From: Flavobacteriaceae bacterium 3519-10 | GTDB taxonomy: Bacteria; Bacteroidota; Bacteroidia; Flavobacteriales; Weeksellaceae | Length of the DNA: 64,000 nucleotides | Reading direction: 5' to 3' | NCBI GenBank assembly: GCA_000023725.1 | Contig: CP001673.1 | Coordinates: forward strand, 1,250,342-1,314,341 | Shown here: in pieces, positions 1-64,000 of the stretch | Numbering within the stretch: position 1 is the first letter of the stretch | Layout of the letters: each line of letters begins with the position of its first letter | Translations under genes and position numbers: made by a program | The notes under the pieces: generated by a model | Database searches by the model: none | The model's input: only the letters and a program-made list of their open reading frames with translations | What the model was told of the DNA's origin: nothing

Positions 1-161
1 CCGATTCCGCTGTCGCCACCGGTGATCAGTGCGGTTTTACCTTCAAGTTTAAGGGTTTGCGCAGATGGCTGGCTGTCGGGTTTGGGTTTCAGGTCTTTTT
101 CGAGCCCCGGCTTAGCCTGAGACTGCCGGGGCCGAATTTCTTTCTTTGAATCTTTCTGCAT
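1..161 (-). CDS. SDR family oxidoreductase, N-terminal part (cut by window edge)
   Basis: The reading frame starts at the ATG at 161 and runs off the left edge, so only 53 residues are seen. The first 36 residues are charged and rich in Lys and Pro (MQKDSKKEIRPRQSQAK), followed by LKLEGKTALITGGDSGIG. That is the first beta strand and the Gly-rich NAD(P) loop (TGGDSGIG) of a short-chain dehydrogenase. A charged N-terminal extension before the Rossmann fold is typical of the YhdG/YdaD-like general-stress subgroup. The substrate cannot be read from this fragment. Confidence 0.8.
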   Translation of the reverse strand, partial: MQKDSKKEIRPRQSQAKPGLEKDLKPKPDSQPSAQTLKLEGKTALITGGDSGI

Positions 162-172
162 GGCGGAAGGTT

Positions 173-337
173 TTATTTTCTGTTTCTGGTAAATAACCAT
201 AAAATAAGGCCGACTACTGCCGCAATTGCAATAACTCCGGTCCACACGCCGGCTTCAAAAATAGCACCGATAGCGTCGCATCCGGTTAATGTCATTAAGG
301 CTAAAGTCACAAGGCTTAGGAACGTAAACTTTTTCAT
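173..337 (-). CDS. Small lipoprotein with C-terminal membrane helix
   Basis: A 54-residue protein starts MKKFTFLSLVTLALMTLTGC, a type II signal with lipobox LTGC. A single hydrophobic helix (VWTGVIAIAAVVGLILWLF) and a positively charged tail (TRNRK) follow. Very short proteins with this layout are common in flavobacteria and often carry unreliable names such as phosphatidate cytidylyltransferase; nothing here supports an enzyme. It lies between the SDR gene and the DUF6526 gene on the same strand. The role is unknown. Confidence 0.6.
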   Translation of the reverse strand: MKKFTFLSLVTLALMTLTGCDAIGAIFEAGVWTGVIAIAAVVGLILWLFTRNRK

Positions 338-375
338 AGTATATATTTTTAAATGTTTGATTTTTAATAGAAATG

Positions 376-813
376 TTACACCCGGTTATGATCTGCGCGC
401 CACTTCGTGATGGCTTTTTTTATTTCGTCGCCCGAAAGTTGTTCATTGAGCGCCCGTCCGAGCAAAACTCTAAATTCGTCATCGTAAGCGAACCGTAAGG
501 CGGCAACCTGCCCGAAATTGAGTTTGCTAATTACTTGGTCGGAATTTTTATTGAACAGTTCGAAATATCGCTGTTTAAATTCCAGCCGGATAATGCGGTT
601 TTGGTTTCCCAGCGCATAATGTTGGCGCAACATTACGGCGACATACATTATTAAAAAAATCACAACTGAAAACAGGATCCAGATCAGTTTATTGGCTTCA
701 TCGTTGAAGATTTTTGTAATGCCGAAAATCAGCAGGACCAACAATGCGGGTAATAAAATAAAATGATGCGGCACGTAAAATTTGCGGTGGTTTGTGTAGT
801 TCTGTTCATTCAT
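376..813 (-). CDS. DUF6526-like membrane protein
   Basis: A 145-residue protein opens MNEQNYTNHRKFYVPHHF, then has two transmembrane helices (about residues 18-35 and 42-62). The next segment, RQHYALGNQNRIIRLEFKQR, is followed by a soluble helical tail ending in KAITKWRADHNRV. The N-terminal NHxxxxxPHH pattern and the RQHYA...RLE segment match my memory of the DUF6526 family of Bacteroidota. No catalytic motif is visible and the function is unknown. It lies downstream of ligD on the same strand with a 77-bp gap. Confidence 0.7.
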   Translation of the reverse strand: MNEQNYTNHRKFYVPHHFILLPALLVLLIFGITKIFNDEANKLIWILFSVVIFLIMYVAVMLRQHYALGNQNRIIRLEFKQRYFELFNKNSDQVISKLNFGQVAALRFAYDDEFRVLLGRALNEQLSGDEIKKAITKWRADHNRV

Positions 814-890
814 AAAAATGAATTATCAAAAATGCTTCCAAAGACCGCGGGAAACGCGTAAAGTGATGAAATCAGGCTGCTGAAACGTAT

Positions 891-2759
891 TTATTTTGCC
901 AAAAGGTCAATCGCCGTCAGCATATCGAATCCTTTGCCGAGCACAGGTTTGAACAGATCACCTTTGGTTTTGAGCCTTTCCATTGCATTTTCTATATTGA
1001 AATCCGTGGGCTTAAGGCCAATTTTAAGTTCGTCCCATTCAATCGGCATCGAGACCGGCGCACCGTTTTTGGGCCTCAGACTGTACACGCTCGCAAGTGT
1101 CTGTCCGCGCCGGTTCTGCAGATAATCGAGGTAGATCTTGCCTTTGTCGCGTTTCTGCAGCGTGCGTTCGAGCGTAGTGATATCGGGAAGTTCCTGCTGT
1201 ACCATCTGCATCATCAGATGCGCGAAATCTTTAACCTGATCAAATGAATACTGCGCGCCTGCCGGAATGTAAATATGAATGCCGGACGAGCCCGACGTTT
1301 TGCAGTAGCCGTCAATCTTTCCTTTATCCATGATTTTTTTTACAACCTGCGCGGTTTCGATGACGTCTTCGAACGTGTTGTTATCGGAAGGATCAAGATC
1401 GAGCACGAGATAATCCGGCTTATCAATAGTCTCAACGCGGCTCGTCCACACATTAAGTTCAATACAGCCCAGATTATTGAGGTAGGCCATCGTCGCTTCG
1501 TTATTGCAAAGGATGTAGTTGATCATCTTGTCGTTGGATTCCGAATGCACTTTTTCGGTTTCGATCCATGAGGGTATTTCGTCTGACGCGTCTTTCTGGT
1601 AGAAACTCATGCCGTCGATGCCGTTCGGGAAGCGGTTCATCGATTGTGGACGGCTCTTGAGATAGGGCAGAATATAGTCTGCAACACTTTGATAATACGA
1701 AATCACGTCGCCTTTGATAACGCCGTCTTTTGGAAAATATATTTTATTCTGGTTCGTAATTTTTACTTCTTGCTTTCCGATTTTTTTGAGTTGCTCATTT
1801 TCGCGTTTCACAGCCGGTTTTTTAATGGGTACAGTGTCAGGAACTTCATTATTCTCTGCCTTTGGTTCTTCTTTGAAGGATAAATCTTTTGGGTTGATAT
1901 CATCGCGAAGGCGCATAAACACGGGATGTCTGAAAATATGATCGTCGGTGAGTTCGGTGAATTTAATTTCGGCGACAAGCTCACGTTTTATCCAGGTCGC
2001 CGCTTCGTTCGTTTTCGGAATTTTTTCGAATGGCGAATCCGAAATGATCAGCGGTTCCATTTTCTTATGAAGTTCAACAAGTATCTTGTCGCTGAAACCC
2101 GTGCCCGTGTGCCCACAGAAAACCAATTCACCGCCCAGATAACGGCCTAAAATAAGTGACCCGAATTTTTTGCGGCCGCCTTTCGGTGCCGTGAACCCGC
2201 AGATCAGTACTTCTTCGGTCTGCAGGCTTTTTATCTTCAGCCAGTCGCCGCTTCGCAGGCCAGGTTGATAGGTGCTTTCAATTTTTTTTGCGATCATGCC
2301 TTCAAGCTCCAAACTTTCGACAAGCCTGTAGAAATCTTCGCCTTTTTCTACAACATGATCGTGATATTTAATAAATTCTGTTTCAACAAGAGCTTCTTTA
2401 AGCAACTCCTTGCGCTGAAGCAGATTCATGTTTTCGGTGGAATGTCCGTTCAGCCAAAGCAAATCAAAAACCTGATAAATTACGGTCAGGTTTGGGTTTT
2501 CGCCAATGCGCTGCAGCCACTGGAAATTGGGTTTGCCTTTATCGTCATACGCAACCAGTTCACCGTCAATCACCATTTCGTGATTTTGAAGCTTTAATGA
2601 ATTTGTTATTTTCCTGAATTTCTCAAGGTAGGAGAGTCCGTTTCGCGAATAAAGCTGAATACCGTTGCGCGTGTCGGCGACGGCGCGGTAGCCGTCCCAT
2701 TTAATCTCAAAAGCCCAGTCGGAGGAACTGAATGGCTTGTCCGCTGTTCCGCAGAGCAT
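891..2759 (-). CDS. ligD: DNA ligase D, ligase and polymerase domains (downstream part of a split ligD)
   Basis: This is the catalytic bulk of the bacterial end-joining ligase. The ligase domain comes first. Its nucleotidyl-transfer motif is EIKWDGYR (Lys of KWDG is the AMP acceptor), followed by DGELVAYD, GMIAKK and the OB-fold region. The C-terminal polymerase/primase domain carries the metal-binding pair in YLVLDLDPSD and the SGIHIYIP segment. The listed ATG at 2759 is internal to the ligase domain: the frame stays open upstream, through the segment translating as YAPALSGEKKLTKYITP, to the A9 run at 2858-2866. The true protein therefore probably begins in the gene at 2825-3439 and is joined by a one-base shift. 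The order phosphoesterase-ligase-polymerase is one of the known LigD layouts. Ku lies immediately upstream. Confidence 0.9.
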   Translation of the reverse strand: MLCGTADKPFSSSDWAFEIKWDGYRAVADTRNGIQLYSRNGLSYLEKFRKITNSLKLQNHEMVIDGELVAYDDKGKPNFQWLQRIGENPNLTVIYQVFDLLWLNGHSTENMNLLQRKELLKEALVETEFIKYHDHVVEKGEDFYRLVESLELEGMIAKKIESTYQPGLRSGDWLKIKSLQTEEVLICGFTAPKGGRKKFGSLILGRYLGGELVFCGHTGTGFSDKILVELHKKMEPLIISDSPFEKIPKTNEAATWIKRELVAEIKFTELTDDHIFRHPVFMRLRDDINPKDLSFKEEPKAENNEVPDTVPIKKPAVKRENEQLKKIGKQEVKITNQNKIYFPKDGVIKGDVISYYQSVADYILPYLKSRPQSMNRFPNGIDGMSFYQKDASDEIPSWIETEKVHSESNDKMINYILCNNEATMAYLNNLGCIELNVWTSRVETIDKPDYLVLDLDPSDNNTFEDVIETAQVVKKIMDKGKIDGYCKTSGSSGIHIYIPAGAQYSFDQVKDFAHLMMQMVQQELPDITTLERTLQKRDKGKIYLDYLQNRRGQTLASVYSLRPKNGAPVSMPIEWDELKIGLKPTDFNIENAMERLKTKGDLFKPVLGKGFDMLTAIDLLAK

Positions 2760-2824
2760 CGGCGTGATGTACTTGGTGAGTTTCTTTTCGCCTGATAATG
2801 CCGGCGCATAGTTTTTGAACCCTT

Positions 2825-3439
2825 TTATCGCCGCTTTTTGCCCGCTGCCGCCACTACTTTTTTTTTGGCGCGAAGATATTCGCTGACTTTAGAATCGGGA
2901 TCTGTATTTTCCTCAGCATCATAATGATCGGCTGCAAATTCATCTTTATGTTTAATGAGCAGCCACGGGTTGCCATCTTCTGCGTTTTTAATTTTTACGA
3001 GCGCGAATTCACCCTTCAGCTTTTTCCCGTGCATAATAATTTTAACCGAACCGCTCTTCAACTCCTGCTGCATCGTCTGGTCATCGGTTCTACCGGAGAC
3101 TTTATTTAAAGGCTCATAGGTTCCTTCATCCCAAATCTCCACTTCGCCGGCGCCGTAATTTCCTTCAGGAATTGATCCTTCAAAAGTTCTGTAATCAAAC
3201 GGATGGTCTTCCACCATCATCCCTAGACGTTTATCTGCAGGATTTAGGGAAGGCCCTTTGGGTACCGCCCAACTTTTGAGTACGCCGTCCATCTCCAGAC
3301 GGAAATCGTAATGAAGACGGCTCGCCGCATGCCTTTGCACCACAAATTTGAGTTTTCCTTTTGAACTTTTTATTTTGCCTTCGGGCTCAGCAGTCTGCTC
3401 AAAATCGCGTTTTTTATTGTATTCTTCGAGGTTTTTCAT
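2825..3439 (-). CDS. ligD: DNA ligase D, 3'-phosphoesterase domain (upstream part of split ligD)
   Basis: A 204-residue frame holds the LigD phosphoesterase module. FVVQRHAASRLHYDFRLEMD supplies the metal-binding His residues, followed by KSWAVPKGPS, EDHPFDYRTFEGSIPEGNYG and WLLIKHKDEFA. This enzyme trims 3' phosphates and ribonucleotides at breaks before ligation. The frame ends AKKKVVAAAGKKRR and stop, just after an A9 run. A tenth A would give a Ser/Gly linker (KKKSSGGSGQKAAIKGF) leading straight into the ligase domain. I therefore read this and the gene at 891-2759 as one LigD of about 855 residues, broken by a frameshift or joined by slippage. A separate PE protein is the alternative. 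Confidence 0.88.
   Translation of the reverse strand: MKNLEEYNKKRDFEQTAEPEGKIKSSKGKLKFVVQRHAASRLHYDFRLEMDGVLKSWAVPKGPSLNPADKRLGMMVEDHPFDYRTFEGSIPEGNYGAGEVEIWDEGTYEPLNKVSGRTDDQTMQQELKSGSVKIIMHGKKLKGEFALVKIKNAEDGNPWLLIKHKDEFAADHYDAEENTDPDSKVSEYLRAKKKVVAAAGKKRR
2858..2866 (-). other. A9 homopolymer at the ligD frame break
   Basis: On the coding strand nine A residues follow codon GCC. With nine, the phosphoesterase frame stops at 2825; with ten, or a -1 slip, translation runs into the ligase-polymerase frame. A second, shorter A5 run lies at 2835-2839 but gives a less natural linker. This is either a sequencing undercall, a real mutation or a slippage site. Confidence 0.6.
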
Positions 3440-3461
3440 GAGGTTGCTAGTTGAATTCCAG

Positions 3462-4241
3462 TTATCCGGCTTTGGCTTTGCCTGCTTCTAAACTGGCTTT
3501 AAGCTGCGCCATCAGGTCTGTAGCTTTGGACAAAACTTCTTCTTTGGTTTCAATTTTCTTAGTCTTGCCTTTGGCTTTGGCTTCGATGATCTTCATGAGG
3601 TCATCATTATAGGTATTCTTGAATTTTGTAGGATCGAATTTTGTGGCGCGCTGCTTAATCAGCGATTCTGCCATCTCAAGTTCATCATTATTCGGTTTCT
3701 TGGCGGATGGAAGTTTCAAATCCTCAAAACTTCTGATTTCTTCAGGATATCTCATTCGGTTGAGGATCAGTATTTTATCGTCATAAGGACGCACGAGACA
3801 CAGAATTTCTTTTTCTCTTAAAATAAAGGTTCCGATGCCGGCCATCTGCGTTTTGAGCAATGCATTGAGAAGCAATTTATACGCTTCTTCACCGTTTTTT
3901 TGCGGTTCAAGAAAATAGGAAGATTCGAAATAAACGCTGTCGATTTCATGGATATCCACAAACTGCTTGATATTTAGCAACTTGGTTTTTTCCGGATTTA
4001 CCTGTTCGAAATCCTCAGGAGTCAGCACCACGTAACGGTCTTCCAGTTTGTAACCTTTCACGATATCGGCATATTTTACCTCCTTGCCCGTGTTTGCATT
4101 TACTCTTTTAAAATTGATATTGGAATGATCGTCCTTATCCAACATATCAAGATCGAGGTTGCTTTCGCCGGTTGCCGTGTAAAGTTTGATCGGAATATTT
4201 ACGAGTCCGAAACCGATGGCACCGCTCCAAATTGCTCTCAT
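3462..4241 (-). CDS. ku: Ku DNA end-binding protein
   Basis: A 259-residue single-domain bacterial Ku starts MRAIWSGAIGFGLVNIPIKLY, the hallmark N-terminus, with KGYKLEDRYVVLTPEDF and FESSYFLEPQKNGEEAYKLL in the beta-barrel core and a Lys-rich C-terminal tail. Homodimeric Ku rings thread onto broken DNA ends and recruit LigD. It sits 22 bp upstream of ligD on the same strand, giving a complete two-component end-joining locus. It is divergent from xth across an 80-bp gap. Length and start agree with the family. Confidence 0.97.
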   Translation of the reverse strand: MRAIWSGAIGFGLVNIPIKLYTATGESNLDLDMLDKDDHSNINFKRVNANTGKEVKYADIVKGYKLEDRYVVLTPEDFEQVNPEKTKLLNIKQFVDIHEIDSVYFESSYFLEPQKNGEEAYKLLLNALLKTQMAGIGTFILREKEILCLVRPYDDKILILNRMRYPEEIRSFEDLKLPSAKKPNNDELEMAESLIKQRATKFDPTKFKNTYNDDLMKIIEAKAKGKTKKIETKEEVLSKATDLMAQLKASLEAGKAKAG

Positions 4242-4320
4242 AGTGGTGATTTTGAAATCCGTACATCAAAAACTCGTCCAAATGAAGCTGAAGTTTTTAA
4301 CTTTGGATAAATTTGAACCG

Positions 4321-5091
4321 ATGAAAATAGCGACTTATAACGTGAACGGCATCAACGGAAGATTACCGGTTTTGCTGCGCTGGCTGAATGAAAAACAACC
4401 CGATATCGCATGTCTGCAGGAACTGAAGGCGCCGCAGGACAAATTTCCCGAAGCCGCGATTGCGGAGGCTGGTTACGAAGCAGTTTGGGTAGGCCAGAAG
4501 AGCTGGAATGGAGTAGCAGTGCTGTCGAAAATCGGTACTCCCACCGTTTCGCGAACCTCTTTACCCGGCGACGAATCTGATGAAGCCAGCCGCTATCTCG
4601 AAGTGAAGATCGCTGATCTGATTATTGCGTGTCTCTATCTGCCCAACGGAAATCCCGCGCCCGGCCCCAAATTCGATTATAAAATGCAGTGGTTTTCACG
4701 GCTTGACGCTCATGCCGAGATGCTTATCACTTCGGGCAAAAAAGTATTATTGATAGGGGATTTCAATGTGATGCCGACTGAAAAAGACGTCTACAAGCCC
4801 GAAAAATACATCAACGACGCGCTTTTTCATCCTGATGTGCAGGCAGCTTTCCATAACCTGACAGAACAGGGCTGGACAGACGCGATACGCTATCTTTACC
4901 CGGACGAAACCATTTATACGTTTTGGGATTATTTCCGGAATGCTTATCAACGTAATGCGGGTATGAGAATCGATCATTTTCTGCTTTCGGCTGAAGTGCT
5001 GCCGCAACTCAAAAAAGCGGGTGTAGATACTGATGTTCGCGGTTGGGAAAAATCCAGCGACCACGGGCCGGTGTGGATAGAATTAGAGTAG
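4321..5091 (+). CDS. xth: Exodeoxyribonuclease III (AP endonuclease)
   Basis: 256 residues of the exonuclease III/EEP fold. Visible motifs are ATYNVNGI (Asn ligand), LQELK (metal-binding Glu), IGDFNVMPTEKD (catalytic Asp and Asn) and SDHGPVW (catalytic His). It cleaves DNA at abasic sites and removes 3' blocks. I chose the ATG at 4321 because MKIATYNVNGINGR is the usual family start; the same frame is open upstream to 4186, but those residues match nothing. Divergent to Ku/LigD, so this is a small DNA-repair neighbourhood. Convergent with the M28 peptidase across a shared terminator. Confidence 0.95.
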   Translation: MKIATYNVNGINGRLPVLLRWLNEKQPDIACLQELKAPQDKFPEAAIAEAGYEAVWVGQKSWNGVAVLSKIGTPTVSRTSLPGDESDEASRYLEVKIADLIIACLYLPNGNPAPGPKFDYKMQWFSRLDAHAEMLITSGKKVLLIGDFNVMPTEKDVYKPEKYINDALFHPDVQAAFHNLTEQGWTDAIRYLYPDETIYTFWDYFRNAYQRNAGMRIDHFLLSAEVLPQLKKAGVDTDVRGWEKSSDHGPVWIELE

Positions 5092-5117
5092 CCGCTCCGA
5101 TGTTCTGCTAAAATAAA

Positions 5118-5152
5118 AAGACGTTTACAATCTGTAAACGTCTTCTTTTTTT
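5118..5152. terminator. Bidirectional intrinsic terminator between xth and M28 peptidase
   Basis: A perfect 12-bp stem (AAGACGTTTACA / TGTAAACGTCTT) with a 3-base loop is followed by CTTTTTTTT on the plus strand and preceded by A-rich DNA, so it can serve both converging genes. Confidence 0.9.
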
Positions 5153-5162
5153 TGAGTTCTGC

Positions 5163-6713
5163 TTAGTCAAGTCCGCCTTTTCGGGTCGGCTCTTTTACTT
5201 CAGGCCACTTCATCGGTTCGCCGCTGCGCGGGTCGGTCGGTAGTTTGATGCGTTCCGAAGATGTTTTCTCAGCATCTTCACTCGCCATATAAGTAAGGAT
5301 CGCGATCATCGCCACGTTGCTTTTTACGTCATCAAACACGATTTTATCATACGTATCGCGGTTGGTGTGCCATGTGTAATTACCATAACTCCAGTTCAGC
5401 GATCCCAGCATAAACGCTGGTACACCTGCTGCAACAAACGATGCGTGATCGGATCCGCCACCGCCAGGGAAACCCGGAAATGTGGTCTTAATGTCTTTGG
5501 TGAGCTCTTTTGGCACCGCGTTCATCCATCTTCCAAGATAATCATAGGAATTAAGGAAGCCCTGTCCGCTGATGTTGGCAATTCTTCCGGTCCCGTTATC
5601 CTGATTGAAAAGTGCCTGGATTTTCGGCATCTGCTCTTTGTGAGCTGAAACATACGCACGCGAACCGTTCAAGCCTTGTTCTTCACTTCCCCAAAGTCCG
5701 ACAACGATCGTTCTTTTCGGGTTTGGATACAATTTTTTAAGAATTCTTGCGACTTCCATCATCGTAATGGTTCCGGTACCGTTATCTGTCGCTCCGGTTC
5801 CACCATCCCAGGAATCTAAATGCGCTGAAAGAATGATGTATTCATCGGGTTTTTCAGTTCCTTTAATTTCAGCCACCGTATTGAAGGTTGGCGCCATACC
5901 TTTGTCTTTAGAGTTTGCTACGATTTTGAGTTTAGGCGTTGTATTGTTGGCAGTCATTCTGTACAGCTGGCCATAATCTTCAAGGGAAATATCAACAACC
6001 GGAATTTTTTTGGTTCCTGCAGAGAAAATTTTGTTTACGCCAAATCCGCGTGACCAGTTCGATGAAATAATTCCGGCCGCACCTGCAGATTCCAGTTTTG
6101 CATTGAGTGTGCGTGAAGTTTCGCCGGTTGCTTTTATTGAGTTCTGCCACTTTTCAGAAGCTTCCTCAGATTCTTTTTTCATTTTTTCGAATGATTCCGG
6201 CGTTGCAAATTCTTTCCAGTTGTATTCGGGACGGCCTGAAGCCTGATATTGAGAAACCATTACCAACTTTCCTTTCACTTTCGTAAGGAAAGACTGAAAT
6301 TCCGCAGCATTTTTAAATTCAGGCAACATGATTACTTCCGCCGTTAAACCTTTTGCTGAAGTTGCGGGGCTGAACGCCAGCTGCATTCCTTCGATTGATT
6401 TGGCATACGGATATACCATTTCGATACTCGATGTGCCACGTTCCCACGATTTCCATTCGCCCCACTGTTCGTTTCTTGCATCGATTCCCCAGTTTTTGAA
6501 GCGCGCAACCGCCCAGTCGTGCGCCTGCTGCATTTTCGGGCTGCCTACCAGTCTCGGACCAATCCCGTCCAGCAGTTCATAAGCAAGCTGCTCTACCTGG
6601 GAATTTTCATGGGTTTCGGCCATGATCGATTTTACCATCTGGTCGGTGGTCTGTGCATTCAGTCCGGTTGCAAAAACCGTTGAAAACATCATTACTTTAA
6701 CGTAATTCTTCAT
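5163..6713 (-). CDS. Secreted M28 family zinc aminopeptidase
   Basis: 516 residues with a signal peptide ending near NAQTTDQ. A PA-domain-like insert (about residues 125-260) precedes the M28 catalytic core. The core shows AHLDSWDGGTGATDNGTG (His and Asp zinc ligands near residue 299), GSEEQGLNGS (catalytic Glu and zinc Glu near 343), a further Asp in NQDNGTG and the last His in GGGSDHASF (near 421). M28 enzymes release N-terminal amino acids or process peptides outside the cytoplasm. All metal ligands are present, so it should be active. It is a single gene with a terminator downstream. Confidence 0.93.
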   Translation of the reverse strand: MKNYVKVMMFSTVFATGLNAQTTDQMVKSIMAETHENSQVEQLAYELLDGIGPRLVGSPKMQQAHDWAVARFKNWGIDARNEQWGEWKSWERGTSSIEMVYPYAKSIEGMQLAFSPATSAKGLTAEVIMLPEFKNAAEFQSFLTKVKGKLVMVSQYQASGRPEYNWKEFATPESFEKMKKESEEASEKWQNSIKATGETSRTLNAKLESAGAAGIISSNWSRGFGVNKIFSAGTKKIPVVDISLEDYGQLYRMTANNTTPKLKIVANSKDKGMAPTFNTVAEIKGTEKPDEYIILSAHLDSWDGGTGATDNGTGTITMMEVARILKKLYPNPKRTIVVGLWGSEEQGLNGSRAYVSAHKEQMPKIQALFNQDNGTGRIANISGQGFLNSYDYLGRWMNAVPKELTKDIKTTFPGFPGGGGSDHASFVAAGVPAFMLGSLNWSYGNYTWHTNRDTYDKIVFDDVKSNVAMIAILTYMASEDAEKTSSERIKLPTDPRSGEPMKWPEVKEPTRKGGLD

Positions 6714-6857
6714 TCTTAAAAATTTTTAGCGATGAAGATAATTAAATAATTGAGGAATTAAAAATTGCGCACTGATTTTCGGTAAAAAATCCGGGTATCA
6801 GGTAGCATTTTGTATGATCAGGGACCAAAATGGTACGAAGTATGTAACCTGCTTATT

Positions 6858-6887
6858 TTGAAATGCACGATTAAAACCTTATATTTA
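6858..6887 (+). promoter_or_regulatory. Bacteroidota-type promoter for the holin-like gene
   Basis: TTG at 6858-6860, 19 bp spacer, TATATTTA at 6880-6887. This fits the TTG / TAnnTTTG promoter pattern of the phylum except for the last base, and lies about 20 bp before the ATG at 6908. Confidence 0.6.
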
Positions 6888-6907
6888 CAATACTAAAACC
6901 TAAAAAA

Positions 6908-7255
6908 ATGAACATGATTATCCGAATGCTGATTACGGCAGCAGTAGCTTTTTTCCTTACGAAAATCCTTTCCGGCGTACACTTCGACAATTTTGCAACG
7001 GCCATAATTTTCGCTATTGTCTTAGCCGTTCTCAATCTTATCGTGAAACCAATTCTTCACATACTCGGCTTGCCACTCACAATTATTACGCTGGGTCTTT
7101 TTGCATTTGTGATCAATGCGCTGGTAATTCTTATCGCCGATTATTTTATTGACGGAATGATGGTTGACGGCTTCTGGTGGGCGCTCATCTTCAGTATCGC
7201 ACTCTCACTGATTACTTCATTGGTAAGCGGAATCTTTAATTCTGCGGACGATTAA
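6908..7255 (+). CDS. Phage holin family IV-like membrane protein
   Basis: 115 residues made almost entirely of four hydrophobic helices, with the segment NLIVKPILHILGLPLTIITLG between helices two and three. The xxKPxLxxLxLPLxxLTLGLF pattern marks the family of small membrane proteins named for mycobacteriophage holins (phage_holin_4_2). In chromosomes these are not part of prophages and their role is unknown; no phage gene is nearby here. It has its own promoter and terminator. Confidence 0.88.
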   Translation: MNMIIRMLITAAVAFFLTKILSGVHFDNFATAIIFAIVLAVLNLIVKPILHILGLPLTIITLGLFAFVINALVILIADYFIDGMMVDGFWWALIFSIALSLITSLVSGIFNSADD

Positions 7256-7285
7256 TATTTAAGTATAAATAATTCAAGAATAACC

Positions 7286-7319
7286 TGTGCTGTCGGTGCT
7301 TTCCGGCAGCACATTTTTT
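7286..7319 (+). terminator. Intrinsic terminator after the holin-like gene
   Basis: An 11-bp stem with one T-G wobble (TGTGCTGTCGG / CCGGCAGCACA) and loop TGCTTT is followed by six T residues. Confidence 0.88.
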
Positions 7320-7390
7320 ATAGCTTAATTTTTTATCTTTGCTGAAAGCGGCTTCAACCTGAATCTGCGGTATTTTTAATTTTATTTTCT

Positions 7391-9385
7391 ATGAAACTTA
7401 AACACACCATTATTGCGCTGGCTGCGCCTTTTCTTATGAATGCACAAAATGTGATGACGCCCGAAACGCTTTGGACTTTAAATAAAATCGGCGTTACCGC
7501 GGTTTCGCCGGATCAGTCGTCGCTTATTTATTCAATTGGAAAGACGGATCTAAAAACTGAGAAAAACAACAAGAAAAATTATTTCCTCAATATCGGAAAC
7601 GCGGAGTCTACGAGTTTAGATTTAGGCAAAAAAGCGCTGATTCAGTGGGATAAAAACGGAATCTACGCCAGTGAAGGTGAGACGATTTTCGTTTCAAAAG
7701 ACATGGGCAAGACCTGGACTGAGTTTTATAAAGTAGGCGATGCAGATAACATCGTAATTTCCCCGGACAGCAAAAAAATTGCGTTCAGCAAACAGGTTTT
7801 AGTTGAAAAAGTTCTTGGAAAAGACAAATATGCTGACGTTCCGAAATCTACAGCGCATATCTACACAGATCTAAACCACAGGCATTGGGATTATTTTAAT
7901 GAAGGCAAATACAACCACGTTTTTGTGGTGAATGTTAGTGAAAGTGTTGAAAATGCCAACGATTTGCTTGAAGGGAAACCCTGGGATTCACCGCAGCGAC
8001 CATTTGGCGGTGCTGAAGATTTCGTGTGGAGTCCAGATTCGTCGCAACTGCTGTACGTCACAAAACCGCTGAGCGGCGATGAATATGCACAGTCAACCAA
8101 CACCGATATATTTGCCTACGATTTGGCATCAGGTGCTACACAGAACTTAACTCAAAGCAATAAAGGTTACGATGTAGGTCCTAAATTTTCGCCGGATGGA
8201 AAGTCCCTATTATGGATGTCGATGGCGAGAGACGGTTATGAAGCAGATAAAAATGATGTAAAAATTATGGACTGGAACAGCCGAAAAGTCACAAACCTTA
8301 CACAGAACTGGGACGAAAGCGTAGCTGGAGATGTATTCTGGGCTCAGGATTCAAAAACTATTTATTTTTCAACGCCTTTTCGTGGTACGCGACAGCTGTT
8401 TTCTTTAAATCCGAGAAACGCTAGAATTCAGCAGATTACAAAAGGCGATTTCGACGTGACCGAAATCCACGCACAGACTAAAAATACGTTGTTGGTGGGC
8501 AGAACAGACATGAATCATAACACCGACCTTTTTTCTGTAGATGTGAAAAATGGGGTGATGAAGCAGGTTACAGAGGTGAACAAAGACAACTACGCCAAAA
8601 TCAGCCCGTCCAAAACCGAACTTAAAATGGTGAAAACAACGGATGGAAAAGAGATGGGCGTGTGGTTTATCTATCCGCCGAACTTCGATCCTTCGAAGAA
8701 ATATCCAACGTTACTTTACTGCCAGGGTGGACCACAATCCGCATTAACACAGACTTTCAGCACCCGTTGGAATTTTGCTTTAATGGCAGCAAACGGTTAT
8801 GTAATTGTAGCACCAAACCGCCGCGGAATGCCGGGCTGGGGCACAGAATGGAATGAGCAGATCTCGGGCGACTGGGGCGGACAGGTGATGCAGGACTACC
8901 TTGCAGCTACAGATTATGCCAAAACGCTTCCGTTTGTTGACAATGAAAGAATTGGTGCAGTTGGTGCAAGCTACGGTGGCTACAGCGTTTTCATGCTGGC
9001 CGGAATTCACGATAACCGTTTCAAAACCTTTATTGCACACGATGGACTTTTCGATATGAAATCGTGGTACGGAACCACTGAAGAACTGTTTTTCGCGAAC
9101 TGGGATTTAGGAAGACCCACCGATCTGCCGCTTCCGAAAGCGTATTCAGATTTTAATCCTTCGAATTTTGTCTCTAAATGGAACAAACCGATCATGATCA
9201 TTCAGGGCGGACTCGATTTCCGCGTAGGTTATGAACAGGGACAGCAGGCTTTTCAGGCTGCAAAACTGCATGGCTTAAAATCTAAGTTCGTGTATTTCCC
9301 GAACGAAAACCACTGGGTGCTAAACCCGCACAACGCTTTGGTTTGGCAGCGCGAATTTTTCGGCTGGCTTAAAGAAACGCTCTAG
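7391..9385 (+). CDS. Secreted S9 family prolyl-oligopeptidase-like peptidase
   Basis: 664 residues: a signal peptide ending in MNAQN, an N-terminal WD40/TolB-like beta-propeller with repeated SPD and KIAFS-type strands (about residues 40-370), and a C-terminal alpha/beta hydrolase. The nucleophile elbow is GASYGGYS with Ser near residue 528; the acid lies in QGGLDFRV and the catalytic His in NENHW. Family members remove dipeptides or acyl-amino acids in the periplasm. A TATCTTTG box at 7334-7341 with no clear -33 element is the likely promoter. A strong terminator follows. Confidence 0.94.
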   Translation: MKLKHTIIALAAPFLMNAQNVMTPETLWTLNKIGVTAVSPDQSSLIYSIGKTDLKTEKNNKKNYFLNIGNAESTSLDLGKKALIQWDKNGIYASEGETIFVSKDMGKTWTEFYKVGDADNIVISPDSKKIAFSKQVLVEKVLGKDKYADVPKSTAHIYTDLNHRHWDYFNEGKYNHVFVVNVSESVENANDLLEGKPWDSPQRPFGGAEDFVWSPDSSQLLYVTKPLSGDEYAQSTNTDIFAYDLASGATQNLTQSNKGYDVGPKFSPDGKSLLWMSMARDGYEADKNDVKIMDWNSRKVTNLTQNWDESVAGDVFWAQDSKTIYFSTPFRGTRQLFSLNPRNARIQQITKGDFDVTEIHAQTKNTLLVGRTDMNHNTDLFSVDVKNGVMKQVTEVNKDNYAKISPSKTELKMVKTTDGKEMGVWFIYPPNFDPSKKYPTLLYCQGGPQSALTQTFSTRWNFALMAANGYVIVAPNRRGMPGWGTEWNEQISGDWGGQVMQDYLAATDYAKTLPFVDNERIGAVGASYGGYSVFMLAGIHDNRFKTFIAHDGLFDMKSWYGTTEELFFANWDLGRPTDLPLPKAYSDFNPSNFVSKWNKPIMIIQGGLDFRVGYEQGQQAFQAAKLHGLKSKFVYFPNENHWVLNPHNALVWQREFFGWLKETL

Positions 9386-9404
9386 TATGTTGAATTGTAC
9401 CATA

Positions 9405-9441
9405 AAAAAATGGTTTCCGACTCTTTCGGAAACCATTTTTT
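9405..9441. terminator. Bidirectional terminator after the S9 peptidase
   Basis: TGGTTTCCGA pairs perfectly with TCGGAAACCA around loop CTCTT, flanked by A7 on the left and T6 on the right, so it can serve the converging lipoprotein gene as well. Confidence 0.92.
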
Positions 9442-9458
9442 GTTGATATAAAAGCAGG

Positions 9459-10007
9459 TTATAGCTGAACCCTAATCTTAAAGCCCGAACTCATCGACAT
9501 TGTGATTTGATCGGCTGCGGGACCGGCGGCCATCACCTCGAATATGAGTGAGTTTTGGCTGGTGCGGAAATAATTCAGCAGTTCTTCGTCCACAACCGTA
9601 AACGTGATGGTTTGCGGGTTGGTGTTATCGTAGGCGGTTGCGATCAATTTTTCGGGCTGGTTGGGTGCTTTCACATACAGTCTCGCATTTTTTATGACAT
9701 CCAGTCTGGTGTCCAGTGAAGAACTTACCCAATCGAGTTTAAGCGAATTAAGCTTTACTGATTTGAGATTGTTAATCGAATAATTGGGATTGTTTTCCTT
9801 TATTTTCGCATCCAGATTAATGTTCATCGGGATTTCAGGGGTTCGAGTATAGGTTGTCGTGCTTACACCCGCGAATGGCACCGCTAAATTAGTTGAAAAC
9901 GGCACGTCAAAAGGCGGCAGCGCATCCAGCACGGTGTTCACGATATCACGGCAGCTCGTCATAAAGAACACGGCGAGCATGCTTATAATTAATGATAGTT
10001 TTTTCAT
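9459..10007 (-). CDS. Predicted lipoprotein of unknown function
   Basis: 182 residues with a type II signal (LAVFFMTSC, Cys near residue 19). The remainder looks like a beta-sandwich, with segments PFSTNLAVPFAGVSTTTYTR, SVKLNSLKLDWVSS and an RLYVKAPNQ strand. It would be anchored in the outer or inner membrane after lipidation. I do not recognise the family, although small flavobacterial lipoproteins of this type are frequent. Transcribed alone, convergent with the S9 peptidase. Confidence 0.75.
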   Translation of the reverse strand: MKKLSLIISMLAVFFMTSCRDIVNTVLDALPPFDVPFSTNLAVPFAGVSTTTYTRTPEIPMNINLDAKIKENNPNYSINNLKSVKLNSLKLDWVSSSLDTRLDVIKNARLYVKAPNQPEKLIATAYDNTNPQTITFTVVDEELLNYFRTSQNSLIFEVMAAGPAADQITMSMSSGFKIRVQL

Positions 10008-10089
10008 AACGCAAATTTTTTTGTAGTTTTAAAACTTACATTTATCGTTCCAATCACTGTGTATCGTCTGTAAAATTTTCAAGATCCGT

Positions 10090-10578
10090 ATGGCTGAACG
10101 CATCACCTCATTTCCCCCGATTATCTCTGATACATCCAGAATTCTCATTTTAGGCTCGGCACCCGGTATAAAATCGCTTCAGATGCAGCAGTATTATGCT
10201 CACCCGCAAAACCAGTTCTGGAAGATCCTGTTTCATTTGTTTGATGAAGAATATGCGGTTGATTATGATATTCGGAAAGCACTGCTTTTTAAAAACCATA
10301 TCGCACTGTGGGACGTAATCGATTCTTGTGAGCGTGAGGGAAGTTCTGATGCGAAAATCCGGAATGAGGAACACAACGATGTTCTTCAGCTTGTGACCGA
10401 TTTCCCGAACATCACCGCGATTTTCAGCAACGGGCAGAAATCATCGAAAGAAGCGCGCAAAATGTTAGGGGCAGAAAGCCAGATTCCGTTTCATGTTCTG
10501 CCGTCCACAAGCCCGCTGCACACCATACCATTCAATAAAAAACTCGAAGCCTGGAAAATCCTCAAACACTATTTATGA
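10090..10578 (+). CDS. DNA-deoxyinosine (hypoxanthine) glycosylase, UDG superfamily
   Basis: 162 residues with the signature of family 6 uracil-DNA-glycosylase-like enzymes: ILGSAPGIKSLQMQQYYAHP followed by NQFWK, then LWDVIDSCEREGSSDAKIRN and the C-terminal loop LPSTSPLHT. Family 6 enzymes excise deaminated adenine (hypoxanthine) from DNA. The Asn in the SSDAKIRN segment is the family's usual catalytic position, a point I take from knowledge of the family. It overlaps the next gene by 4 bp (ATGA), so the two are translationally coupled. Confidence 0.88.
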   Translation: MAERITSFPPIISDTSRILILGSAPGIKSLQMQQYYAHPQNQFWKILFHLFDEEYAVDYDIRKALLFKNHIALWDVIDSCEREGSSDAKIRNEEHNDVLQLVTDFPNITAIFSNGQKSSKEARKMLGAESQIPFHVLPSTSPLHTIPFNKKLEAWKILKHYL

Positions 10579-11216
10579 AAAAAACTATACTTATTGCCTG
10601 TCTGCTTTGCACTGTTTATGCTGCTGCACAGACCTACGCATTTGATTTCGTTACCAAATACGCCCTGAATGCGAAAGATGATAAGCGCCAGGAATCTGTA
10701 GTATATTTTAATTCAGACGATTTCAGTTATAATCTTCGTTTGCAAAAATTTCCTGACCGGTTCCGCGCCATTTTAATCGACGAAGACGAAAAAACCGCGC
10801 ACCGTTTCGATGTTGCTGAATCGAGAATAAAAGGGGAGATCGTTTTTAGCTTCACTTATACGGATTCGTTCAAACTGAATGGCACCATTAAAACCTACAG
10901 CCGAAACGAAGTCAGTGAGATTCCGGGTAATCCAAAACAGGTTTTAATGAAGGTTTACCATTCGAAAAGGGCTAAAAAACCTTCCCATGAACATTTGCTG
11001 ACACTTCAACCCGCCAATAAGAATCTTTTCGCCATGTACAGTATCAGCCGGTCCCATGCGCCATTTAGCCTGATGAATAAATCTGTAGATTATCCCGGAA
11101 ACTACATCGTCGTCCGCGACGAAATAACCGAGGGTAAAGTAAAGTGTGAGTTAGTTCTGGAAGAGCACCGCAATGTAGAACTGGTTCTGAATTTACCGAA
11201 AAAGCTGAATTTTTAG
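10575..11216 (+). CDS. Exported protein of unknown function
   Basis: 213 residues with a clear signal peptide (MKKTILIACLLCTVYAAAQ). The mature part is predicted beta-rich: VVYFNSDDFSYNLRLQKF, then strands around AHRFDVAESRIKGEIVFSFT and a C-terminal hydrophobic strand NVELVLNLPK. No family recognised. The start overlaps the glycosylase stop, which indicates co-expression but not a shared function. Its own stop lies only about 17 bp before the queA promoter, and no terminator is seen. Confidence 0.75.
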   Translation: MKKTILIACLLCTVYAAAQTYAFDFVTKYALNAKDDKRQESVVYFNSDDFSYNLRLQKFPDRFRAILIDEDEKTAHRFDVAESRIKGEIVFSFTYTDSFKLNGTIKTYSRNEVSEIPGNPKQVLMKVYHSKRAKKPSHEHLLTLQPANKNLFAMYSISRSHAPFSLMNKSVDYPGNYIVVRDEITEGKVKCELVLEEHRNVELVLNLPKKLNF

Positions 11217-11232
11217 GTAAGAAACCAAACAT

Positions 11233-11263
11233 TTGACTTTCCCTTTTCAAAACCGTATCTTTG
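11233..11263 (+). promoter_or_regulatory. queA promoter and 5' hairpin
   Basis: TTG at 11233-11235, 20-bp spacer and TATCTTTG at 11256-11263 make a textbook Bacteroidota promoter. Just downstream CCGAAAA (11268-11274) can pair with TTTTCGG (11281-11287) in the untranslated leader. Confidence 0.85.
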
Positions 11264-11316
11264 CAGTCCGAAAATTTCGTTTTTCGGGCTTTAATTTTTA
11301 AACCGTAATTTAAAAA

Positions 11317-12366
11317 ATGAAAACATCCGATTTTAACTTCCACCTGCCGGAAGAACTTCTGGCCGAACATCCTTCTGAACACAGAGACGACGCAAAACTC
11401 ATGGTTTTAGACCGTAAGACGCAAACCATCGAGCATAAAACTTTTAAAGATGTTGTTGATTATTTCGACGAAAAAGATCTTTTTATCTTCAACAATACCA
11501 AAGTTTTCCCGGCAAGACTTTACGGAAATAAAGAAAAAACAGGCGCCAAAATTGAAGTTTTCCTTTTGAGGGAACTCGATAAAGAAACCCGCGTTTGGGA
11601 CGTGTTGGTGGATCCTGCCAGAAAAATAAGAATTGGTAACAAACTGTTCTTCACCGAGGACGAATCTTTGGTGGCAGAAGTTATTGATAATACCACTTCC
11701 AGAGGCCGTACTTTAAGATTCCTGTACGACGGATCTTACGAAGAATTCCGCACTAAACTGAAAGAACTCGGCGAAACGCCACTTCCGAAATACATCAAAA
11801 GAGACGTAGAACCTGAAGATGCAGAGCGTTACCAGACGATTTATGCAAAACATGAAGGCGCTGTCGCAGCTCCAACCGCAGGTTTACACTTCTCCAGACA
11901 TCTGATGAAGAAACTCGAAATTAAAGGAATTGATTTCGCTGAAGTTACGCTTCACGTTGGCCTTGGAACCTTCAACCCAATTGAAGTTGAAGATTTAAGC
12001 AAACATAAAATGGAATCTGAAGAAGCGATTATTGATCAGCTTAACGCCGATATCATCAATAAAGCGGTGGCCGAACAGAGAAGAGTTTGCGCGGTGGGAA
12101 CTACCACGATGCGTGCTCTGGAAACTTCGGTTTCATCAAACAAAAAAATCGGACCTTACCACGGCTGGACAAATAAATTCATTTTTCCGCCGCACGATTT
12201 TGGAGTTGCAAATGCAATGATTACGAACTTCCACACGCCAAAATCAACCTTATTGATGATGATCGCGGCTTTTGCAGGCAAAGATTTCCTTATGCACGCC
12301 TATGAAGAAGCAATCAAGAATGAATATAAGTTTTATTCTTACGGTGACGCGATGCTGATCCTGTAA
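11317..12366 (+). CDS. queA: S-adenosylmethionine:tRNA ribosyltransferase-isomerase
   Basis: 349 residues, the normal length. QueA moves the ribosyl part of SAM onto preQ1 at the wobble base of tRNAs with GUN anticodons, giving epoxyqueuosine. Family segments seen: [20 protein letters not shown] at the start, [34 protein letters not shown] and [12 protein letters not shown]. It is preceded by a strong promoter. No other queuosine gene is in the window. Confidence 0.97.
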
Positions 12367-12369
12367 GAG

Positions 12370-12426
12370 GCAAGGAAAAAGTAAAAAGTAAAAAGTAAAA
12401 AGTAAAAAGAGCCAGGTGAGCGGCAG
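12370..12426 (+). repeat. Left low-complexity repeat flanking the first four-helix-bundle gene
   Basis: Tandem copies of a 7-mer (GTAAAAA) lead into AAGAGCCAGGTGAGCGGCAG. A related sequence occurs in inverted orientation on the other side of the gene at 12823-12870. Confidence 0.7.
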
Positions 12427-12461
12427 AATCATTTAAAGTTTTAATTTTATTTAAATTTTAA

Positions 12462-12812
12462 ATGATGAAAAGTAATGATTTATTAGACAGAACATTTTGG
12501 TTCGGGGTAAACTCATTGAAGTTTTTAAGAAAGCTTCCTGATGATGCCGAATACAAATTGATTCGTTTCCAGTTAGGGAAATCTGCTATATCACTTGGCG
12601 CTAATTACGAAGAATCTCAGGCTGGTTCATCCAGAGCTGACTTCAAAAATAAAGTGAAAATTTCTTTGCGGGAAGCACGAGAATCTAACTATTGGCTTAG
12701 AATAATAAAGGCTCTTCAGGAAAGTCCTAACGGGGAATTAGAAGGACTTGTGAAAGAAAGTAACGAATTAAAAAATATATTTGGAGCAATCGTAAATAAC
12801 ACAAAACTCTAA
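12462..12812 (+). CDS. Four-helix-bundle protein (23S rRNA intervening-sequence type)
   Basis: 116 residues of the small S23/IVP family: LLDRTFWFGVNSLKFLRKLP, then QLGKSAISLGANYEESQAGS, and FKNKVKISLREARESNYWLR in helix three. The proteins form pentameric four-helix bundles; the family is known from open frames in rRNA intervening sequences and as the accessory protein of diversity-generating retroelements, but most free-standing copies are uncharacterised. Here it sits between queA and rlmN, flanked by low-complexity repeats in inverted orientation. A second family member lies at 23013-23366. Confidence 0.9.
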   Translation: MMKSNDLLDRTFWFGVNSLKFLRKLPDDAEYKLIRFQLGKSAISLGANYEESQAGSSRADFKNKVKISLREARESNYWLRIIKALQESPNGELEGLVKESNELKNIFGAIVNNTKL

Positions 12813-12822
12813 TTAGTTTCAC

Positions 12823-12870
12823 TGACAGCAGGCAGATTACTTGGCTCTTTTAACTTTTTACCTGGCTCTT
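12823..12870 (-). repeat. Right low-complexity repeat, inverted relative to 12370-12426
   Basis: Read on the minus strand this contains GTAAAAAGTTAAAAGAGCCA, which matches GTAAAAAGTAAAAAGAGCCA on the left side, then a diverged GC-containing tail. Together the two form imperfect inverted repeats around the four-helix-bundle gene. Confidence 0.65.
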
Positions 12871-12882
12871 GATATTAATACA

Positions 12883-13917
12883 ATGAAGGACATCCGCACC
12901 TTATCTCTCGAAGAATTACAGAACTATTTCGTTACGCTTGGCGAAAAGCCTTTCCGTGCCAAACAGGTTTATGAATGGCTGTGGAGCAAAAACCTGCATT
13001 CCATCGACGAGATGACCAATCTTTCGAAAGATTTAAGAGAGAAAATTGCTCAGGAATATACGATCAATCCCATTTCGGTAGATCAGCTTCAGAAATCTTC
13101 GGACGGAACCATAAAAAACGGCGTAAAATTACACGACGGTTTGTTGGTTGAATCTGTATTAATTCCAACTGAAACCCGTACTACAGCTTGCGTTTCTTCA
13201 CAAGTTGGATGCTCGCTGAACTGCGAATTCTGTGCAACCGCGCGTCTGAAAAGAATGCGTAACCTTGAAGTTGCCGAAATTGTAGACCAAGTAGCGCTGA
13301 TCGACAGACAAAGTAAGATGTACTTTGACCGGCCGCTCTCGAACATTGTGTTCATGGGCATGGGCGAACCGATGATGAACTACAAAAACGTTGTGGAAGC
13401 CATCAGGAAAATCACGGCCCCGGACGGTTTGGGCATGGCACCCCGCAGGATTACCGTTTCTACCTCGGGAATCCCGAAGATGATTAAGATGCTGGCTGAT
13501 GAAAACCTGCGCGTAAATTTAGCACTGTCACTTCATTCGGCGATTGAAAAAACGCGGAACGAGATTATGCCGTTTTCGGATAGGTTTCCGCTGACGGATA
13601 TTATGGATTCGCTGAAGCACTGGTACGAAAAGACCGGTAATATCGTCACTTTCGAGTATTGCGTGTGGAAAGGAATTAATGACGAAGACGAAGACATCAA
13701 AGCGCTGATCCGCTACTGTAAGCAGATCCCGTGTAAAGTTAACCTTATACAGTACAACCCAATCGGCGACGGCAAGTACGACCGCTGTAACAAAGCAGCC
13801 GAAGAAAACTATGTACGCCAACTCGAAAACGCGGGTATTACGGTGCTCATTCGAAGGAGCCGTGGCGGCGACATTGATGCGGCCTGCGGCCAGCTGGCCA
13901 ACAAATCCAGCGAATAA
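12883..13917 (+). CDS. rlmN: 23S rRNA (adenine2503-C2)/tRNA (A37) methyltransferase
   Basis: 344 residues of the radical-SAM methyltransferase RlmN. The cluster-binding motif is CEFCATAR within GCSLNCEFCATA, followed by the FMGMGEPMMNY loop that binds SAM and the AALSLHS-like segment NLALSLHSAIEKTRNEIMP. The methyl-carrying Cys is expected in RRSRGGDIDAACGQL near the C-terminus and is present. Start chosen at ATG 12883; the frame is open upstream to a TTG at 12841, but that stretch belongs to the flanking repeat. Its stop overlaps the next start (TAATG). Confidence 0.97.
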   Translation: MKDIRTLSLEELQNYFVTLGEKPFRAKQVYEWLWSKNLHSIDEMTNLSKDLREKIAQEYTINPISVDQLQKSSDGTIKNGVKLHDGLLVESVLIPTETRTTACVSSQVGCSLNCEFCATARLKRMRNLEVAEIVDQVALIDRQSKMYFDRPLSNIVFMGMGEPMMNYKNVVEAIRKITAPDGLGMAPRRITVSTSGIPKMIKMLADENLRVNLALSLHSAIEKTRNEIMPFSDRFPLTDIMDSLKHWYEKTGNIVTFEYCVWKGINDEDEDIKALIRYCKQIPCKVNLIQYNPIGDGKYDRCNKAAEENYVRQLENAGITVLIRRSRGGDIDAACGQLANKSSE

Positions 13918-14633
13918 TGTTCTCGCACAAAGGAAAGTCACGAACCGACAGTCATAACCTCGGAATCGCCTCGATACTGGGATTTGTAGCGGGTATGGTA
14001 AATATAGTCGGCTTTCTTGCGGTACATAAACTCACCACCAATGTAACAGGGCATTTCGCCTATTTTGTGGATGCAGCTCTTGGGCAGAACTTCCGCAACG
14101 TATTCTACGTTGGATTCTACATTTTCTCATTCTTTCTCGGCGCGTTTTTTTCGAGCATTGTCGTGCAGATTTATCTTCGCCGCCGCGAAAACCTTATGTA
14201 CGTGATTCCCACCATCGTTGAGGCACTGATTCTTGCGTGCATCGCATTTTTCGGTGAATATCTGATTGAGGCGAATCCTTCGGTCATTGCATTTAGCCTG
14301 CTGTTTGCGATGGGAATGCAGAACGCGCTTGTTACCAGTATTTCAAAAGCTGTGGTGCGCACAACGCATCTCACGGGTCTTTTCACCGATATGGGCATCG
14401 AGTTTGCCCAGCTGTTTTTCTATAAGAGCCACGCACACCGCAACAAGCTCTTCAAATCGATACGCCTGCGCCTCACAATCATCTGGATGTTTTTTGGAGG
14501 TGGAGTAGCCGGTGGAATTCTCTACGGTTATTTCGGGATTAAAACTTTGCTTTTTGCCACATCAATTTTACTTTTAGGACTTGTTTATGATTTTCTTAAA
14601 GTCCGGTTATCACTGCTAAGACATAAAATATAA
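13917..14633 (+). CDS. DUF1275 (YoaK-like) membrane protein
   Basis: 238 residues with about six membrane helices. The family signature appears as GFVAGMVNIVGFLAVHKLTT and NVTGHFAYF near the N-terminus, LLFAMGMQNALVT, and ISKAVVRTTHLTGLFTDMG further on. Family members are integral membrane proteins of unknown transport or signalling role. Start and stop each overlap the neighbouring gene by one base (TAATG on both sides), so rlmN, this gene and the next are translated as a coupled unit. Confidence 0.9.
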   Translation: MFSHKGKSRTDSHNLGIASILGFVAGMVNIVGFLAVHKLTTNVTGHFAYFVDAALGQNFRNVFYVGFYIFSFFLGAFFSSIVVQIYLRRRENLMYVIPTIVEALILACIAFFGEYLIEANPSVIAFSLLFAMGMQNALVTSISKAVVRTTHLTGLFTDMGIEFAQLFFYKSHAHRNKLFKSIRLRLTIIWMFFGGGVAGGILYGYFGIKTLLFATSILLLGLVYDFLKVRLSLLRHKI

Positions 14634-15514
14634 TGATCAGATTACTATTTCTTCTGCCACTGCTTTTCGTGCAGACCATTACGGCTCAACAGGCTGAGAT
14701 TTTCAAACTTAAAAAATACGGAAGCGCTGTTTTTTCGGATTCTTTAAAAGAAAATTCGGGTCTGACTTTCTTCAACGGTAAACTCTACACCTTTAATGAT
14801 GGTGGCAATTCCTCTGAAATTTTTCAGATCAATCCGCAATCGGCAAAGATTGAAAAGACAGTTCCAACAAATCTCACAAACATCGATTGGGAGGCAGCTG
14901 CCAGTGACGGTGAAAATATTTATATTGGCGAAATCGGCAATAATGCGGGTATGCGAAAAGACCTCAAAATCTATAAAATACCTATTGACACGCTGGCAGA
15001 TTCTGCAAATCTGACGAAAATTATTGAAATCCCGTTTTTCTACCCTGAGCAGAACGATTTCAGCAAACGTAACATTAACAACGACTTCGATTCGGAAGCC
15101 ATGATTTTCTTTGACGGCAAAATACATCTTTTCACCAAAGAATGGGTTTCAAAAGCTACGAGCCACTACGTGATCGATCCAAATATTTTAGAAAACCAAC
15201 CTGCGAAGAAAATTGAAGAGTTCCCGACAGGATATGTGGTAACCGACGCTGAATATTTTAAGGGAAAACTCTACCTTATCGGCTACACAAAGAAAACCGA
15301 GGTGTTTCTTACGATCTTTGAAGAGTCTGATCCGGGAATATTCTTCAGTAAAAAACCTGAGAAATATTATCTGGGCAGTTCGGTTAAAGTCGGACAGATC
15401 GAAGGAATAGCGGTGGATGACAGCGGTATCTATATTTCGGGAGAGCAGTTCGTGAATCCATTGGGCAAAGCCAAGCCGCGCCTTTATTTTGTACCACACG
15501 GAAAGTTCAGATAG
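14633..15514 (+). CDS. Exported protein, probable beta-propeller
   Basis: 293 residues with signal peptide MIRLLFLLPLLFVQTITAQQ. Repeated strand-loop units (SGLTFFNGKLYTFNDGGNSS, IDWEAAASDGENIYIGEIGN, DFDSEAMIFFDGKIHLFTKE, GYVVTDAEYFKGKLYLIGYT, IEGIAVDDSGIYISGEQF) look like five or six blades of a propeller, each with a DGE/NGK-type turn. I cannot assign a substrate. Coupled by a TAATG overlap to the DUF1275 gene. Confidence 0.75.
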   Translation: MIRLLFLLPLLFVQTITAQQAEIFKLKKYGSAVFSDSLKENSGLTFFNGKLYTFNDGGNSSEIFQINPQSAKIEKTVPTNLTNIDWEAAASDGENIYIGEIGNNAGMRKDLKIYKIPIDTLADSANLTKIIEIPFFYPEQNDFSKRNINNDFDSEAMIFFDGKIHLFTKEWVSKATSHYVIDPNILENQPAKKIEEFPTGYVVTDAEYFKGKLYLIGYTKKTEVFLTIFEESDPGIFFSKKPEKYYLGSSVKVGQIEGIAVDDSGIYISGEQFVNPLGKAKPRLYFVPHGKFR

Positions 15515-15581
15515 AAATCCGGCAGCACTAACCGGACTCATTTATTGAATCAAAAAACTTCGCGACTGCGCGGAATTTAGC

Positions 15582-15589
15582 TATATTTG
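15582..15589 (+). promoter_or_regulatory. -7 promoter box before the polyprenyl synthase gene
   Basis: TATATTTG matches the TAnnTTTG box exactly and lies 39 bp before the start codon. A good TTG element at the right distance is not seen. Confidence 0.5.
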
Positions 15590-15628
15590 TGATCATTTTC
15601 ACCCATCAATTCTCTCATTTATCTGTAC

Positions 15629-16606
15629 GTGGCCAATACCGTAGACGAAATTAAAGTTCCGATTAACGATGAAATGAAACTTTTCGAGCAGAAGTTTTAC
15701 GAATCGATGCAAAGCAATGTGCCGCTTTTAGATAAAGTCACGCGCTTTATTGTAACGACCAAAGGTAAGCAGATGCGCCCGATGTTCGTGTTTCTGTGCG
15801 CGAAACTGGTTGGAAGCGTAACCGATAAAACCTTCCGTGGCGCGTCGATGATTGAGCTGATCCATACCGCAACACTCGTGCATGATGATGTGGTTGACGA
15901 AAGTTTCAAACGGCGTAATTTCTTTTCGATCAATGCTTTATGGAAAAACAAGATTGCCGTTTTGGTCGGCGATTATCTGCTGTCGAAAGCGGTTCTGCTG
16001 TCAACGGACCATAAAGATTATGATTTGCTGGCGGTGATATCGCGTACCATCCGTGAAATGGCTGAAGGCGAATTGCTGCAGTTGGAGAAAGCCCGTAAAC
16101 TCGATATTACCGAAGAGGTCTACTATGAAATAATCCGGCAGAAAACAGCGACACTGATTGCCGCGTGCTGCGAAATCGGTGTGCGTTCGAACAGCGATGA
16201 TGAAGTTTTAGCAGCAAAAATGATGGAATTCGGTACACTTACCGGCATGGCCTTCCAGATTAAAGACGACCTTTTCGATTATCTTACTTCAAATTTCATC
16301 GGGAAACCCGTCGGAATTGATATTAAGGAACAGAAAATGACGCTTCCGCTGATTTATACATTAAAAAATGCAGCCGAAAAAGACCGCAAATATTTCCTGA
16401 ATATTATCCGCCGTCACAACACCGATACGAAGCGTGTAAAAGAACTCATCGCGTTCGTAAAATCGTCGGGCGGACTGGATTATGCGATTGGAGTAATGAA
16501 AGATTATCAGCACAGAGCAAAACTGATTCTTGATGAATTTCCTGATTCTGAAGCGAAGCGCTCGCTTCACCTCATGCTTGATTACGTGATCGAACGCAAA
16601 TTTTAA
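15629..16606 (+). CDS. Long-chain polyprenyl diphosphate synthase
   Basis: 325 residues of the trans-isoprenyl diphosphate synthase family. First Asp-rich motif is LVHDDVVDE, second is IKDDLFDYL; KGKQMRPMFVFL supplies the allylic-phosphate-binding Lys and Arg. It would extend farnesyl or geranylgeranyl diphosphate to the side chain of menaquinone. The start is GTG at 15629 (MANTVDEIKVPINDEMKLFE), the usual family start. Neighbours give no further hint about chain length, so an ispB-like role is likely but not certain. Confidence 0.93.
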   Translation: MANTVDEIKVPINDEMKLFEQKFYESMQSNVPLLDKVTRFIVTTKGKQMRPMFVFLCAKLVGSVTDKTFRGASMIELIHTATLVHDDVVDESFKRRNFFSINALWKNKIAVLVGDYLLSKAVLLSTDHKDYDLLAVISRTIREMAEGELLQLEKARKLDITEEVYYEIIRQKTATLIAACCEIGVRSNSDDEVLAAKMMEFGTLTGMAFQIKDDLFDYLTSNFIGKPVGIDIKEQKMTLPLIYTLKNAAEKDRKYFLNIIRRHNTDTKRVKELIAFVKSSGGLDYAIGVMKDYQHRAKLILDEFPDSEAKRSLHLMLDYVIERKF

Positions 16607-16608
16607 GC

Positions 16609-17337
16609 TTAAGCTTTAAGGATTTTCTTTAAATAGAGCGCATTTTTAAGTGCTGACGTTCCCCAGGTGTTATTAAAAAACACATAAACCTCGCGGTCTG
16701 TATTTGAAATTTGGGTAGCGAGTTCATCCATTTCCTCTTCAGAATATTCAGATTTAAACATTACCGGAACTCCGTGCAGCCTGTAGTAAGCCGCATTCGG
16801 ATGGTTGGTAATAAAATCGTCGCTTATATTCTTCGGATAACTTACACCCGAAAAAATGATGTTGTGATTTTTTAGCGTTTCAAATACGTCGTCACGCCAC
16901 CAGCTTGCGTGCCGGAATTCCACCACATTAAGAAAAGCAGGATCAACGGTTTCAAGGACTTTTTTTAAATTTTCTTCGCTGAAATGAAATGATGGCGGCA
17001 ACTGAAACAGGAAGCCTGCCAGTTTTTCTATTAAATCAGTTTCGATATACCTGCAGAATTCAGAAACTGTAGTTTTCACCTCTTCAAGTTTCTGGATGTG
17101 AGTAATAGACTTTGGGATTTTAATGAAAAACCTGAAATCCGAAGATGTCAGGTTATACCAGTTCTGTAGGGTTTGTCGCCGAGGTTTCCTGTAGAAAGTG
17201 GAGTTGATTTCCACAGCAGAAAACTTTGATGAATAATACGTGAGCTGCTCTTTCGAAGGTAAATCTTCAGGATAGAAGAAGCCTTTCAAGTCGCGTCCCG
17301 AAAACCCCGAACAGCCTATGTAGACCTTATTCTTCAT
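16609..17337 (-). CDS. DUF72 (YecE-like) TIM-barrel protein
   Basis: 242 residues, full length. Family marks: YIGCSGFSGRDLKGFFYPED at the N-terminus, YYSSKFSAVEINSTFYRKP, FFIKIPKSITH, NVVEFRHASWW, YYRLHG and VFFNNTWGTSALKNA. DUF72 folds as a TIM barrel; no reaction is established. Convergent with the polyprenyl synthase gene (2 bp apart). The start overlaps the upstream gene by 11 bp, so they are probably cotranscribed. Confidence 0.93.
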   Translation of the reverse strand: MKNKVYIGCSGFSGRDLKGFFYPEDLPSKEQLTYYSSKFSAVEINSTFYRKPRRQTLQNWYNLTSSDFRFFIKIPKSITHIQKLEEVKTTVSEFCRYIETDLIEKLAGFLFQLPPSFHFSEENLKKVLETVDPAFLNVVEFRHASWWRDDVFETLKNHNIIFSGVSYPKNISDDFITNHPNAAYYRLHGVPVMFKSEYSEEEMDELATQISNTDREVYVFFNNTWGTSALKNALYLKKILKA

Positions 17338-17929
17338 ATTTTACAAGGGCGTCAGTAAGGGCTTTCCATTGAAATTCGCTCGCAATCAGCATTCCGCCCA
17401 GCGCTACAATTTCATTCCGCACTTTTTCGAGAAGATTGAGATCCTGAGTGTTTGGAGTTTCATTCCGTCCGTGAACTTCGGCAATAATTCTGTTGCCTTT
17501 TCGCTTGATTAAAAAGTTCGAAGTAGCCTCTGGATCGAAGAAGTGAGCAATGTTTTCATCTGGCTTCGTAGGATTATCGCAGGGCCGGACGCGGATGTAA
17601 ACGCATTCGTCGTGGTCGCCGGTTTCTTCCTCAAGATGTTCAATCTGAACCCAATCGTACCCGTCGCCTGTCTTATTGTGGAGACCGGGGGTTCTAATGC
17701 AGAAATAATCGCCTTTATTAGGATTTTCGAGCAGAATGTTTCCGTCCTGATCACGAAGAGAAAATTCCGCCTTTTCGGTTCCGGCATAAAGTTCCCACGA
17801 GTTCATCGCAAAGAACCGTTTTTTAACCGTCTTAAAATGTTCAGCTGCCAGCGCTTCTGTCGCCAGTTCAATTTCAGAACTAACGTCTGTTGTTGCGCCT
17901 TTTTTCTGGGGTGGAATTTTCTGGTTCAT
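17327..17929 (-). CDS. Hypothetical protein
   Basis: 200 residues, no signal peptide and no membrane helix. Helical N-terminus (SSEIELATEALAAEHF), then a beta-rich middle with KGDYFCIRTPGLHNKTGDGY, DECVYIRVRPCDNP and FLIKRKGNRIIAEVHGRNET, and a helical C-terminus. The middle could be a small ligand-binding barrel, but I do not recognise the family. Overlaps the DUF72 gene by 11 bp and follows the PfpI-like gene by 14 bp in the same direction, so all three look like one operon. Confidence 0.75.
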   Translation of the reverse strand: MNQKIPPQKKGATTDVSSEIELATEALAAEHFKTVKKRFFAMNSWELYAGTEKAEFSLRDQDGNILLENPNKGDYFCIRTPGLHNKTGDGYDWVQIEHLEEETGDHDECVYIRVRPCDNPTKPDENIAHFFDPEATSNFLIKRKGNRIIAEVHGRNETPNTQDLNLLEKVRNEIVALGGMLIASEFQWKALTDALVKYEE

Positions 17930-17943
17930 CGTTTTAGTTTTAT

Positions 17944-18483
17944 TTAAATCTTACCGAACTCTTCAACAATTCTTTTGTTGAAAGCCGGCAGATCATCGGG
18001 TTTTCGGCTTGTAGTGAGGTTTCCGTCTGTTACCACTTCTTCATCAACCCAATTGGCACCAGCGTTGATCAGATCTTTTGAAATTGCTTGGTACGACGTC
18101 ATTTTTCGTCCCTGAACGGCTTCAGCATTAATTAAAGTCTGTGGTCCGTGGCAAATGGCGGCGACGGGTTTATTGGCGGTGAAAAAATCTTTAACAAATT
18201 TTACGGCATCTTCGTCACCACGCACGGTATCTGGATTTATTACACCACCGGGAAGCAGCAGCGCATCATAATCTGAAACCGAAACTTCGGAAACTGTTTT
18301 ATCCACAGGTACAGAGTTGCTCCATTCGTGGTCTTTCATCGCTTTAATTTTTCCGGCTTTAAGGGAAACGATTTCAACGGTTGCGCCTGCTTCATTAAGT
18401 GCCTCAACAGGGCTTTCCAATTCTGACTGTTCGTAACCGTCGGCAGCTAATACTGCAATTTTCTTGTTTTTTAAATCTGACAT
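17944..18483 (-). CDS. DJ-1/PfpI family type 1 glutamine amidotransferase-like protein
   Basis: 179 residues. The nucleophile elbow AICHGPQTLI carries the conserved Cys, DALLLPGG the oxyanion loop, and ADGYEQSELESPVEALNEAG the N-terminal Glu region. PfpI-type proteins are described as stress-related peptidases or deglycases; the exact activity is disputed. First gene of a short minus-strand operon with the hypothetical protein and DUF72 gene. Confidence 0.92.
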   Translation of the reverse strand: MSDLKNKKIAVLAADGYEQSELESPVEALNEAGATVEIVSLKAGKIKAMKDHEWSNSVPVDKTVSEVSVSDYDALLLPGGVINPDTVRGDEDAVKFVKDFFTANKPVAAICHGPQTLINAEAVQGRKMTSYQAISKDLINAGANWVDEEVVTDGNLTTSRKPDDLPAFNKRIVEEFGKI

Positions 18484-18589
18484 CTTTCAATATTTTAGTT
18501 AAAAACAAAGGCTGCAAAAATTTTGCCGCCTTTAAAGTAATTGAAAATTTACGTATCAGATATCGCGGGCATCGCCCATAAATCCTGTA

Positions 18590-21112
18590 TTATTTAATGT
18601 TTAAATCAACACTGTTGAGTCTTAGGGAATTTAATATAACCGAAACTGAACTGAAACTCATCGCCGCAGCAGCGATCATCGGACTCAGCAAAATACCGAA
18701 GAAAGGGTAGAGCAGGCCGGCTGCCAAAGGAATTCCTAAAATATTGTAGAAGAAGGCAAAAAACAGGTTCTGCCTGATGTTTTTCAACAGTTTCGCGCTC
18801 AGGATCTGTGCTTTTGCAACGCCCAGAAGATCGCCTTTCAGCAGAGTTATTTCAGAACTTTCGATGGCAACATCACTTCCGGTTCCCATCGAAATCCCAA
18901 CTTCAGCCTGTGCAAGTGCGGGTGCATCGTTAATGCCGTCGCCGGTCATGGCTACAATATTTCCACTCTGTTGCAACGATTTTATCATTTCGAGTTTGTC
19001 CTGCGGCAGTTGCTCAGCATGGAATTTCTTAATACCGAGCTCGTTTGAAACCGCTTTAGCCGTGTGCGCATTATCGCCGGTCATCATTATCACTTCCACA
19101 TTATTGCGGTGCAGATAATTGATCGCGTTCTTGGACGAAGGTTTGATCTTATCGGAAAAAGCTAAAAAGCCAAGCACTTCATCATCTTTTGAAATATAGG
19201 ACACGGTTTTGGCCAAGTCTTGTTGTGCGGTGCCTTTTTGTTTAAGTCGTGCAGGCACAGAAATTTTAAATTCATGCAGAAGCGCTTCATTGCCGAGCAG
19301 GATTCTTGCCGAATTAATGCTGCCTTTAATTCCTTTACCCGAAATATTCTCGAATTCCTCAACAGTTTCAAGGGTAGAATGCTCTTTTTTAAACGCGTGC
19401 AAAACCGCGTTCGCTAAAGGATGCTCGGAATTTTGATTAAGTGCTGCGGCCAGTTTCAAAATTAAATTTTCGTTGCCTTCTTCAATGCCTGCGATGGTAT
19501 CCAGACTGGGTTTGCCTTCAGTTAAAGTCCCGGTTTTATCGGTGATCAGCACATTTACTTTTGCCATTTGCTCCAGAGCTTCGGCGTTTTTAATCAGGAT
19601 TCCGTTTCTCGCGCCTTTGCCGATTCCTACCATCAGACTCATCGGCGTGGCAAGCCCGAGTGCGCATGGACACGCAACAATGAGCACTGCCACGGCATTC
19701 ACGAAAGCCAGGATCAGCCGGTCTTCACCACCGAAAATATACCAGGCGATGAACGTGAGCACTGAAATGACGATGACGGTTGGTACAAAAATCCGTGACA
19801 CCTTATCGACCAATGTCTGAATCGGTGCTTTGCTGCGGCTCGCATCGTGCACCATCTTTATGATGTTGGCGAGAAGGGTTTCATCACCGACTTTTTCAGT
19901 TTTCATCAGAAATGAACCATTTCCGTTGATGGTACCTGAAGTCACTTTATCGTTAGCCTGTTTTTCTACAGGAATGGGTTCGCCCGTGATCATACTTTCA
20001 TCAATGCTCGAGCTTCCGTCGGTAATCAGGCCGTCTACAGGTACTTTTTCGCCGGGTTTTACCCTCAAAACATCGCCAACTTTAATCTGAGCGAGCGGAA
20101 CTTTGTTTTCAATTCCGTCGACGATCAGATTGGCCTCGTCCGGCGAAAGGTTCATCAGTTCTTTTATCGCGTTTCCGGTGCGTTTATGTGCCGCGGCTTC
20201 CATTAACTGGCCCAGAATTACGAGCGTAAGGATAACGCAAATGGCTTCAAAATAGAGCGGAGCTTTGTCGTGGCCCATTTCGTGCGGAAAAATGCCGGGA
20301 AACAGCAGCGCCACGATGCTGAACAGAAATGCAGCCAACACGCCGAGTGCGATGAGACTGAACATATTCAGATTCCAGGTTCTGAACGACACCCAGCCTC
20401 TTTTCATAATAAACCATCCCGAGTAGAACACGACGGGAAGCGTGAGCACAAACTCCAGTATACCCTGAATGCGGTGCGAAAACGGAAAATCGATGAACAT
20501 GCCGCCCATCGAAAGCACAAATACAGGTACCGTAAACACCAGTGCGGTAAGAGATTTCTTTTTCAGAATGTTGAAAGTATTGTCTTCAATGACTTCCCCT
20601 TTGCCGGGAATCTGCACGAGATCCATCCCGCAAACCGGACAGCCAACGTTGGAATCATAAACTTTATCGCCTTCGCAGAACATGGGACAGTAATATTTGC
20701 CGGCGTTGTCATTAGTAATGGGTAATGGGTGATGAGTACTGCTACCCATTGCCGATTGTTTATTACCCATCAATAATTTCTCATCAATCTGTTCCAGATG
20801 CATGTGGCAGACCGGGCAACCCGTGTCGGAATCATAGGTTTTATCGCCCTCGCAGAACATTGGGCAGAAGTATTCGCCGATTTTTTCCGCAAAACTTTGG
20901 GGAAGATTAGTCTTTGAATAAGTAGCGGTTTTATTCTTGTAATCGTCTCTTTCCTCAATGGGTACCAGAAACATGTTGCAGACGGGGCAGCGTTTTCCGG
21001 GTGCGAAATATACTTTTTCGCCCTCACATTCCATCGGGCAGTAGTAAACGGAACTTGGCGAAATTCTTTCTGAAGGAGGTGTATGTGGGTGGTTGTGATG
21101 ATGCTTTTCCAT
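18590..21112 (-). CDS. Heavy-metal (copper/silver type) translocating P-type ATPase
   Basis: 840 residues. The N-terminus carries three repeated metal-binding units of the heavy-metal-binding-domain type, each with CPMxCEGxKxY...CPVCxM (about residues 25-52, 83-110, 141-166). The P1B ATPase core follows: TGEP actuator motif, ion-binding CPCALG near residue 480, phosphorylated Asp in DKTGT near 525, the HP motif in SEHPLA and hinge GDGINDAP near 725. A CPC motif with Met/Cys-rich N-terminal modules points to Cu(I) or Ag(I) export. An AraC gene with a CNRC motif lies just upstream. Residues about 116-133 are encoded by a low-complexity repeat inserted in frame. Confidence 0.95.
20711..20771. 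repeat. Low-complexity inverted repeat inside the ATPase gene
   Basis: ATGGGTAAT (20718-20726) and ATTACCCAT (20762-20770) face each other across TGGGTGATGAGTACTGCTAC-like DNA. In the ATPase frame it encodes a Ser/His/Pro linker between metal-binding units two and three, so the insertion kept the frame. Confidence 0.6.
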
Positions 21113-21188
21113 ATCTAGATTTTATACTGCAAATTTCCTCATTTAATAAGGAAGCCTGTTATAAGTATACGGAAGAAACTTATAGAAT

Positions 21189-21749
21189 TCAGATCTTATC
21201 GAGTGGGATCCGGTTGTTAATCTTGAGCTTTTTAAAAACTGAAGGTGTATAACCCGCGACGCTCTTAAACTGCGAAGACAGATGCTGCACGCTTCGGTAA
21301 CCGAGTTTCGCGGAGATTTCTGTCAGCGAAAATTCATCATATAAAAGGAGTTCTTTTACTTTTTCGATTTTCTGAAGGATGAAATACTGCTCGAGCGTAA
21401 CATTTTCGCTCTGAGAAAAGAGTTTGGAAACTGCGCTGAACTCTTTATGGAGTTGATTTGACAGAAACTTAGACAGTACAAAATCATCGGGAATGTCCAA
21501 TGCATTGATTTCCTTAATGATTACTGTTTTTGTTTTTTCAATCTGCCGTTTAGCAGAATCCTCCAATAGCTCAAAACCGCCTGTACGAAGCTGATTATCG
21601 AGCAATTGCAGTTCTTTGGCGCTTAATTTATCTTCAGTTTCAACCTCACCCAGCCTGATGGATGAGACCGCGATGTTAAGGTCACCGAAAATATTTACCA
21701 CTGCGGTTATGCAGCGGTTGCAGACCATGTTTTTAATGTAAAGTTTCAT
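21189..21749 (-). CDS. AraC family regulator with Cys-rich N-terminus
   Basis: 186 residues. The N-terminal half starts MKLYIKNMVCNRCITAVVNI, with Cys-x2-Cys placed like the metal-binding loop of an HMA domain. The C-terminal half is an AraC helix-turn-helix (LLLYDEFSLTEISAKLGYRS, VQHLSSQFKSVAGYTPSVFK). Proteins of this design often sit beside copper ATPase genes in Bacteroidota, and here the ATPase gene is 77 bp downstream in the same direction. Regulation of metal export is a reasonable inference, not shown. The start overlaps the thioesterase stop (ATGA). Confidence 0.88.
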   Translation of the reverse strand: MKLYIKNMVCNRCITAVVNIFGDLNIAVSSIRLGEVETEDKLSAKELQLLDNQLRTGGFELLEDSAKRQIEKTKTVIIKEINALDIPDDFVLSKFLSNQLHKEFSAVSKLFSQSENVTLEQYFILQKIEKVKELLLYDEFSLTEISAKLGYRSVQHLSSQFKSVAGYTPSVFKKLKINNRIPLDKI

Positions 21750-22141
21750 TCAATGCTTTTCAGCCTGTCCGCTACATATTCGATCCTCGTTTTGCCGTGT
21801 TTTGTGGGTTTGCCTTCTTCATCAATTCCGACAAAAATAATTTTATCGATGGTAATGATCGACTGTTGAGTCATCATATTGCGCACCACACACGTAAGTG
21901 TGATGGAAGTGTTGCCGAATTCGGTAGCTTCGATGCCAATTTCAATAATATCGCCCTGTCTGGCTGAGCTCACAAAGTTGATTTCCGAAATATATTTGGT
22001 CACACACCGCGGCGTTTCGAGTTGCACAATGGCGTACAATGCGGCCTCTTCGTCGATCCACTGCAAAAGCCTGCCACCAAAAAGCGTATGGTTCGGGTTA
22101 AGGTCTTCAGGTTTGATCCATTTTCTGGTATGGTAATTCAT
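21746..22141 (-). CDS. Hotdog-fold acyl-CoA thioesterase
   Basis: 131 residues. HTLFGGRLLQWIDEEAALYA holds the hotdog helix with the catalytic-site Asp/Glu; NFVSSARQGDIIEIGIEATE and STSITLTCVVRN-like strands (FGNTSITLTCVVRNMMTQ) complete the fold. This is the YciA/BACH-like acyl-CoA hydrolase group, which hydrolyses fatty acyl-CoA. Overlaps the AraC gene by 4 bp and follows yaaA by 18 bp, so the group is probably one transcription unit. Confidence 0.9.
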   Translation of the reverse strand: MNYHTRKWIKPEDLNPNHTLFGGRLLQWIDEEAALYAIVQLETPRCVTKYISEINFVSSARQGDIIEIGIEATEFGNTSITLTCVVRNMMTQQSIITIDKIIFVGIDEEGKPTKHGKTRIEYVADRLKSIE

Positions 22142-22159
22142 AATTTTTTAATTAAAGGA

Positions 22160-22918
22160 TTATCGTGTGAAAACCAGATTGGTTTCCGTCGAGCGTTCTT
22201 CATCAATTCTATAGCCTTCGAGGTTAAAACCTTTCACCTGGTCCAGTGTTTTTACTTGGTTTTGGGCGCAGTAACGCACCATCATACCACGCGCATGTTT
22301 GGTGTAAACCACAATGGTTTTGGGTTTTCCGCCTTTCATCTCGTAGAAATCGAAGTTGATCAGCGGCGCGTTAAGTTTCGTTTTATCCAGGGATTTTATG
22401 TACTCGCCGCTGGCCAGATTGAGGATAAAATCCTTGGCTTTAAGTTCCGAATTGAGCTGAGCGGTGATCTTTTCGCGCCAGAATTCATAGAGATTCTTGT
22501 AATTTTCGAACTCAAAGTTCCTGCCCATTTCAAGGCGGTACAGCATTATTCGGTCTGAAGGTTTTAAAAGCCCGTACAGCCCGGAGATAATGCGGTAGTT
22601 TTTCTGGAGATATTTCACGGCATCCTGGTCCAGCGTCTTTGCATCGAGTCCGCGGTATACTTCGCCCGTGAATGCATACATCGCCGGCGCCGATTCTTTC
22701 GCAGTGGGCTTAGCTTTCCAGTTTTGATTTCTTTCCCAGTTTTCATCAGCCAGTTTGGATGATATTTCCATTAACTGCGACAGATATTTGGGATCTTTTT
22801 CTTTTAAATAGGAGTGGATGAGGGCGGCTTCTTCAATAAATACCGGTGTTGTGGTTTTCAACAGGTCAGTTGAATTTTCGGTGTTCATCAATTTGGCCGG
22901 CGAGGTAAGGATTTTCAT
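22160..22918 (-). CDS. yaaA: Peroxide stress protein YaaA
   Basis: 252 residues, full length. Family marks: MKILTSPAKLM at the start, SAPAMYAFTGEVYRGLDA, YRIISGLYGLLKPSDRIMLY RLEMG, NLASGEYIKSLD and VYTKHARGMMVRYC. YaaA limits Fenton damage by lowering free iron during peroxide stress in E. coli and has been reported to bind DNA. Transcribed with the thioesterase and AraC genes downstream. Confidence 0.96.
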   Translation of the reverse strand: MKILTSPAKLMNTENSTDLLKTTTPVFIEEAALIHSYLKEKDPKYLSQLMEISSKLADENWERNQNWKAKPTAKESAPAMYAFTGEVYRGLDAKTLDQDAVKYLQKNYRIISGLYGLLKPSDRIMLYRLEMGRNFEFENYKNLYEFWREKITAQLNSELKAKDFILNLASGEYIKSLDKTKLNAPLINFDFYEMKGGKPKTIVVYTKHARGMMVRYCAQNQVKTLDQVKGFNLEGYRIDEERSTETNLVFTR

Positions 22919-22931
22919 TAGCGGGTAGTTT

Positions 22932-22966
22932 GTAGTCGGGAGTCCGAAGTCTGCAGTCTGAAGAAA
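22932..22966 (+). repeat. Left low-complexity repeat flanking the second four-helix-bundle gene
   Basis: GTAGTCGGGAGTCCGAAGTC followed by TGCAGTCTGAAG; repeats of an AGTC(C/T)GAAGTC-type motif. A related copy in inverted orientation lies at 23413-23449. Confidence 0.65.
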
Positions 22967-23012
22967 AAAGGCCTTATTTTCAAAACTGAAGACGAATATG
23001 GGAGTTTTTATA

Positions 23013-23366
23013 TTAAGTTATGGAATTTCTTAATGCGATAAGCTGGTTCATGAGATTGAAAAGTGTATTATATGTATTGTTGAAGATCTCATCATTTATA
23101 TACTTTCTGTTTTTTGCTTTGTAAAGACAGGTCACCACTTCGGCAATTGAGCGGATTGAATATCCCAAAAACTTTTTAAATTCCGGGTTGCTCTGTCCGA
23201 TTGACCCTTCCGAAATATTCAGTGCAACACTGTCTGCGGCGCGGCATATTTGTGAACTAAGGTTGAACTTTTCACTCGCAGGGAAGCTCTGCGATAGAGT
23301 GTGTATTTCCTCGCCTACATCCATTGCTATTTTCCAGACCCGTAAATTTTCAAATTTAAAAGACAT
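23013..23366 (-). CDS. Four-helix-bundle protein (23S rRNA intervening-sequence type)
   Basis: 117 residues, same family as the gene at 12462-12812 but a different subgroup: FKFENLRVWKIAMDVGEEIH, then LSSQICRAADSVALNISEGS, QSNPEFKKFLGYSIRSIAEV and a C-terminal helix. The N-terminal F-E-L-x-V-W-K and the NISEG segment are characteristic. Function not established. It lies between yaaA and the threonylcarbamoyl-AMP synthase gene in their direction and is flanked by low-complexity inverted repeats. Confidence 0.92.
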   Translation of the reverse strand: MSFKFENLRVWKIAMDVGEEIHTLSQSFPASEKFNLSSQICRAADSVALNISEGSIGQSNPEFKKFLGYSIRSIAEVVTCLYKAKNRKYINDEIFNNTYNTLFNLMNQLIALRNSIT

Positions 23367-23412
23367 CTGTTAAGGTTTAAAGTTAATGCTCATGACTTTA
23401 TTCTTACAGCGA

Positions 23413-23449
23413 TTTCGGACTTCCGGCACCCGACTTCCGACTTCATCAC
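23413..23449 (-). repeat. Right low-complexity repeat, inverted relative to 22932-22966
   Basis: On the minus strand it reads GATGAAGTCGGAAGTCGGGT then GCCGGAAGTCCGAA, sharing the AGTCGGGAGTCCGAAG-like motif of the left copy. It reaches the last codons of the neighbouring synthase gene. Confidence 0.6.
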
Positions 23450-24057
23450 ACTTCGCCTTTGCCCTGACGTACGATTTCGGGCTCGCCGCTGGTAAGATCA
23501 ACAATTGTTGAGGCTACATTGTCGCCATAACCCGAATCTATGACGATATCGACGAGGTTGTCATATTTTTCAGCGATCAGTTCAGGGTCGGTAGAGTATT
23601 CAATAACTTCATCGTCGTCCTTTACCGAGGTGGAAGCGATCGGGTGGCCTAATTTTTCAACAATAAGTTGAGGAATAACATGGTCCGGCACGCGGATACC
23701 CACTGTTTTATTGCCTTTATACGCGAGCGGCAGACTTTTGCCGGCTTCGAGGATAAATGTAAACGGCCCCGGAATCTTGCTTTTCAAAAAGCGGAAAACC
23801 GGCGTATCAATCGGTCTTGTGAACCCCGAAAGATGCCCCAGGTCGTTACATATAATAGAGAACTGAGCTTTTTCCAGCTTTATTTTTTTAATCTGCGCGA
23901 GTTTTTCCATCGCACGGATGTCGAAAATATTACAGCCTAACGCATACACGGTGTCGGACGGATAAATAATGATGCCGCCGTTCTGAAGTGTCTTAACTAC
24001 CTCATCGATCAGGTTTTCCTGCGGATTGTTGGGGTATATTTTAAGGATTTTAGCCAT
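23446..24057 (-). CDS. L-threonylcarbamoyladenylate synthase
   Basis: 203 residues of the Sua5/YrdC/YciO family. GGIIIYPSDTVYALGCNIFD, the KxR-like pocket LAQIKKIKLEKAQFSIIC and ASTSVKDDDEVI are visible. The enzyme makes threonylcarbamoyl-AMP for the t6A37 modification of ANN-decoding tRNAs. Start chosen at ATG 24057 (MAKILKIYPNNPQ); a TTG two codons upstream is possible but unlikely. The neighbouring initiator tRNA gene (+ strand) is divergent, 87 bp away. Confidence 0.93.
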   Translation of the reverse strand: MAKILKIYPNNPQENLIDEVVKTLQNGGIIIYPSDTVYALGCNIFDIRAMEKLAQIKKIKLEKAQFSIICNDLGHLSGFTRPIDTPVFRFLKSKIPGPFTFILEAGKSLPLAYKGNKTVGIRVPDHVIPQLIVEKLGHPIASTSVKDDDEVIEYSTDPELIAEKYDNLVDIVIDSGYGDNVASTIVDLTSGEPEIVRQGKGEV

Positions 24058-24125
24058 ATACAAATTTAAGAAAAAAGGCTTAAATAAAGAATAGGGCGAC
24101 GATGCGGCATTACGGGGAATTATTG

Positions 24126-24133
24126 TATATTTG
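24126..24133 (+). promoter_or_regulatory. -7 box of the first initiator tRNA gene
   Basis: TATATTTG, 12 bp before the tRNA 5' end; the same box precedes the second copy at 24752-24759. Confidence 0.65.
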
Positions 24134-24144
24134 CATCACAATAG

Positions 24145-24217
<73 letters not shown>

Positions 24218-24244
24218 CAAAGTCTAAATCGTTAGACGTTTTAA

Positions 24245-24275
24245 AAGAGAATCAAATTAATGGTTCTCTTTTTTT
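24245..24275 (+). terminator. Terminator after tRNA-fMet copy 1
   Basis: AGAGAATC pairs with GGTTCTCT (one T-G) and is followed by T7. A short hairpin GTCTAA / TTAGAC lies just upstream in the trailer. Confidence 0.8.
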
Positions 24276-24280
24276 GTTTT

Positions 24281-24590
24281 AACGTGGAGGGCTAATATTC
24301 GCCACGGCGAACGCACGTCGGGTTCCGCCGCGGCGGACTACTAAGTATAGAGAATCACAAAAGTGGTTCTCTTTTTTTGTTTTAACGTGGAGGGCTAATA
24401 TTCACCACGGCGAACGCACGTTCGGGTTCCGCCGCGGCGGACTACTAAGCAAAGAGAATCACAATAGTGGTTCTCTTTTTGTGTTAACGTGGAGGGCTAA
24501 TATTCGCCATAGGCGAACGCACGTTCGGGTTCCGCCGCGGCGGACTACTAAGCAAAGAGACTCACAAATGTGGTTCTCTTTTTTTGTGGT
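24281..24590 (+). repeat. Three tandem 102-103 bp hairpin repeats
   Basis: Units start with AACGTGGAGGGCTAATATTC at 24281, 24384 and 24486. Each has TTCGCC/GGCGAA, CGAACG/CGTTCG and a 12-bp palindrome CCGCCGCGGCGG, then ACTACTAAG and a terminator-like hairpin AGAGAATCACA...GTGGTTCTCT with a T run. The part GCACGTTCGGGTT...ACTACTAAG resembles the 3' end of the adjacent tRNA plus trailer. Confidence 0.8.
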
Positions 24591-24748
24591 AACTATTGCC
24601 ATTAACTTCAGTAGAATCAAATCAGATTGTCGGCAGGTTCCACATACGTTATGGTTAACCTAAAAAGCGGATCTGGCATATTCAACAATAATTCGGAAAC
24701 AAAAACTTTTATAAAATTTCAGTTTTGATTTTCAGGTTCTGTTAATTG

Positions 24749-25008
<260 letters not shown>

Positions 25009-25090
25009 GGTGTTCGCGCAGATACATTTATCTAAAGAATCTGTGTGATTTTATACGCGCACAGATTTCACAGATTTGCACAGATATTTA

Positions 25091-25105
25091 GTCATCAGTG
25101 ATGAC
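25091..25105. terminator. Short palindrome GTCATCAGTGATGAC
   Basis: Seven-bp arms around one base, followed by CTTTTG. It lies 34 bp beyond the stop of the GHL10 gene and could terminate transcription, but the loop is very small and the T run weak. Confidence 0.35.
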
Positions 25106-25138
25106 CTTTTGTGTAATTTGAAGTTCTGTTGTTTTAGA

Positions 25139-26707
25139 CTATAGCTTTTTCGCATCGTAATCGCTTTCATTCGACAGCCTGTCGACTGATTTCACTGCAA
25201 CGGTGCTGAGTTTCTTTCCATTTTTGGTGAGGGGCAACAGGGTAGCAGTAGTTGTTTTGTTGAGGATCTCAGTTTCCCATACGTCACCATATTTTGAATA
25301 TAGAATCCATTGGAACACCTGATCGGAATCAGCTGACTGCCAGTGAATGCGCGCGGAACTTCCGCTGTTCTGTACCATAAGAATGGGTTTTGCGGGTGGG
25401 GCTGCTTTAATCCAGGGTGTTCTCGGGGGTAGGGCCTTCGTGCGGTAGGCGTCTTTCACTGCCGTGTACATTGCTGAACTTTTCGCCAGACCATCAACAC
25501 TATAATGAATAGTGCCCGCCATACTGTTGTGTATATTCCGAGTGATATCAATCTGACTTACGATCTCGCGCGGCCTGTCCGACACATCCCGCAAGCCTAC
25601 TGTATTCAGACCTGGCCAAAGATGGCGTTTAAGTTTGTTTTCGCTTTCCCACCATTTCAGCAGGCTTGGAAAACTTTGAGGACCGTCGTTTTTCCAGTAA
25701 AGCTGGGGTGCAAAATAATCGAGCCAGCCTTCATTCAGCCATAATTTTGCATCCGCGTACAGCTCATCATACTGCGAGGAGCCTTTGATGCCTTCGGGAA
25801 AGCCCGGTTTCCAGATACCGAATGGACTGATGCCGAACCGTACATGACTTTTTTCGGCTTTAATTTCATCATGAATCCGTTTGATGAATTTATTCACGTT
25901 TCCGCGACGCCAGTCGGCGCGCGATAAGTTACCGCCCGATTTTACATAAGTGTTCCAGGTTTTATTATCCGGAAAATCCTTCCCACTGTTGTAATCACGG
26001 TACGGATAGAAATAGTCGTCGATGTGTATCGCGTCAATATCATATCGTTTTACAAGGTCAGTGATCACTTTGGAGGCCAGATCCTGGGTTTCGTCTGCTG
26101 AAGGATCCATCCAGTACATTCCGTTTCTGAGTTTCACAATCTGCTCGGGCATTTTCTTTACCATAGACTGGCTGGTAACGGGTCCGCCAGTTGTGTGATG
26201 CGCACGGTATGGGTTGAGCCAGACATGCAGTTCCATGCCTCTTTTATGCGACTCGCTGATCCAGAATTCGAGCGGATCATAGAATGGTGATGGCGCCTTT
26301 CCAGTTTCGCCGGTCAGGAAGTAAGACCATGGTTCGAGGTCGCTTTTGTACATCGCATCAGCTGATGGGCGGGCCTGAAAGATAACGGCGTTGAAATTCG
26401 CGTCTCTAAGCAAATCTAAAATTCTGATGGCCTCTTCCTGCTGCTGTTGGGTCGACAGATTATTACGCGAGGGCCAGTTGATGTTAGCGACTGTCGCTAT
26501 CCACACACCGCGGAACTCGCGTTTAACTTCGGGCAGATTTAGCTTAATAACTTCATCCTCAACCGCAGAAGGACGTATTGTAACGGGCTTGGATGACTGA
26601 GGTTTTTCAGCTTTTACGGGGTTTTTAACCTGTTTCTGCGTAGAGCATGAGTTCAGAAAAACAGCACTGGCTAAAAGTAATATAAGTTTTGAATGTCGGA
26701 TGTTCAT
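25139..26707 (-). CDS. GHL10-type glycoside hydrolase lipoprotein
   Basis: 522 residues with a lipobox (VFLNSC, Cys near residue 21). The large domain is the DUF187/GHL10 fold related to TIM-barrel hydrolases: KREFRGVWIATVANINWPS, NFNAVIFQARPSADAMYKS, ELHVWLNPYRAHHTTGG, YDIDAIHIDDYFYPYRDY and RFGISPFGIWKPG. Asp residues in IHIDDYF are in the usual acid/base position. A C-terminal fibronectin-like region follows (ILMVQNSGSSARIHWQSADS). Likely acts on cell-wall or glucan polymers outside the inner membrane; substrate unproven. Confidence 0.92.
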   Translation of the reverse strand: MNIRHSKLILLLASAVFLNSCSTQKQVKNPVKAEKPQSSKPVTIRPSAVEDEVIKLNLPEVKREFRGVWIATVANINWPSRNNLSTQQQQEEAIRILDLLRDANFNAVIFQARPSADAMYKSDLEPWSYFLTGETGKAPSPFYDPLEFWISESHKRGMELHVWLNPYRAHHTTGGPVTSQSMVKKMPEQIVKLRNGMYWMDPSADETQDLASKVITDLVKRYDIDAIHIDDYFYPYRDYNSGKDFPDNKTWNTYVKSGGNLSRADWRRGNVNKFIKRIHDEIKAEKSHVRFGISPFGIWKPGFPEGIKGSSQYDELYADAKLWLNEGWLDYFAPQLYWKNDGPQSFPSLLKWWESENKLKRHLWPGLNTVGLRDVSDRPREIVSQIDITRNIHNSMAGTIHYSVDGLAKSSAMYTAVKDAYRTKALPPRTPWIKAAPPAKPILMVQNSGSSARIHWQSADSDQVFQWILYSKYGDVWETEILNKTTTATLLPLTKNGKKLSTVAVKSVDRLSNESDYDAKKL

Positions 26708-26831
26708 AGGACAAAATAAATGATTTTATTTTAAAAACATTAGGTGGAGGGGAATTTATTAAACGTTTGCACGAACGAAAAATTCCCGCACGTAGATGCG
26801 GGAAGATGTATAATCTAATATTTGTAATAGC

Positions 26832-27635
26832 TTAATTACCTTCTGAATCTTTCGGCTCCTGATCTTTATAGGTTTTCTTGGCCAGCATTTCGTCCGGGGT
26901 CACCGCGGTCTGGGCAGCCTGCATCTTGTTTTTAAGTCCGGGGACTACCATGTCTTTGTCGGACATCAGTGCGTCATAACCAGCTTTTGCAACGTCAGCA
27001 GGATCTGCAAGTTTATCTTGTTCATAAACTTTTGAAACCTCCATTCCGGCTTTATTGAAGAAATCGGTGTCGGTTGGTCCCGGTAGAAGTGCCGTTACCA
27101 CAATTCCATGTTCCTTTACTTCTGCACGCAATGCTTCGGTAAATGACTGCACGAAAGCTTTTGTTCCGTGATAAACCGACTGCCAGGGTCCCGGAAACTT
27201 AGATGCAATGGAAGAAGTATTGAGAATTTTCCCGCTGCCTTGCGCAACCATGTCTTTTAGGAAATGTTTAGTCAGAATCACCAGACTGCAGATATTGAGG
27301 TGAATGATAGAAAGTTCCATCTCGAGTTCGGTCTCCTCAAATTTACCGTACCAGCCGTGGCCGGCGTTGTTCACGAGGATGTCAACCGTTAAGTTCTTGC
27401 CGCGTATTTCGCGGTAAAGCTCGTCTGCCTGCTCCATGTGGAACAGATCTTTCGAAATCGTGATGACGTCGATATTCCCAAGGTTCTTGAGCGCTTCGGC
27501 CGCATTTGAAAGTGCGGTTTCGTCGCGCGCCGCTAAAATAAGGTTATGACCGTCTTTTGCGAAAAGTTTGGCAAGTTCATAGCCGATGCCTGAGCTGCCG
27601 CCGGTAATCAGCGTGTAGGTTTTTTGTGTTTCCAT
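26832..27635 (-). CDS. Short-chain dehydrogenase/reductase
   Basis: 267 residues, classical SDR: NAD(P) loop TGGSSGIGYELAK, NNAGHGWYGKFE, the catalytic Ser in ILNTSSIASKFPG and the Tyr-x3-Lys pair in YHGTKAFVQSFTEAL. The C-terminus (VVPGLKNKMQAAQTAVTPDE) matches the DltE/YqjQ-like group. All catalytic residues are present. Substrate not predictable. No close operon partner. Confidence 0.93.
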   Translation of the reverse strand: METQKTYTLITGGSSGIGYELAKLFAKDGHNLILAARDETALSNAAEALKNLGNIDVITISKDLFHMEQADELYREIRGKNLTVDILVNNAGHGWYGKFEETELEMELSIIHLNICSLVILTKHFLKDMVAQGSGKILNTSSIASKFPGPWQSVYHGTKAFVQSFTEALRAEVKEHGIVVTALLPGPTDTDFFNKAGMEVSKVYEQDKLADPADVAKAGYDALMSDKDMVVPGLKNKMQAAQTAVTPDEMLAKKTYKDQEPKDSEGN

Positions 27636-27714
27636 CTGTATTTATTTTGAGGCAGTGCGAACAGAAATTGTGCCACTCGGAAGAAACTAACCACTGAAGA
27701 CGGCTATGTTTTAC

Positions 27715-28818
27715 CTACTGGAAAAGGGAGCTGCTAACGAAACCTTCAGTGCCCGAAACCGTCTTAATATGATACCAGGCACCGTCTCCGGCAAGTACAT
27801 TCACGGCCGTTTTCTCATCAAGCGTAGCGATAATTTCAAACTGTGTTCCCGGACCGGCGCGTAGATTTGAGCCGGCTTTCACCGCTTTTCCTGCCGGAAC
27901 TGCTGCCTTTTTATAGACTGGTTTTAGGCGTTTGCGGAGATAGGGATAAGGATCCACCGCGCCACCGACCGAGTAAATCCCGAAGTGGAGGTGGGGTGCA
28001 CCGCCTTTTGCGTTGCCCGTACTGCCAACCAGTCCGAGCGTGTCGCCGGTCTTTACCTGTGCGCCGCCCTGCACCATAATGCTGTCGAGATGCGCATAAT
28101 ACAGGGAACTGCCAAGAAGACCGTCGCGCTGCCAAACCTGTTTTCCGCCTAACCCCGAGTTTCCGGTGCGCGTAATATAGCCGTCTGTAGCAGCTACCAC
28201 AGGCGTGCCGCGTGGGGCAAAGATATCAACGCCTTCATGGCTCCGTCCGCCACCATCGCGGCTTGCACCCCAAAAACTCTGCACATCACGGTTAGCTTTT
28301 CCGGCCACCGGAAAGCCCAGCGAGGGCTGCGTATAGATCTTTAAACTGAATGTGCCCTGATAACCAATTTCGGGCTGGATGATGATTTTATGAATTCCGC
28401 TGTTTTCGGTGAAGCGGGTGACGCTGCCGTTCCTGAGCAGTTCAGTTTTAGATGATTCCGCACCGCGTCCGGCTTCGAATATATCAATGAATATTTTAGG
28501 TTCGGGCGCTGTAACTGTTGCTTCGATTACGAGAAGATCGCCTTTCTTTAATCCAACTGAATAACCCAGCGCATATAGGTTATTTGATCCTCCAAAAACA
28601 CTGCCGGAATAACCGTCGGTAATTTGAAGCTGATTTTGTGCAGCGGCAGAGAATTCTGTTTTCCAGCGTGTCATGAGACTGTCGGGTCCCGTAAAGCGCC
28701 GTTCATATTTGGCGCGTTCGGACGGATCGAAAATGTTTTTCGGCATCTTGAAACCGTCGCAGGACACCGCGACAGCTGCTATCAGCACAATTAAAAATAT
28801 ATTTTTAAACCTGAACAT
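27715..28818 (-). CDS. M23 peptidase lipoprotein with C-terminal SH3 domain
   Basis: 367 residues with lipobox VAVSC near residue 20. The LytM/M23 zinc site is RSHEGVDIFAPRGTP (His and Asp), SLYYAHLDS and PHLHFG, all intact. The C-terminal 60 residues (AVKAGSNLRAGPGTQFEIIA to GTEGFVSSSLFQ) form a bacterial SH3 module that binds cell wall. A DD-endopeptidase that cuts peptidoglycan cross-links, or an activator of such enzymes, would fit. Single gene. Confidence 0.93.
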   Translation of the reverse strand: MFRFKNIFLIVLIAAVAVSCDGFKMPKNIFDPSERAKYERRFTGPDSLMTRWKTEFSAAAQNQLQITDGYSGSVFGGSNNLYALGYSVGLKKGDLLVIEATVTAPEPKIFIDIFEAGRGAESSKTELLRNGSVTRFTENSGIHKIIIQPEIGYQGTFSLKIYTQPSLGFPVAGKANRDVQSFWGASRDGGGRSHEGVDIFAPRGTPVVAATDGYITRTGNSGLGGKQVWQRDGLLGSSLYYAHLDSIMVQGGAQVKTGDTLGLVGSTGNAKGGAPHLHFGIYSVGGAVDPYPYLRKRLKPVYKKAAVPAGKAVKAGSNLRAGPGTQFEIIATLDEKTAVNVLAGDGAWYHIKTVSGTEGFVSSSLFQ

Positions 28819-29024
28819 GCAGGGTATACAGCAAAGATGTTGCCGGGCGGGCGATCAACCGTAGAAAGGGCGGTCAGCCGGACGCTATTAACAGATATAA
28901 AAAATTCAAAAACCTTCCCTGTGCATCGGTCCGGTAAAGGAGACTTTTCGCAGCGGGTGGGGTTCAATGCCTAAGAGACCGGATGATGCTTAAAACCCAA
29001 CTCAAGTGCGTTCAGCGATTTCGG

Positions 29025-29858
29025 TTAATAATACGTAAAGTACCGGGTGACCCGTTCATAAGCTTTACCGTCGCGGTAGTATATTTCTTCGGTCCAGTTG
29101 CCCACGCTGTCAATATTTTTCTTCTCCGTCTTATATACTCTTTCGTAGCTTTTCTTGCCGTCGTCATAAGTCTCTGCGGTATAATGATCAGCATCTTCAT
29201 AGCGGACATGGTAAGTCATACTGCCGTTATTATCCAGCGTTGATTTGGTCTTACGAACGTTACTGCTGTCGTAGGTATAAGTGGTCGTAGTCTTCTGCTC
29301 TACACCGTTAGTACGATTCATTAATACCTGTTCGATTAAATTATTACGCCCGTCATATTTAAATTTCAAACTAGTGTCGGACGTTTTTCCGAAATTCGTG
29401 CTTTTAAAAATCAAATTGTTATTTAAATCATATTCCATCCTTTCTGTGAGCCGTAAGGTACCGTCACAATTGTAATAGGTAACCGTCGTTAAATTGTCCT
29501 TTTTATCATATTCATATTTAGTCACGGCACCACAGTCCGTACCATAATGGTAATTTTCCTGTTCATACTTTAAGTTGCGGCTGTTATATTTTCTTACCTG
29601 CCTGGCCTCTGTAACGTCACCATTAATCATCACCGCGGAGACGGCGTTACCGGATGTATCAAATTCAAGGATCATCTCAGTTGGATCCCGGTAGCCGGTA
29701 AGTTTGCCGGAATTATCGATGACTTCCTGCCGGATCACCTTTACTGATTTTACATTTCCTTTCGTACCGGATTCTTTCAGGTAATTCATTTCGCGCATCT
29801 GGGCATGAACGCTGCAGCAAAGGAGAGTGGCTGCAGTTACCAATATTCTGAATTTCAT
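29025..29858 (-). CDS. Exported YD-repeat-like protein
   Basis: 277 residues with a signal peptide (cleavage after SVHA). The body is a run of strands of the pattern YEYDKKDNLTTVTYYNCDG, MEYDLNNNLIFKSTNF and FKYDGRNNLIEQVLMN, i.e. degenerate YD repeats as in Rhs proteins but without a toxin tip or core. Such small flavobacterial proteins form a beta-helix-like or MORN-like sheet; their role is unknown. Located between the M23 gene and a receptor gene, same strand, with separating gaps. Confidence 0.75.
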   Translation of the reverse strand: MKFRILVTAATLLCCSVHAQMREMNYLKESGTKGNVKSVKVIRQEVIDNSGKLTGYRDPTEMILEFDTSGNAVSAVMINGDVTEARQVRKYNSRNLKYEQENYHYGTDCGAVTKYEYDKKDNLTTVTYYNCDGTLRLTERMEYDLNNNLIFKSTNFGKTSDTSLKFKYDGRNNLIEQVLMNRTNGVEQKTTTTYTYDSSNVRKTKSTLDNNGSMTYHVRYEDADHYTAETYDDGKKSYERVYKTEKKNIDSVGNWTEEIYYRDGKAYERVTRYFTYY

Positions 29859-29905
29859 ACGTAAATTTTTAAGACTGCTAAGTTAAGTTACAATACGTCT
29901 GTTAT

Positions 29906-32062
29906 TTAACTTTTTGCGCCGCCGCCTTCTTTTTCTACATTGGTTTTGGTGTTCTCTTTCACTTTCTGGTTTCCGAAACGCTTTACAAAAGTGAACGTCA
30001 CGCCGTACCAGTCCCATTTGTTTACATTCCTGAAGGTTCCGACAGGGGAATAGGTCACGAAGTCGTTACCGGGTCTGCGGAAAATATTATTGAAACGGAT
30101 TCCTGCTTCCATCTGCGTGGCCGGGAACAGTTTGGTGGCTCCGAAGCTGTGGAAGAAATTCATTTTGCTGCCCACTGAATTGCCCCAGTTCTGCGAATGC
30201 AGGCCGCCCCAGCCATTCAGGTTAATGTTTTTATCAAAGAGGTTGGTGTAAGAGAAGTTCGCGGAGCCGTTGAAATTCGTGATATGCTCCTTCATCCCCA
30301 CGAAATTATTTCGCCGCTTAAAATCGCTGTTGTCAGTATAGGACAGTCCAAGGTTAAGGTTTACGTTCAGTTTATTTTTAATAAAATTCTGGTTGGTGTT
30401 GGCGTACAGCGAATAGTTGTTTACGCGGCCGTAGAAAGTGGTGGGCATCGCAATAGTCCGGTCACCCTCTACGGTGTAGGAGGTCCAGTAATCCTGATCG
30501 GTCGTGCTGAAGTTGGCCGAGATAAAATATTTCTTGTACAGGCCCAGTTTAAGGCCAAACCGGTCGCTCGGATTGGGCTGCAGGTCCATATTGCCGCGCT
30601 GGAAGGTGCCGTTATCTGCAGGCATCAGGAAGGGATTGAATTCGGCGAACCAGGGCCGCCAGATGCTGTGTTTGTAAGTGGCGGTGAGATTGTAATTTTC
30701 GTTGAATGAATATTTCAGAAGCAAATCCGGCATCAGCGTTCCGTAGGAATCTTTCCGCTCAACGGAACCAACATCCTGTTTTATAGTGAAGCTGATGTAC
30801 TCATAGCGAAGACCGATCCGTGTTTCGAGTTTTTTAAAGTAAGTTTTGCTGAAGTTGGCGTACACCGAGTTCAGGTTCTCAAGATACCGGAAGGTATTGG
30901 TTCTTGAAGCGTCTTCTGCCCAGGTGTCACCCTCGAAGGTAAAGTAATTGAAGGGCATCACGTTGTTCCTGAAGTTCATTTTTCCGCCAAACTCGAGCTG
31001 GCCGCCCTCATTGGGCAGGGGTTGCGAGTAATCGAGCTTTACATAATACTCACGGTTCCGGTCATCGGCCGCGGTCCGGATCCCTTCGAAGGCTGCCGGA
31101 TCCCATAAGGTGGAATGGGTGCGGGTATTCTCGTTTCCTGAATAATTGATGCCCGCATTGAGGTCGAGGATCCTGCTCTTCTCCTTGTCGTAATATTTGT
31201 AAAAAACATTGCTGCCTAAGAACATGTTAGTGCCATTAGCGTCAACCGTTTTGGCGTACTTCCTCTGCAGTTCGTTATTGATGAAATATTCGCCTGCAGC
31301 ATCGGAAAGGGTGCTATTGGCAGAGCCGTAATATTCAACCACCATACCTACATTATTTTTCTCATCAAGTTCAAATTCTGTCGAAGAGGATGCGGAAGGT
31401 GATTTCCAGACGGTGCTGTTCTCCGTGGTGATTTTGGTCAGCGAGTTGTCTGCGTAGATCAGGTTTTCGTTATAGCTTTTCTGCAGGTTATTATTATGGT
31501 TATAACTTCCGCTTAAAGATTGCGTAAATCCTTTTTTGTGATAATTGAGGTTGACGCTGGAGGACTGCGAGTTTTTATAACTCTGCGAATTATTCATCGA
31601 AACGCTGCCTTTGAGGCCTTCGTTCTCGTTTCTTTTAAGAACAATATTAATCACGGCGCCCGCAGTTTCGTATTTTGCCGACGGCGTTGTGATGACCTCA
31701 ATCTTCAGCAGATTGTCGGCGGCGATGGTTTTCAGATATTCTTTAAGTTCCTTGCCGGTAAATACTGATTTTCTGTCGTTGATGTACACCGTTACGCTGT
31801 TACCTTCTGCCTGAACCTGATCGTTGTTGTCGATATTCACCAAGGGTGTCATGCGCAGCACATCCCAGGTGGTGTTGCCGGTAAGGATGGCGCTGTTGGC
31901 TACATTGAAGACGGTGCGGTCGGCCTTGCTTTCAATCGTAGGCTTGCGGGCAAGCACTACCACCTCTTTGATGTTTTCAGTTTTTACGGTATCATTTTTT
32001 GTTTCCTGGGCGAAGGTGCAGAGGGTGCAGAGCACGGCCGCGGCAATAATAGTTTTTTTCAT
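29906..32062 (-). CDS. TonB-dependent receptor-like outer-membrane beta-barrel protein
   Basis: 718 residues with a signal peptide ending in TFAQ. A plug-like domain comes right after it (NIKEVVVLARKPTIESKADR, TVFNVANSAI, VTVYINDRKSVFTGKELKEY, ITTPSAKYETAGAVINIVLK), then a long barrel of the OMP_b-brl_3 type. The N-terminal carboxypeptidase-regulatory-like domain found in many relatives is missing. The energy coupling and ligand are not known. The downstream partner at 29025 is 47 bp away and may be cotranscribed. Confidence 0.9.
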   Translation of the reverse strand: MKKTIIAAAVLCTLCTFAQETKNDTVKTENIKEVVVLARKPTIESKADRTVFNVANSAILTGNTTWDVLRMTPLVNIDNNDQVQAEGNSVTVYINDRKSVFTGKELKEYLKTIAADNLLKIEVITTPSAKYETAGAVINIVLKRNENEGLKGSVSMNNSQSYKNSQSSSVNLNYHKKGFTQSLSGSYNHNNNLQKSYNENLIYADNSLTKITTENSTVWKSPSASSSTEFELDEKNNVGMVVEYYGSANSTLSDAAGEYFINNELQRKYAKTVDANGTNMFLGSNVFYKYYDKEKSRILDLNAGINYSGNENTRTHSTLWDPAAFEGIRTAADDRNREYYVKLDYSQPLPNEGGQLEFGGKMNFRNNVMPFNYFTFEGDTWAEDASRTNTFRYLENLNSVYANFSKTYFKKLETRIGLRYEYISFTIKQDVGSVERKDSYGTLMPDLLLKYSFNENYNLTATYKHSIWRPWFAEFNPFLMPADNGTFQRGNMDLQPNPSDRFGLKLGLYKKYFISANFSTTDQDYWTSYTVEGDRTIAMPTTFYGRVNNYSLYANTNQNFIKNKLNVNLNLGLSYTDNSDFKRRNNFVGMKEHITNFNGSANFSYTNLFDKNINLNGWGGLHSQNWGNSVGSKMNFFHSFGATKLFPATQMEAGIRFNNIFRRPGNDFVTYSPVGTFRNVNKWDWYGVTFTFVKRFGNQKVKENTKTNVEKEGGGAKS

Positions 32063-32447
32063 GGTAAGTTTACTGCCAATTAGACAACAGAAAAGACCTG
32101 TGTGTTACATTTGGGAGTAAGTATTTTTAGTAAGCAGTGAAATCCGTACCTGCATTACCGCGGTTGTAGCTTAGTTTTTAATTTGGATTAAGATTCCCGG
32201 TGAATGGAAAGATCAACCCATCAATCGCGCCTCCGGCGGATCGCCACCCCTCCTGAGGAGGGGAATGTTGACGGCTGGTTTGCCACGCGGGCAGGGTTTT
32301 GATTAACTCCGACATCATTTTAAAGCACAGTGGTAAGGCCGTGTTCCACTCCGTGAAGGTTTTGTATCACTCCGTGCCGGTTTGTACGTAAATTACGGTT
32401 TAAAAAGTGGAATTTTATTTAATTTGAATTAAACGTACCCTATTACG
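32063..32447. other. Intergenic region with a REP-like palindrome
   Basis: No gene seen. A perfect palindrome CCCCTCCTGAGGAGGGG occupies 32247-32263; this CCCCTCC...GGAGGGG element is of a kind dispersed in Bacteroidota intergenic DNA. Two near-repeats of CACTCCGTG follow at 32348-32377. Confidence 0.55.
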
Positions 32448-33095
32448 TTAAAATCCAAAGTCTTCCATAGTTCTGTAGACTTTAAAGAATATGGAGTCCT
32501 TACCTTTTGAGAACCCGTCGATAGCGCCGTCTTTTTGAAGTTCGGATCTCCTTTTATAAGTGCCGATATTTTTACCCAGCACATTCGCAATAAAGTATTC
32601 TTCGCCTATTGAATTCACAATATAAGCGGTTTCCTTTGTTTTTCCGTCGCCACTTCTCAAGATACAGTCTACCAATGTTTTGGTTTTCATTATATACAGC
32701 ACATGGTCTTTTGATTCGTTTTCCAGTATACGGTAGGCCATTTCCATATAAGCCAGCATTTCTGTGTTGGTCGGGTCCTTTTCTAAATATTTCTCGCCAT
32801 GGATAATTGCTTTTTTCATATTGCCGCTGGAAATATTATCTGAGCATTCGCCGAAGTCTTTATCAAAAAGGCCGGTTGTATACTTTGAGAACTTTTTGCC
32901 GTAGTAGAGGTGGTTCACTTCCTCCCCGGATAATAGGGTAGGATCGAACTTAAATTTATAGATCAGTTTTTCATAATACATCGCTGAGTTTTCGTCCTGC
33001 ACATTCACTTTTATGGAGTCGAAATTTATAATTTGGCCCCATGCAGAAAATGAAAACAGCAGTAAGATCGCGGTTAGTTTTAATTTGGTCATCAT
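32448..33095 (-). CDS. Exported protein, possibly DUF4919
   Basis: 215 residues from the first ATG of a tandem ATGATG; the frame is open further upstream to 33194, but those residues are not signal-like, while MMTKLKLTAILLLFSFSAWG is a good signal peptide. The mature part has FDSIKVNVQDENSAMYYEKL and LLSGEEVNHLYYGKKFS, then a helical TPR-like stretch (HGEKYLEKDPTNTEMLAYME). The spacing resembles DUF4919 of Bacteroidota, an assignment from memory with moderate trust. Function unknown. Confidence 0.6.
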   Translation of the reverse strand: MMTKLKLTAILLLFSFSAWGQIINFDSIKVNVQDENSAMYYEKLIYKFKFDPTLLSGEEVNHLYYGKKFSKYTTGLFDKDFGECSDNISSGNMKKAIIHGEKYLEKDPTNTEMLAYMEMAYRILENESKDHVLYIMKTKTLVDCILRSGDGKTKETAYIVNSIGEEYFIANVLGKNIGTYKRRSELQKDGAIDGFSKGKDSIFFKVYRTMEDFGF

Positions 33096-33194
33096 TGTGG
33101 TTTTGGATTTAAGTTCAATAAGGATTTGGATATTGATGTGTCTGGGGGGGGTAAATATAATCAAATGTATGATCTGCAAATATCCTGAGTTCAA

Positions 33195-33844
33195 TTATTT
33201 ATTAGTACAAATAGTTCTTAAGTCATTTATGCCCTTTACTTGCGGACGGAGGGGAGCGAGACAGAGTGAGAAACCTGTTTTGACAGCAATAGCGAGAGCC
33301 TCAGCCACCGGGACCTCTGCAATTAGAACCTGAGGATCCGAAGGTGGGAGAACCGGAAGGTGGCTTCGAGAGCCTCAGCCACCGAAAGTACCAGCCAGTT
33401 CGGGCCGCAGCCATTAGAGCCTCGCCAATCGCTGATAACGCCAGTCATAGTTGAAGACGCAGGAAATCTAATTTATTATTATGATAAGAAATAACGCTTT
33501 TTGATTGTAAATCGGCGATATCAGCCATTTTTTCTACGCAAAAGATAAAAAAAATTCAAATAAATTGACAGTTCCGCAAAATTATTTATCTTTATCCTCC
33601 AAAGGTTACAGATCTTACATTCTACATGACAATCCGTTTGTGCAATGGAGGGCAATAGAACTAACACCTTATAATACAGTACCAAACAAATATCTATACT
33701 CCATTAAAAAACCAGATTCACGCATTAGGACCTGCACACGACCCGCTCACCGGCGGGCCATTTTCGCGCACCTGTATATGGATTCTGCGTTTTTTCTGGC
33801 ACTAACTCTCCATTCTGACAACTATCTATCCTAAATAATTTTGT
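33195..33844. other. Intergenic region with imperfect dispersed repeats
   Basis: No convincing gene in 650 bp. CGAGAGCCTCAGCCACCG occurs twice (33293-33310 and 33367-33384); the second copy forms a GGTGGCT/AGCCACC hairpin. A possible promoter TTG...TATCTTTA near 33564-33593 could serve the adhesin gene with a long leader. Confidence 0.5.
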
Positions 33845-36800
33845 ATGACAAAAATTTACATTTTCCTACTCAGTCTGATTTTCGCGTTCAGTGGCCTTCA
33901 GGCCCAAACTACAGAAACCTTCGAGACCGAATCCGTGGGCTCAACATCCTTTACCGATAACGGGCAGGTTTTCCATATTTCGAGCCAGGCACCCGCCATT
34001 TTTGATGTTTTCCTTTATTCCGGCGGTGGATGGAATGGAACTTCTGTCGATAATCGGTTTATCGACAACAGTGGAACTACCTACTTTAATACACCTGTGG
34101 AATTTACCATTTCTACAGCAAATCAGGCACTGTTTGAACTGAAAAGCATCTACCTTTATCTTTCAAAAAGCGACCTCGGCCTTAGTGTGAGCGGTAGTCT
34201 CACCATTACGGGCAAACGCGGCGGCGCTACCGTATATTCGGTTTCCGTGAACTCACCGTTTAATACTTCAATGGGGGTGAACAACGGATTTACCTATATC
34301 AATATGGCCAACTTCGGGGGTGTTAATAATTCCTCAGCGACTATTGACCAGTATGTGGTAAAGACGACGGGTAATATCGCCTATGTTTCACTGGATGCGA
34401 TGACATGGAAAGCAGCATGCAGTCCAGTTACGGTGGCTCAGGCTTCGCAGACCAATGTTTCCTGCTTTGGAGGAAGCAACGGATCTGCAACCGTTACGGC
34501 TGCGAATGGGCCGGGGCTCACGTATAACTGGTCGCCCGGTAACCCTCCCGGCGACGGAACACCTTCTGTTACAGGGCTTACGGCAGGAAACTGGACCTGT
34601 ACAGTAACTAATGCATGCGGTAATTCAAATTCTGTGACCATTTCAATAACAGAACCCCAGGCCTTAACAGCTACACAATCGCAAACCAATATCACCTGTA
34701 ATGGCGGCAATAACGGTTCAGCCACAATAAATGTATCAGGCGGTGCAGGTTCCTATACTTACTCATGGGCACCTTTCGGAGGAAATGCGGCAACAGCCTC
34801 AAACCTTACCGCGGGTAGCTACACGGTAACCGTTACCGATGCTAACAACTGCAGTACTCAGCGCAGCTTTACGATTACGGCACCTTCTGCCTTAACGGCG
34901 ACACAATCGCAGACCAATATCACCTGTAGCGGTGGCAATAATGGTTCAGCGTCCGTAAGTGTATCAGGCGGTGCAGGTACATATACCTACGCATGGGCAC
35001 CTTTTGGAGGTAATGCCGCAACCGCCTCAAATCTTGCTGCGGGTAACTACACGGTAACCGTTACCGATGCTAATAACTGCAGTATCCAGCGCAGCTTTAC
35101 CATTACAGCGCCCACCGCCATAACAGCAACACAATCACAGACCAATATTACCTGTAGTGGTGGCAGTAACGGTTCAGCCACGATAAATGTTTCAGGCGGT
35201 GCAGGCGCATACTCCTACTTATGGGCTCCTTCGGGCGGCACCGGTGCCACAGCCTCAAATCTTACTGAGGGTTCCTACACGGTGACTGTTACCGATGCGA
35301 ACAACTGCAGTATCCAACGTAATTTTACCATTTCAGCGCCCCCTGCGTTAACGGCAACACAATCGCAGACCAACAATAACTGCAGCAACAGCAGTACAGG
35401 TTCAGCCACCGTCAATGTGTCGGGCGGTGCAGGCGAATACTCCTACTTATGGGCTCCTTCGGGCGGCACCGGTGCCACAGCCTCAAACCTTACTGCGGGA
35501 ACTTACACGGTAACTGTGACCGATGCAAACAGCTGCAGTATACAGCGCAGCTTTACCATTACGGCGCCCACTGCCTTAACGGCCACGCAATCGCAAACTG
35601 ATGTTACCTGCAACAATAGTAATAACGGTACCGCAACAGTTGCTGTATCCGGCGGTACAGGCTCTTATACGTATGCATGGTTTCCTTCGGGGGGCAATGG
35701 GCCTGCAGCAACTGGTTTAGCCCCAGGTTTTTATATTGTGTTTATTAGTGATGCCAATGGCTGCAGCATCCAGAAGCAATTTACAATAGGTACTGCGACT
35801 TGCAGTATGGTTACCTGGAACGGCACGGGCTGGTCCAACACCACCGGTCCGGATACCAGCAGTGTAGCCATTATCGACGGCGATTATTCAGGTCCTGCCT
35901 TCGCAGCGCTGTCACTGACGGTAAACGCAGGAAAAACCCTGAATGTAACAGACTATGTTACTACGGGTGACGTCACCAACAACGGACACATTATCGTGGC
36001 TGACGGTGCCAACTTTGTGCAGACCGGTACATTCACTGCGGGTACAGATTCGTCATTTAAAGTGAGAAAAAGTACTAAAGCGGTAAAACGCCTTGCGTAC
36101 ATCAACTGGAGCAGCCCGATGAACAATTCAGCGCAGACGCTTAAAGAATTCTCGTTCGGTAAAAATGCAGACGGCAGCAACCAATCCGCGACCGGTACAG
36201 TTGACAACCGTTTCTTTACGTATAACAATAATGCGTTTGTAAGTATTTTACCAGGTTCGACATTCAATCCGGCAGGGGCAGGATTCCTGATCAGAACACC
36301 GAATGATTTCACCACCACAGGGCAGGTTTTCAACGGACAGTTTGAAGGGACCACACCAAACAGCGGAACGATCAGCTATGACCACAGCGGCATTGCCGGC
36401 GACTATGTGATGCTGGGCAACCCGTATCCAAGTGCGATTTCGCTGGATGATTTCCTTACCGCGAATCCGGGAACCACAGAGACGGTATATATCTGGAACA
36501 GTCAGGCTGTAATGGATGCCAACAACCAGTACACAGGCACTAACTATAATACGTACGCACCCGGAACAGGTTCGGTACCGGCAGGCTCAATAAATGGGTT
36601 TATCCCCGTAGGTCAGGCTTTCTTCGTGGAGCGCGCGACCATGCCAACCACAACACCGTTTGTGTTTACAGATGCACTTCGCCAAATCACGCAAGACGGT
36701 GTGTTCAGCAGAGGTGCCACCGCCGATAAATTCTGGCTTGAACTTACCAGCCCGTCAGGCTCAAAACCTCAGATGCTGATCGGCTTTAATGCAGCAGCTA

Positions 36801-37378
36801 CGGCAGGATTTGATGCAGGATTTGATGCCGCATTAATCGGTTCGAATGCAGATGCACTTTATTCAACAGTGGACAACCGTAAACTCGTGATTGATGCGCA
36901 CGGAAGTTTCACTTCAGATGACAGCTTTGTACTGAATGCTGACGTTAGCACTGCGGGTTCGTACACCATCGGCGTTCTGAAGACCGAAGGGGTATTTGCG
37001 AACGGTCAGCAGATTTGGCTTAAAGACCAGGTAACCGGGTCGGTGACTTTGATTTCTGAGCAGCCTTACACCTTCACTGCAGAGGCGGGTTCAGTGACAG
37101 ACCGATTAACGCTTCAGTTCAAACCGGGCGGAGCATTGGCTACCGACGGAGCTGTGAAAGCAGGTATCACCATTTTCAGCAGCGGATCAGAGATTCATGC
37201 CAGAGCTGCAGAGCACATTTCTTCGGTTGAAGTGTATGAAATGAGTGGTAAACTGATCGCGAATGCCAGGACTTCACAAAAAGATGTTACTGTTCAGGTA
37301 AATTACCAAGGAGTGGTACTTGTGAAAGTGGTTCTTCAGAACGGAACCGTACAGACTAAAAAATTAATGCTTAAATAA
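33845..37378 (+). CDS. SprB-repeat adhesin with type IX secretion sorting domain
   Basis: 1177 residues. A signal peptide (MTKIYIFLLSLIFAFSGLQA) is followed by a galactose-binding-like N-terminal domain. Next come seven SprB-type repeats: a diverged first and last, and five in the middle of about 76 residues with TATQSQTNITC, SGGAGSYTYSWAP and SYTVTVTDANNCS. A C-terminal half rich in Gly and Asn precedes a type A sorting domain (VEVYEMSGKLIANAR...VKVVLQNGTVQTKKLMLK). The protein should cross the outer membrane by the type IX system and be fixed at the surface. SprB of Flavobacterium is the mobile gliding adhesin; this shorter relative may act in adhesion. Confidence 0.93.
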   Translation: MTKIYIFLLSLIFAFSGLQAQTTETFETESVGSTSFTDNGQVFHISSQAPAIFDVFLYSGGGWNGTSVDNRFIDNSGTTYFNTPVEFTISTANQALFELKSIYLYLSKSDLGLSVSGSLTITGKRGGATVYSVSVNSPFNTSMGVNNGFTYINMANFGGVNNSSATIDQYVVKTTGNIAYVSLDAMTWKAACSPVTVAQASQTNVSCFGGSNGSATVTAANGPGLTYNWSPGNPPGDGTPSVTGLTAGNWTCTVTNACGNSNSVTISITEPQALTATQSQTNITCNGGNNGSATINVSGGAGSYTYSWAPFGGNAATASNLTAGSYTVTVTDANNCSTQRSFTITAPSALTATQSQTNITCSGGNNGSASVSVSGGAGTYTYAWAPFGGNAATASNLAAGNYTVTVTDANNCSIQRSFTITAPTAITATQSQTNITCSGGSNGSATINVSGGAGAYSYLWAPSGGTGATASNLTEGSYTVTVTDANNCSIQRNFTISAPPALTATQSQTNNNCSNSSTGSATVNVSGGAGEYSYLWAPSGGTGATASNLTAGTYTVTVTDANSCSIQRSFTITAPTALTATQSQTDVTCNNSNNGTATVAVSGGTGSYTYAWFPSGGNGPAATGLAPGFYIVFISDANGCSIQKQFTIGTATCSMVTWNGTGWSNTTGPDTSSVAIIDGDYSGPAFAALSLTVNAGKTLNVTDYVTTGDVTNNGHIIVADGANFVQTGTFTAGTDSSFKVRKSTKAVKRLAYINWSSPMNNSAQTLKEFSFGKNADGSNQSATGTVDNRFFTYNNNAFVSILPGSTFNPAGAGFLIRTPNDFTTTGQVFNGQFEGTTPNSGTISYDHSGIAGDYVMLGNPYPSAISLDDFLTANPGTTETVYIWNSQAVMDANNQYTGTNYNTYAPGTGSVPAGSINGFIPVGQAFFVERATMPTTTPFVFTDALRQITQDGVFSRGATADKFWLELTSPSGSKPQMLIGFNAAATAGFDAGFDAALIGSNADALYSTVDNRKLVIDAHGSFTSDDSFVLNADVSTAGSYTIGVLKTEGVFANGQQIWLKDQVTGSVTLISEQPYTFTAEAGSVTDRLTLQFKPGGALATDGAVKAGITIFSSGSEIHARAAEHISSVEVYEMSGKLIANARTSQKDVTVQVNYQGVVLVKVVLQNGTVQTKKLMLK
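34669..35808 (+). repeat. Five coding tandem repeats of 228 bp
   Basis: Copies begin at about 34669, 34897, 35125, 35353 and 35581, each with an ACACAATCGCA-like start. Nucleotide identity between neighbours is high, so the number may change by recombination. Confidence 0.85.
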
Positions 37379-37384
37379 TACAAC

Positions 37385-37642
37385 ATGAAAAAATTGATCA
37401 CAATAATAGGTGTATTGGCATTCACGGGCATCGCACAGGCACAGTCGGAAAGCTGGTTTTATAATTCCGAAGCGGAATATAAGGCGAACGTAGAAGCCCA
37501 AAGCCCCGGAGACGGTGGTCTTGGTGGTGACGATCCGCTGCCCGCGCCGATTGACGACTATATCCCTCTACTGCTTATCGCAGGTCTTGGGATGGCAGTT
37601 TGGTATGCGCGCCAAACACAGACTGAAACAAACTCCGCTTAG
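37385..37642 (+). CDS. Small exported protein with C-terminal P-I-D membrane signal
   Basis: 85 residues: signal peptide MKKLITIIGVLAFTGIAQAQ, a short acidic and Gly-rich spacer, then PAPIDDYIPLLLIAGLGMAV and a short Arg-containing tail. This tripartite end (Pro-Ile-Asp, hydrophobic helix, basic residue) resembles the PID-CTERM sorting-signal proteins annotated in flavobacteria, although the link to a processing enzyme is from memory. It follows the adhesin gene by 6 bp and so is cotranscribed with it. Confidence 0.7.
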   Translation: MKKLITIIGVLAFTGIAQAQSESWFYNSEAEYKANVEAQSPGDGGLGGDDPLPAPIDDYIPLLLIAGLGMAVWYARQTQTETNSA

Positions 37643-37662
37643 TACCGCATCATTGTCATAAG

Positions 37663-37686
37663 GCTCCTCGAAAGAGGAGCTTTTTT
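37663..37686 (+). terminator. Terminator of the adhesin operon
   Basis: GCTCCTC / GAGGAGC around a GAAA tetraloop, then six T. Confidence 0.93.
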
Positions 37687-37816
37687 GTTAGATGATTTAG
37701 AAATAGAAAGGCAAAAACCTTTAGTTGATACCATTAAATACTATTGATATAATTACTGAAAAAGCCAATACGTCCCGATATATACCAAGACAACTCCATT
37801 TGAAGTAGTGCTCCCC

Positions 37817-38160
37817 TCAATTCATTAAGAAGTAGAATTTCCCTAAATGAGTCCCGCTGATGCTCATCGTTACCACAGGCAACAGGGCGGTTTCACGTTT
37901 ATAAATGGTCAGCGTTTGCTGCGGCTGCCGGGGGCTACACCATGAAGCATACTTGAACCGTTGGTTCCATTGGATCCCTTGTTTCCTGCAGGGACCTGTA
38001 GCCCCTGTCTGCCCGCGCAATGAACTGCCGGAATTTTTGGCGAATTAGGCATAGGGCACGCTCAGAAGCGGAGAAACTTTTGTGATCGAATAAGCTTAAC
38101 CTCCGCCCGGGTCCATTACTGTTTTTAAGATAGTATTTTCCACTTCCCCAGTTCACTGCA
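37817..38160 (-). pseudogene. Remnant of a collagen-like repeat protein gene
   Basis: The minus strand encodes GQTGATGP in one frame and, after a one-base shift, AGNKGSNGTNGSSMLHGVAP in another; together a run of Gly-x-y triplets as in collagen-like surface proteins. A C-terminal piece (TLTIYKRETALLPVVTMSIS) follows in yet another frame, and no start codon or signal is found. Several shifts and stops show decay. Confidence 0.55.
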
Positions 38161-38290
38161 GAGCGAGTGTCCTTCCCTGATACAGGTTGACATTAAAGAG
38201 ACCCTTTATGGAAGCCTATCAGAAAATTTGCGGGCAATGTGTTTTCAGCGGGAAATTTAAGAGAGAACCAATTTCTCCGATGCCGTTCGG

Positions 38291-40609
38291 TCAAATTCTG
38301 TCCACCGTTTCATTAATTTGCTTCTCTTTGTATTCTGAATTTGAAACTTTTCCAAAATTGTATTTTAGGCCAACAGATACAACAGGCGTATTTCCATAAA
38401 AACTGCCTTTCGTTATAATTTTGTCATAACTTAATTTCTGGACATATGTATTTTGGTTGAAAATATCATTGTAACGCAAAGTAAAATCAAAATTTGAAAC
38501 AGATTTAGTTAAGCCTAAATTTATTAATACCATTTCATTGTACTCATAAATCCCTTGCGTTCTCTTGGTGATCCACGTGCCATCTACAAGAAAATTAAAA
38601 CCTTTTCCAATTTTAACGGTATTATTTGTATAGAGATAAAGATAGGGCGTGGAAGGATTTACAACTGCAAGACTGTCTTCTGTTTTGGAATAATTGAAGG
38701 ATAAACTGTTTTGGGATGTAACGATTTTATATTGAAACGGAACATCCAACCCTAAACTCGCACCACTTTCTCTGTCAAAATTTTCGGTCGTAAACTGTGA
38801 GATATTTTTGGTCTCATCATAAAAAAGTCCAAAGCCTGTTGGATTTTTAATCTGATATACAGATGCATTTATGGTCCATTGCTTAAGATTGACACTCGCG
38901 GAAATCTCATTCGTATAAGATGGCAAAAGATCCGGATTTCCCTGATATTCAACATAAGGACTGCTGTACAGTCCACCGGAAGCCACATTGCTGTAACCTG
39001 GCCTGGAAATACTCCGTCTAAAGTTTACGGTGTAGACATAATGCTCATTTTGCCTGAAAGACAGTTCGGCACTTGGGAACCAATCCACATCATGCCTGTT
39101 GATATTCGTCTCATCCAAAATTTGGCTGTACCCATTTGCAGAAGCTGTTTCTACACGAATACCGCCCTTAAAACTCAGTTTTTCTCTTTCACCTGAAAAC
39201 TCTGCGTACGAAGCCCAGTTTTCTTCATCAAAAAAATATTTAAAATATTCAGAAGGATTTAAGTTTCTATAATCTGTGAGATTATTGGTTGTAGCATCTG
39301 CTTTGGTAAAACTTCCGCCAATTCCCAATTGGTAATCTTCCTTTATTTTTTTCTCGATGTCAATCCTTCCAGCATAAGCATTCACGGCATATTTCTGTTT
39401 TCTAAACTGGCTAAAATTGTACCCAGAATTATCAATATTGTTGTAAAAGTCCAGGTCTACATTATTGCTTTCCCGCGTATATTGAAAGCCTGTGAAAATT
39501 GTAGCGTTTATTGACTTTAACTGTTTATTATAATTAAAAACCGAATTGACCGTTGCTCTTTCTCTGTCCTGATGATTAAGTGTTAAAATTCGGGATTTCA
39601 GGCCGTTTACTGCATAGTTCGTCACCGTAATATTATCACCTTTATCAGGTCGCAAATTTCCATTTACTGTAAATGTTAAGTGGTCTCCGTCTTTCAGTTC
39701 CCGGTATAAACTGGCTCCCAAAATAACCTGCGGACGGGTAGTGGTCGATGTAATAATGTAGTCTGACTTAATGTTTCTGCCGGGAACAGAATAATCAAAA
39801 CCATTGCTCTCCCAATGTTGTATTTGATTATACGCAGCATTTATTTTCCACTCGGTTTTGTTTTTCTTCTGTTGGAAATGAGCTGAAAAATTGTTGCTGA
39901 AACGTTTGTTAAAAACAGCGGTTTCATTCAGCGTCATTCTATAGCCTTCTTTTTTGCTGCTCTTCAGCACCACTTTAATTACCGCTTTCCCGTCTGCTTC
40001 ATATTTTGCGGAGGGATTTCTAATAATTTCAACAGATTTAATTTCATCAACAGATACAGCAGACAAAACCTTAAAATCAACTTTTTGGTTGTCGATATAT
40101 AAAAGCGGAATACCTTTCCCCACCATTGACAAAGCTTCTCCGTTTGCATCTACATAAATAAACGGCAATTTGGCCAATAAATCTGTGGATGTTGCCACCT
40201 TACTTAAAGAGGAATTTGCAACATCTATATCAATATTTCCATTTTGAACCTTGAAAGGATTACTACTTCGCAAAATCTGAACTTCTTCAATGTCAGAAAC
40301 TTTTTCATTCAGTTTTATATGTAAAGTAATATCAGATGTAAGTTGGAACAGGGGTTCATTTTGCGTAATCTCATTGGTTACAATCTGTAAATGATATGGG
40401 GCGGGTTTGAGTTGAGAAAATTCAAAATGTCCGTCCTGTGCAATTGTTGTTTTTACCAGTTCGTTATTTCCCGTAAACAGATATATTGCTGCTGATGAGA
40501 GCTGCTTTTGTTTACTGTCACTGATGTTGCCTTTTATTTTAAAACTTTCCTGTTGTGCAAAAATAGCAAGACTCAGAAATAAGGTCAAAAGTTTGATTAA
40601 TTTAGACAT
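38291..40609 (-). CDS. TonB-dependent receptor-like outer-membrane protein
   Basis: 772 residues. A signal peptide ending in AIFAQQ is followed by an N-terminal carboxypeptidase-regulatory-like domain (SFKIKGNISDSKQKQLSSAA to PYHLQIVTNE). A plug-like region with DIDVANSSLSKVATSTDLLA and ITIRNPSAKYEADGKAVIKV-like residues follows, then a long outer-membrane barrel ending in SVGLKYNFGKVS. It is related to the receptor at 29906 but has the extra N-terminal domain. The ligand is unknown. The gene abuts the distal (left) end of the cassette array without being part of it: no palindrome lies on its other side. Confidence 0.9.
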   Translation of the reverse strand: MSKLIKLLTLFLSLAIFAQQESFKIKGNISDSKQKQLSSAAIYLFTGNNELVKTTIAQDGHFEFSQLKPAPYHLQIVTNEITQNEPLFQLTSDITLHIKLNEKVSDIEEVQILRSSNPFKVQNGNIDIDVANSSLSKVATSTDLLAKLPFIYVDANGEALSMVGKGIPLLYIDNQKVDFKVLSAVSVDEIKSVEIIRNPSAKYEADGKAVIKVVLKSSKKEGYRMTLNETAVFNKRFSNNFSAHFQQKKNKTEWKINAAYNQIQHWESNGFDYSVPGRNIKSDYIITSTTTRPQVILGASLYRELKDGDHLTFTVNGNLRPDKGDNITVTNYAVNGLKSRILTLNHQDRERATVNSVFNYNKQLKSINATIFTGFQYTRESNNVDLDFYNNIDNSGYNFSQFRKQKYAVNAYAGRIDIEKKIKEDYQLGIGGSFTKADATTNNLTDYRNLNPSEYFKYFFDEENWASYAEFSGEREKLSFKGGIRVETASANGYSQILDETNINRHDVDWFPSAELSFRQNEHYVYTVNFRRSISRPGYSNVASGGLYSSPYVEYQGNPDLLPSYTNEISASVNLKQWTINASVYQIKNPTGFGLFYDETKNISQFTTENFDRESGASLGLDVPFQYKIVTSQNSLSFNYSKTEDSLAVVNPSTPYLYLYTNNTVKIGKGFNFLVDGTWITKRTQGIYEYNEMVLINLGLTKSVSNFDFTLRYNDIFNQNTYVQKLSYDKIITKGSFYGNTPVVSVGLKYNFGKVSNSEYKEKQINETVDRI

Positions 40610-40738
40610 TTGTCAAATTATTTTATTTAAAGGAAGAAAATTAATGTTTTTGAGTTTTGCCCGAAAATAAAATTTGAAATAAAAAATAGAAAAAAAAGGA
40701 TAAGTTTGTATTCATGACGATTTTTTATAGTTGCAGAT

Positions 40739-40868
40739 CACAATTTGGCGCTTGGCGAAGAAGTGGATTTCGAAGCACTAAACGATCCGCCAGCACTGAG
40801 CTTGAATAGAAGCACAAAAGCTTCATTTAAGTACTGAACCCGCTTTTTTGCCAAACGCCTGTTAGCGG
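40739..40868 (-). repeat. attC-like site A (distal end of array)
   Basis: Left arm TTTGGCGCTTGGCGAAGAAG, right arm CTTTTTTGCCAAACGCCTGT then TAGCGG. The left core has decayed to CACAA in place of AACG, as expected where the array meets ordinary DNA. Confidence 0.75.
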
Positions 40869-40876
40869 TTCGTTGT

Positions 40877-41410
40877 TTATTTTTTCCGCTCGTAATGCAG
40901 TTGTATCAATCCCGGTTCAAAGGTTTTTGCTTCGATAAATTCAAGTATTTGCTCAGGTCTTCCGTCTTTAAAAAGTCTAGTTCCATTTCCTAATAGAACT
41001 GGTATTACCGAAATTATTAGATTGTCTATTAAATCATGTTTCAATAATTCATTTATTACTTCTGCACCACCGTCGCAATAAATATTTTCCCCTTTTTCAG
41101 ATTTTAGTTGTTTGACTAAATCGTCTATTTTTCCCGTGTAAAAAATCGTTCTACCTACTTGTGGTTTTTCAGTTCTTGTTATGACATAAACATCTCGTTG
41201 TCCGTTGTCGTAATGAGATGAACCAATTTCTTTCAGCACATAATCGTAGGTTTTTCTACCAACAATTAATGTATCAATTGTGCTTGTAAATTCCGCATAA
41301 CCATAGTCTTCGCCTTCCTTATCAACGAGTTTTAAAAAACTGAGGTCGTCATTTGGTTTTGCAATGTAGCCGTCTAAACTTGTTGCAATGAAAAGTGATG
41401 TTTTTCTCAT
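40877..41410 (-). CDS. Dihydrofolate reductase-family (RibD C-terminal-like) protein
   Basis: 177 residues: RKTSLFIATSLDGYIAKPND, DTLIVGRKTYDYVLKE, VYVITRTEKP, YCDGGAEVINELLKHDLIDN and VIPVLLGNGTRLFK. This is the YyaP/YwjB-like branch of the DHFR fold, related to the reductase domain of RibD. It is not the FolA or DfrA type, so trimethoprim resistance should not be assumed. Second gene of a two-gene cassette: it follows the AraC gene by 72 bp without a palindrome between them. A TAATTTTG box (41435-41442, minus) may give it its own promoter. Confidence 0.88.
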   Translation of the reverse strand: MRKTSLFIATSLDGYIAKPNDDLSFLKLVDKEGEDYGYAEFTSTIDTLIVGRKTYDYVLKEIGSSHYDNGQRDVYVITRTEKPQVGRTIFYTGKIDDLVKQLKSEKGENIYCDGGAEVINELLKHDLIDNLIISVIPVLLGNGTRLFKDGRPEQILEFIEAKTFEPGLIQLHYERKK

Positions 41411-41482
41411 CTGTTTTAAATTTTAATCTTTCCGCAAAATTACTTTTCGACAACCAGTTGCACTTTGTAAAAATGCGACAAA

Positions 41483-42217
41483 TTAAAGTAATGATGGTGA
41501 TAGTCCAGTATTTCGCTTGAATTCATTATTAAGATGCGAATGGTCGTAATAGCCACATTCAAATGCAATAGCTAATAAGCTGCGGTTTTGATTTGATTTT
41601 TTGATTAAACTCAAAGCATTCTGAAAACGAATAATTTTTGAATATTCTTTTGGTGACAGCCCAATGAACCTTTTGAAATTTCGCGCCAATTGTCTTACCG
41701 TTGTGAAATGTCTTTTTGATAGTTCGTAAATGCTAATTTGTCCGTTTGTTGAATGTATATCATTGATAACGGATTGTAATTGATTGGTTTTGGTTTTTAT
41801 TCTTTCCGTATAAAAATGGTCAAAATAATTAAATGGATTTTCAAATGTTTTATCAACATTAAATGAATTAGATTTTTCAAATTCAACGGTGTCGTTGGTC
41901 AGCTCATTTTGTGAGATATAGCTATAAAAATTTGTAAAAGTTGCAGGTTTTAGACAAACACCTATTAGATGTGCATCACTATCAATAAGGCTGTCTTTAA
42001 ATGAAGTCATTGCTCCAACAACATACGTTTTTCCGAATTCCATTATAGTCGAACCGTTGTCAGTTAAACAATTATCTCCCAAATTCATTACAATACCAGC
42101 ACAGCCATCTGGAAAAACCCGTTCCCATTGTTTTTCAACTTCATTTCCTCTCAGTTCCCAATAGAAATGAATATGAGACTCTAGTTCTTTGTAAGGTTTT
42201 ATCTTTTTGTACTTCAT
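41483..42217 (-). CDS. AraC family regulator with N-terminal DUF6597-like domain
   Basis: 244 residues. The N-terminal part (YKKIKPYKELESHIHFYWEL, VFPDGCAGIVMNLGD) is the sensor-like domain often named DUF6597. The C-terminal part is an AraC double helix-turn-helix (ISIYELSKRHFTTVRQLARN, FKRFIGLSPKEYSKIIRFQN, AIAFECGYYDHSHLNNEFKR). First gene of a cassette that also carries the DHFR-family gene, which it may control. A regulator is unusual cargo for a cassette. The start codon lies 29 bp from the cassette boundary. Confidence 0.88.
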   Translation of the reverse strand: MKYKKIKPYKELESHIHFYWELRGNEVEKQWERVFPDGCAGIVMNLGDNCLTDNGSTIMEFGKTYVVGAMTSFKDSLIDSDAHLIGVCLKPATFTNFYSYISQNELTNDTVEFEKSNSFNVDKTFENPFNYFDHFYTERIKTKTNQLQSVINDIHSTNGQISIYELSKRHFTTVRQLARNFKRFIGLSPKEYSKIIRFQNALSLIKKSNQNRSLLAIAFECGYYDHSHLNNEFKRNTGLSPSLL

Positions 42218-42245
42218 TGGTTTCTCAGATGTCGTTCGTTACAAC

Positions 42246-42384
42246 GACCGCTAAAGGTTTGCAGCTACAAGAAGTTGGCAATTTCGGAGACGAAAACTGT
42301 CTGCCAGCACTGAACTTGATATGAAGCACAAAGCTTCATTTAAGCACTGAACCCGCTTTTTTGCCCAACGCCTGTTATAAGCCG
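42246..42384 (-). repeat. attC-like site B (hybrid arms)
   Basis: Left arm TTTGCAGCTACAAGAAGTTG is the type seen at site M, but the right arm TTTTTTGCCCAACGCCTGTT is the type of sites A and G, so the outer arms do not pair well. It looks like a recombinant between two attC types. Confidence 0.75.
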
Positions 42385-42401
42385 TTTTTTCTGTCATTTG
42401 G

Positions 42402-42923
42402 TTAATCGTATGTCCATTCTGTTAATGTCAATAAGTTTGCTTTCCTTTCTACCGAAATAATCAAAAAGTAATAGGTATAAACCCAACTTTCGGGTTCAAT
42501 TACTCTTTCATCTTCTTTGTCGAACCAGTCCTTTGATAAAATATAAAACTCGTTGTCCCCAAATTCTTTGTGAATTTCAAAATATCTGTCGAGCAGTTTA
42601 GCAAATTCGTTTTTATCGTCACCCCAGTCCGGTTCATTTAAAAAATTAATAAGGAATTTTGATACTCCTTGTTTGTCCGTTTTCTTGAAGTCGGTTATTT
42701 TTATTTTGTCAACGTCAAAAGCTTGTCTCAAATAACCCTTGTCTGGTTCAGCTTTTACACAGTCACGCAAACTGTCAAATGAGAATTTTTTTGAGCGAAT
42801 GAAGGTGTCAACAATTTGGTCGTTGCTAATTAGTTCGTCAACCCCAATAGCAAATTCTGTCAAGTTTATACCTTGATAGCCTTCGTTAATTTCAATGTGT
42901 CTTTTGGTATCGATGGTTGTCAT
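42402..42923 (-). CDS. Cassette protein of unknown function
   Basis: 173 residues starting MTTIDTKRHIEINEGYQGIN. The frame is open upstream to 43001, but that part reads through the attC site, so I start at the ATG 6 bp inside the cassette boundary. No signal peptide. Acidic, mixed helical protein (VDTFIRSKKFSFDSLRDCVK, FLINFLNEPDWGDDKNEFAK, EPESWVYTYYFLIISVERKA). Family not recognised; soluble cytoplasmic location likely. Confidence 0.7.
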   Translation of the reverse strand: MTTIDTKRHIEINEGYQGINLTEFAIGVDELISNDQIVDTFIRSKKFSFDSLRDCVKAEPDKGYLRQAFDVDKIKITDFKKTDKQGVSKFLINFLNEPDWGDDKNEFAKLLDRYFEIHKEFGDNEFYILSKDWFDKEDERVIEPESWVYTYYFLIISVERKANLLTLTEWTYD

Positions 42924-42928
42924 TAAAA

Positions 42929-43056
42929 TGCCTATAACCGTTGGGTGTTTCCGTTGGCGGGGATTATGATAACTGGTCTTTGTAAATATACATAATGACA
43001 ATTTGCGAAAATATTTATGATGTAAACTTCAACCCCGCTAATAGAAATAGCATGTT
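42929..43056 (-). repeat. attC-like site C (interrupted by IS91-type copy 1)
   Basis: Left arm CGTTGGGTGTTTCCGTTGGC then GGGG; right arm CCCCGCTAATAGAAATAGCA then TGTT, where the IS91-type element begins. Same type as sites H, J, N, P and Q. Confidence 0.8.
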
Positions 43057-43129
43057 GAACTAAACCTCCGTTAGCTTTTCCCTTCGCTGTTTTATTAATT
43101 TTGGTAAAACAAACAATAAAATCTTTAAA

Positions 43130-44178
43130 ATGGCTACAAAAAAAAATCTCCGGAGGAGTTAAGGGTAAACAAAATTCTGAACCGTGCCTCGAGCGAAGTT
43201 AGTGGTTTTGCCGAACTGCTGCAACGCTTCGAAAGGAATATTTCGATCCTGGGCAGGAGCCCCAGAACGTTCGACAATTATTCCCGCCATGTGGCAGCCC
43301 TGGCACTGCATTTTAAAACCCTGCCCACCGAGCTGGACCCGGAACAAGTCAAAGATTATCTTTTTGAACTTCAGCAACGCTCCAAAACTCCTTCCCAAAC
43401 TTACTTTAAACACACCGTTTATGGACTTCGCTTTTTGTTGAAAACTGAGGGTCTGCCTTATAGTTTTCTGCATCTTCCCGCTATTCCACAAGTGAAGAAA
43501 CTGCCTGTAATCCTGAGCCGGGAAGAGATCTGGCGTATGCTTCAATCCGCCGAACTCCTGAAACACAAGCTGCTGATCGGACTGATTTACGGCTGTGGAC
43601 TGCGGTGTATGGAAGTAAGGAATATCGAACTTCAGCATCTGGATTTTGACCGGAAGATGTTGCATGTTGTTCAGGGTAAAGGCCCGAAAGACCGTTATGT
43701 GCCTTTGTCGGAACATTTGATCAGAGGCCTGAGAACCTTTATCAATATTGAGAATCCTAATCAGTATCTGTTTAACGGCAATCAAAACAGAAATATCGAA
43801 GAGATTGATGCTTCGACTCCACTCAGAACAGGGGCTTCACCGTTTGCCAGCAAAGATTTTGATTCACGCTACAGCCAGCGCGGTGTGCAGTGGGTAATTA
43901 AAACCATCTCCAAAAAAGCCGGCATCACCAAAGAGGTGCACACCCACACGCTACGCCACAGTTATGCGACTCATCTGCTGGAAGACGGCGTTTCGATCAT
44001 TATGGTGCAGAAACTTCTGGGTCATGAGCGTATTGAAAGTACAATGGAATACCTGCATAGCTTGTCCGTCCATAGACGGGATCTGTCAGCTCTCGGATCG
44101 GCAGCCGCACAGTCCTTTGGATACGGTATTTACTTTATGCAGCAGGAATGCAGGCCCGAAGTAATGGCGGGAGTGTAG
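43130..44178 (+). CDS. Tyrosine recombinase of IS91-type element, copy 1 (frameshift near start)
   Basis: The phage-integrase fold is complete from an N-terminal SAM-like domain (ILGRSPRTFDNYSRHVAALA) to the catalytic domain: GCGLRCMEVRNI (first Arg), GKGPKDRYVPL (Lys), THTLRHSYATHLL (His-x2-Arg), LLGHERIEST and the nucleophile Tyr in MEYLHS. The plausible start is ATG 43130, but an A9 run at 43138-43146 puts the rest in the -1 frame, which is open from there; an unshifted start would be GTG 43291. The extra IntI-specific helix is not obvious, so I do not call it an integron integrase. The C-terminus reads on past the usual end because of a C-run indel compared with copy 2. Confidence 0.85.
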
Positions 44179-45176
44179 CGGAAGTTCTTCGCAAAATCAA
44201 TTTATCATCCCAAAACTTCAGCGTTCATCAGGAAAAGACATTGCGGGCATTGTCCAACTGCCGTACGGCCGCCTTGGGTGGTCATATTGATGCGTGCGAC
44301 GGTTGCGGAAATCTTTCCATCAGCTATAACTCCTGCCGTAACCGGCATTGCCCGCAGTGCCAGGGACACAAAAAGGAAGAATGGATCCAGAAACGCGAAC
44401 AAGACTTGCTTCCCTGTACCTATTATCATGTGGTTTTTACCCTGCCTGAAGAGTTGAATGGGCTAGCAATATCCCAGCCCCAACTCATTTACAAAGCCTT
44501 GTTTGAGGCCGCCTGGGCTACTTTAAACCAGTTTGGAAAAAATAAGGGAATCCAACTGGGAATGATTGCCATACTTCACACGTGGGGACAGAACCTGAGC
44601 CTTCATCCGCACCTGCACTGCATTGTTCCGGGCGGGGGCATCAACCGGCAAGGAAAATGGATAAGGAAAGTACGAACGGATAAATATCTGTTTTCGGTAA
44701 AAGCGATGAGCAAAGTCTTCCGCGCGAAGTTTGTGGCTTCATTAAGGGCTTGTGGAATTACTGACCAGGACCTAATGGACAAACTCTTCGCCAAAAACTG
44801 GGTCGTGTATGCCAAGCGTCCTTTTGGTGGCCCAAAACAGGTGATTGAGTATCTGGGGCGTTACACGCATAAGGTTGCCATCAGCAACCATCGGATCAAA
44901 GAAGTGACGGATGAGCAGGTCCGTTTTAGCTACAAAGATTACCGCAAAGGCGGGGCGAAAAAGGAAATGACCGTGAGCAACCAGGAGTTTATCCGGCGCT
45001 TCAGTCTTCATATTCTACCGAGAAGATTTGTAAGGATCCGCCATTACGGCATCCTGAGCAGCAGCTGGAAGCGCGGGAAACTACAAGCACTGCAATCCGA
45101 TTTAAAGATCAGAGTTACTACAGCAAAACCGAAACTTTGCTCCGGAAATGCCGGTGCTGCAAGGAGGGAAACCTGA
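44148..45176 (+). CDS. IS91-family HUH transposase, copy 1 (C-terminus frameshifted)
   Basis: 342 residues. An N-terminal zinc-binding region (CDGCGNLSISYNSCRNRHCP then QCQ) is followed by the rolling-circle domain with HHH-like motif LHPHLHCIVPGG and two Tyr region VIEYLGRYTHKVAIS. The enzyme nicks one strand and moves the element by rolling circle. Compared with copy 2, one A is missing in CCGAAAACT near 45132, so the last ~30 residues differ and the Cys pair KCRSCKEGN is lost; activity is doubtful. The start overlaps the recombinase end. Confidence 0.9.
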   Translation: MQARSNGGSVAEVLRKINLSSQNFSVHQEKTLRALSNCRTAALGGHIDACDGCGNLSISYNSCRNRHCPQCQGHKKEEWIQKREQDLLPCTYYHVVFTLPEELNGLAISQPQLIYKALFEAAWATLNQFGKNKGIQLGMIAILHTWGQNLSLHPHLHCIVPGGGINRQGKWIRKVRTDKYLFSVKAMSKVFRAKFVASLRACGITDQDLMDKLFAKNWVVYAKRPFGGPKQVIEYLGRYTHKVAISNHRIKEVTDEQVRFSYKDYRKGGAKKEMTVSNQEFIRRFSLHILPRRFVRIRHYGILSSSWKRGKLQALQSDLKIRVTTAKPKLCSGNAGAARRET

Positions 45177-45435
45177 TTACCATTGCCGTTTTCGGGCAGC
45201 GCGGTCCGCCTAGTGAATATCTTTTTGTTCTCCAACCTGCTCCCGCCAAATAACGTTTGCGGGTAAGGGAAGTTGTGTTCTGCAGTGAAGAAACCCGAAG
45301 AAACCACTTCCAAAGGCTCATAACAAGCCAAAAAAAAGCAGTCCTTCTAAAAAAACTGCTTTGTTACCCTAAATTCTAAAAACGACAACTCCATAGACTG
45401 CCAAAAAGCTCCCGAAAGTTCCATTCAACGGGCTT

Positions 45436-46170
45436 TCATCTCGTGTCCTGCGGACAAGACGAAAGCTTAGTTATTACCAGTAGTGCTTTCTCTTTTTGTC
45501 TTACAAATTTTGCTTCTCTCGATAATTTATTTTTGTCTAAATCAAATTCTTCACTGAACCATTCAGTCAATACTTTTTCAATTTCATTTTTATTAAATGT
45601 CCTTGGGTTTCGTCTTGACTTTAAGTAATTTTCTCGTGTCATTTTTTCTGCAACTTGTCCGACCGTTTGCAAGTCAAGCTCGCTTCCAATTTTGTTTGCG
45701 AGCCAAAGTCCACCGATTGAAAATAAAAGTCCTGAAAGCCCTATTTGCCACATAAAGTAAAGTCCAATTAGAGACGCAAGAAATATAATTACGAGAGTTA
45801 CTGTCATCCAGTGAGGTGGTCGCAAAATGTTAAGTTTAATACCTAAATGCTTTTCTAATTTCTTAGTTCTTGATCGTCTGCTTTGTCGTGGTAATAGGTC
45901 AACAAGTGCAAAGTCAGTCGAGATTGTTTTATTGTCGATTTGAAGTGTCGATGAAATTGCGTCACGTATTTTATAAAATGCTTGTTGACTTGTGCAGTCG
46001 TCAGAATTGTCAAGTTGGATTTTATTTGCTATGTGGTCACAGAGTTCACCAAAACTCGAAATATGCATTAGTTCAGTGTCGCCAAACTTAATGTTAAATG
46101 ACTTTTCAACCTTAACGAGTAAATCGTTAATGTCGTCTGGGTCGATATTTTTAAGTTCGTAGTCTGTCAT
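45436..46170 (-). CDS. Cassette membrane protein of unknown function, tail from IS91 end
   Basis: 244 residues. The N-terminal 50 residues (IDPDDINDLLVKVEKSFNIK, FGELCDHIANKI) resemble an acyl-carrier-like helical domain. A membrane hairpin follows (HWMTVTLVIIFLASLIGLYF, IGLSGLLFSIGGLWLANKI), then a charged C-terminal helical part. The last eleven residues (ITKLSSCPQDTR and stop) are encoded by the IS91 end, so the insertion altered only the extreme C-terminus. Family not recognised. Confidence 0.7.
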   Translation of the reverse strand: MTDYELKNIDPDDINDLLVKVEKSFNIKFGDTELMHISSFGELCDHIANKIQLDNSDDCTSQQAFYKIRDAISSTLQIDNKTISTDFALVDLLPRQSRRSRTKKLEKHLGIKLNILRPPHWMTVTLVIIFLASLIGLYFMWQIGLSGLLFSIGGLWLANKIGSELDLQTVGQVAEKMTRENYLKSRRNPRTFNKNEIEKVLTEWFSEEFDLDKNKLSREAKFVRQKEKALLVITKLSSCPQDTR

Positions 46171-46173
46171 AGC

Positions 46174-46315
46174 ATTACTGGTAACGTTTTGGCGCTTGGC
46201 TTAGTGGCGGATTTCGGAGCACAAAACTTGATTTGAAAAACTAATGTTTGATTAACCACAAAACTGTCTTTGGAACACGAAACCCCGCCTTTTGGGTAGG
46301 TGCTGTTATATGCCG
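46174..46315 (-). repeat. attC-like site D (hybrid arms)
   Basis: Left arm TGGTAACGTTTTGGCGCTTG, right arm CCTTTTGGGTAGGTGCTGTT. The left is the A/G type and the right resembles the M type, so pairing is imperfect. Confidence 0.75.
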
Positions 46316-46321
46316 TTTTTC

Positions 46322-47038
46322 TCATTTCGTCAAGGGTGTTGGTTTCGGTCTACCTTGTTCTCTGAATTTTTTTACAGCTTCGTTCCAATGCCAAACCATT
46401 CCGCTGTCTGCTGGTGCTATTCTTCTCTTACCTTTGACTTCTCCATCGAAATGTCCGTTTTCGTCAAACTCAAATGGTTGTGTTGCACTTAAAATGTCTG
46501 TTAAGTCGAACTCACCACCTGCTAATTCATAATGTCCGTCAAGAAAGTAACGCATAACCCAAAATGCCTCTTCTTCTGTCAAATTACTATGGGTGAAATT
46601 GTTGTCCGATGTGTCAATTGGCAACTTCACACTTAGTTCTATTTTTTCGCAATGAATTCTAATTCGTTGTCCGTTTTCAAAAAAGTAAAGAATGTCGTCT
46701 CCGTCATTTGGTTTTGATTGCGGAACGATGCTGTCATTTATTTCTCTTTCTGTCGAAGGGAAAAATGTAATTTCTCCTAAACAACTATCATCGTTATAAG
46801 TGCTTTTTTCGTCCTGGTCAATTACTTTCAAAAATGTCACAGCACTATGTGTCAATACCAAACTTGAAAATTCGTTTTTGTCAACCCAGTCGCCACTTGA
46901 TTTTTTCCAATGCAGTTTAATCTCTCTGTCTGCCACCTTGTAGTCAAAACCTACAAAATCAAAATTGTTATGAAGGTCGATGTGTCGTCCTGCAATACTT
47001 AATGCGTGATTGTCTGTTATGTCGAAATTTACTTTCAT
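46322..47038 (-). CDS. Cassette protein of unknown function
   Basis: 238 residues, soluble, without signal peptide. N-terminal beta-rich half (NFDITDNHALSIAGRHIDLH, DFVGFDYKVADREIKLHWKK), a central acidic strand region and a helical section (LTEEEAFWVMRYFLDGHYEL), ending in KKFREQGRPKPTPLTK. I do not recognise it. The start is 19 bp from the cassette core GTTATATGCC, and the stop directly precedes its own attC. Confidence 0.7.
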   Translation of the reverse strand: MKVNFDITDNHALSIAGRHIDLHNNFDFVGFDYKVADREIKLHWKKSSGDWVDKNEFSSLVLTHSAVTFLKVIDQDEKSTYNDDSCLGEITFFPSTEREINDSIVPQSKPNDGDDILYFFENGQRIRIHCEKIELSVKLPIDTSDNNFTHSNLTEEEAFWVMRYFLDGHYELAGGEFDLTDILSATQPFEFDENGHFDGEVKGKRRIAPADSGMVWHWNEAVKKFREQGRPKPTPLTK

Positions 47039-47056
47039 TGTCGTGTCGTCCTAAAA

Positions 47057-47196
47057 TGGCATATAACGTTTTGGCGCTTGGCGCAGTGGCGGAATGCGGA
47101 ACACTAAACTGTCAATATACTACAAAAGTTGATGCGAGGTAGAATGTTCAATTAGCCACATCACCCGCCATTGAGCCAAACGCCTGTTGGTGGCTG
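47057..47196 (-). repeat. attC-like site E
   Basis: Left arm ATAACGTTTTGGCGCTTGGC, right arm CATTGAGCCAAACGCCTGTT then GGTGGC. The next cassette starts with the complementary GCCACCAACG. Confidence 0.85.
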
Positions 47197-47219
47197 GTGT
47201 TCTTGTCTGTCCAATTTGG

Positions 47220-47897
47220 TTACCAATTTTCAAATCGTGTATTTTTTAACCAATAATCATAATAGTCAAGCATTTCCTTGATTTCCTTTTTCTTGGTCAA
47301 ATAGTCTTTCAAGTCAATTTTTCCGTTTTCTCTTTGGTCTTCAAGGTCTGATTTCTCTTTTCTCTTTAACTGTCTTTTTTTGACGTTTTCGTAATGCTCA
47401 AAATCCTTTTTTTGTTGTTCAACAATGTCTTGTCTAATTCTATTCGGGTTATCTTGGTCAGTCGTTTGTTCTAGTGAAAATCCACATCTCTCAATATATG
47501 AGATTGTCTGTCCGAATTGAAAAAAGGGCTCTTGCCTAATCCATTGTGTAAATCCGTCTGCTTCAAACTCAATGTCGCCTTGTTGAGTAATAATTGTCCA
47601 TTGAAGTTTGTTGTCTGACTTGCTTAATTCAATATCTTCAATCTCAACGGCTTCGTCAAAAGCAGTATCAATTTCAAATTGAATGTTACTAATTTTCTTA
47701 AAAACCAAAGTCGCAGGTGCAACCCAAAAAGTAAATGGTAATCCTTCAATGTCTGGCTTATTCCATTGTAAAATATAGTCAATGTCTAATTCAAGTTTGT
47801 CTGTCAACCTGATTTTATAAATACGACAGTCGTGCCAACCCATTTTTTCAAAGTCGGTTTCATTCCATATTTTCTTTTCAAGTTCGTATTTTCCCAT
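47220..47897 (-). CDS. Cassette protein of unknown function with coiled-coil tail
   Basis: 225 residues, cytoplasmic. The N-terminal 130 residues are beta-rich (MGWHDCRIYKIRLTDKLELD, FTFWVAPATLVFKKISNIQF, FEIDTAFDEAVEIEDIELS). From about residue 165 on it is strongly charged and helical (QQKKDFEHYENVKKRQLKRK, SDLEDQRENGKIDLKDYLTK), a likely coiled coil. The start of the protein resembles small immunity-like cassette proteins, but I cannot name a family. Confidence 0.7.
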   Translation of the reverse strand: MGKYELEKKIWNETDFEKMGWHDCRIYKIRLTDKLELDIDYILQWNKPDIEGLPFTFWVAPATLVFKKISNIQFEIDTAFDEAVEIEDIELSKSDNKLQWTIITQQGDIEFEADGFTQWIRQEPFFQFGQTISYIERCGFSLEQTTDQDNPNRIRQDIVEQQKKDFEHYENVKKRQLKRKEKSDLEDQRENGKIDLKDYLTKKKEIKEMLDYYDYWLKNTRFENW

Positions 47898-47930
47898 CTA
47901 ATTTCATCTGTTTTTGTCGTCCGTTACACT

Positions 47931-48064
47931 TGCCACCAACGTTTTCGGGCTTTGCGTTCGGGCGGGGTTCGGAGCACAAAACTGTCTGCTAGCACTGAAC
48001 TTGAATAGAAGCACAAAGCTCCAAGTTTGCACGTCAGCCCGCCTGACGCAAAACCCTTGTGCCT
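47931..48064 (-). repeat. attC-like site F (interrupted by IS1182)
   Basis: Left arm CAACGTTTTCGGGCTTTGCG, right arm CCTGACGCAAAACCCTTGTG. The expected final GTTA is replaced by the IS1182 end at 48065. Confidence 0.75.
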
Positions 48065-48184
48065 GTTGCACAACTTCAATCAAATATACTTAAAAAGGGT
48101 GGACTGCAACTTAAACCGCATTTATATTGTTATAAATAGTTGAAAAACAGTTGTATATACAGAATATTTTTTCTAATTTTAATT

Positions 48185-49834
48185 ATGCGGGGAAAGAAAA
48201 AATTCACACCGAAGATCTTCTATCAGCTCATTCTGGACGCCTTGGTGCCGGAAGATAATTTCTACAGGAAAATCCAGTCTGAACTCGGTTTGGATTTTCT
48301 CTACAAAGCCACCAGAAACTATTACGGGAAAGAAGGTCAGGCCAGCATTGATCCCGTGGTTTTCTTTAAGATCCTGCTGGTAGGCTATCTCAACAACATC
48401 AACAGCGACCGGGCTTTACTGCGGTATTGCAGCAACAGCCTGGATGTGCGCCTCTTTCTGGGGTATGACCTGGACGAGGAACTTCCCTGGCATTCCACGC
48501 TGAGCCGTACACGGCAGCTTTTTGGTGAGGAACTTTTTCTGGAACTCTTCAGGAAAGTCCTTTCGCTTTGTGTGGAGAAAGGAATGGTCCGGGGCAAACG
48601 GCAGGCCGTGGACTCGGCCTTCATCAAAGCCAATGCAAGTATGGACTCTTTGGTGGAAAAAGAAGTTCTGGAGGATGCTTCGGCGTTCGTGGATGAGCTG
48701 GAAGAAAACAGCGAATTTAAAACCACATCCACCCGAAAGAAACTGGTGGAGCAGCACCACGCCTGGAAAGAAGAAGCCTACAAAGGCATGCCCGGCAACA
48801 ATAGAAGCGAAAGAAAAGACGAGGACGGCAATACCATCCGCCCCAAATACCTGAGCAACCACACCCATTACAGCCCAACCGATCCCGATGCGAAAATCTC
48901 GGTAAAACCCGGTAAAGCACGCCAGTTAAATTATTCCGGACAGCTGGCTGTGGACGATGCACATCATGTAATTACCGGCGCCTGCGCGAGTACTTCGGGC
49001 AGCAAAGACAGCGTGATCTTCCCGGAGATTATGAACCAGACGCTTGAAAATCTTTCCCTTAACCAAATGCAGACCGAAGAAGTCCTAGCCGATGCCGGCT
49101 ACAGCAGCGGCGAGTCTTTAAAGTACTGCAAAGAAAGAGGCATCAATGCCTAATTACGAACTTTATTTTTGTTCTTCTACGGTGTTCGTGAATGCTGCGC
49201 ATTTCCAAACTTCGGGCAATACAAGCCCGAGCGGGAAGGGTTTGAATTTGTAAAAGGAGAAAGTGAAGAAGAAGATTATTACCGCTGCACCCAAAAAGGC
49301 GGAAACCATGCCGTTTTGCCCTTCAAAAGAATCCTGACCGACAGCAAGGGTTACCGAAAGAAGAGTTACCGCAGCAGCGAGCGCGCCTGTAGTGACTGCC
49401 CGCTGAGAGCGGAGTGTTGCGGCAAGGTCACGAAGTTCAAGAAGATAGAAGACAGCATCCACAAACCCCTGTACGATGAAATGCACGAAAAACTGCGGCG
49501 CGATCCCAATTACACACGTTTCCTTACCAAGCGGCGGAGTTCGCGCGTAGAGCCGGTGCTGGGAACCCTCATCAACCATCACAATATGAAACGGATTAAT
49601 TCCCGCGGCATGAGTCAAGCCAACAAACACGTCCTGATGGCTGCGCTGACCTACAACCTGAAAAAATACCTGAAGTTTATTACCCGCAAAATTCACCGCA
49701 ACATTCAAATCATGAACCTTCCAAAAGGGAAGTTTGGGTTTGGCGGTACCTCCTCGCCACGGCTTCACCTGTTCAAATTTAAGCCACCGGAAAATCCGAA
49801 AACTTTTACCGCTGAAAACAAAAACCTCCTTTAA
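48185..49834 (+). pseudogene. IS1182-family DDE transposase with in-frame stop
   Basis: From ATG 48185 the frame reads MRGKKKFTPKIFYQLILDAL, GYLNNINSDRALLRYCSNSL, the first Asp in KRQAVDSAFIKANAS, and LADAGYSSGESLKYC (second Asp). It then meets a stop at 49151-49153. After a spacer of about 48 bp the same frame resumes with PNFGQYKPEREGFEFVKGES, the Cys-rich CSDCPLRAECCG and the last Glu in EPVLGTLINHHNMKRINSRG. Relatives have GINAYIPNFGQ here, so a short in-frame insertion carrying the stop broke the gene. Confidence 0.88.
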
Positions 49835-49859
49835 ATCGCTTTAAAAGAGGTTGTTTTTT
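49823..49859 (+). terminator. Terminator of the IS1182 transposase gene
   Basis: AACCTC-C-TTTAAA pairs with TTTAAA-A-GAGGTT around loop TCGC and is followed by GTTTTTT. Confidence 0.8.
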
Positions 49860-49987
49860 ATTGAACTGTCCGACCGTGACGCTAAAATCTTAGGTTGCGC
49901 AACGGTTACCTTTGTTGAACTAAACCTCCGGTAGCTTTTCCCTTCGCTGTTTTATTAACTTTGGTAAGACAATAAAAAATCTTTAAA

Positions 49988-50910
49988 ATGGCTACAAAAA
50001 AAAATCTCCGGAGGAGTTAAGGGTAAACAAATTTCTGAACCGCGCCTGTAACGAAGTTAATGGTTTTGCTGAACTCCTGCAACGCTTCAAAAGGAATATC
50101 TCCATCCTTGGCAGGAGCCCCAAAACCTTTGATAATTATTCCCGGCATGTGGCAGCCCTGGCGCTGCATTTTAAAACTTTGCCCACCGAGTTGGACCCGG
50201 AACAGGTAAAAGACTATCTTTTTGAACTGCAGCAGCGCTCCAAAACTCCTTCTCAATCGTATTTTAAGCATACCGTTTATGGACTTCGCTTTTTGTTGAA
50301 AACTGAGGGTCTGCCTTATAGTTTTCTGCATCTTCCCGCTATTCCACAAGTGAAGAAACTGCCTGTAATCCTGAGCCGGGAAGAGATCTGGCGTATGCTT
50401 CAATCCGCCGAACTCCTGAAACATAAACTGCTCATCGGACTGATCTACGGCTGTGGACTGCGGTGTATGGAAGTAAGGAATATCGAACTTCAGCATCTGG
50501 ATTTTGACCGTAAGATGCTGCATATTGTACAGGGAAAAGGGAGCAAGGACCGGTATGTTCCTTTGTCGGAACATTTGATCCGTGGACTGAAAACCTTTAT
50601 CAGTATTGAGAATCCTAATCAGTATCTGTTTAATGGCAATCAAAACAGGAATATCGAAGATATTGATGTTTTAGCTCCGAATAGAAAAGATTTCGATTCC
50701 CGCTACAGTCAGCGTGGCGTGCAGTGGGTAATAAAAACCATCTCTAAAAAAGCAGGCATCACCAAAGAGGTGCACACCCACACGCTACGACACAGCTATG
50801 CGACTCATTTGCTGGAAGACGGCGTTCCAATCATTATGGTACAGAAACTTCTGGGGCATGAAAGAATCGAATCGACCATGGAATATCTTCATAGCTTGTC
50901 CCGTCCATAG
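49988..50910 (+). CDS. Tyrosine recombinase of IS91-type element, copy 2 (frameshift near start)
   Basis: Same protein as copy 1, with GCGLRCMEVRNI, GKGSKDRYVPL, THTLRHSYATHLL and Tyr in MEYLHSLSRP at a normal C-terminus. The ATG at 49988 (MATKK) leads into an A9 run at 49996-50004, after which the -1 frame is the coding one; the unshifted start would be GTG 50149. The same break in both copies suggests slippage on the A run or a systematic undercall. Its role beside the HUH transposase is unknown. Confidence 0.85.
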
Positions 50911-50982
50911 ACGGGATCTGTCAGCTCTCTGATCAGCAGCCGCACAGTCCTTTGGACACAGTATTCACTTTATGCAGCAGGA

Positions 50983-52089
50983 ATGCAGGCCCGAAGTAAT
51001 GACGGAAGTGTAGCAGAAGTTCTTCGCAAAATCAATTTATCATCCCAAAACTTCAGCGTTCATCAGGAAAAGACATTGCGGGCATTGTCCAACTGCCGGA
51101 CTTCTGCATTGGGTGGTCATATTGATACGTGTGACGGTTGCGGGAACCTTTCCATCAGCTACAACTCCTGCCGTAACCGGCATTGTCCACAGTGTCAGGG
51201 ACACAAAAAGGAAGAATGGATCCAAAAGCGCGAACAGGACCTCTTGCCGTGCACCTATTATCATGTGGTTTTTACACTGCCGGAGGAATTGAGCGCTCTG
51301 GCCCTCGCTCTGCCAAAACTCATTTACAAAGCCTTGTTTGAGGCCGCCTGGGCCACTTTAAACCAGTTCGGCAAAACCGAAGGCCTGCAGCTGGGCATGA
51401 TTGGTGTTTTGCACACTTGGGGACAGAACCTGAGCCTTCATCCGCACCTGCACTGCATTGTGCCGGGAGGTGGTCTCACGATGCAGGGAAAATGGAGAAA
51501 GAAAGTAAGAACCAACAAATATCTCTTTGCGGTAAAAGCGCTGAGCAAAGTGTTCCGTGCGAAGTTTGTGGCTTCCTTAAGAGCCTGTGGAATTACTGAC
51601 CGGGATTTAATGGAGAAACTCTTCACCAAGAACTGGGTAGTGTATGCCAAGCGGCCTTTTGGCGGCCCAAAACAGGTGATCGAGTACTTGGGGAGATACA
51701 CTCACAAAGTCGCCATCAGTAACCATCGGATCAAAGAAATAACGGATCAGCAGGTCCGGTTTGGCTACAAAGATTACCGAAAAGGCGGGGCGAAAAAGGA
51801 AATGACCCTGAGCAACCAGGAGTTTATCCGGCGCTTCAGTCTTCATATCCTGCCGAGAAGATTTGTAAGGATCCGCCATTACGGCATCCTGAGCAGCAGC
51901 TGGAAGCGCGGGAAACTGCAGGCCCTGCAATCCGATTTGAAAATCAGAGTTACTGCAGCAAAACCGAAAACTTTGCTCCGGAAATGTCGAAGTTGCAAGG
52001 AAGGAAACTTAGTCACTATAGCTGTTTTCGGGCAGCGCGGTCCGCCGCAGGATTTTCTTTTCGTCACCCAACCTTTGTCTGCAGAATAA
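50983..52089 (+). CDS. IS91-family HUH transposase, copy 2 (intact)
   Basis: 368 residues. Zinc-binding CDGCGNLSISYNSCRNRHCP, HUH motif LHPHLHCIVPGGG, Tyr region IEYLGRYTHKVAIS, and a complete C-terminus with a Cys pair (LLRKCRSCKEGNLVTIAVF). This copy has the C-terminal part that copy 1 lost by frameshift and could mobilise both elements. Start chosen at the ATG 50983 by comparison with copy 1. Confidence 0.92.
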   Translation: MQARSNDGSVAEVLRKINLSSQNFSVHQEKTLRALSNCRTSALGGHIDTCDGCGNLSISYNSCRNRHCPQCQGHKKEEWIQKREQDLLPCTYYHVVFTLPEELSALALALPKLIYKALFEAAWATLNQFGKTEGLQLGMIGVLHTWGQNLSLHPHLHCIVPGGGLTMQGKWRKKVRTNKYLFAVKALSKVFRAKFVASLRACGITDRDLMEKLFTKNWVVYAKRPFGGPKQVIEYLGRYTHKVAISNHRIKEITDQQVRFGYKDYRKGGAKKEMTLSNQEFIRRFSLHILPRRFVRIRHYGILSSSWKRGKLQALQSDLKIRVTAAKPKTLLRKCRSCKEGNLVTIAVFGQRGPPQDFLFVTQPLSAE

Positions 52090-52336
52090 ACTTTGTGGGT
52101 AAGGGAATTTATATGCTGCAGCGAAGAAAAACCTGCAGAAAACCACTCATAAAGGCTACCAAATGCCACAAAAAAAAGCAGTCATTCCAAAAAACTGCTT
52201 TGTTACCCTAAATCCTAAAATCGAAAACTCCATAGACGGCCAAAAAAGCTCCCGGAGCTGTAGTTTATCCTGAGGCTCTCGAAGGGTTCAACGGGCTTTC
52301 ATCTCGTGTCCTGCGGACAAGACGAAAGCTTAGTTA

Positions 52337-52846
52337 TTATCGGCAGTCTTTTATTTTCTTGCCTAGTTCATATTCCATTTCGCATTTAGTTCCATCATCA
52401 TTCAAACAGAACCAAATTCCGTTCTTTTTTCCATTAAGATATTTTTCTTCCAAAATTTTAGTTCCATACTGATAAGCACTAAATTCAATTTTTTTTTCAT
52501 TGCCGTCGAATTTAGTTTCCCAATATTTTTTCCCATCAGAACTATATCTTAAATGCGATACTTTCCTTTTGTTTTCTGGATTAAATATGATTTCATCACT
52601 TACAATTTGTTTAGAACTGATATTGTAATAAGTGAGCGTTTTAAGAAGGAATCCATTTTCATAAACATCTTCAAATTTTATATGTTCTTGTTTATTTTTG
52701 TACTGTGCAATTCCGCTAAATCTCTGATTGTTTAAACTATTGAACGCAATTCCATCTTCGAAATAAATATTATTTTTCGAAATTTTTTCCTGCGAAAGAA
52801 CTTTGCAAGAAAGTAAAATAATTATCAATAAAAGTCTTAATTTCAT
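52337..52846 (-). CDS. Cassette-encoded exported protein with MORN-like repeats
   Basis: 169 residues from ATG 52846 (MKLRLLLIIILLSCKVLSQE, signal peptide). The longer frame to 52954 reads through attC and is rejected. The mature part has repeated strand pairs such as NNQRFSGIAQYKNKQEHIKF, YEVNGFLLKTLTYY-like and LNGKKNGIWFCLNDDGTKCE, similar to MORN/YwqK-type repeats. Stop TAA falls in the R'' arm of its attC (CCGATAA), exactly where IS91 copy 2 is inserted. Role unknown. Confidence 0.72.
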   Translation of the reverse strand: MKLRLLLIIILLSCKVLSQEKISKNNIYFEDGIAFNSLNNQRFSGIAQYKNKQEHIKFEDVYENGFLLKTLTYYNISSKQIVSDEIIFNPENKRKVSHLRYSSDGKKYWETKFDGNEKKIEFSAYQYGTKILEEKYLNGKKNGIWFCLNDDGTKCEMEYELGKKIKDCR

Positions 52847-52869
52847 TTGGTTGCGAACTTTTTGTAAGA

Positions 52870-53010
52870 TTGCCGATAACGTTTTGGCGCTTGGCGAAGA
52901 AGCGGATTTCGAAGCACTAAACTGTCTGCCAGCACTGAACTTGATACGAAGCACAAAGCTTCATTTAAACACTAAACCCGCTTTTTTGCCAAACGCCTGT
53001 TATATGACGC
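52870..53010 (-). repeat. attC-like site G
   Basis: Left arm GCCGATAACGTTTTGGCGCT, right arm CTTTTTTGCCAAACGCCTGT then TATATG. Centre GCACTAAACTGTCTGCCAGC is shared with sites A, B, F and M. Confidence 0.88.
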
Positions 53011-53758
53011 TTTTCTTTGTCCACCTGTATTTACTTCCATATTCCTTGTCGTCTGTAACAATTTCGTACTTAATTTTTTCTCTGTCGTTAACCAAATAAT
53101 ATTGGATCAAGTCAGAATATTGACTGTTTGAATAAAATTTAAGTTCATTTTTTTTTGTCCAAGTTCCGTTAAGCACATAGTCAGATTGCATATCGGCAAT
53201 TAAATAGTTTCCATATTTTGGTATTTGTCCGCCAGCTGGAATTACAGAAATGTGAATGAAGTTCAAGTTACTCCTGTCTTTCAAGTAGCGATATGCAACA
53301 AGTTCAAATTGTCCATTTGGTGAAAGTTCTCGGTGTTCTATTTCTAAATGGTCGTCTTTGTTGATATAGTCCAAAGCTGAAACTTTGATTTTTACACCAT
53401 TAATTTCTTTGTCAGTTAGGGCAACTTTTTCTCCTGTCCGCAAAGAAGGTAAAATGTCAAATTGTGCAGAGATAGTTTGATTGTCTAACCACTTTAATCT
53501 TGTCAAAGTGTTTGGAAGAGAAAAGTCACGCAAGTTTTTTGTTGTGTCAGAAAGTTTGAGAATTGCTGTTCCTGATTGTCCATACCCAAATGCTCCGAGG
53601 TCTAAACTATAATTTATTAAAAGCATAGAACTGTCTGGCGAAAACTCTCTGTAATTCTCCACGTAGTCTTGGTCAGTCATTAATACATCTTCTTTCCTAT
53701 CGTAAAGATTACAAGAGGATAAAATTACCAGTGTCAATATGTAGATTGTTTTTCTCAC
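53000..53758 (-). CDS. Cassette-encoded lipoprotein of unknown function
   Basis: 252 residues with lipobox VILSSC (Cys 16). The mature part shows propeller-like strands: REFSPDSSMLLINYSLDLGA, RDFSLPNTLTRLKWLDNQTI, ISPNGQFELVAYRYLKDRSN-like and WTKKNELKFYSNSQYSDLIQ. Its TAA stop lies inside the attC arm (ATATAAC), so the cassette end supplies the stop. A membrane-anchored sensor or binding protein is possible; the family is unknown. Confidence 0.72.
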   Translation of the reverse strand: MRKTIYILTLVILSSCNLYDRKEDVLMTDQDYVENYREFSPDSSMLLINYSLDLGAFGYGQSGTAILKLSDTTKNLRDFSLPNTLTRLKWLDNQTISAQFDILPSLRTGEKVALTDKEINGVKIKVSALDYINKDDHLEIEHRELSPNGQFELVAYRYLKDRSNLNFIHISVIPAGGQIPKYGNYLIADMQSDYVLNGTWTKKNELKFYSNSQYSDLIQYYLVNDREKIKYEIVTDDKEYGSKYRWTKKSVI

Positions 53759-53774
53759 GGTGTCGTCTTAAAGT

Positions 53775-53911
53775 GGCATATAACGTTTGGGTATTTCTGT
53801 TGGCGGGGCTTATTCTAACTGGTTTTTGTAAATATAACGAAATGAACAACTAGCGAAAAACTTCATGATGTAAACTTCAACCCCGCTAATAGAAATGCCC
53901 TGTTAGCCGCA
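53775..53911 (-). repeat. attC-like site H
   Basis: Left arm ATAACGTTTGGGTATTTCTG then TTGGCGGGG; right arm CCCCGCTAATAGAAATGCCC then TGTTAGC. Confidence 0.88.
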
Positions 53912-54403
53912 GTTATAATTTTCAACTTGTTTTTGGATTATATATTCGTTTTGAGTTTCTAGAACACAATATTTCGTTACGTTATCATTTATTCCTACTT
54001 GCATAAATCTTTGACCTTCAAACCAAGTTTCGTTTCTTTTTAGATTTACCCAATTTTTACATATAGATAATCCAGTTTTTAAAATGAAATTTTTAATTTT
54101 CGGCGCCATTTCAATTTCACATGGATAAATTCTAAGGTTCCAATTACGCTCGCGCACTGAAAAATTTACTGTTAAAATTTGTCTAAATTCAAGTAATTCT
54201 TTTGAATCATTTTTTAGTTTGATTAAATCGCCAAAAGAATAGGGAGCAAAATGTCCAATTCTATTTCCAACTTCATTAGAGAAATTAAGATTCAGTGGTT
54301 GTTCACTTCCAACATCCTTAAAATTGTCATCCACAATTTCAAATCCTATGGGGAACTTCAAATTATTCGTAAGGCCGGGTTTTCTTGATAAAATAATTTC
54401 CAT
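53903..54403 (-). CDS. Cassette protein of unknown function
   Basis: 166 residues from ATG 54403, close to the cassette boundary (CCGTTAGCCACAATTAT then ATG); the longer frame to 54454 lies in attC. Cytoplasmic, mixed alpha/beta: IILSRKPGLTNNLKFPIGFE, RIGHFAPYSFGDLIKLKNDS, RNWNLRIYPCEIEMAPKIKN and a C-terminal CVLETQNEYIIQKQVENYNC. The stop TAA is inside the attC arm. Not recognised. Confidence 0.68.
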   Translation of the reverse strand: MEIILSRKPGLTNNLKFPIGFEIVDDNFKDVGSEQPLNLNFSNEVGNRIGHFAPYSFGDLIKLKNDSKELLEFRQILTVNFSVRERNWNLRIYPCEIEMAPKIKNFILKTGLSICKNWVNLKRNETWFEGQRFMQVGINDNVTKYCVLETQNEYIIQKQVENYNCG

Positions 54404-54409
54404 ATAATT

Positions 54410-54546
54410 GTGGCTAACGGTTTGGGTATTGCCGAAGGCGGGGGTTTTTAGCACAAAAGTTCAATCGAAGAACGAATGTTGACCATTGCACAAATGCCCA
54501 ATCGAAGCCGTTCAGCCCCGCTTTTGGCAATACCTTGTTATGCACC
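54410..54546 (-). repeat. attC-like site I
   Basis: Left arm TGGCTAACGGTTTGGGTATT then GCCGAAGGCGGGG; right arm CCCCGCTTTTGGCAATACCT then TGTTATGC. Long well-paired arms. Confidence 0.88.
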
Positions 54547-54556
54547 GTTTTTCTTG

Positions 54557-54832
54557 TCATTCTAATGGTTTCCAATTTTCGTCTCGTTGTTCGTCTTTTG
54601 TGGGCTGTCTTACATTCTTAATCATTTCTCTTTCACAAGCTCCAAATTCAATAAAATTTTTCTGCCCTTGTTTTAATGAAACTCTGTTTGCTCCACCTTC
54701 ATAGTTCGGGTCGTCAAGTTGAATTGGGTCGTCTTCCCAAAAACAGACTTGGCAAATATCATATGAGCCATTAGGTTTTTCTCTAAATGTCTTATATCCA
54801 CAACAAGGACAAGCAAATTTTTCTGTTACCAT
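54557..54832 (-). CDS. CPCC family cysteine-rich protein
   Basis: 91 residues with FACPCCGYKTF and YDICQVCFWEDDPIQLDDPN, four Cys arranged as a zinc ribbon, then GGANRVSLKQGQKNF and ENWKPLE at the end. This is the CPCC family, frequent next to toxin/immunity and cassette genes in many phyla; function not established. Start chosen at ATG 54832, which overlaps the previous stop (ATGGTAA); a GTG four codons earlier is possible. Second gene of a two-gene cassette. Confidence 0.88.
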   Translation of the reverse strand: MVTEKFACPCCGYKTFREKPNGSYDICQVCFWEDDPIQLDDPNYEGGANRVSLKQGQKNFIEFGACEREMIKNVRQPTKDEQRDENWKPLE

Positions 54833-55395
54833 ATTTTCCACCAAGGTTTTTTATTCTCAAACGAATAGTAACTTCCTCCTGTCAAAGTTTTTGTATCAAG
54901 GTCATATTTGAATTCAACCCATTCGTCAGAATCGGGCATAGGATTATATGCAAGTCCAGATACCAAATTATTCTCAACGTTTATTTCAGCTAATCCGTCC
55001 CACGAAATTCTTTCTGTATTCCAATGTGTTCCGTCAGGCTCAATAATTGTCAGGTCGGTTTGGTCTTGAAAAACAAGTCTGTCTTTACTCGCCTTAAAAA
55101 TGTCTGAATAGCCAACTCCAAAAACTTCTATAGGTTTTGTTTCGTTTGGGTTCATTAGGTAACAAGTTCCACAAGCTATTATCAATAAATTTTGAGTTTT
55201 TTCAAACTCGATTATTTGTTTTAATTCTGTCCAACCCGGTTGAAAGTTTACAACCCATTCAGTCTGGTCTGTCTTGTAAAAACGAACAGGAAATCCTTCC
55301 GAATAAAATGGTTCTCCATTGTCTGTTACAGGAACATACATTGGTCCATAAGTAGGCAAAGAGGTTAATATTTCGTATCGTTTTTTAGTCGTCAC
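54826..55395 (-). CDS. Cassette protein of unknown function
   Basis: 189 residues, cytoplasmic, beta-rich: RYEILTSLPTYGPMYVPVTD, FYSEGFPVRFYKTDQTEWVV, NFQPGWTELKQIIEFEKTQN, HWNTERISWDGLAEINVENN and a terminal SYYSFENKKPWWKIW. Such WD-like strand units resemble proteins found near immunity genes, but I cannot name a family. The stop overlaps the CPCC start, so the two are translated together from one cassette. Confidence 0.72.
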   Translation of the reverse strand: MTTKKRYEILTSLPTYGPMYVPVTDNGEPFYSEGFPVRFYKTDQTEWVVNFQPGWTELKQIIEFEKTQNLLIIACGTCYLMNPNETKPIEVFGVGYSDIFKASKDRLVFQDQTDLTIIEPDGTHWNTERISWDGLAEINVENNLVSGLAYNPMPDSDEWVEFKYDLDTKTLTGGSYYSFENKKPWWKIW

Positions 55396-55423
55396 TTTGT
55401 TTTGTGTAGGGTCGTTCTAAAAT

Positions 55424-55560
55424 GGTGCATAACGGTTGGGTATTTCTGTTGGCGGGGATTTTTATAACTGGTTTTTGTAAATATAACGAAATGAACAATT
55501 AGCGAAAACCTTTATGATGTAGACTTCAACCCCGCTAATAGAAATAACATGTTACACGAA
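55424..55560 (-). repeat. attC-like site J
   Basis: Left arm GCATAACGGTTGGGTATTTC, right arm CCCCGCTAATAGAAATAACA then TGTTACACG. Identical to site N from 55429 on. Confidence 0.9.
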
Positions 55561-56197
55561 GGCGCAATGATTTGCTAATTTTGGGGACCAATTAAAATTT
55601 CCTCAGAGTGATTTTCATCGATTTCATTTAATTCCTTTTGCATTTCATCATGAATAATTACGAAGGGATTTGAATCTATCTGTTCAACAGTTTCAAATTC
55701 CATTACTTTTTTGTAAAAGCGAGAAATGTAAATATCCTCTCCCCATTGCAATAAATTGTAACTAAATGCATAATATTTTGATTGACTCTCTATGACAGAA
55801 GTTGCTATATAGTTGTCAACTCCCATTTTATGACTATAGGTAAAAACATATTTCGAAGTTTTATCAATTTTGTATTCGCCAGATTCTTTTACTACTTCAT
55901 TCCATGCTTTTGGCAACTCCAATTCTGCTCCATGTAGCATGTTTAAAATAACTTCTGCTGGACTATCTTTAAATTTTGAAAAATCTTCGTTAGGATACAA
56001 ACTTTGTATTTTAATTGCATACTTAAAATTGTCAATATCGTCTCCTTTTATTAATAATTGAGAGGTGGCTTCACCAATATTTTCAATTCTATTATCTTTT
56101 TGTGAAAATACTGTTTGAGCTATTATTAACAAAAAAATTAGATATATTCTTTTCATAAGAGTTTTGTTCGGCTTTGGGTATGCGCTTTCGTGTAACG
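55429..56197 (-). repeat. Duplicated cassette, copy 1 (769 bp)
   Basis: Identical to 58440-59208 as far as I can read, with identity ending abruptly at the core sites (ATAACGG at the left, GTGTAACG at the right). The repeated unit is one cassette plus its attC. Confidence 0.9.
55575..56156 (-). CDS. Cassette-encoded exported protein, copy 1
   Basis: 193 residues with signal peptide MKRIYLIFLLIIAQTVFSQ. Mature part: IENIGEATSQLLIKGDDIDN, LYPNEDFSKFKDSPAEVILN, then strands YKIDKTSKYVFTYSHKMGVD and an acidic C-terminus. I do not recognise the family. Start at 56156; upstream codons to 56261 belong to the attC site. Identical to the protein at 58586-59167. Periplasmic or surface location is inferred from the signal peptide. 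Confidence 0.75.
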   Translation of the reverse strand: MKRIYLIFLLIIAQTVFSQKDNRIENIGEATSQLLIKGDDIDNFKYAIKIQSLYPNEDFSKFKDSPAEVILNMLHGAELELPKAWNEVVKESGEYKIDKTSKYVFTYSHKMGVDNYIATSVIESQSKYYAFSYNLLQWGEDIYISRFYKKVMEFETVEQIDSNPFVIIHDEMQKELNEIDENHSEEILIGPQN

Positions 56198-56322
56198 TCC
56201 CGGGGCTTTGCGATGGTGGGGTAATCGAAGCACAAATCTTCAATTTTGCACAAAAGTTCAATCGAAGAACTACTGTTGAATTTTGCAGTTTCGCCCCACT
56301 ATTGCAAAACCCTTGTTAGCTG
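56189..56322 (-). repeat. attC-like site K
   Basis: Left arm CCCGGGGCTTTGCGATGGTG then GGG; right arm CCCCACTATTGCAAAACCCT then TGTTAGC. The left core is CGTCCC instead of CGTTT. Confidence 0.85.
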
Positions 56323-56330
56323 TAGTATCT

Positions 56331-56900
56331 TTAATCATTATAGATTGCTAATCTTATCTGGTTAAATCCACCTTTTCCTTTGAAACGGAATAGATACGCA
56401 TTTAGATTTTGGCTTTTCCATTTGATTTCATCGCGAACAGTTTGCTCATCTGATTTTTCCAAATCTTCATATAATTCAGAGTTAGGCTTTCCAATATTTT
56501 TGGTTATGTAGTTTTTAATATCTTCAAATTTTGAGTTAAATTGATTATTTAAAGTTTCTTTTTTTTCGATGTCATTCCATTCATACATTTTGAATTTTGT
56601 TTGATTGTCTTCTGTAAAAAAATAATCAACTTTCAATATGAAATTATTTTCAGGTCTTTGATAAGATTTGGGAATTTCAAATTTATGATTTGCAAAAGTT
56701 GGATAAATTCCTTCTCCTATTCCCCAAAAGTATCCGAGGGAAATATCTTTAGATTTTTTATTTATTTCCTCTTTTTTTATTTCTGCAAAATTCTTCAAGC
56801 TTAAATCAATTTCGCTTTGTACAGGAATTGCAGAATTTTTATTTACAGAACACGCATAAAAAATAAAAAGACTTAAAATAAATAATAGTTTGGATTTCAT
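56331..56900 (-). CDS. Cassette-encoded lipoprotein of unknown function
   Basis: 189 residues with lipobox FIFYACS (Cys 16). Lys- and Glu-rich helix (LKNFAEIKKEEINKKSKDIS), then ISLGYFWGIGEGIYPTFANH, a beta strand pair and ENNFILKVDYFFTEDNQTKF, finally FRFKGKGGFNQIRLAIYND. Close homologues not known to me. Membrane-anchored by lipid. Stop 8 bp from the R'' arm of site K. Confidence 0.72.
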   Translation of the reverse strand: MKSKLLFILSLFIFYACSVNKNSAIPVQSEIDLSLKNFAEIKKEEINKKSKDISLGYFWGIGEGIYPTFANHKFEIPKSYQRPENNFILKVDYFFTEDNQTKFKMYEWNDIEKKETLNNQFNSKFEDIKNYITKNIGKPNSELYEDLEKSDEQTVRDEIKWKSQNLNAYLFRFKGKGGFNQIRLAIYND

Positions 56901-56924
56901 CTTTTCGGAATTTTTTTTATGATA

Positions 56925-57063
56925 TTACAGCTAACGGTTACGTATTGGCGATGGTGCGGCTATAACGCAGAAACTTTTTTATTACAAATTAATCTTCGGA
57001 ACAGCTAAAATGGTTAAACTTGCGATTCCTCCGCACTATTGCCAATACGATGTTACCAGCAGG
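56925..57063 (-). repeat. attC-like site L
   Basis: Left arm TACGTATTGGCGATGGTGCG, right arm CCGCACTATTGCCAATACGA then TGTTACC. Same type as site O. Confidence 0.9.
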
Positions 57064-57067
57064 TCTT

Positions 57068-57526
57068 CTATCTCTGTCTTATCCACAAACCAGAGTTTGG
57101 ATAGGTTAATTGCACCAAATAATCTTCTTTTGTTAAATACTGAAACCATTTTTTATATTTACGATTTCTGAAATCATAAATATTAATTATTAGATATGGA
57201 TTTTTCAGGATTTTTTTAGTCAGTTCGATCTTAAATCTTTTAATTTCAGGCATTTCCTTTTTATAGGTGTAATAGTCAAAATTCAGATAGAACTTTTCAT
57301 TAAGATTTTCAAAATTTAATTTTTCATAATCAGGAATAATTAAATCTCCAGGATAATAATTTACACTTATTCTTTCATCATTTTTTTGGGAATTATTACT
57401 TAAATAGATGTTTGCAATTTGTCCATTTATATTTTGGTCGTTAACCTGAAGTATAACGTTGAAGTTTTGTCCAGCAACATTTATAATAGTAAAAAATAAA
57501 AAGGTCAAAAATATAATTCTCGTCAT
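57068..57526 (-). CDS. Cassette-encoded exported protein of unknown function
   Basis: 152 residues with signal peptide MTRIIFLTFLFFTIINVAGQ. The mature part starts FNVILQVNDQNINGQIANIY, then YYPGDLIIPDYEKLNFENLN, a strand pair with LNFDYYTYKKEMPEIKRFKI and KWFQYLTKEDYLVQLTYPNS. It has the look of a small beta sandwich; not recognised. Very AT-rich. Confidence 0.7.
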   Translation of the reverse strand: MTRIIFLTFLFFTIINVAGQNFNVILQVNDQNINGQIANIYLSNNSQKNDERISVNYYPGDLIIPDYEKLNFENLNEKFYLNFDYYTYKKEMPEIKRFKIELTKKILKNPYLIINIYDFRNRKYKKWFQYLTKEDYLVQLTYPNSGLWIRQR

Positions 57527-57558
57527 TCTTCTATTTTGGAAATCTGTTTGATTAGACT

Positions 57559-57696
57559 TGCTGGTAACGTTTTGCAGCTACAAGAAGTTGGCGATTTCGA
57601 AGCACAAAACTGTCTGCCTGCACTGAACTTGATACGAAGCGCAAAGCTTCATTTAACCACTGAACCGCCAATTTCTTGTAGGTGCTGTTATATGCC
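57559..57696 (-). repeat. attC-like site M
   Basis: Left arm GTAACGTTTTGCAGCTACAA then GAAGTTGGCG; right arm CCGCCAATTTCTTGTAGGTG then CTGTTATATG. Long paired arms, including CTACAAGAA / TTCTTGTAG. Confidence 0.9.
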
Positions 57697-57709
57697 GCTT
57701 TTCTTTCTG

Positions 57710-58429
57710 TCATTGTGCTTTCAGTATTTTGTCCGCAATGGTCAAACAGTTTTCAATTGTTCCACTCATTCCCATATTTTCCATTTCAAGTTTGTGAAGT
57801 CTGTTAGCAATTTCTTGTCTGTCTGCTTTTGCTTTTACAAGTCCGAAGATTTCAGGAACGTAACCTTGATATTCGTCTCTTGGTGCAATGTCGTTAATGC
57901 CAATTGGGTCCCAGTCAAACCAAAGTATGTCGTCAATTTTTTTGTAAAGCAGAAAGTCTTTGGCTGCTGTTAAATTGTCTTTGAACTTCTTGTTGCGATT
58001 GAATAATAGAATTGTAGATTTCACTTCTTCTTCAAGTCTATTGTCGTCAAAATATTCTGTCGCTTTAAGAGCCAAACTTGCAATATAGTGTCCGCTGTCG
58101 CTGTCAAACGGTGCTGGTTCGCCTGAAGCATTGTAAGTTACTTTTGCAACAAGTTCTGCAAGTCTCAAATAATTTTCTGGCTTGTAGTTTTTATTTTCAA
58201 GTCCAAACACTCTGATTTTGGTGAATTGTTCGTGTGCTTCTTTCCAACGGTCTTTGTCGTCTATGATTTGATATAGTTCACTAATTGAAGTCGGAATGTT
58301 TTTTATGTAATGGTCAAAACGAGACAAAACAAGTCCTGCCCAACCTGGTCTAATGTCGTTAGGTATGTTCTCAAAAATCTCTTGCCCGATATTGATATTA
58401 GTTTTTATATCGTATTGTTCTGTCGTCAT
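57710..58429 (-). CDS. Cassette protein of unknown function (all-helical)
   Basis: 239 residues, cytoplasmic, predicted helical with a repeated helix-turn-helix rhythm: ENIPNDIRPGWAGLVLSRFD, YQIIDDKDRWKEAHEQFTKI, PENYLRLAELVAKVTYNASG, SDSGHYIASLALKATEYFDD and RQEIANRLHKLEMENMGMSG. Resembles proteins of a TPR- or HEAT-like type, but no repeat signature can be fixed. Function unknown. Confidence 0.7.
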   Translation of the reverse strand: MTTEQYDIKTNINIGQEIFENIPNDIRPGWAGLVLSRFDHYIKNIPTSISELYQIIDDKDRWKEAHEQFTKIRVFGLENKNYKPENYLRLAELVAKVTYNASGEPAPFDSDSGHYIASLALKATEYFDDNRLEEEVKSTILLFNRNKKFKDNLTAAKDFLLYKKIDDILWFDWDPIGINDIAPRDEYQGYVPEIFGLVKAKADRQEIANRLHKLEMENMGMSGTIENCLTIADKILKAQ

Positions 58430-58433
58430 AAAG

Positions 58434-58571
58434 TGGCATATAACGGTTGGGTATTTCTGTTGGCGGGGATTTTTATAACTGGTTTTTGTAAATATAACGA
58501 AATGAACAATTAGCGAAAACCTTTATGATGTAGACTTCAACCCCGCTAATAGAAATAACATGTTACACGAA
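58434..58571 (-). repeat. attC-like site N
   Basis: Left arm ATAACGGTTGGGTATTTCTG, right arm CCCCGCTAATAGAAATAACA then TGTTACACG. Part of the duplicated cassette; identical to site J apart from the outermost left bases, which belong to the neighbouring cassette. Confidence 0.9.
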
Positions 58572-59208
58572 GGCGCAATGATTTGCTAATTTTGGGGACC
58601 AATTAAAATTTCCTCAGAGTGATTTTCATCGATTTCATTTAATTCCTTTTGCATTTCATCATGAATAATTACGAAGGGATTTGAATCTATCTGTTCAACA
58701 GTTTCAAATTCCATTACTTTTTTGTAAAAGCGAGAAATGTAAATATCCTCTCCCCATTGCAATAAATTGTAACTAAATGCATAATATTTTGATTGACTCT
58801 CTATGACAGAAGTTGCTATATAGTTGTCAACTCCCATTTTATGACTATAGGTAAAAACATATTTCGAAGTTTTATCAATTTTGTATTCGCCAGATTCTTT
58901 TACTACTTCATTCCATGCTTTTGGCAACTCCAATTCTGCTCCATGTAGCATGTTTAAAATAACTTCTGCTGGACTATCTTTAAATTTTGAAAAATCTTCG
59001 TTAGGATACAAACTTTGTATTTTAATTGCATACTTAAAATTGTCAATATCGTCTCCTTTTATTAATAATTGAGAGGTGGCTTCACCAATATTTTCAATTC
59101 TATTATCTTTTTGTGAAAATACTGTTTGAGCTATTATTAACAAAAAAATTAGATATATTCTTTTCATAAGAGTTTTGTTCGGCTTTGGGTATGCGCTTTC
59201 GTGTAACG
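58440..59208 (-). repeat. Duplicated cassette, copy 2 (769 bp)
   Basis: Offset 3011 bp from copy 1 at 55429-56197, same length and sequence by eye. Flanks differ at once beyond the core sites. Confidence 0.9.
58586..59167 (-). CDS. Cassette-encoded exported protein, copy 2
   Basis: 193 residues, identical to the protein at 55575-56156: signal peptide MKRIYLIFLLIIAQTVFSQ, IENIGEATSQLLIKGDDIDN and C-terminal SEEILIGPQN. Two identical copies separated by three other cassettes imply recent duplication and probably selection for dosage or simply array dynamics. Family unknown. Confidence 0.75.
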   Translation of the reverse strand: MKRIYLIFLLIIAQTVFSQKDNRIENIGEATSQLLIKGDDIDNFKYAIKIQSLYPNEDFSKFKDSPAEVILNMLHGAELELPKAWNEVVKESGEYKIDKTSKYVFTYSHKMGVDNYIATSVIESQSKYYAFSYNLLQWGEDIYISRFYKKVMEFETVEQIDSNPFVIIHDEMQKELNEIDENHSEEILIGPQN

Positions 59209-59338
59209 AAAAGCGTATTGGCGATGGTGCGGCTTAAACGCGGAAACTTTCTTGTTATAAACTAAATTTCGGAACATCTAAAATGGTAAAACTTGTGATT
59301 CCTCCGCACTATTGCCAATACGATGTTGTACGAAGGTT
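59200..59338 (-). repeat. attC-like site O
   Basis: Left arm AAAGCGTATTGGCGATGGTG, right arm CCGCACTATTGCCAATACGA then TGTTGTACG. Confidence 0.9.
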
Positions 59339-59339
59339 T

Positions 59340-60071
59340 TTAGAAACTTGTCATTTTTATTACAATTTTTTCGCATCCATTTAAAGCTTTTTCTAAAAAA
59401 GGTAATACTGGCTCATTGAGATCAGTGAATTCAAAAGAAACCCAAGTTATTATTTGTGTGTTTCCATTCTCAATAATTGGAGGGTTTTCAGCAGAAAAAG
59501 TTTGTCCTCCTCTAATTATTGAATCACCTATTTCCATAGTGGAACCTTCAGCTAAATGAATTATTGAACCTCCACTTAAAGAAATAGCGGTTAATCCATT
59601 ATCAAATTTTATATTTAATTCTTTATCTTCAGTTCTTGTTTGTGGAGTTAATCTTTGATGTTTATTTTCATTATTTAAGTCCATAAATTTTGGCAACCAA
59701 GAATTTTTTTCATCAGAAAAATGTTGAAAATCTTCAATTGCAATTGCAATATCAGGTCTATTTGATGATAATCCTGGTATTTTGTTTTCAATCAAATTTC
59801 TTCGACGAAATTCGGCTAAATCTAATTCTCCCCATGCATAAGGAAAATAGATTTTTGGATTGGAAACTGTGGAACTTCCATATTTGTCAAATAAGTAATG
59901 AGATGAAAAATCCAAGGCAGATCTTAGGTTTTCCATAAAATTTTTTATTTTTATTAGCAGTTTAGATTTAACTTCCTTTTCATGAAGAGATTCTGCATAA
60001 GAATTTTTAATTTCTAAAAGTGTATTTTTAGCATCTTCAATTAGTGAGATGGAGTCATCTTTGTAGTTCAT
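59340..60071 (-). CDS. Cassette protein of unknown function
   Basis: 243 residues from ATG 60071 (MNYKDDSISLIEDAKNTLLE). Helical N-terminal half (NTLLEIKNSYAESLHEKEVK, FMENLRSALDFSSHYLFDKY) then DLNNENKHQRLTPQ, followed by a beta-rich C-terminal half (LTAISLSGGSIIHLAEGSTM, NTQIITWVSFEFTDLNEPVL). The LRSALDxxxHxLxxK and NENKHQ segments occur in a group of uncharacterised bacterial proteins sometimes near nuclease or toxin genes; not a firm assignment. No signal peptide. Confidence 0.7.
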   Translation of the reverse strand: MNYKDDSISLIEDAKNTLLEIKNSYAESLHEKEVKSKLLIKIKNFMENLRSALDFSSHYLFDKYGSSTVSNPKIYFPYAWGELDLAEFRRRNLIENKIPGLSSNRPDIAIAIEDFQHFSDEKNSWLPKFMDLNNENKHQRLTPQTRTEDKELNIKFDNGLTAISLSGGSIIHLAEGSTMEIGDSIIRGGQTFSAENPPIIENGNTQIITWVSFEFTDLNEPVLPFLEKALNGCEKIVIKMTSF

Positions 60072-60099
60072 ATTTGTTAGGCTTCTGGTCAAAACTTTC

Positions 60100-60237
60100 G
60101 TACAACGGTTGGGTATTTCTGTTGGCGGGGATTATTATAATTGGTTTTTGTAAATATAACAAAATGAACAACTAGCGAAAATCTTTATGATGTAAACTTC
60201 AACCCCGCTAATAGAAATACTTTGTTATGTGCAGCCG
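60100..60237 (-). repeat. attC-like site P
   Basis: Left arm TACAACGGTTGGGTATTTCT, right arm CCCCGCTAATAGAAATACTT then TGTTATGTG. Confidence 0.9.
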
Positions 60238-60243
60238 TGGCTC

Positions 60244-60789
60244 TCAATAACTTAATATGTTCGTATTTAAACCCCTTTCTTTATTAATATTTGCTTTGAG
60301 ATATTTTAAGGTAGTTTCTTTATTATTTAAATCAACTAAAACGCTTCCACACCAAAAGTTTGTAACTTTTTTCTCATTGAATTCAAAAATCAGAATTATG
60401 GTTGATTTTCCTATTCCTCCCTTAAAATAATTCATTAACGCTATATTTTTTCCACTGCCAAAATACTGTAATTTTCTTCTTGGCAGTTTTTTGTCGAGAA
60501 TAACGTCAGTAGGATTCCAATTTTCGTGTGGATTTGCTATAGGTTTATCTTCTAATATTGCATTTAGGAAGTTTAATATAACCTTTGGAATTTTGTTAAT
60601 ATCGGTTTCTTCCGTCAATTCTGTGTTTTCAAGTTTAGTAATTAAGCCAGCAAGATTTTTGTTTTCAAGAATTTCTTTTGCATTAATTAGGATTTTTTCA
60701 TCGTCTTCTTTAATGGTTTTACTTTCCTTGGAACAACCTAACAGAATTGTGATAAATGCAAATAAAATTGTTATCGGAATTGTTTTCAT
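60244..60789 (-). CDS. Cassette-encoded lipoprotein of unknown function
   Basis: 181 residues from ATG 60789 with lipobox ITILLGC (Cys near residue 19). Helical segment (DDEKILINAKEILENKNLAG, LNFLNAILEDKPIANPHENW) then a beta part RRKLQYFGSGKNIALMNYFK, STIILIFEFNEKKVTNFWCG and LKYLKANINKERGLN. Not recognised. A GTG-type upstream start is within the attC arm and unlikely. Confidence 0.7.
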   Translation of the reverse strand: MKTIPITILFAFITILLGCSKESKTIKEDDEKILINAKEILENKNLAGLITKLENTELTEETDINKIPKVILNFLNAILEDKPIANPHENWNPTDVILDKKLPRRKLQYFGSGKNIALMNYFKGGIGKSTIILIFEFNEKKVTNFWCGSVLVDLNNKETTLKYLKANINKERGLNTNILSY

Positions 60790-60794
60790 ACGGT

Positions 60795-60934
60795 TGCACA
60801 TAACGCTTGGGTATTTCTGTTGGCGGGACTTTTAATTACCAGTCTTTGTAAATATAACAAATAGAACAATTAGCGAAAATCTTCATGATGTAAACTTCAA
60901 CCCCGCTAATAGAAATACACTGTTAGCAGAAGGT
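60795..60934 (-). repeat. attC-like site Q (first in gene direction)
   Basis: Left arm CATAACGCTTGGGTATTTCT, right arm CCCCGCTAATAGAAATACAC then TGTTAGCAG. Its right core is complementary to the start of the first cassette (GTTAGCAGAAAG). Confidence 0.88.
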
Positions 60935-60936
60935 GT

Positions 60937-61476
60937 TTATTTTAATTTCTCTTCTAATTCAAGCTTAATTTTGGAAATCGTGTCTTTGTTAAAATTTGAA
61001 TACCAAATTCTGCTAGTAAGTTTTTCTAATTCTAATTCAGTATTTGCAACAATTTCATTTGTAATATATTTGGAATCATCCCGATTTTCAATCTTCATAT
61101 TTTCCCCTTTTTCAAATTTTTGAACATACTTTCTACCGACAATTTCATAACAATTCATTTTTAAATTTGTATAGAGTAAAATGTTATCTATAGAATCTTT
61201 CGGTTGGTTTATATTTAATTTACTTTTTTCTTTATCAAAATAAACAAAATATAAAAGTTCATTTTTTGGAACATCAATTCCTGTCATTATTTTGATAAAA
61301 GGTCTTGAATTCCCATTTGTATTTTTGTGTCCAAAATCATTTACAGTTATTGTTTCAATATTTTTCCATAGCACAAAATTTTTATTTTTTTTCATTTCGA
61401 TAAAGTCATCTTTAGAATCTTTTTTACAGCTGTAAAAAACTGTAAAAAAGGAAAGAAAAATTAAATTTATTTTCAT
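60937..61476 (-). CDS. First cassette: lipoprotein of unknown function
   Basis: 179 residues with lipobox FFTVFYSC (Cys 17), then a Lys-rich spacer KKDSKDDFIEMKKNK. Mature part: VLWKNIETITVNDFGHKNTN, RPFIKIMTGIDVPKNELLYF, NILLYTNLKMNCYEIVGRKY and a helical tail. It is the cassette nearest the array head and its start codon is about 28 bp from the expected transcription start. Not recognised. Confidence 0.7.
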   Translation of the reverse strand: MKINLIFLSFFTVFYSCKKDSKDDFIEMKKNKNFVLWKNIETITVNDFGHKNTNGNSRPFIKIMTGIDVPKNELLYFVYFDKEKSKLNINQPKDSIDNILLYTNLKMNCYEIVGRKYVQKFEKGENMKIENRDDSKYITNEIVANTELELEKLTSRIWYSNFNKDTISKIKLELEEKLK

Positions 61477-61510
61477 ATGCGTAATTTCGGTAACACTTTC
61501 TGCTAACTCT

Positions 61511-61518
61511 CAAATATA
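61511..61518 (-). promoter_or_regulatory. Candidate cassette promoter box at the array head
   Basis: TATATTTG on the minus strand, an exact TAnnTTTG box, lies beside the first core site (GAGAGTTAGCAG) and points into the array. The -33 TTG is not perfect; CTG triplets occur at the right distance. In integrons the cassette promoter occupies this position. Confidence 0.55.
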
Positions 61519-61779
61519 CGCAATAACCTTAATCCAGCAGAAATATAAAACACATTCACATTACGTTGATTGTTAGCAACCTATTTAATTGAAACCAATT
61601 GTAAACGCTTAAAAGTTTTGCGCATTTTAGATTATATCTACATCGTTCCTTTCACACGCACACACACTTTTTTCGTTAAATTGCAGTTCGTTAACCAAAG
61701 CACGAACCTCCCCAGTCTCACCTCTAAGGTTATCGCCGTGCCAGGTTTACTCAGATACTCACTGCATAAAAGCCGTAAT

Positions 61780-61950
61780 ATGGAACCCCTGGAAATCTTC
61801 CTGGCCACAGACCAGCCCGCCACCTGCCCGCACTGCGGCAACAGAACTGAGATTACGGACTGCGAACTTTCGCAGCGCCACCAATGTCTCTATGCATATT
61901 GCGGTTTTGAATTTTTCATTGAACAGGATGAGGAGGAGCGAACTACATAA
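61780..61950 (+). CDS. Small zinc-ribbon protein
   Basis: 56 residues, MEPLEIFLATDQPATCPHCG followed by NRTEITDCELSQRHQCLYAY and CGFEFFIEQDEEE. Two CxxC-like pairs (CPHCG and C...YCGF) suggest a zinc ribbon. The ATG at 61780 is chosen because the longer frame to 61570 adds low-quality residues. Divergent from the array head; not an integrase. Role unknown. Confidence 0.5.
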   Translation: MEPLEIFLATDQPATCPHCGNRTEITDCELSQRHQCLYAYCGFEFFIEQDEEERTT

Positions 61951-62110
61951 CGGCCTTAAACTAATACAAGCCTGGCCCCGCTTCAGTTCTAACAGTGCAA
62001 AAGAACAGACTTCGGTAACAAAAATTGACTTTTGCCCATGCTATACACGGCATATTATGGTATGTCAGTACCTGCCTGCCGCCCACAGCCCGAAACAGGT
62101 GAGGGTAGGG
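61951..62110. other. Intergenic, nothing recognised
   Basis: Short spacer between the zinc-ribbon gene and the gene fragment; no RNA gene or promoter seen. Confidence 0.4.
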
Positions 62111-62340
62111 CTACTGCTGCGGCTTCACCTTCTTCTTCATCAGCTCAGTTAACGACACTGTAAACGGCATCCCCGCTTTGGTATAAGGGTTTTTAACCTC
62201 CCGCTGTATTTTTTTGTAGGCCTCAAGTTCCTTAAAATCCCAGCGTACATCCGCAAACGCATTATCAGTTACCCTCTCTATTTCAACCGCTAAATAATAC
62301 TCTTTAGGCCGCGGCGAGAGTGGATATTCGAGCTGAATCT
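62111..62340 (-). pseudogene. C-terminal fragment of an unknown gene
   Basis: About 75 codons are open on the minus strand (LEYPLSPRPKEYYLAVEIER, FADVRWDFKELEAYKKIQRE, NPYTKAGMPFTVSLTELMKK) up to a TAG stop at 62111, but there is no start codon, and a stop lies just upstream. The composition is protein-like and unlike the array. It is the tail of a gene truncated at this boundary. No family name. Confidence 0.5.
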
Positions 62341-62454
62341 AAATGGGCGTGGAAAAAACTTTCGGCTCTTAACATCTTATAACTATTGTTTAAACTCTGT
62401 GCTGTTTGAATATAGTAACAATGTATATTATAATACTTATTAGAAACCAAATCG

Positions 62455-62486
62455 TTGAAAAGTTTTAAAATTTAGCAGTAAATTTG
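62455..62486 (+). promoter_or_regulatory. dnd operon promoter
   Basis: TTG at 62455-62457, 21-bp spacer, TAAATTTG at 62479-62486; about 45 bp before the dndC start. Good match to the phylum consensus. Confidence 0.8.
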
Positions 62487-62531
62487 ATACCGCAGAAAAG
62501 CGTCAATATTCGACAAATTAGCAAATAAGTA

Positions 62532-63893
62532 ATGATTATAAAAAATAAAAAAGTTGAAGGAATTATAGCTGAGATTATAGATCAATATGCTTACGCCGAC
62601 AAATCTGATAGACCTTGGATTATAGGTTTCAGCGGCGGAAAAGATTCTACTGTACTCTTAATGCTTGTATGGATTGCCTTGCAGAGAATTAGACAGGAAA
62701 TGCCTTTCCCGTACCAATTAAGGAGGAAGGTATACGTAGTTTGTAATGATACAATGGTCGAAAATCCCATAATTTCCAATTATGTAGAAGATGTGTTAGC
62801 GAAAATTGCAGAAGCTGCACGAGATCAGGATTTACCAATATTCGTCCAAAAAACAACACCTAAGCTTGAAGAAACTTTCTGGACAAACGTCGTTGGAAAA
62901 GGTTATCCAGTACCTAATAATGCTTTTAGATGGTGTACTGATAAACTCAAAATAAGACCCACATCAAATTTTTTACTTGAACAGGTAGATGAAAAAGGTG
63001 AAGCCATTGTATTATTAGGAACTCGCTACGACGAGAGTAAGACTCGTGAACGCTCTATCAGAAAACATGAAGTTACAGGTAGTAGACTATCAAAGCACCA
63101 AACTACCGCTAACACTTATGTATATGCGCCAATTAAGGAAATGATTGTTGATGAGATTTGGTACATTATTAATGCCGTAAAATCACCTTGGGGGTTTGAT
63201 AATTCTATTCTTTTCAAAATTTATGCGGATGCAAGTGCTGATGATTATGAATGTCCTACCGTAGTCGTAAATAAAGAACATAATTCGTGCGGGCAAAGCC
63301 GCTTTGGATGTTGGACTTGTACCGTCGTAAAAAATGATAAATCCATGTCATCACTTGTAAACAATGGACAAAATTGGATGGAGCCTTTACTTGCGTTCAG
63401 AAACAGACTTGTTGAAGGTAGAAACATTTCTGAAAATCGTTATGATACCAGAAGAAATGGTCAGGAAGCAGTTAGAGAAGATGGGACTTTTAATGGAAAC
63501 TATACTGTTGAATATCGGTACAAAATATTAAAGGATTTGTTGTTAGTTCAAAAGGAAATCCAGAAGGAGCGTCCTCATCTTACCTTAATTAATAATCAAG
63601 AGCTAATCGCAATTCAGGTAACCTGGAACAGGGATGGTTACTTCGATCATACTGTGGGGGAGTTATACAAAGAAATTTACAATAAAGATATCAGTACCAA
63701 TAATATTAAATCGCTGGATGACACCGAACGCAGAATTTTAAGAGATGTATGCGAAGAGGAGCCCGGATATTATCACCTCATTGATAACTTAATTGCTTTA
63801 CAGGAAACCAAAACATTAATGATCTCAAAATATGGGCTTCATAACGATGTGGAGAAAAGAATTGAAAGTTTTGTAAATGATCAGGAAATATGA
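62532..63893 (+). CDS. dndC: DNA phosphorothioation sulfurtransferase
   Basis: 453 residues. The ATP pyrophosphatase loop is GFSGGKDSTVLLML (about residues 33-46). Cys residues for an iron-sulfur cluster lie in NNAFRWCTDKLKIRP and SCGQSRFGCWTCTVVKNDKS, as in PAPS-reductase-like DndC. The family segment GTRYDESKTRERSIRKHE is also present. DndC takes part in replacing a non-bridging oxygen of the DNA backbone with sulfur, together with DndD and DndE and a cysteine desulfurase. The stop overlaps the next start (ATGA), so dndC and dndD are coupled. dndB is not upstream. Confidence 0.95.
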   Translation: MIIKNKKVEGIIAEIIDQYAYADKSDRPWIIGFSGGKDSTVLLMLVWIALQRIRQEMPFPYQLRRKVYVVCNDTMVENPIISNYVEDVLAKIAEAARDQDLPIFVQKTTPKLEETFWTNVVGKGYPVPNNAFRWCTDKLKIRPTSNFLLEQVDEKGEAIVLLGTRYDESKTRERSIRKHEVTGSRLSKHQTTANTYVYAPIKEMIVDEIWYIINAVKSPWGFDNSILFKIYADASADDYECPTVVVNKEHNSCGQSRFGCWTCTVVKNDKSMSSLVNNGQNWMEPLLAFRNRLVEGRNISENRYDTRRNGQEAVREDGTFNGNYTVEYRYKILKDLLLVQKEIQKERPHLTLINNQELIAIQVTWNRDGYFDHTVGELYKEIYNKDISTNNIKSLDDTERRILRDVCEEEPGYYHLIDNLIALQETKTLMISKYGLHNDVEKRIESFVNDQEI

Positions 63894-64000
63894 AAATAAA
63901 TAGAATTAAGTTTCAAAATTTCAGAATTTACAAAGGTGAAAATGAAATATTATTTTCACCTAATCCCTCTAAAAACATTAGCATTATCGCTGGTAAAAAT
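63890..64000 (+). CDS. dndD: DNA phosphorothioation protein DndD, N-terminal part (cut by window edge)
   Basis: 37 residues: MKINRIKFQNFRIYKGENEI then LFSPNPSKNISIIAGKN, the start of an SMC/RecF-like ATPase whose Walker A loop (GKNGxGKT) begins at the edge. Position after dndC, 4-bp overlap and fold make DndD the clear choice. Confidence 0.88.
   Translation, partial: MKINRIKFQNFRIYKGENEILFSPNPSKNISIIAGKN

Follow-up and report, generated by a model that had tools for sequence, protein, structure and literature searches.

The question raised by this locus is whether a flavobacterium carries an integron of its own and, if so, which enzyme serves it. The window, a 64,000-nucleotide stretch of the Kaistella-like chromosome of Flavobacteriaceae bacterium 3519-10, had been described in a sequence-only reading as an integron-like cassette array with seventeen palindromic spacers. 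The array is supported, as its sites fold and its gene order differs among congeners. The spacers are indeed palindromic, but they number 18: 16 are intact, with lengths of 119-127 nt when counted from the first base after the AAC of R'' to the end of the GTT of R', and two are split by IS91-family elements.

All cassettes lie on the minus strand. At one end are found cassette 1 (60805..61507; gene 60937-61476; site s1, 60795-60931), whose first 10 bases pair with its own end at 10/10 positions, cassette 2 (60107..60804; gene 60244-60801; s2, 60097-60233), cassette 3 (59208..60106; gene 59340-60092; s3, 59198-59334) and cassette 4 (58445..59207; gene 58586-59167; s4, 58435-58571). They are followed by cassette 5 (57569..58444; gene 57710-58429; s5, 57559-57696), cassette 6 (56936..57568; gene 57068-57526; s6, 56926-57061), cassette 7 (56197..56935; gene 56331-56900; s7, 56187-56324) and cassette 8 (55434..56196; s8, 55424-55560), which bears a copy of the cassette 4 gene with its frame from 55575. 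Cassette 9 (54419..55433; s9, 54409-54546) has two genes, 54826-55395 and 54557-54844, the latter encoding a Cys_rich_CPCC protein. Further on lie cassette 10 (53785..54418; gene within 53903-54454; s10, 53775-53911), cassette 11 (52881..53784; gene 53000-53758; s11, 52871-53008) and cassette 12 (49904..52880; gene within 52337-52954; s12 split by an IS91-family element). Cassette 13 (47941..49903; s13, 47931-48074) contains a DDE-transposase element on the plus strand (48140-49834). The remainder of the array is made of cassette 14 (47068..47940; gene 47220-47897; s14, 47058-47195), cassette 15 (46186..47067; gene 46322-47038; s15, 46176-46314), cassette 16 (42939..46185; gene within 45436-46170; s16 split by another IS91-family element), cassette 17 (42256..42938; gene within 42402-43001; s17, 42246-42383) and cassette 18 (40742..42255; s18, 40732-40870), with genes for an AraC-type regulator (41483-42217) and a RibD_C-domain protein (40877-41410). 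Few Pfam families are matched by the cassette proteins, and PADLOC gave nothing for the 10 that were submitted. Rfam at gathering cut-offs detected two tRNAs and nothing else in the whole window, and a search of a phage collection gave no match at 1e-40.

The array had been taken to end with cassette 18. It holds as far as that point, but the boundary was set too early: the adjacent outer-membrane beta-barrel gene (38291-40609), in a segment at 38291..40741 on the minus strand that starts with GTGATCTGCAAC, is likely, judging from its relatives, a decayed 19th cassette. No site was recognised behind this gene. In one congener (G057), its counterpart shows 83% DNA identity, starts with GTTATCTGCAACC and ends with GCAGATAAC, with a site behind it; in another (G175), it is flanked by sites on both sides.

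The sequence-only reading also placed all genes on one strand, which is correct for the cassette genes; the genes of the IS91-family and DDE-transposase insertions are the exception. Both IS91-family elements lie on the plus strand. Element 1 (43057..45473), inserted at the R'' of s16, encodes a tyrosine recombinase (43291-44178) and a Y2_Tnp transposase (44148-45176). Element 2 (49917..52336), inserted at the R'' of s12, encodes a tyrosine recombinase (50149-50910) and an ORF (50983-52089) whose DNA closely copies that of the transposase gene in element 1. As these elements bear a tyrosine recombinase of their own, one might suppose that they move the cassettes, and all 13 element ends found in the examined loci abut C|AACA plus a site body, an observation which indicates that IS91-family elements choose array sites. 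However, they are present in just two of the window's 18 cassettes, and their recombinase branches apart from the array recombinases in a tree. We therefore find it very unlikely that they are the movers; they look like riders that target array sites.

Evidence of cassette logic comes from the cassette ends. It had been claimed that each cassette start is complementary to its own palindrome, and this was borne out: at positions 5-10, with G-T pairs allowed, 103 of 108 letters pair with the cassette's own R'', while shuffled pairings averaged 56.5/108 and the best of 100,000 reached 81. When R'' was compared with the next R' in the array, the count was 46/102, versus 98/102 with its own. In a second, main array of the same chromosome, own-end pairing is 253/270 (shuffled maximum, 183), and 43 of 45 cassettes pair at 5 or 6 of 6 positions. 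The same level is reached by 54/55, 39/41, 25/31 and 7/12 cassettes in congeners G177, G160, G152 and G057, respectively, and 30 pairs from distant Bacteroidota give 142/180 (shuffled maximum, 114). Pairing is weak in G120 (17/30, a value that its best shuffle also reaches; kept out of the pool), G268 (7/12), L081 (9/18) and L059 (2/6). The congener and distant sets comprised 199 hits minus five short partial ones and two shadows, together with 41 of the 54 locus hits of the independent model R1; pairs more than 3 kb apart were skipped. In both arrays and in relatives, a cassette start thus complements its own R'', whereas R'' and R' differ in the integrated state. Nearly all of the 64 cassettes in the two arrays close with a hairpin-like repeat, the beginning of which complements the front of that same cassette.

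Folding is consistent with attC-like sites, that is, imperfect palindromes whose structure is kept more than their sequence. A consensus hairpin is common to the 16 intact sites, with at least one compensatory change in 14/17 pairs, although a given consensus pair is broken in up to 4/16 sequences and covariation was counted without a shuffle control. When six sites were folded singly as DNA, all six formed the long stem; out of 200 shuffles each, 6, 0, 0, 1 and 0 folded equally well for five of them and 33 for s14, so that one of the six is not better than shuffles. For all 16 intact sites, folding is more favourable in the circle form than in the integrated one (in s13 by only 0.1 kcal/mol), partly because of own-end pairing. 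One may ask whether such repeats could be intergenic palindromes unconnected with mobility, such as terminators or MITE-like repeats; their palindromic nature and their location behind genes would suit this view, but own-end pairing and the cassette footprints would be left without a reason, and we regard it as extremely improbable.

In canonical integrons, the core of R' is GTTRRRY. A deviation from this core had been noted in the window, and indeed none of 63 cassette starts from the two arrays fits GTTRRRY. The R box is instead a cassette-specific palindrome of about 10 bases, mostly GTT-R-N3-G.

No integrase is found near the window array, and a search of window positions 60501-64000 did not reveal an integrase remnant. 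The main array was detected with a covariance model built on 16 sites. It is made of 46 sites on one strand (51 hits minus three opposite-strand shadows and two minus-strand sites) and adjoins a divergent tyrosine recombinase gene located 0.66 Mb from the window array. The recombinase frame is free of stops, and the R, K, H, R, H and Y that are conserved in the family are present. A recombinase beside the array and divergent from it is likewise found in G160, G177 and G051.

Placement of this recombinase by family score alone was discarded: it scores near the XerA, IntI and Xer models but below every cut-off (197.6 bits against TIGR02249, whose cut-off is 265). Residues 186-231 of IntI4 remain unaligned, and the array recombinases lack the insertion of about 42 residues found in the IntI of canonical integrons. 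The spacing between KGxKxR and HxxRH is 106 aa in 8/8 IntI, a reference set in which 7/8 belong to one family code (f31), while the array type has a median of 64 in 70 rows, a value of 236 in L050 being taken as motif misplacement; Xer gives 68, from the one of two rows with a motif. An N-terminal extension of around 80 residues is present in 18 of 20 aligned array recombinases. In a quick tree, the 8 IntI form one clade and the array recombinases fall outside; 43/105 inner branches are open, and no sister group is claimed. Loci with seen sites do not form one clade (18 changes; 33/500 shuffles as low), and many of the rows without seen sites are short loci where no site could show. The tree omits L075 and mislabels L053, titled an archaeon, as Bacteroidota; in 6 of the 80 scanned loci, no frame fitted the recombinase motif.

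The head of the window array carries a putative attI-like motif, TTGCGTATATTTGAGA (61508..61523, minus strand), whose end adjoins the GTT of cassette 1. The pattern was drawn up only after three heads had been inspected; in 1.73 Mb of loci, it matched those three and, in addition, a new place in L151 that again heads an array; in the reversed control of the same loci it had 0 matches. The motif lies 143 bp from the recombinase start codon in L149 and 149 bp in L024. The head of the main array reads ATACATATATTTACGC, similar to the pattern but not fitting it. The Bacteroidota -7 promoter element has the consensus TAnnTTTG, and TTGCGTATATTTGAGA can also be read as such an element.

Evidence for exchange comes from cassette copies. 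Cassettes 4 and 8 of the window and m44 of the main array are 100% identical over 763/763 nt, and the identity of cassettes 4 and 8 starts one letter before GTT and stops two letters behind the next GTT. Cassette 2 matches m17 at 100% over 694/698 nt, and cassette 14 matches m41 at 99.1% over 873/873 nt. Cassette m15 has a copy in another species (G057) with 99.7% identity over 643/643 nt; this identity extends across GTTATGTGCAA, the next start, before it breaks off. Comparison with congeners showed that gene order is not shared: when the 64 cassettes were set against array stretches of four congeners, only 2 had a match over 70% of the cassette length. Cassettes are thus variable and precisely exchanged.

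These copies bear on the possibility that the arrays are fossils, built by a once-active system and now copied only by homologous recombination between repeats. Such a history would agree with the lack of a nearby integrase in the window, with the two sites split by IS elements, with the decayed appearance of s18 and cassette 19, and with the recombinase being found only as pieces in two congeners: G057 has 22 sites yet no recombinase match at 1e-30, with only a 44-residue piece in the array stretches examined, and the match in the G152 array stretches is limited to residues 225-352. However, the intact recombinase frame of the main array, the 99-100% identity of cassettes between and within arrays, the almost identical copy in another species and the abrupt ends of identity at cassette boundaries all argue against it, and we consider it unlikely.

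The system is predicted to be widespread in Bacteroidota. Sites were detected in 141 of 296 genomes of the phylum and in 0/24 genomes from elsewhere. They occur in 81/94 genomes with an array recombinase (13 bear the recombinase without a site at the cut-off) and in 60/202 without it. Where a search covers over 40 genomes, only 11-22 candidates are scored in each, so that per-genome counts there are lower bounds. Around recombinase genes, model R1 found sites in 24/80 loci, all from Bacteroidota (E <= 0.05). Model R2, whose training included sites from 19 of the scanned loci, found them in 29/54 Bacteroidota-or-unnamed loci, in 0/26 others, and in 19/23 of the Bacteroidota-or-unnamed loci with at least 3 kb downstream. 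These R2 sites number 88 (89 hits minus one shadow), 80 downstream of a codirectional recombinase and 8 upstream of a divergent one. A Chryseobacterium plasmid carries the recombinase together with 7 sites that all lie on one strand (nine hits minus two shadows), and a site with 94.5% identity to s5 is found on a plasmid of this genus.

The phylum survey also permits an evaluation of whether a normal IntI, as in a canonical integron, might act on the array sites. IntI exceeds NCBI's cut-off in 84 of the 296 genomes, and sites are present in 22 of the 25 IntI genomes that also hold an array recombinase. However, none of 148 genomes of the order, including that of the host, is above the cut-off, and only one (G213) of the 84 IntI genomes belongs to the window's class. 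Where the array recombinase is missing, sites are rarer with IntI (9/59) than in genomes having neither recombinase type (51/143), and R2 finds 0 sites in eight short loci and three longer stretches around IntI genes. We give this explanation almost no credence. A crude scan for canonical attC (RYYYAAC..GTTRRRY plus inner stem) gave nothing in the three IntI stretches or in the Kaistella main array, and therefore does not reveal the sites used by those IntI.

Altogether, we hold with considerable confidence that the window contains a one-strand array of 18 cassettes with attC-like sites and an attI-like head, likely filled and shuffled by the recombinase encoded 0.66 Mb away beside the 46-site array. 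As far as sequence can tell, both arrays and the recombinase likely constitute a gene-capture system, that is, an integron. The bottom strand would fold and be cut by the recombinase beside the GTT of R'; the cassette would leave as a circle, with about 10 bases of R'' paired to R', and would be inserted at the attI-like head, adjoining a promoter. For the window array, the enzyme would act in trans.

We also favour, with some reserve, the broader view that Bacteroidota possess a second integron system of their own, with XerA-like integrases devoid of the IntI insertion, a palindromic R box of about 10 bases and sites in around half of the sampled genomes. Such a system would move genes between chromosomal arrays, species and plasmids, would have been missed because finders key on IntI and classical attC, and would include the rAID immunity arrays of gut Bacteroidales as one branch. 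Arrays of this kind are likely to escape finders built on the IntI insertion and GTTRRRY. If this view is correct, a phylum that is common in soil, water and gut habitats gains a large pool of mobile genes, and cassette boundaries, hence units of function, are supplied for many orphan genes. An R box this variable would point to structure as the basis of site choice.

Among known systems, Xer recombinases act on dif; unlike Xer and XerA, the array recombinase has its gene beside cassette arrays. The extra IntI domain is called necessary in a published study (PMC9668308), which counts against the present reading; if the reading is right, array integrases without that domain would make its need in the recombination of folded single-strand sites directly testable. 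IntegronFinder 2.0 (PMC9024848) names one complete Bacteroidetes integron, in Salinibacter ruber M1, where previously only integrases without cassettes were known. The same paper describes CALINs as clusters of attC sites lacking integrase, which the window array alone resembles, provided that its sites count as attC; in contrast to CALINs so described, its sites are not GTTRRRY, an attI-like head is kept, and a fitting integrase lies elsewhere in the chromosome. A literature search, mostly outside subscription papers, found no flavobacterial or other Bacteroidota integron of this type. The nearest published system found is the rAID arrays of Bacteroidales (PMC12247911), described as orphan immunity genes against type VI effectors; they occur in the same phylum and also have a tyrosine recombinase upstream of short genes that are co-oriented and have conserved motifs between them. 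Compared by description, the arrays reported here may or may not belong to that system. Sedentary IntI/attC integrons are alike in their tandem, one-strand, mostly single-gene cassettes of variable content, foldable attC-like sites, starts complementary to their own R'', putative attI-like head and a recombinase gene that adjoins the array and, in the lineage of the window, is divergent from it; in most of the distant loci, in contrast, the array is codirectional with the recombinase. The array recombinases differ from IntI in the missing insertion (64 versus 106 residues between two catalytic motifs) and the N-terminal extension, and the array sites differ from canonical attC in about 10 cassette-specific R-box bases, 0/63 fits to GTTRRRY and a long inner stem. 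By layout and cassette logic, the system thus reads as an integron, in the form of a separate variant without the IntI insertion and GTTRRRY.

Eighteen palindromic sites were found on the minus strand of the window at 61507-40732. Sixteen are intact and measure 119-127 nt from the AAC of the site start (R''), excluded, to the GTT of the following cassette boundary (R'), included; the other two are split by IS91-family elements. The sequence-only reading had described seventeen such spacers; their palindromic character stands, and their number is corrected. A common hairpin unites the 16 intact sites, and 14 of its 17 pairs show compensatory change.

That the first bases of a cassette are complementary to its own palindrome, as had been proposed, was borne out. 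When the first four letters of the cassette start were omitted from the score, positions 5-10 were complementary in 103/108 cases, versus a mean of 56.5 and a maximum of 81 in 100,000 random re-pairings. Pairing of R'' with the adjoining R' in the array was found in 46/102 cases, while the same R'' paired with its own distant cassette start in 98/102, the trace expected from circle insertion next to a GTT. An outer-membrane gene (38291-40609) looks like a decayed cassette; it is a cassette in the congener G057, and is flanked by sites on both sides in genome G175. Most window cassette proteins lack Pfam families, and several start, as judged by eye, with signal-peptide or lipoprotein-like sequence.

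Thirteen copies of IS91-family elements were located by their end motif, and in all 13 the element stops precisely where the AAC of R'' lies, including those at window positions 43057 and 49917 and in loci L135, L136 and L143. Judging from these junctions, the elements, which have their own tyrosine recombinase, evidently target the sites.

A region 0.66 Mb away on the same chromosome was first matched by a pattern for one arm type. A covariance model built from the 16 intact window sites (R1) gave 72 chromosomal matches at E <= 0.1 and 70 at <= 1e-4. All but one of the 18 window sites were recovered (17), together with a block at 632844-668261 and several isolated sites (286855, 1072099, 1075706, 1163441, 1166872, 1167917, 1219093 and 1219727). 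After refinement, the block (the main array) contains 46 sites on a single strand, and own pairing in the 45 cassettes between them reaches 253/270 (shuffled maximum, 183). Pairing spans about 10 bases and is lost at position 11, both in the window (18 cassettes) and in the main array (45 cassettes). Two minus-strand sites lie inside this plus-strand array (634305-634440 and 656178-656313, 88.9 bits each), with an ~820-bp repeat of 97% identity in the vicinity.

A divergent tyrosine recombinase of 356 residues (L018:6040-7110) lies immediately upstream of the main array; its nearest named relative is from Kaistella montana (82%), which makes Kaistella the probable genus of the window. A PF00589 search detected five recombinases in the genome, two of them Xer-like and two in the IS91-family elements of the window. 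The array recombinase (L002:1459-2529) has an N-terminal extension of ~80 residues, predicted to form strands and helices and without a Pfam match; recombinases of loci L029 and L039 lack it.

The head of the window array reads TTGCGTATATTTGAGA directly followed by GTTAGCAG. This motif is also found at the array heads of genomes G160 and G051, where the start codon of the recombinase is 143 and 149 bp away, respectively. A pattern composed once these three heads were known retrieved, across 1.73 Mb of examined loci, all three plus a new one in G057, where the cassette shows 10/10 own pairing; the reversed sequence (1.73 Mb) gave no match. The main-array head resembles this motif but does not fit the pattern. 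Given its attI-like head, the window array appears to be an integron whose integrase has been lost, and it may be served in trans. A DndC-type sulfurtransferase gene (62532-63893, opposite strand; TIGR03183 above cut-off) lies ~1 kb behind the head.

Cassettes are shared between arrays. Window cassettes w04 and w08 and main-array cassette m44 are identical across their entire 763 nt; w02 and m17 are identical over 694/698 nt, and w14 and m41 show 99.1% identity over 873/873. Cassette m15 has a copy in G057 (99.7% over 643/643). Flanks were inspected in two cases. The w04/w08 identity starts one letter before GTT and stops two letters past the next GTT; in m15, upstream likeness is the shared site tail, and downstream likeness extends across the next start, GTTATGTGCAA, and then stops. 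Only 2/64 cassettes were matched in array stretches of four congeners: m15 and another at 77%.

R1 sites were detected in 36/36 genomes of the genus (3-72 per genome), 57/148 of the order and 141/296 of the phylum, and in 0/24 non-Bacteroidota genomes (136-137 candidates scored per genome). An array-type recombinase (E <= 1e-40) is present in 94/296 phylum genomes; sites occur in 81/94 of these versus 60/202 of the rest (Fisher p = 2e-20, genomes treated as independent). Sites adjoin the recombinase in Arundinibacter roseus, Flavobacterium aciduliphilum, Algoriphagus ornithinivorans, Zunongwangia mangrovi and Algibacter onchidii, among others. A plasmid of Chryseobacterium sp. SNU WT5 carries seven one-strand sites and a recombinase whose annotation reads 'site-specific tyrosine recombinase/integron integrase', amid IS110 and group II intron genes; an IS110 transposase and a group II intron maturase lie among the sites (L154:8373-12777). 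Elsewhere, attC is a target of group II introns and IS110-type elements.

Some observations count against the integron reading: 13/94 recombinase-bearing phylum genomes lack R1 sites, sites occur in 51/143 phylum genomes with neither array-type recombinase nor canonical integron integrase (IntI), two congeners have recombinase pieces only, and own pairing is weak in genomes G120 and G268 and loci L081 and L059. The proposal of an integron-like cassette array is upheld by own pairing, the common hairpin, the recombinase beside the second array and exchanged cassettes. The system behaves like an integron and is most likely one in mechanism, with excision, insertion and strand choice as predictions.

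The canonical integron core consensus is GTTRRRY. As the sequence-only reading had noted, the core deviates: 0/63 cassette starts conform. In eight canonical IntI proteins of the phylum sample, two catalytic motifs lie 106 residues apart; the median for array recombinases is 64 (70 rows). Because both marks fail, the system is distinct from canonical IntI integrons, and we file it as a new integron variant. No protein above the NCBI cut-off for IntI was found in 148 genomes of the order; 84/296 phylum genomes have one, of which 83 belong to classes other than that of the window, and 25 carry both IntI and an array-type recombinase. As excerpted, the literature lists Bacteroidota among integron-bearing phyla (PMC8618304), names one complete Bacteroidetes case in IntegronFinder 2.0, Salinibacter ruber M1 (PMC9024848), and terms the extra IntI domain necessary for integron recombination (PMC9668308). 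The rAID arrays of Bacteroidales, as described in excerpts, likewise combine a tyrosine recombinase with short genes in one orientation and with motifs conserved between the genes (PMC12247911), and may be the same system as the present arrays.
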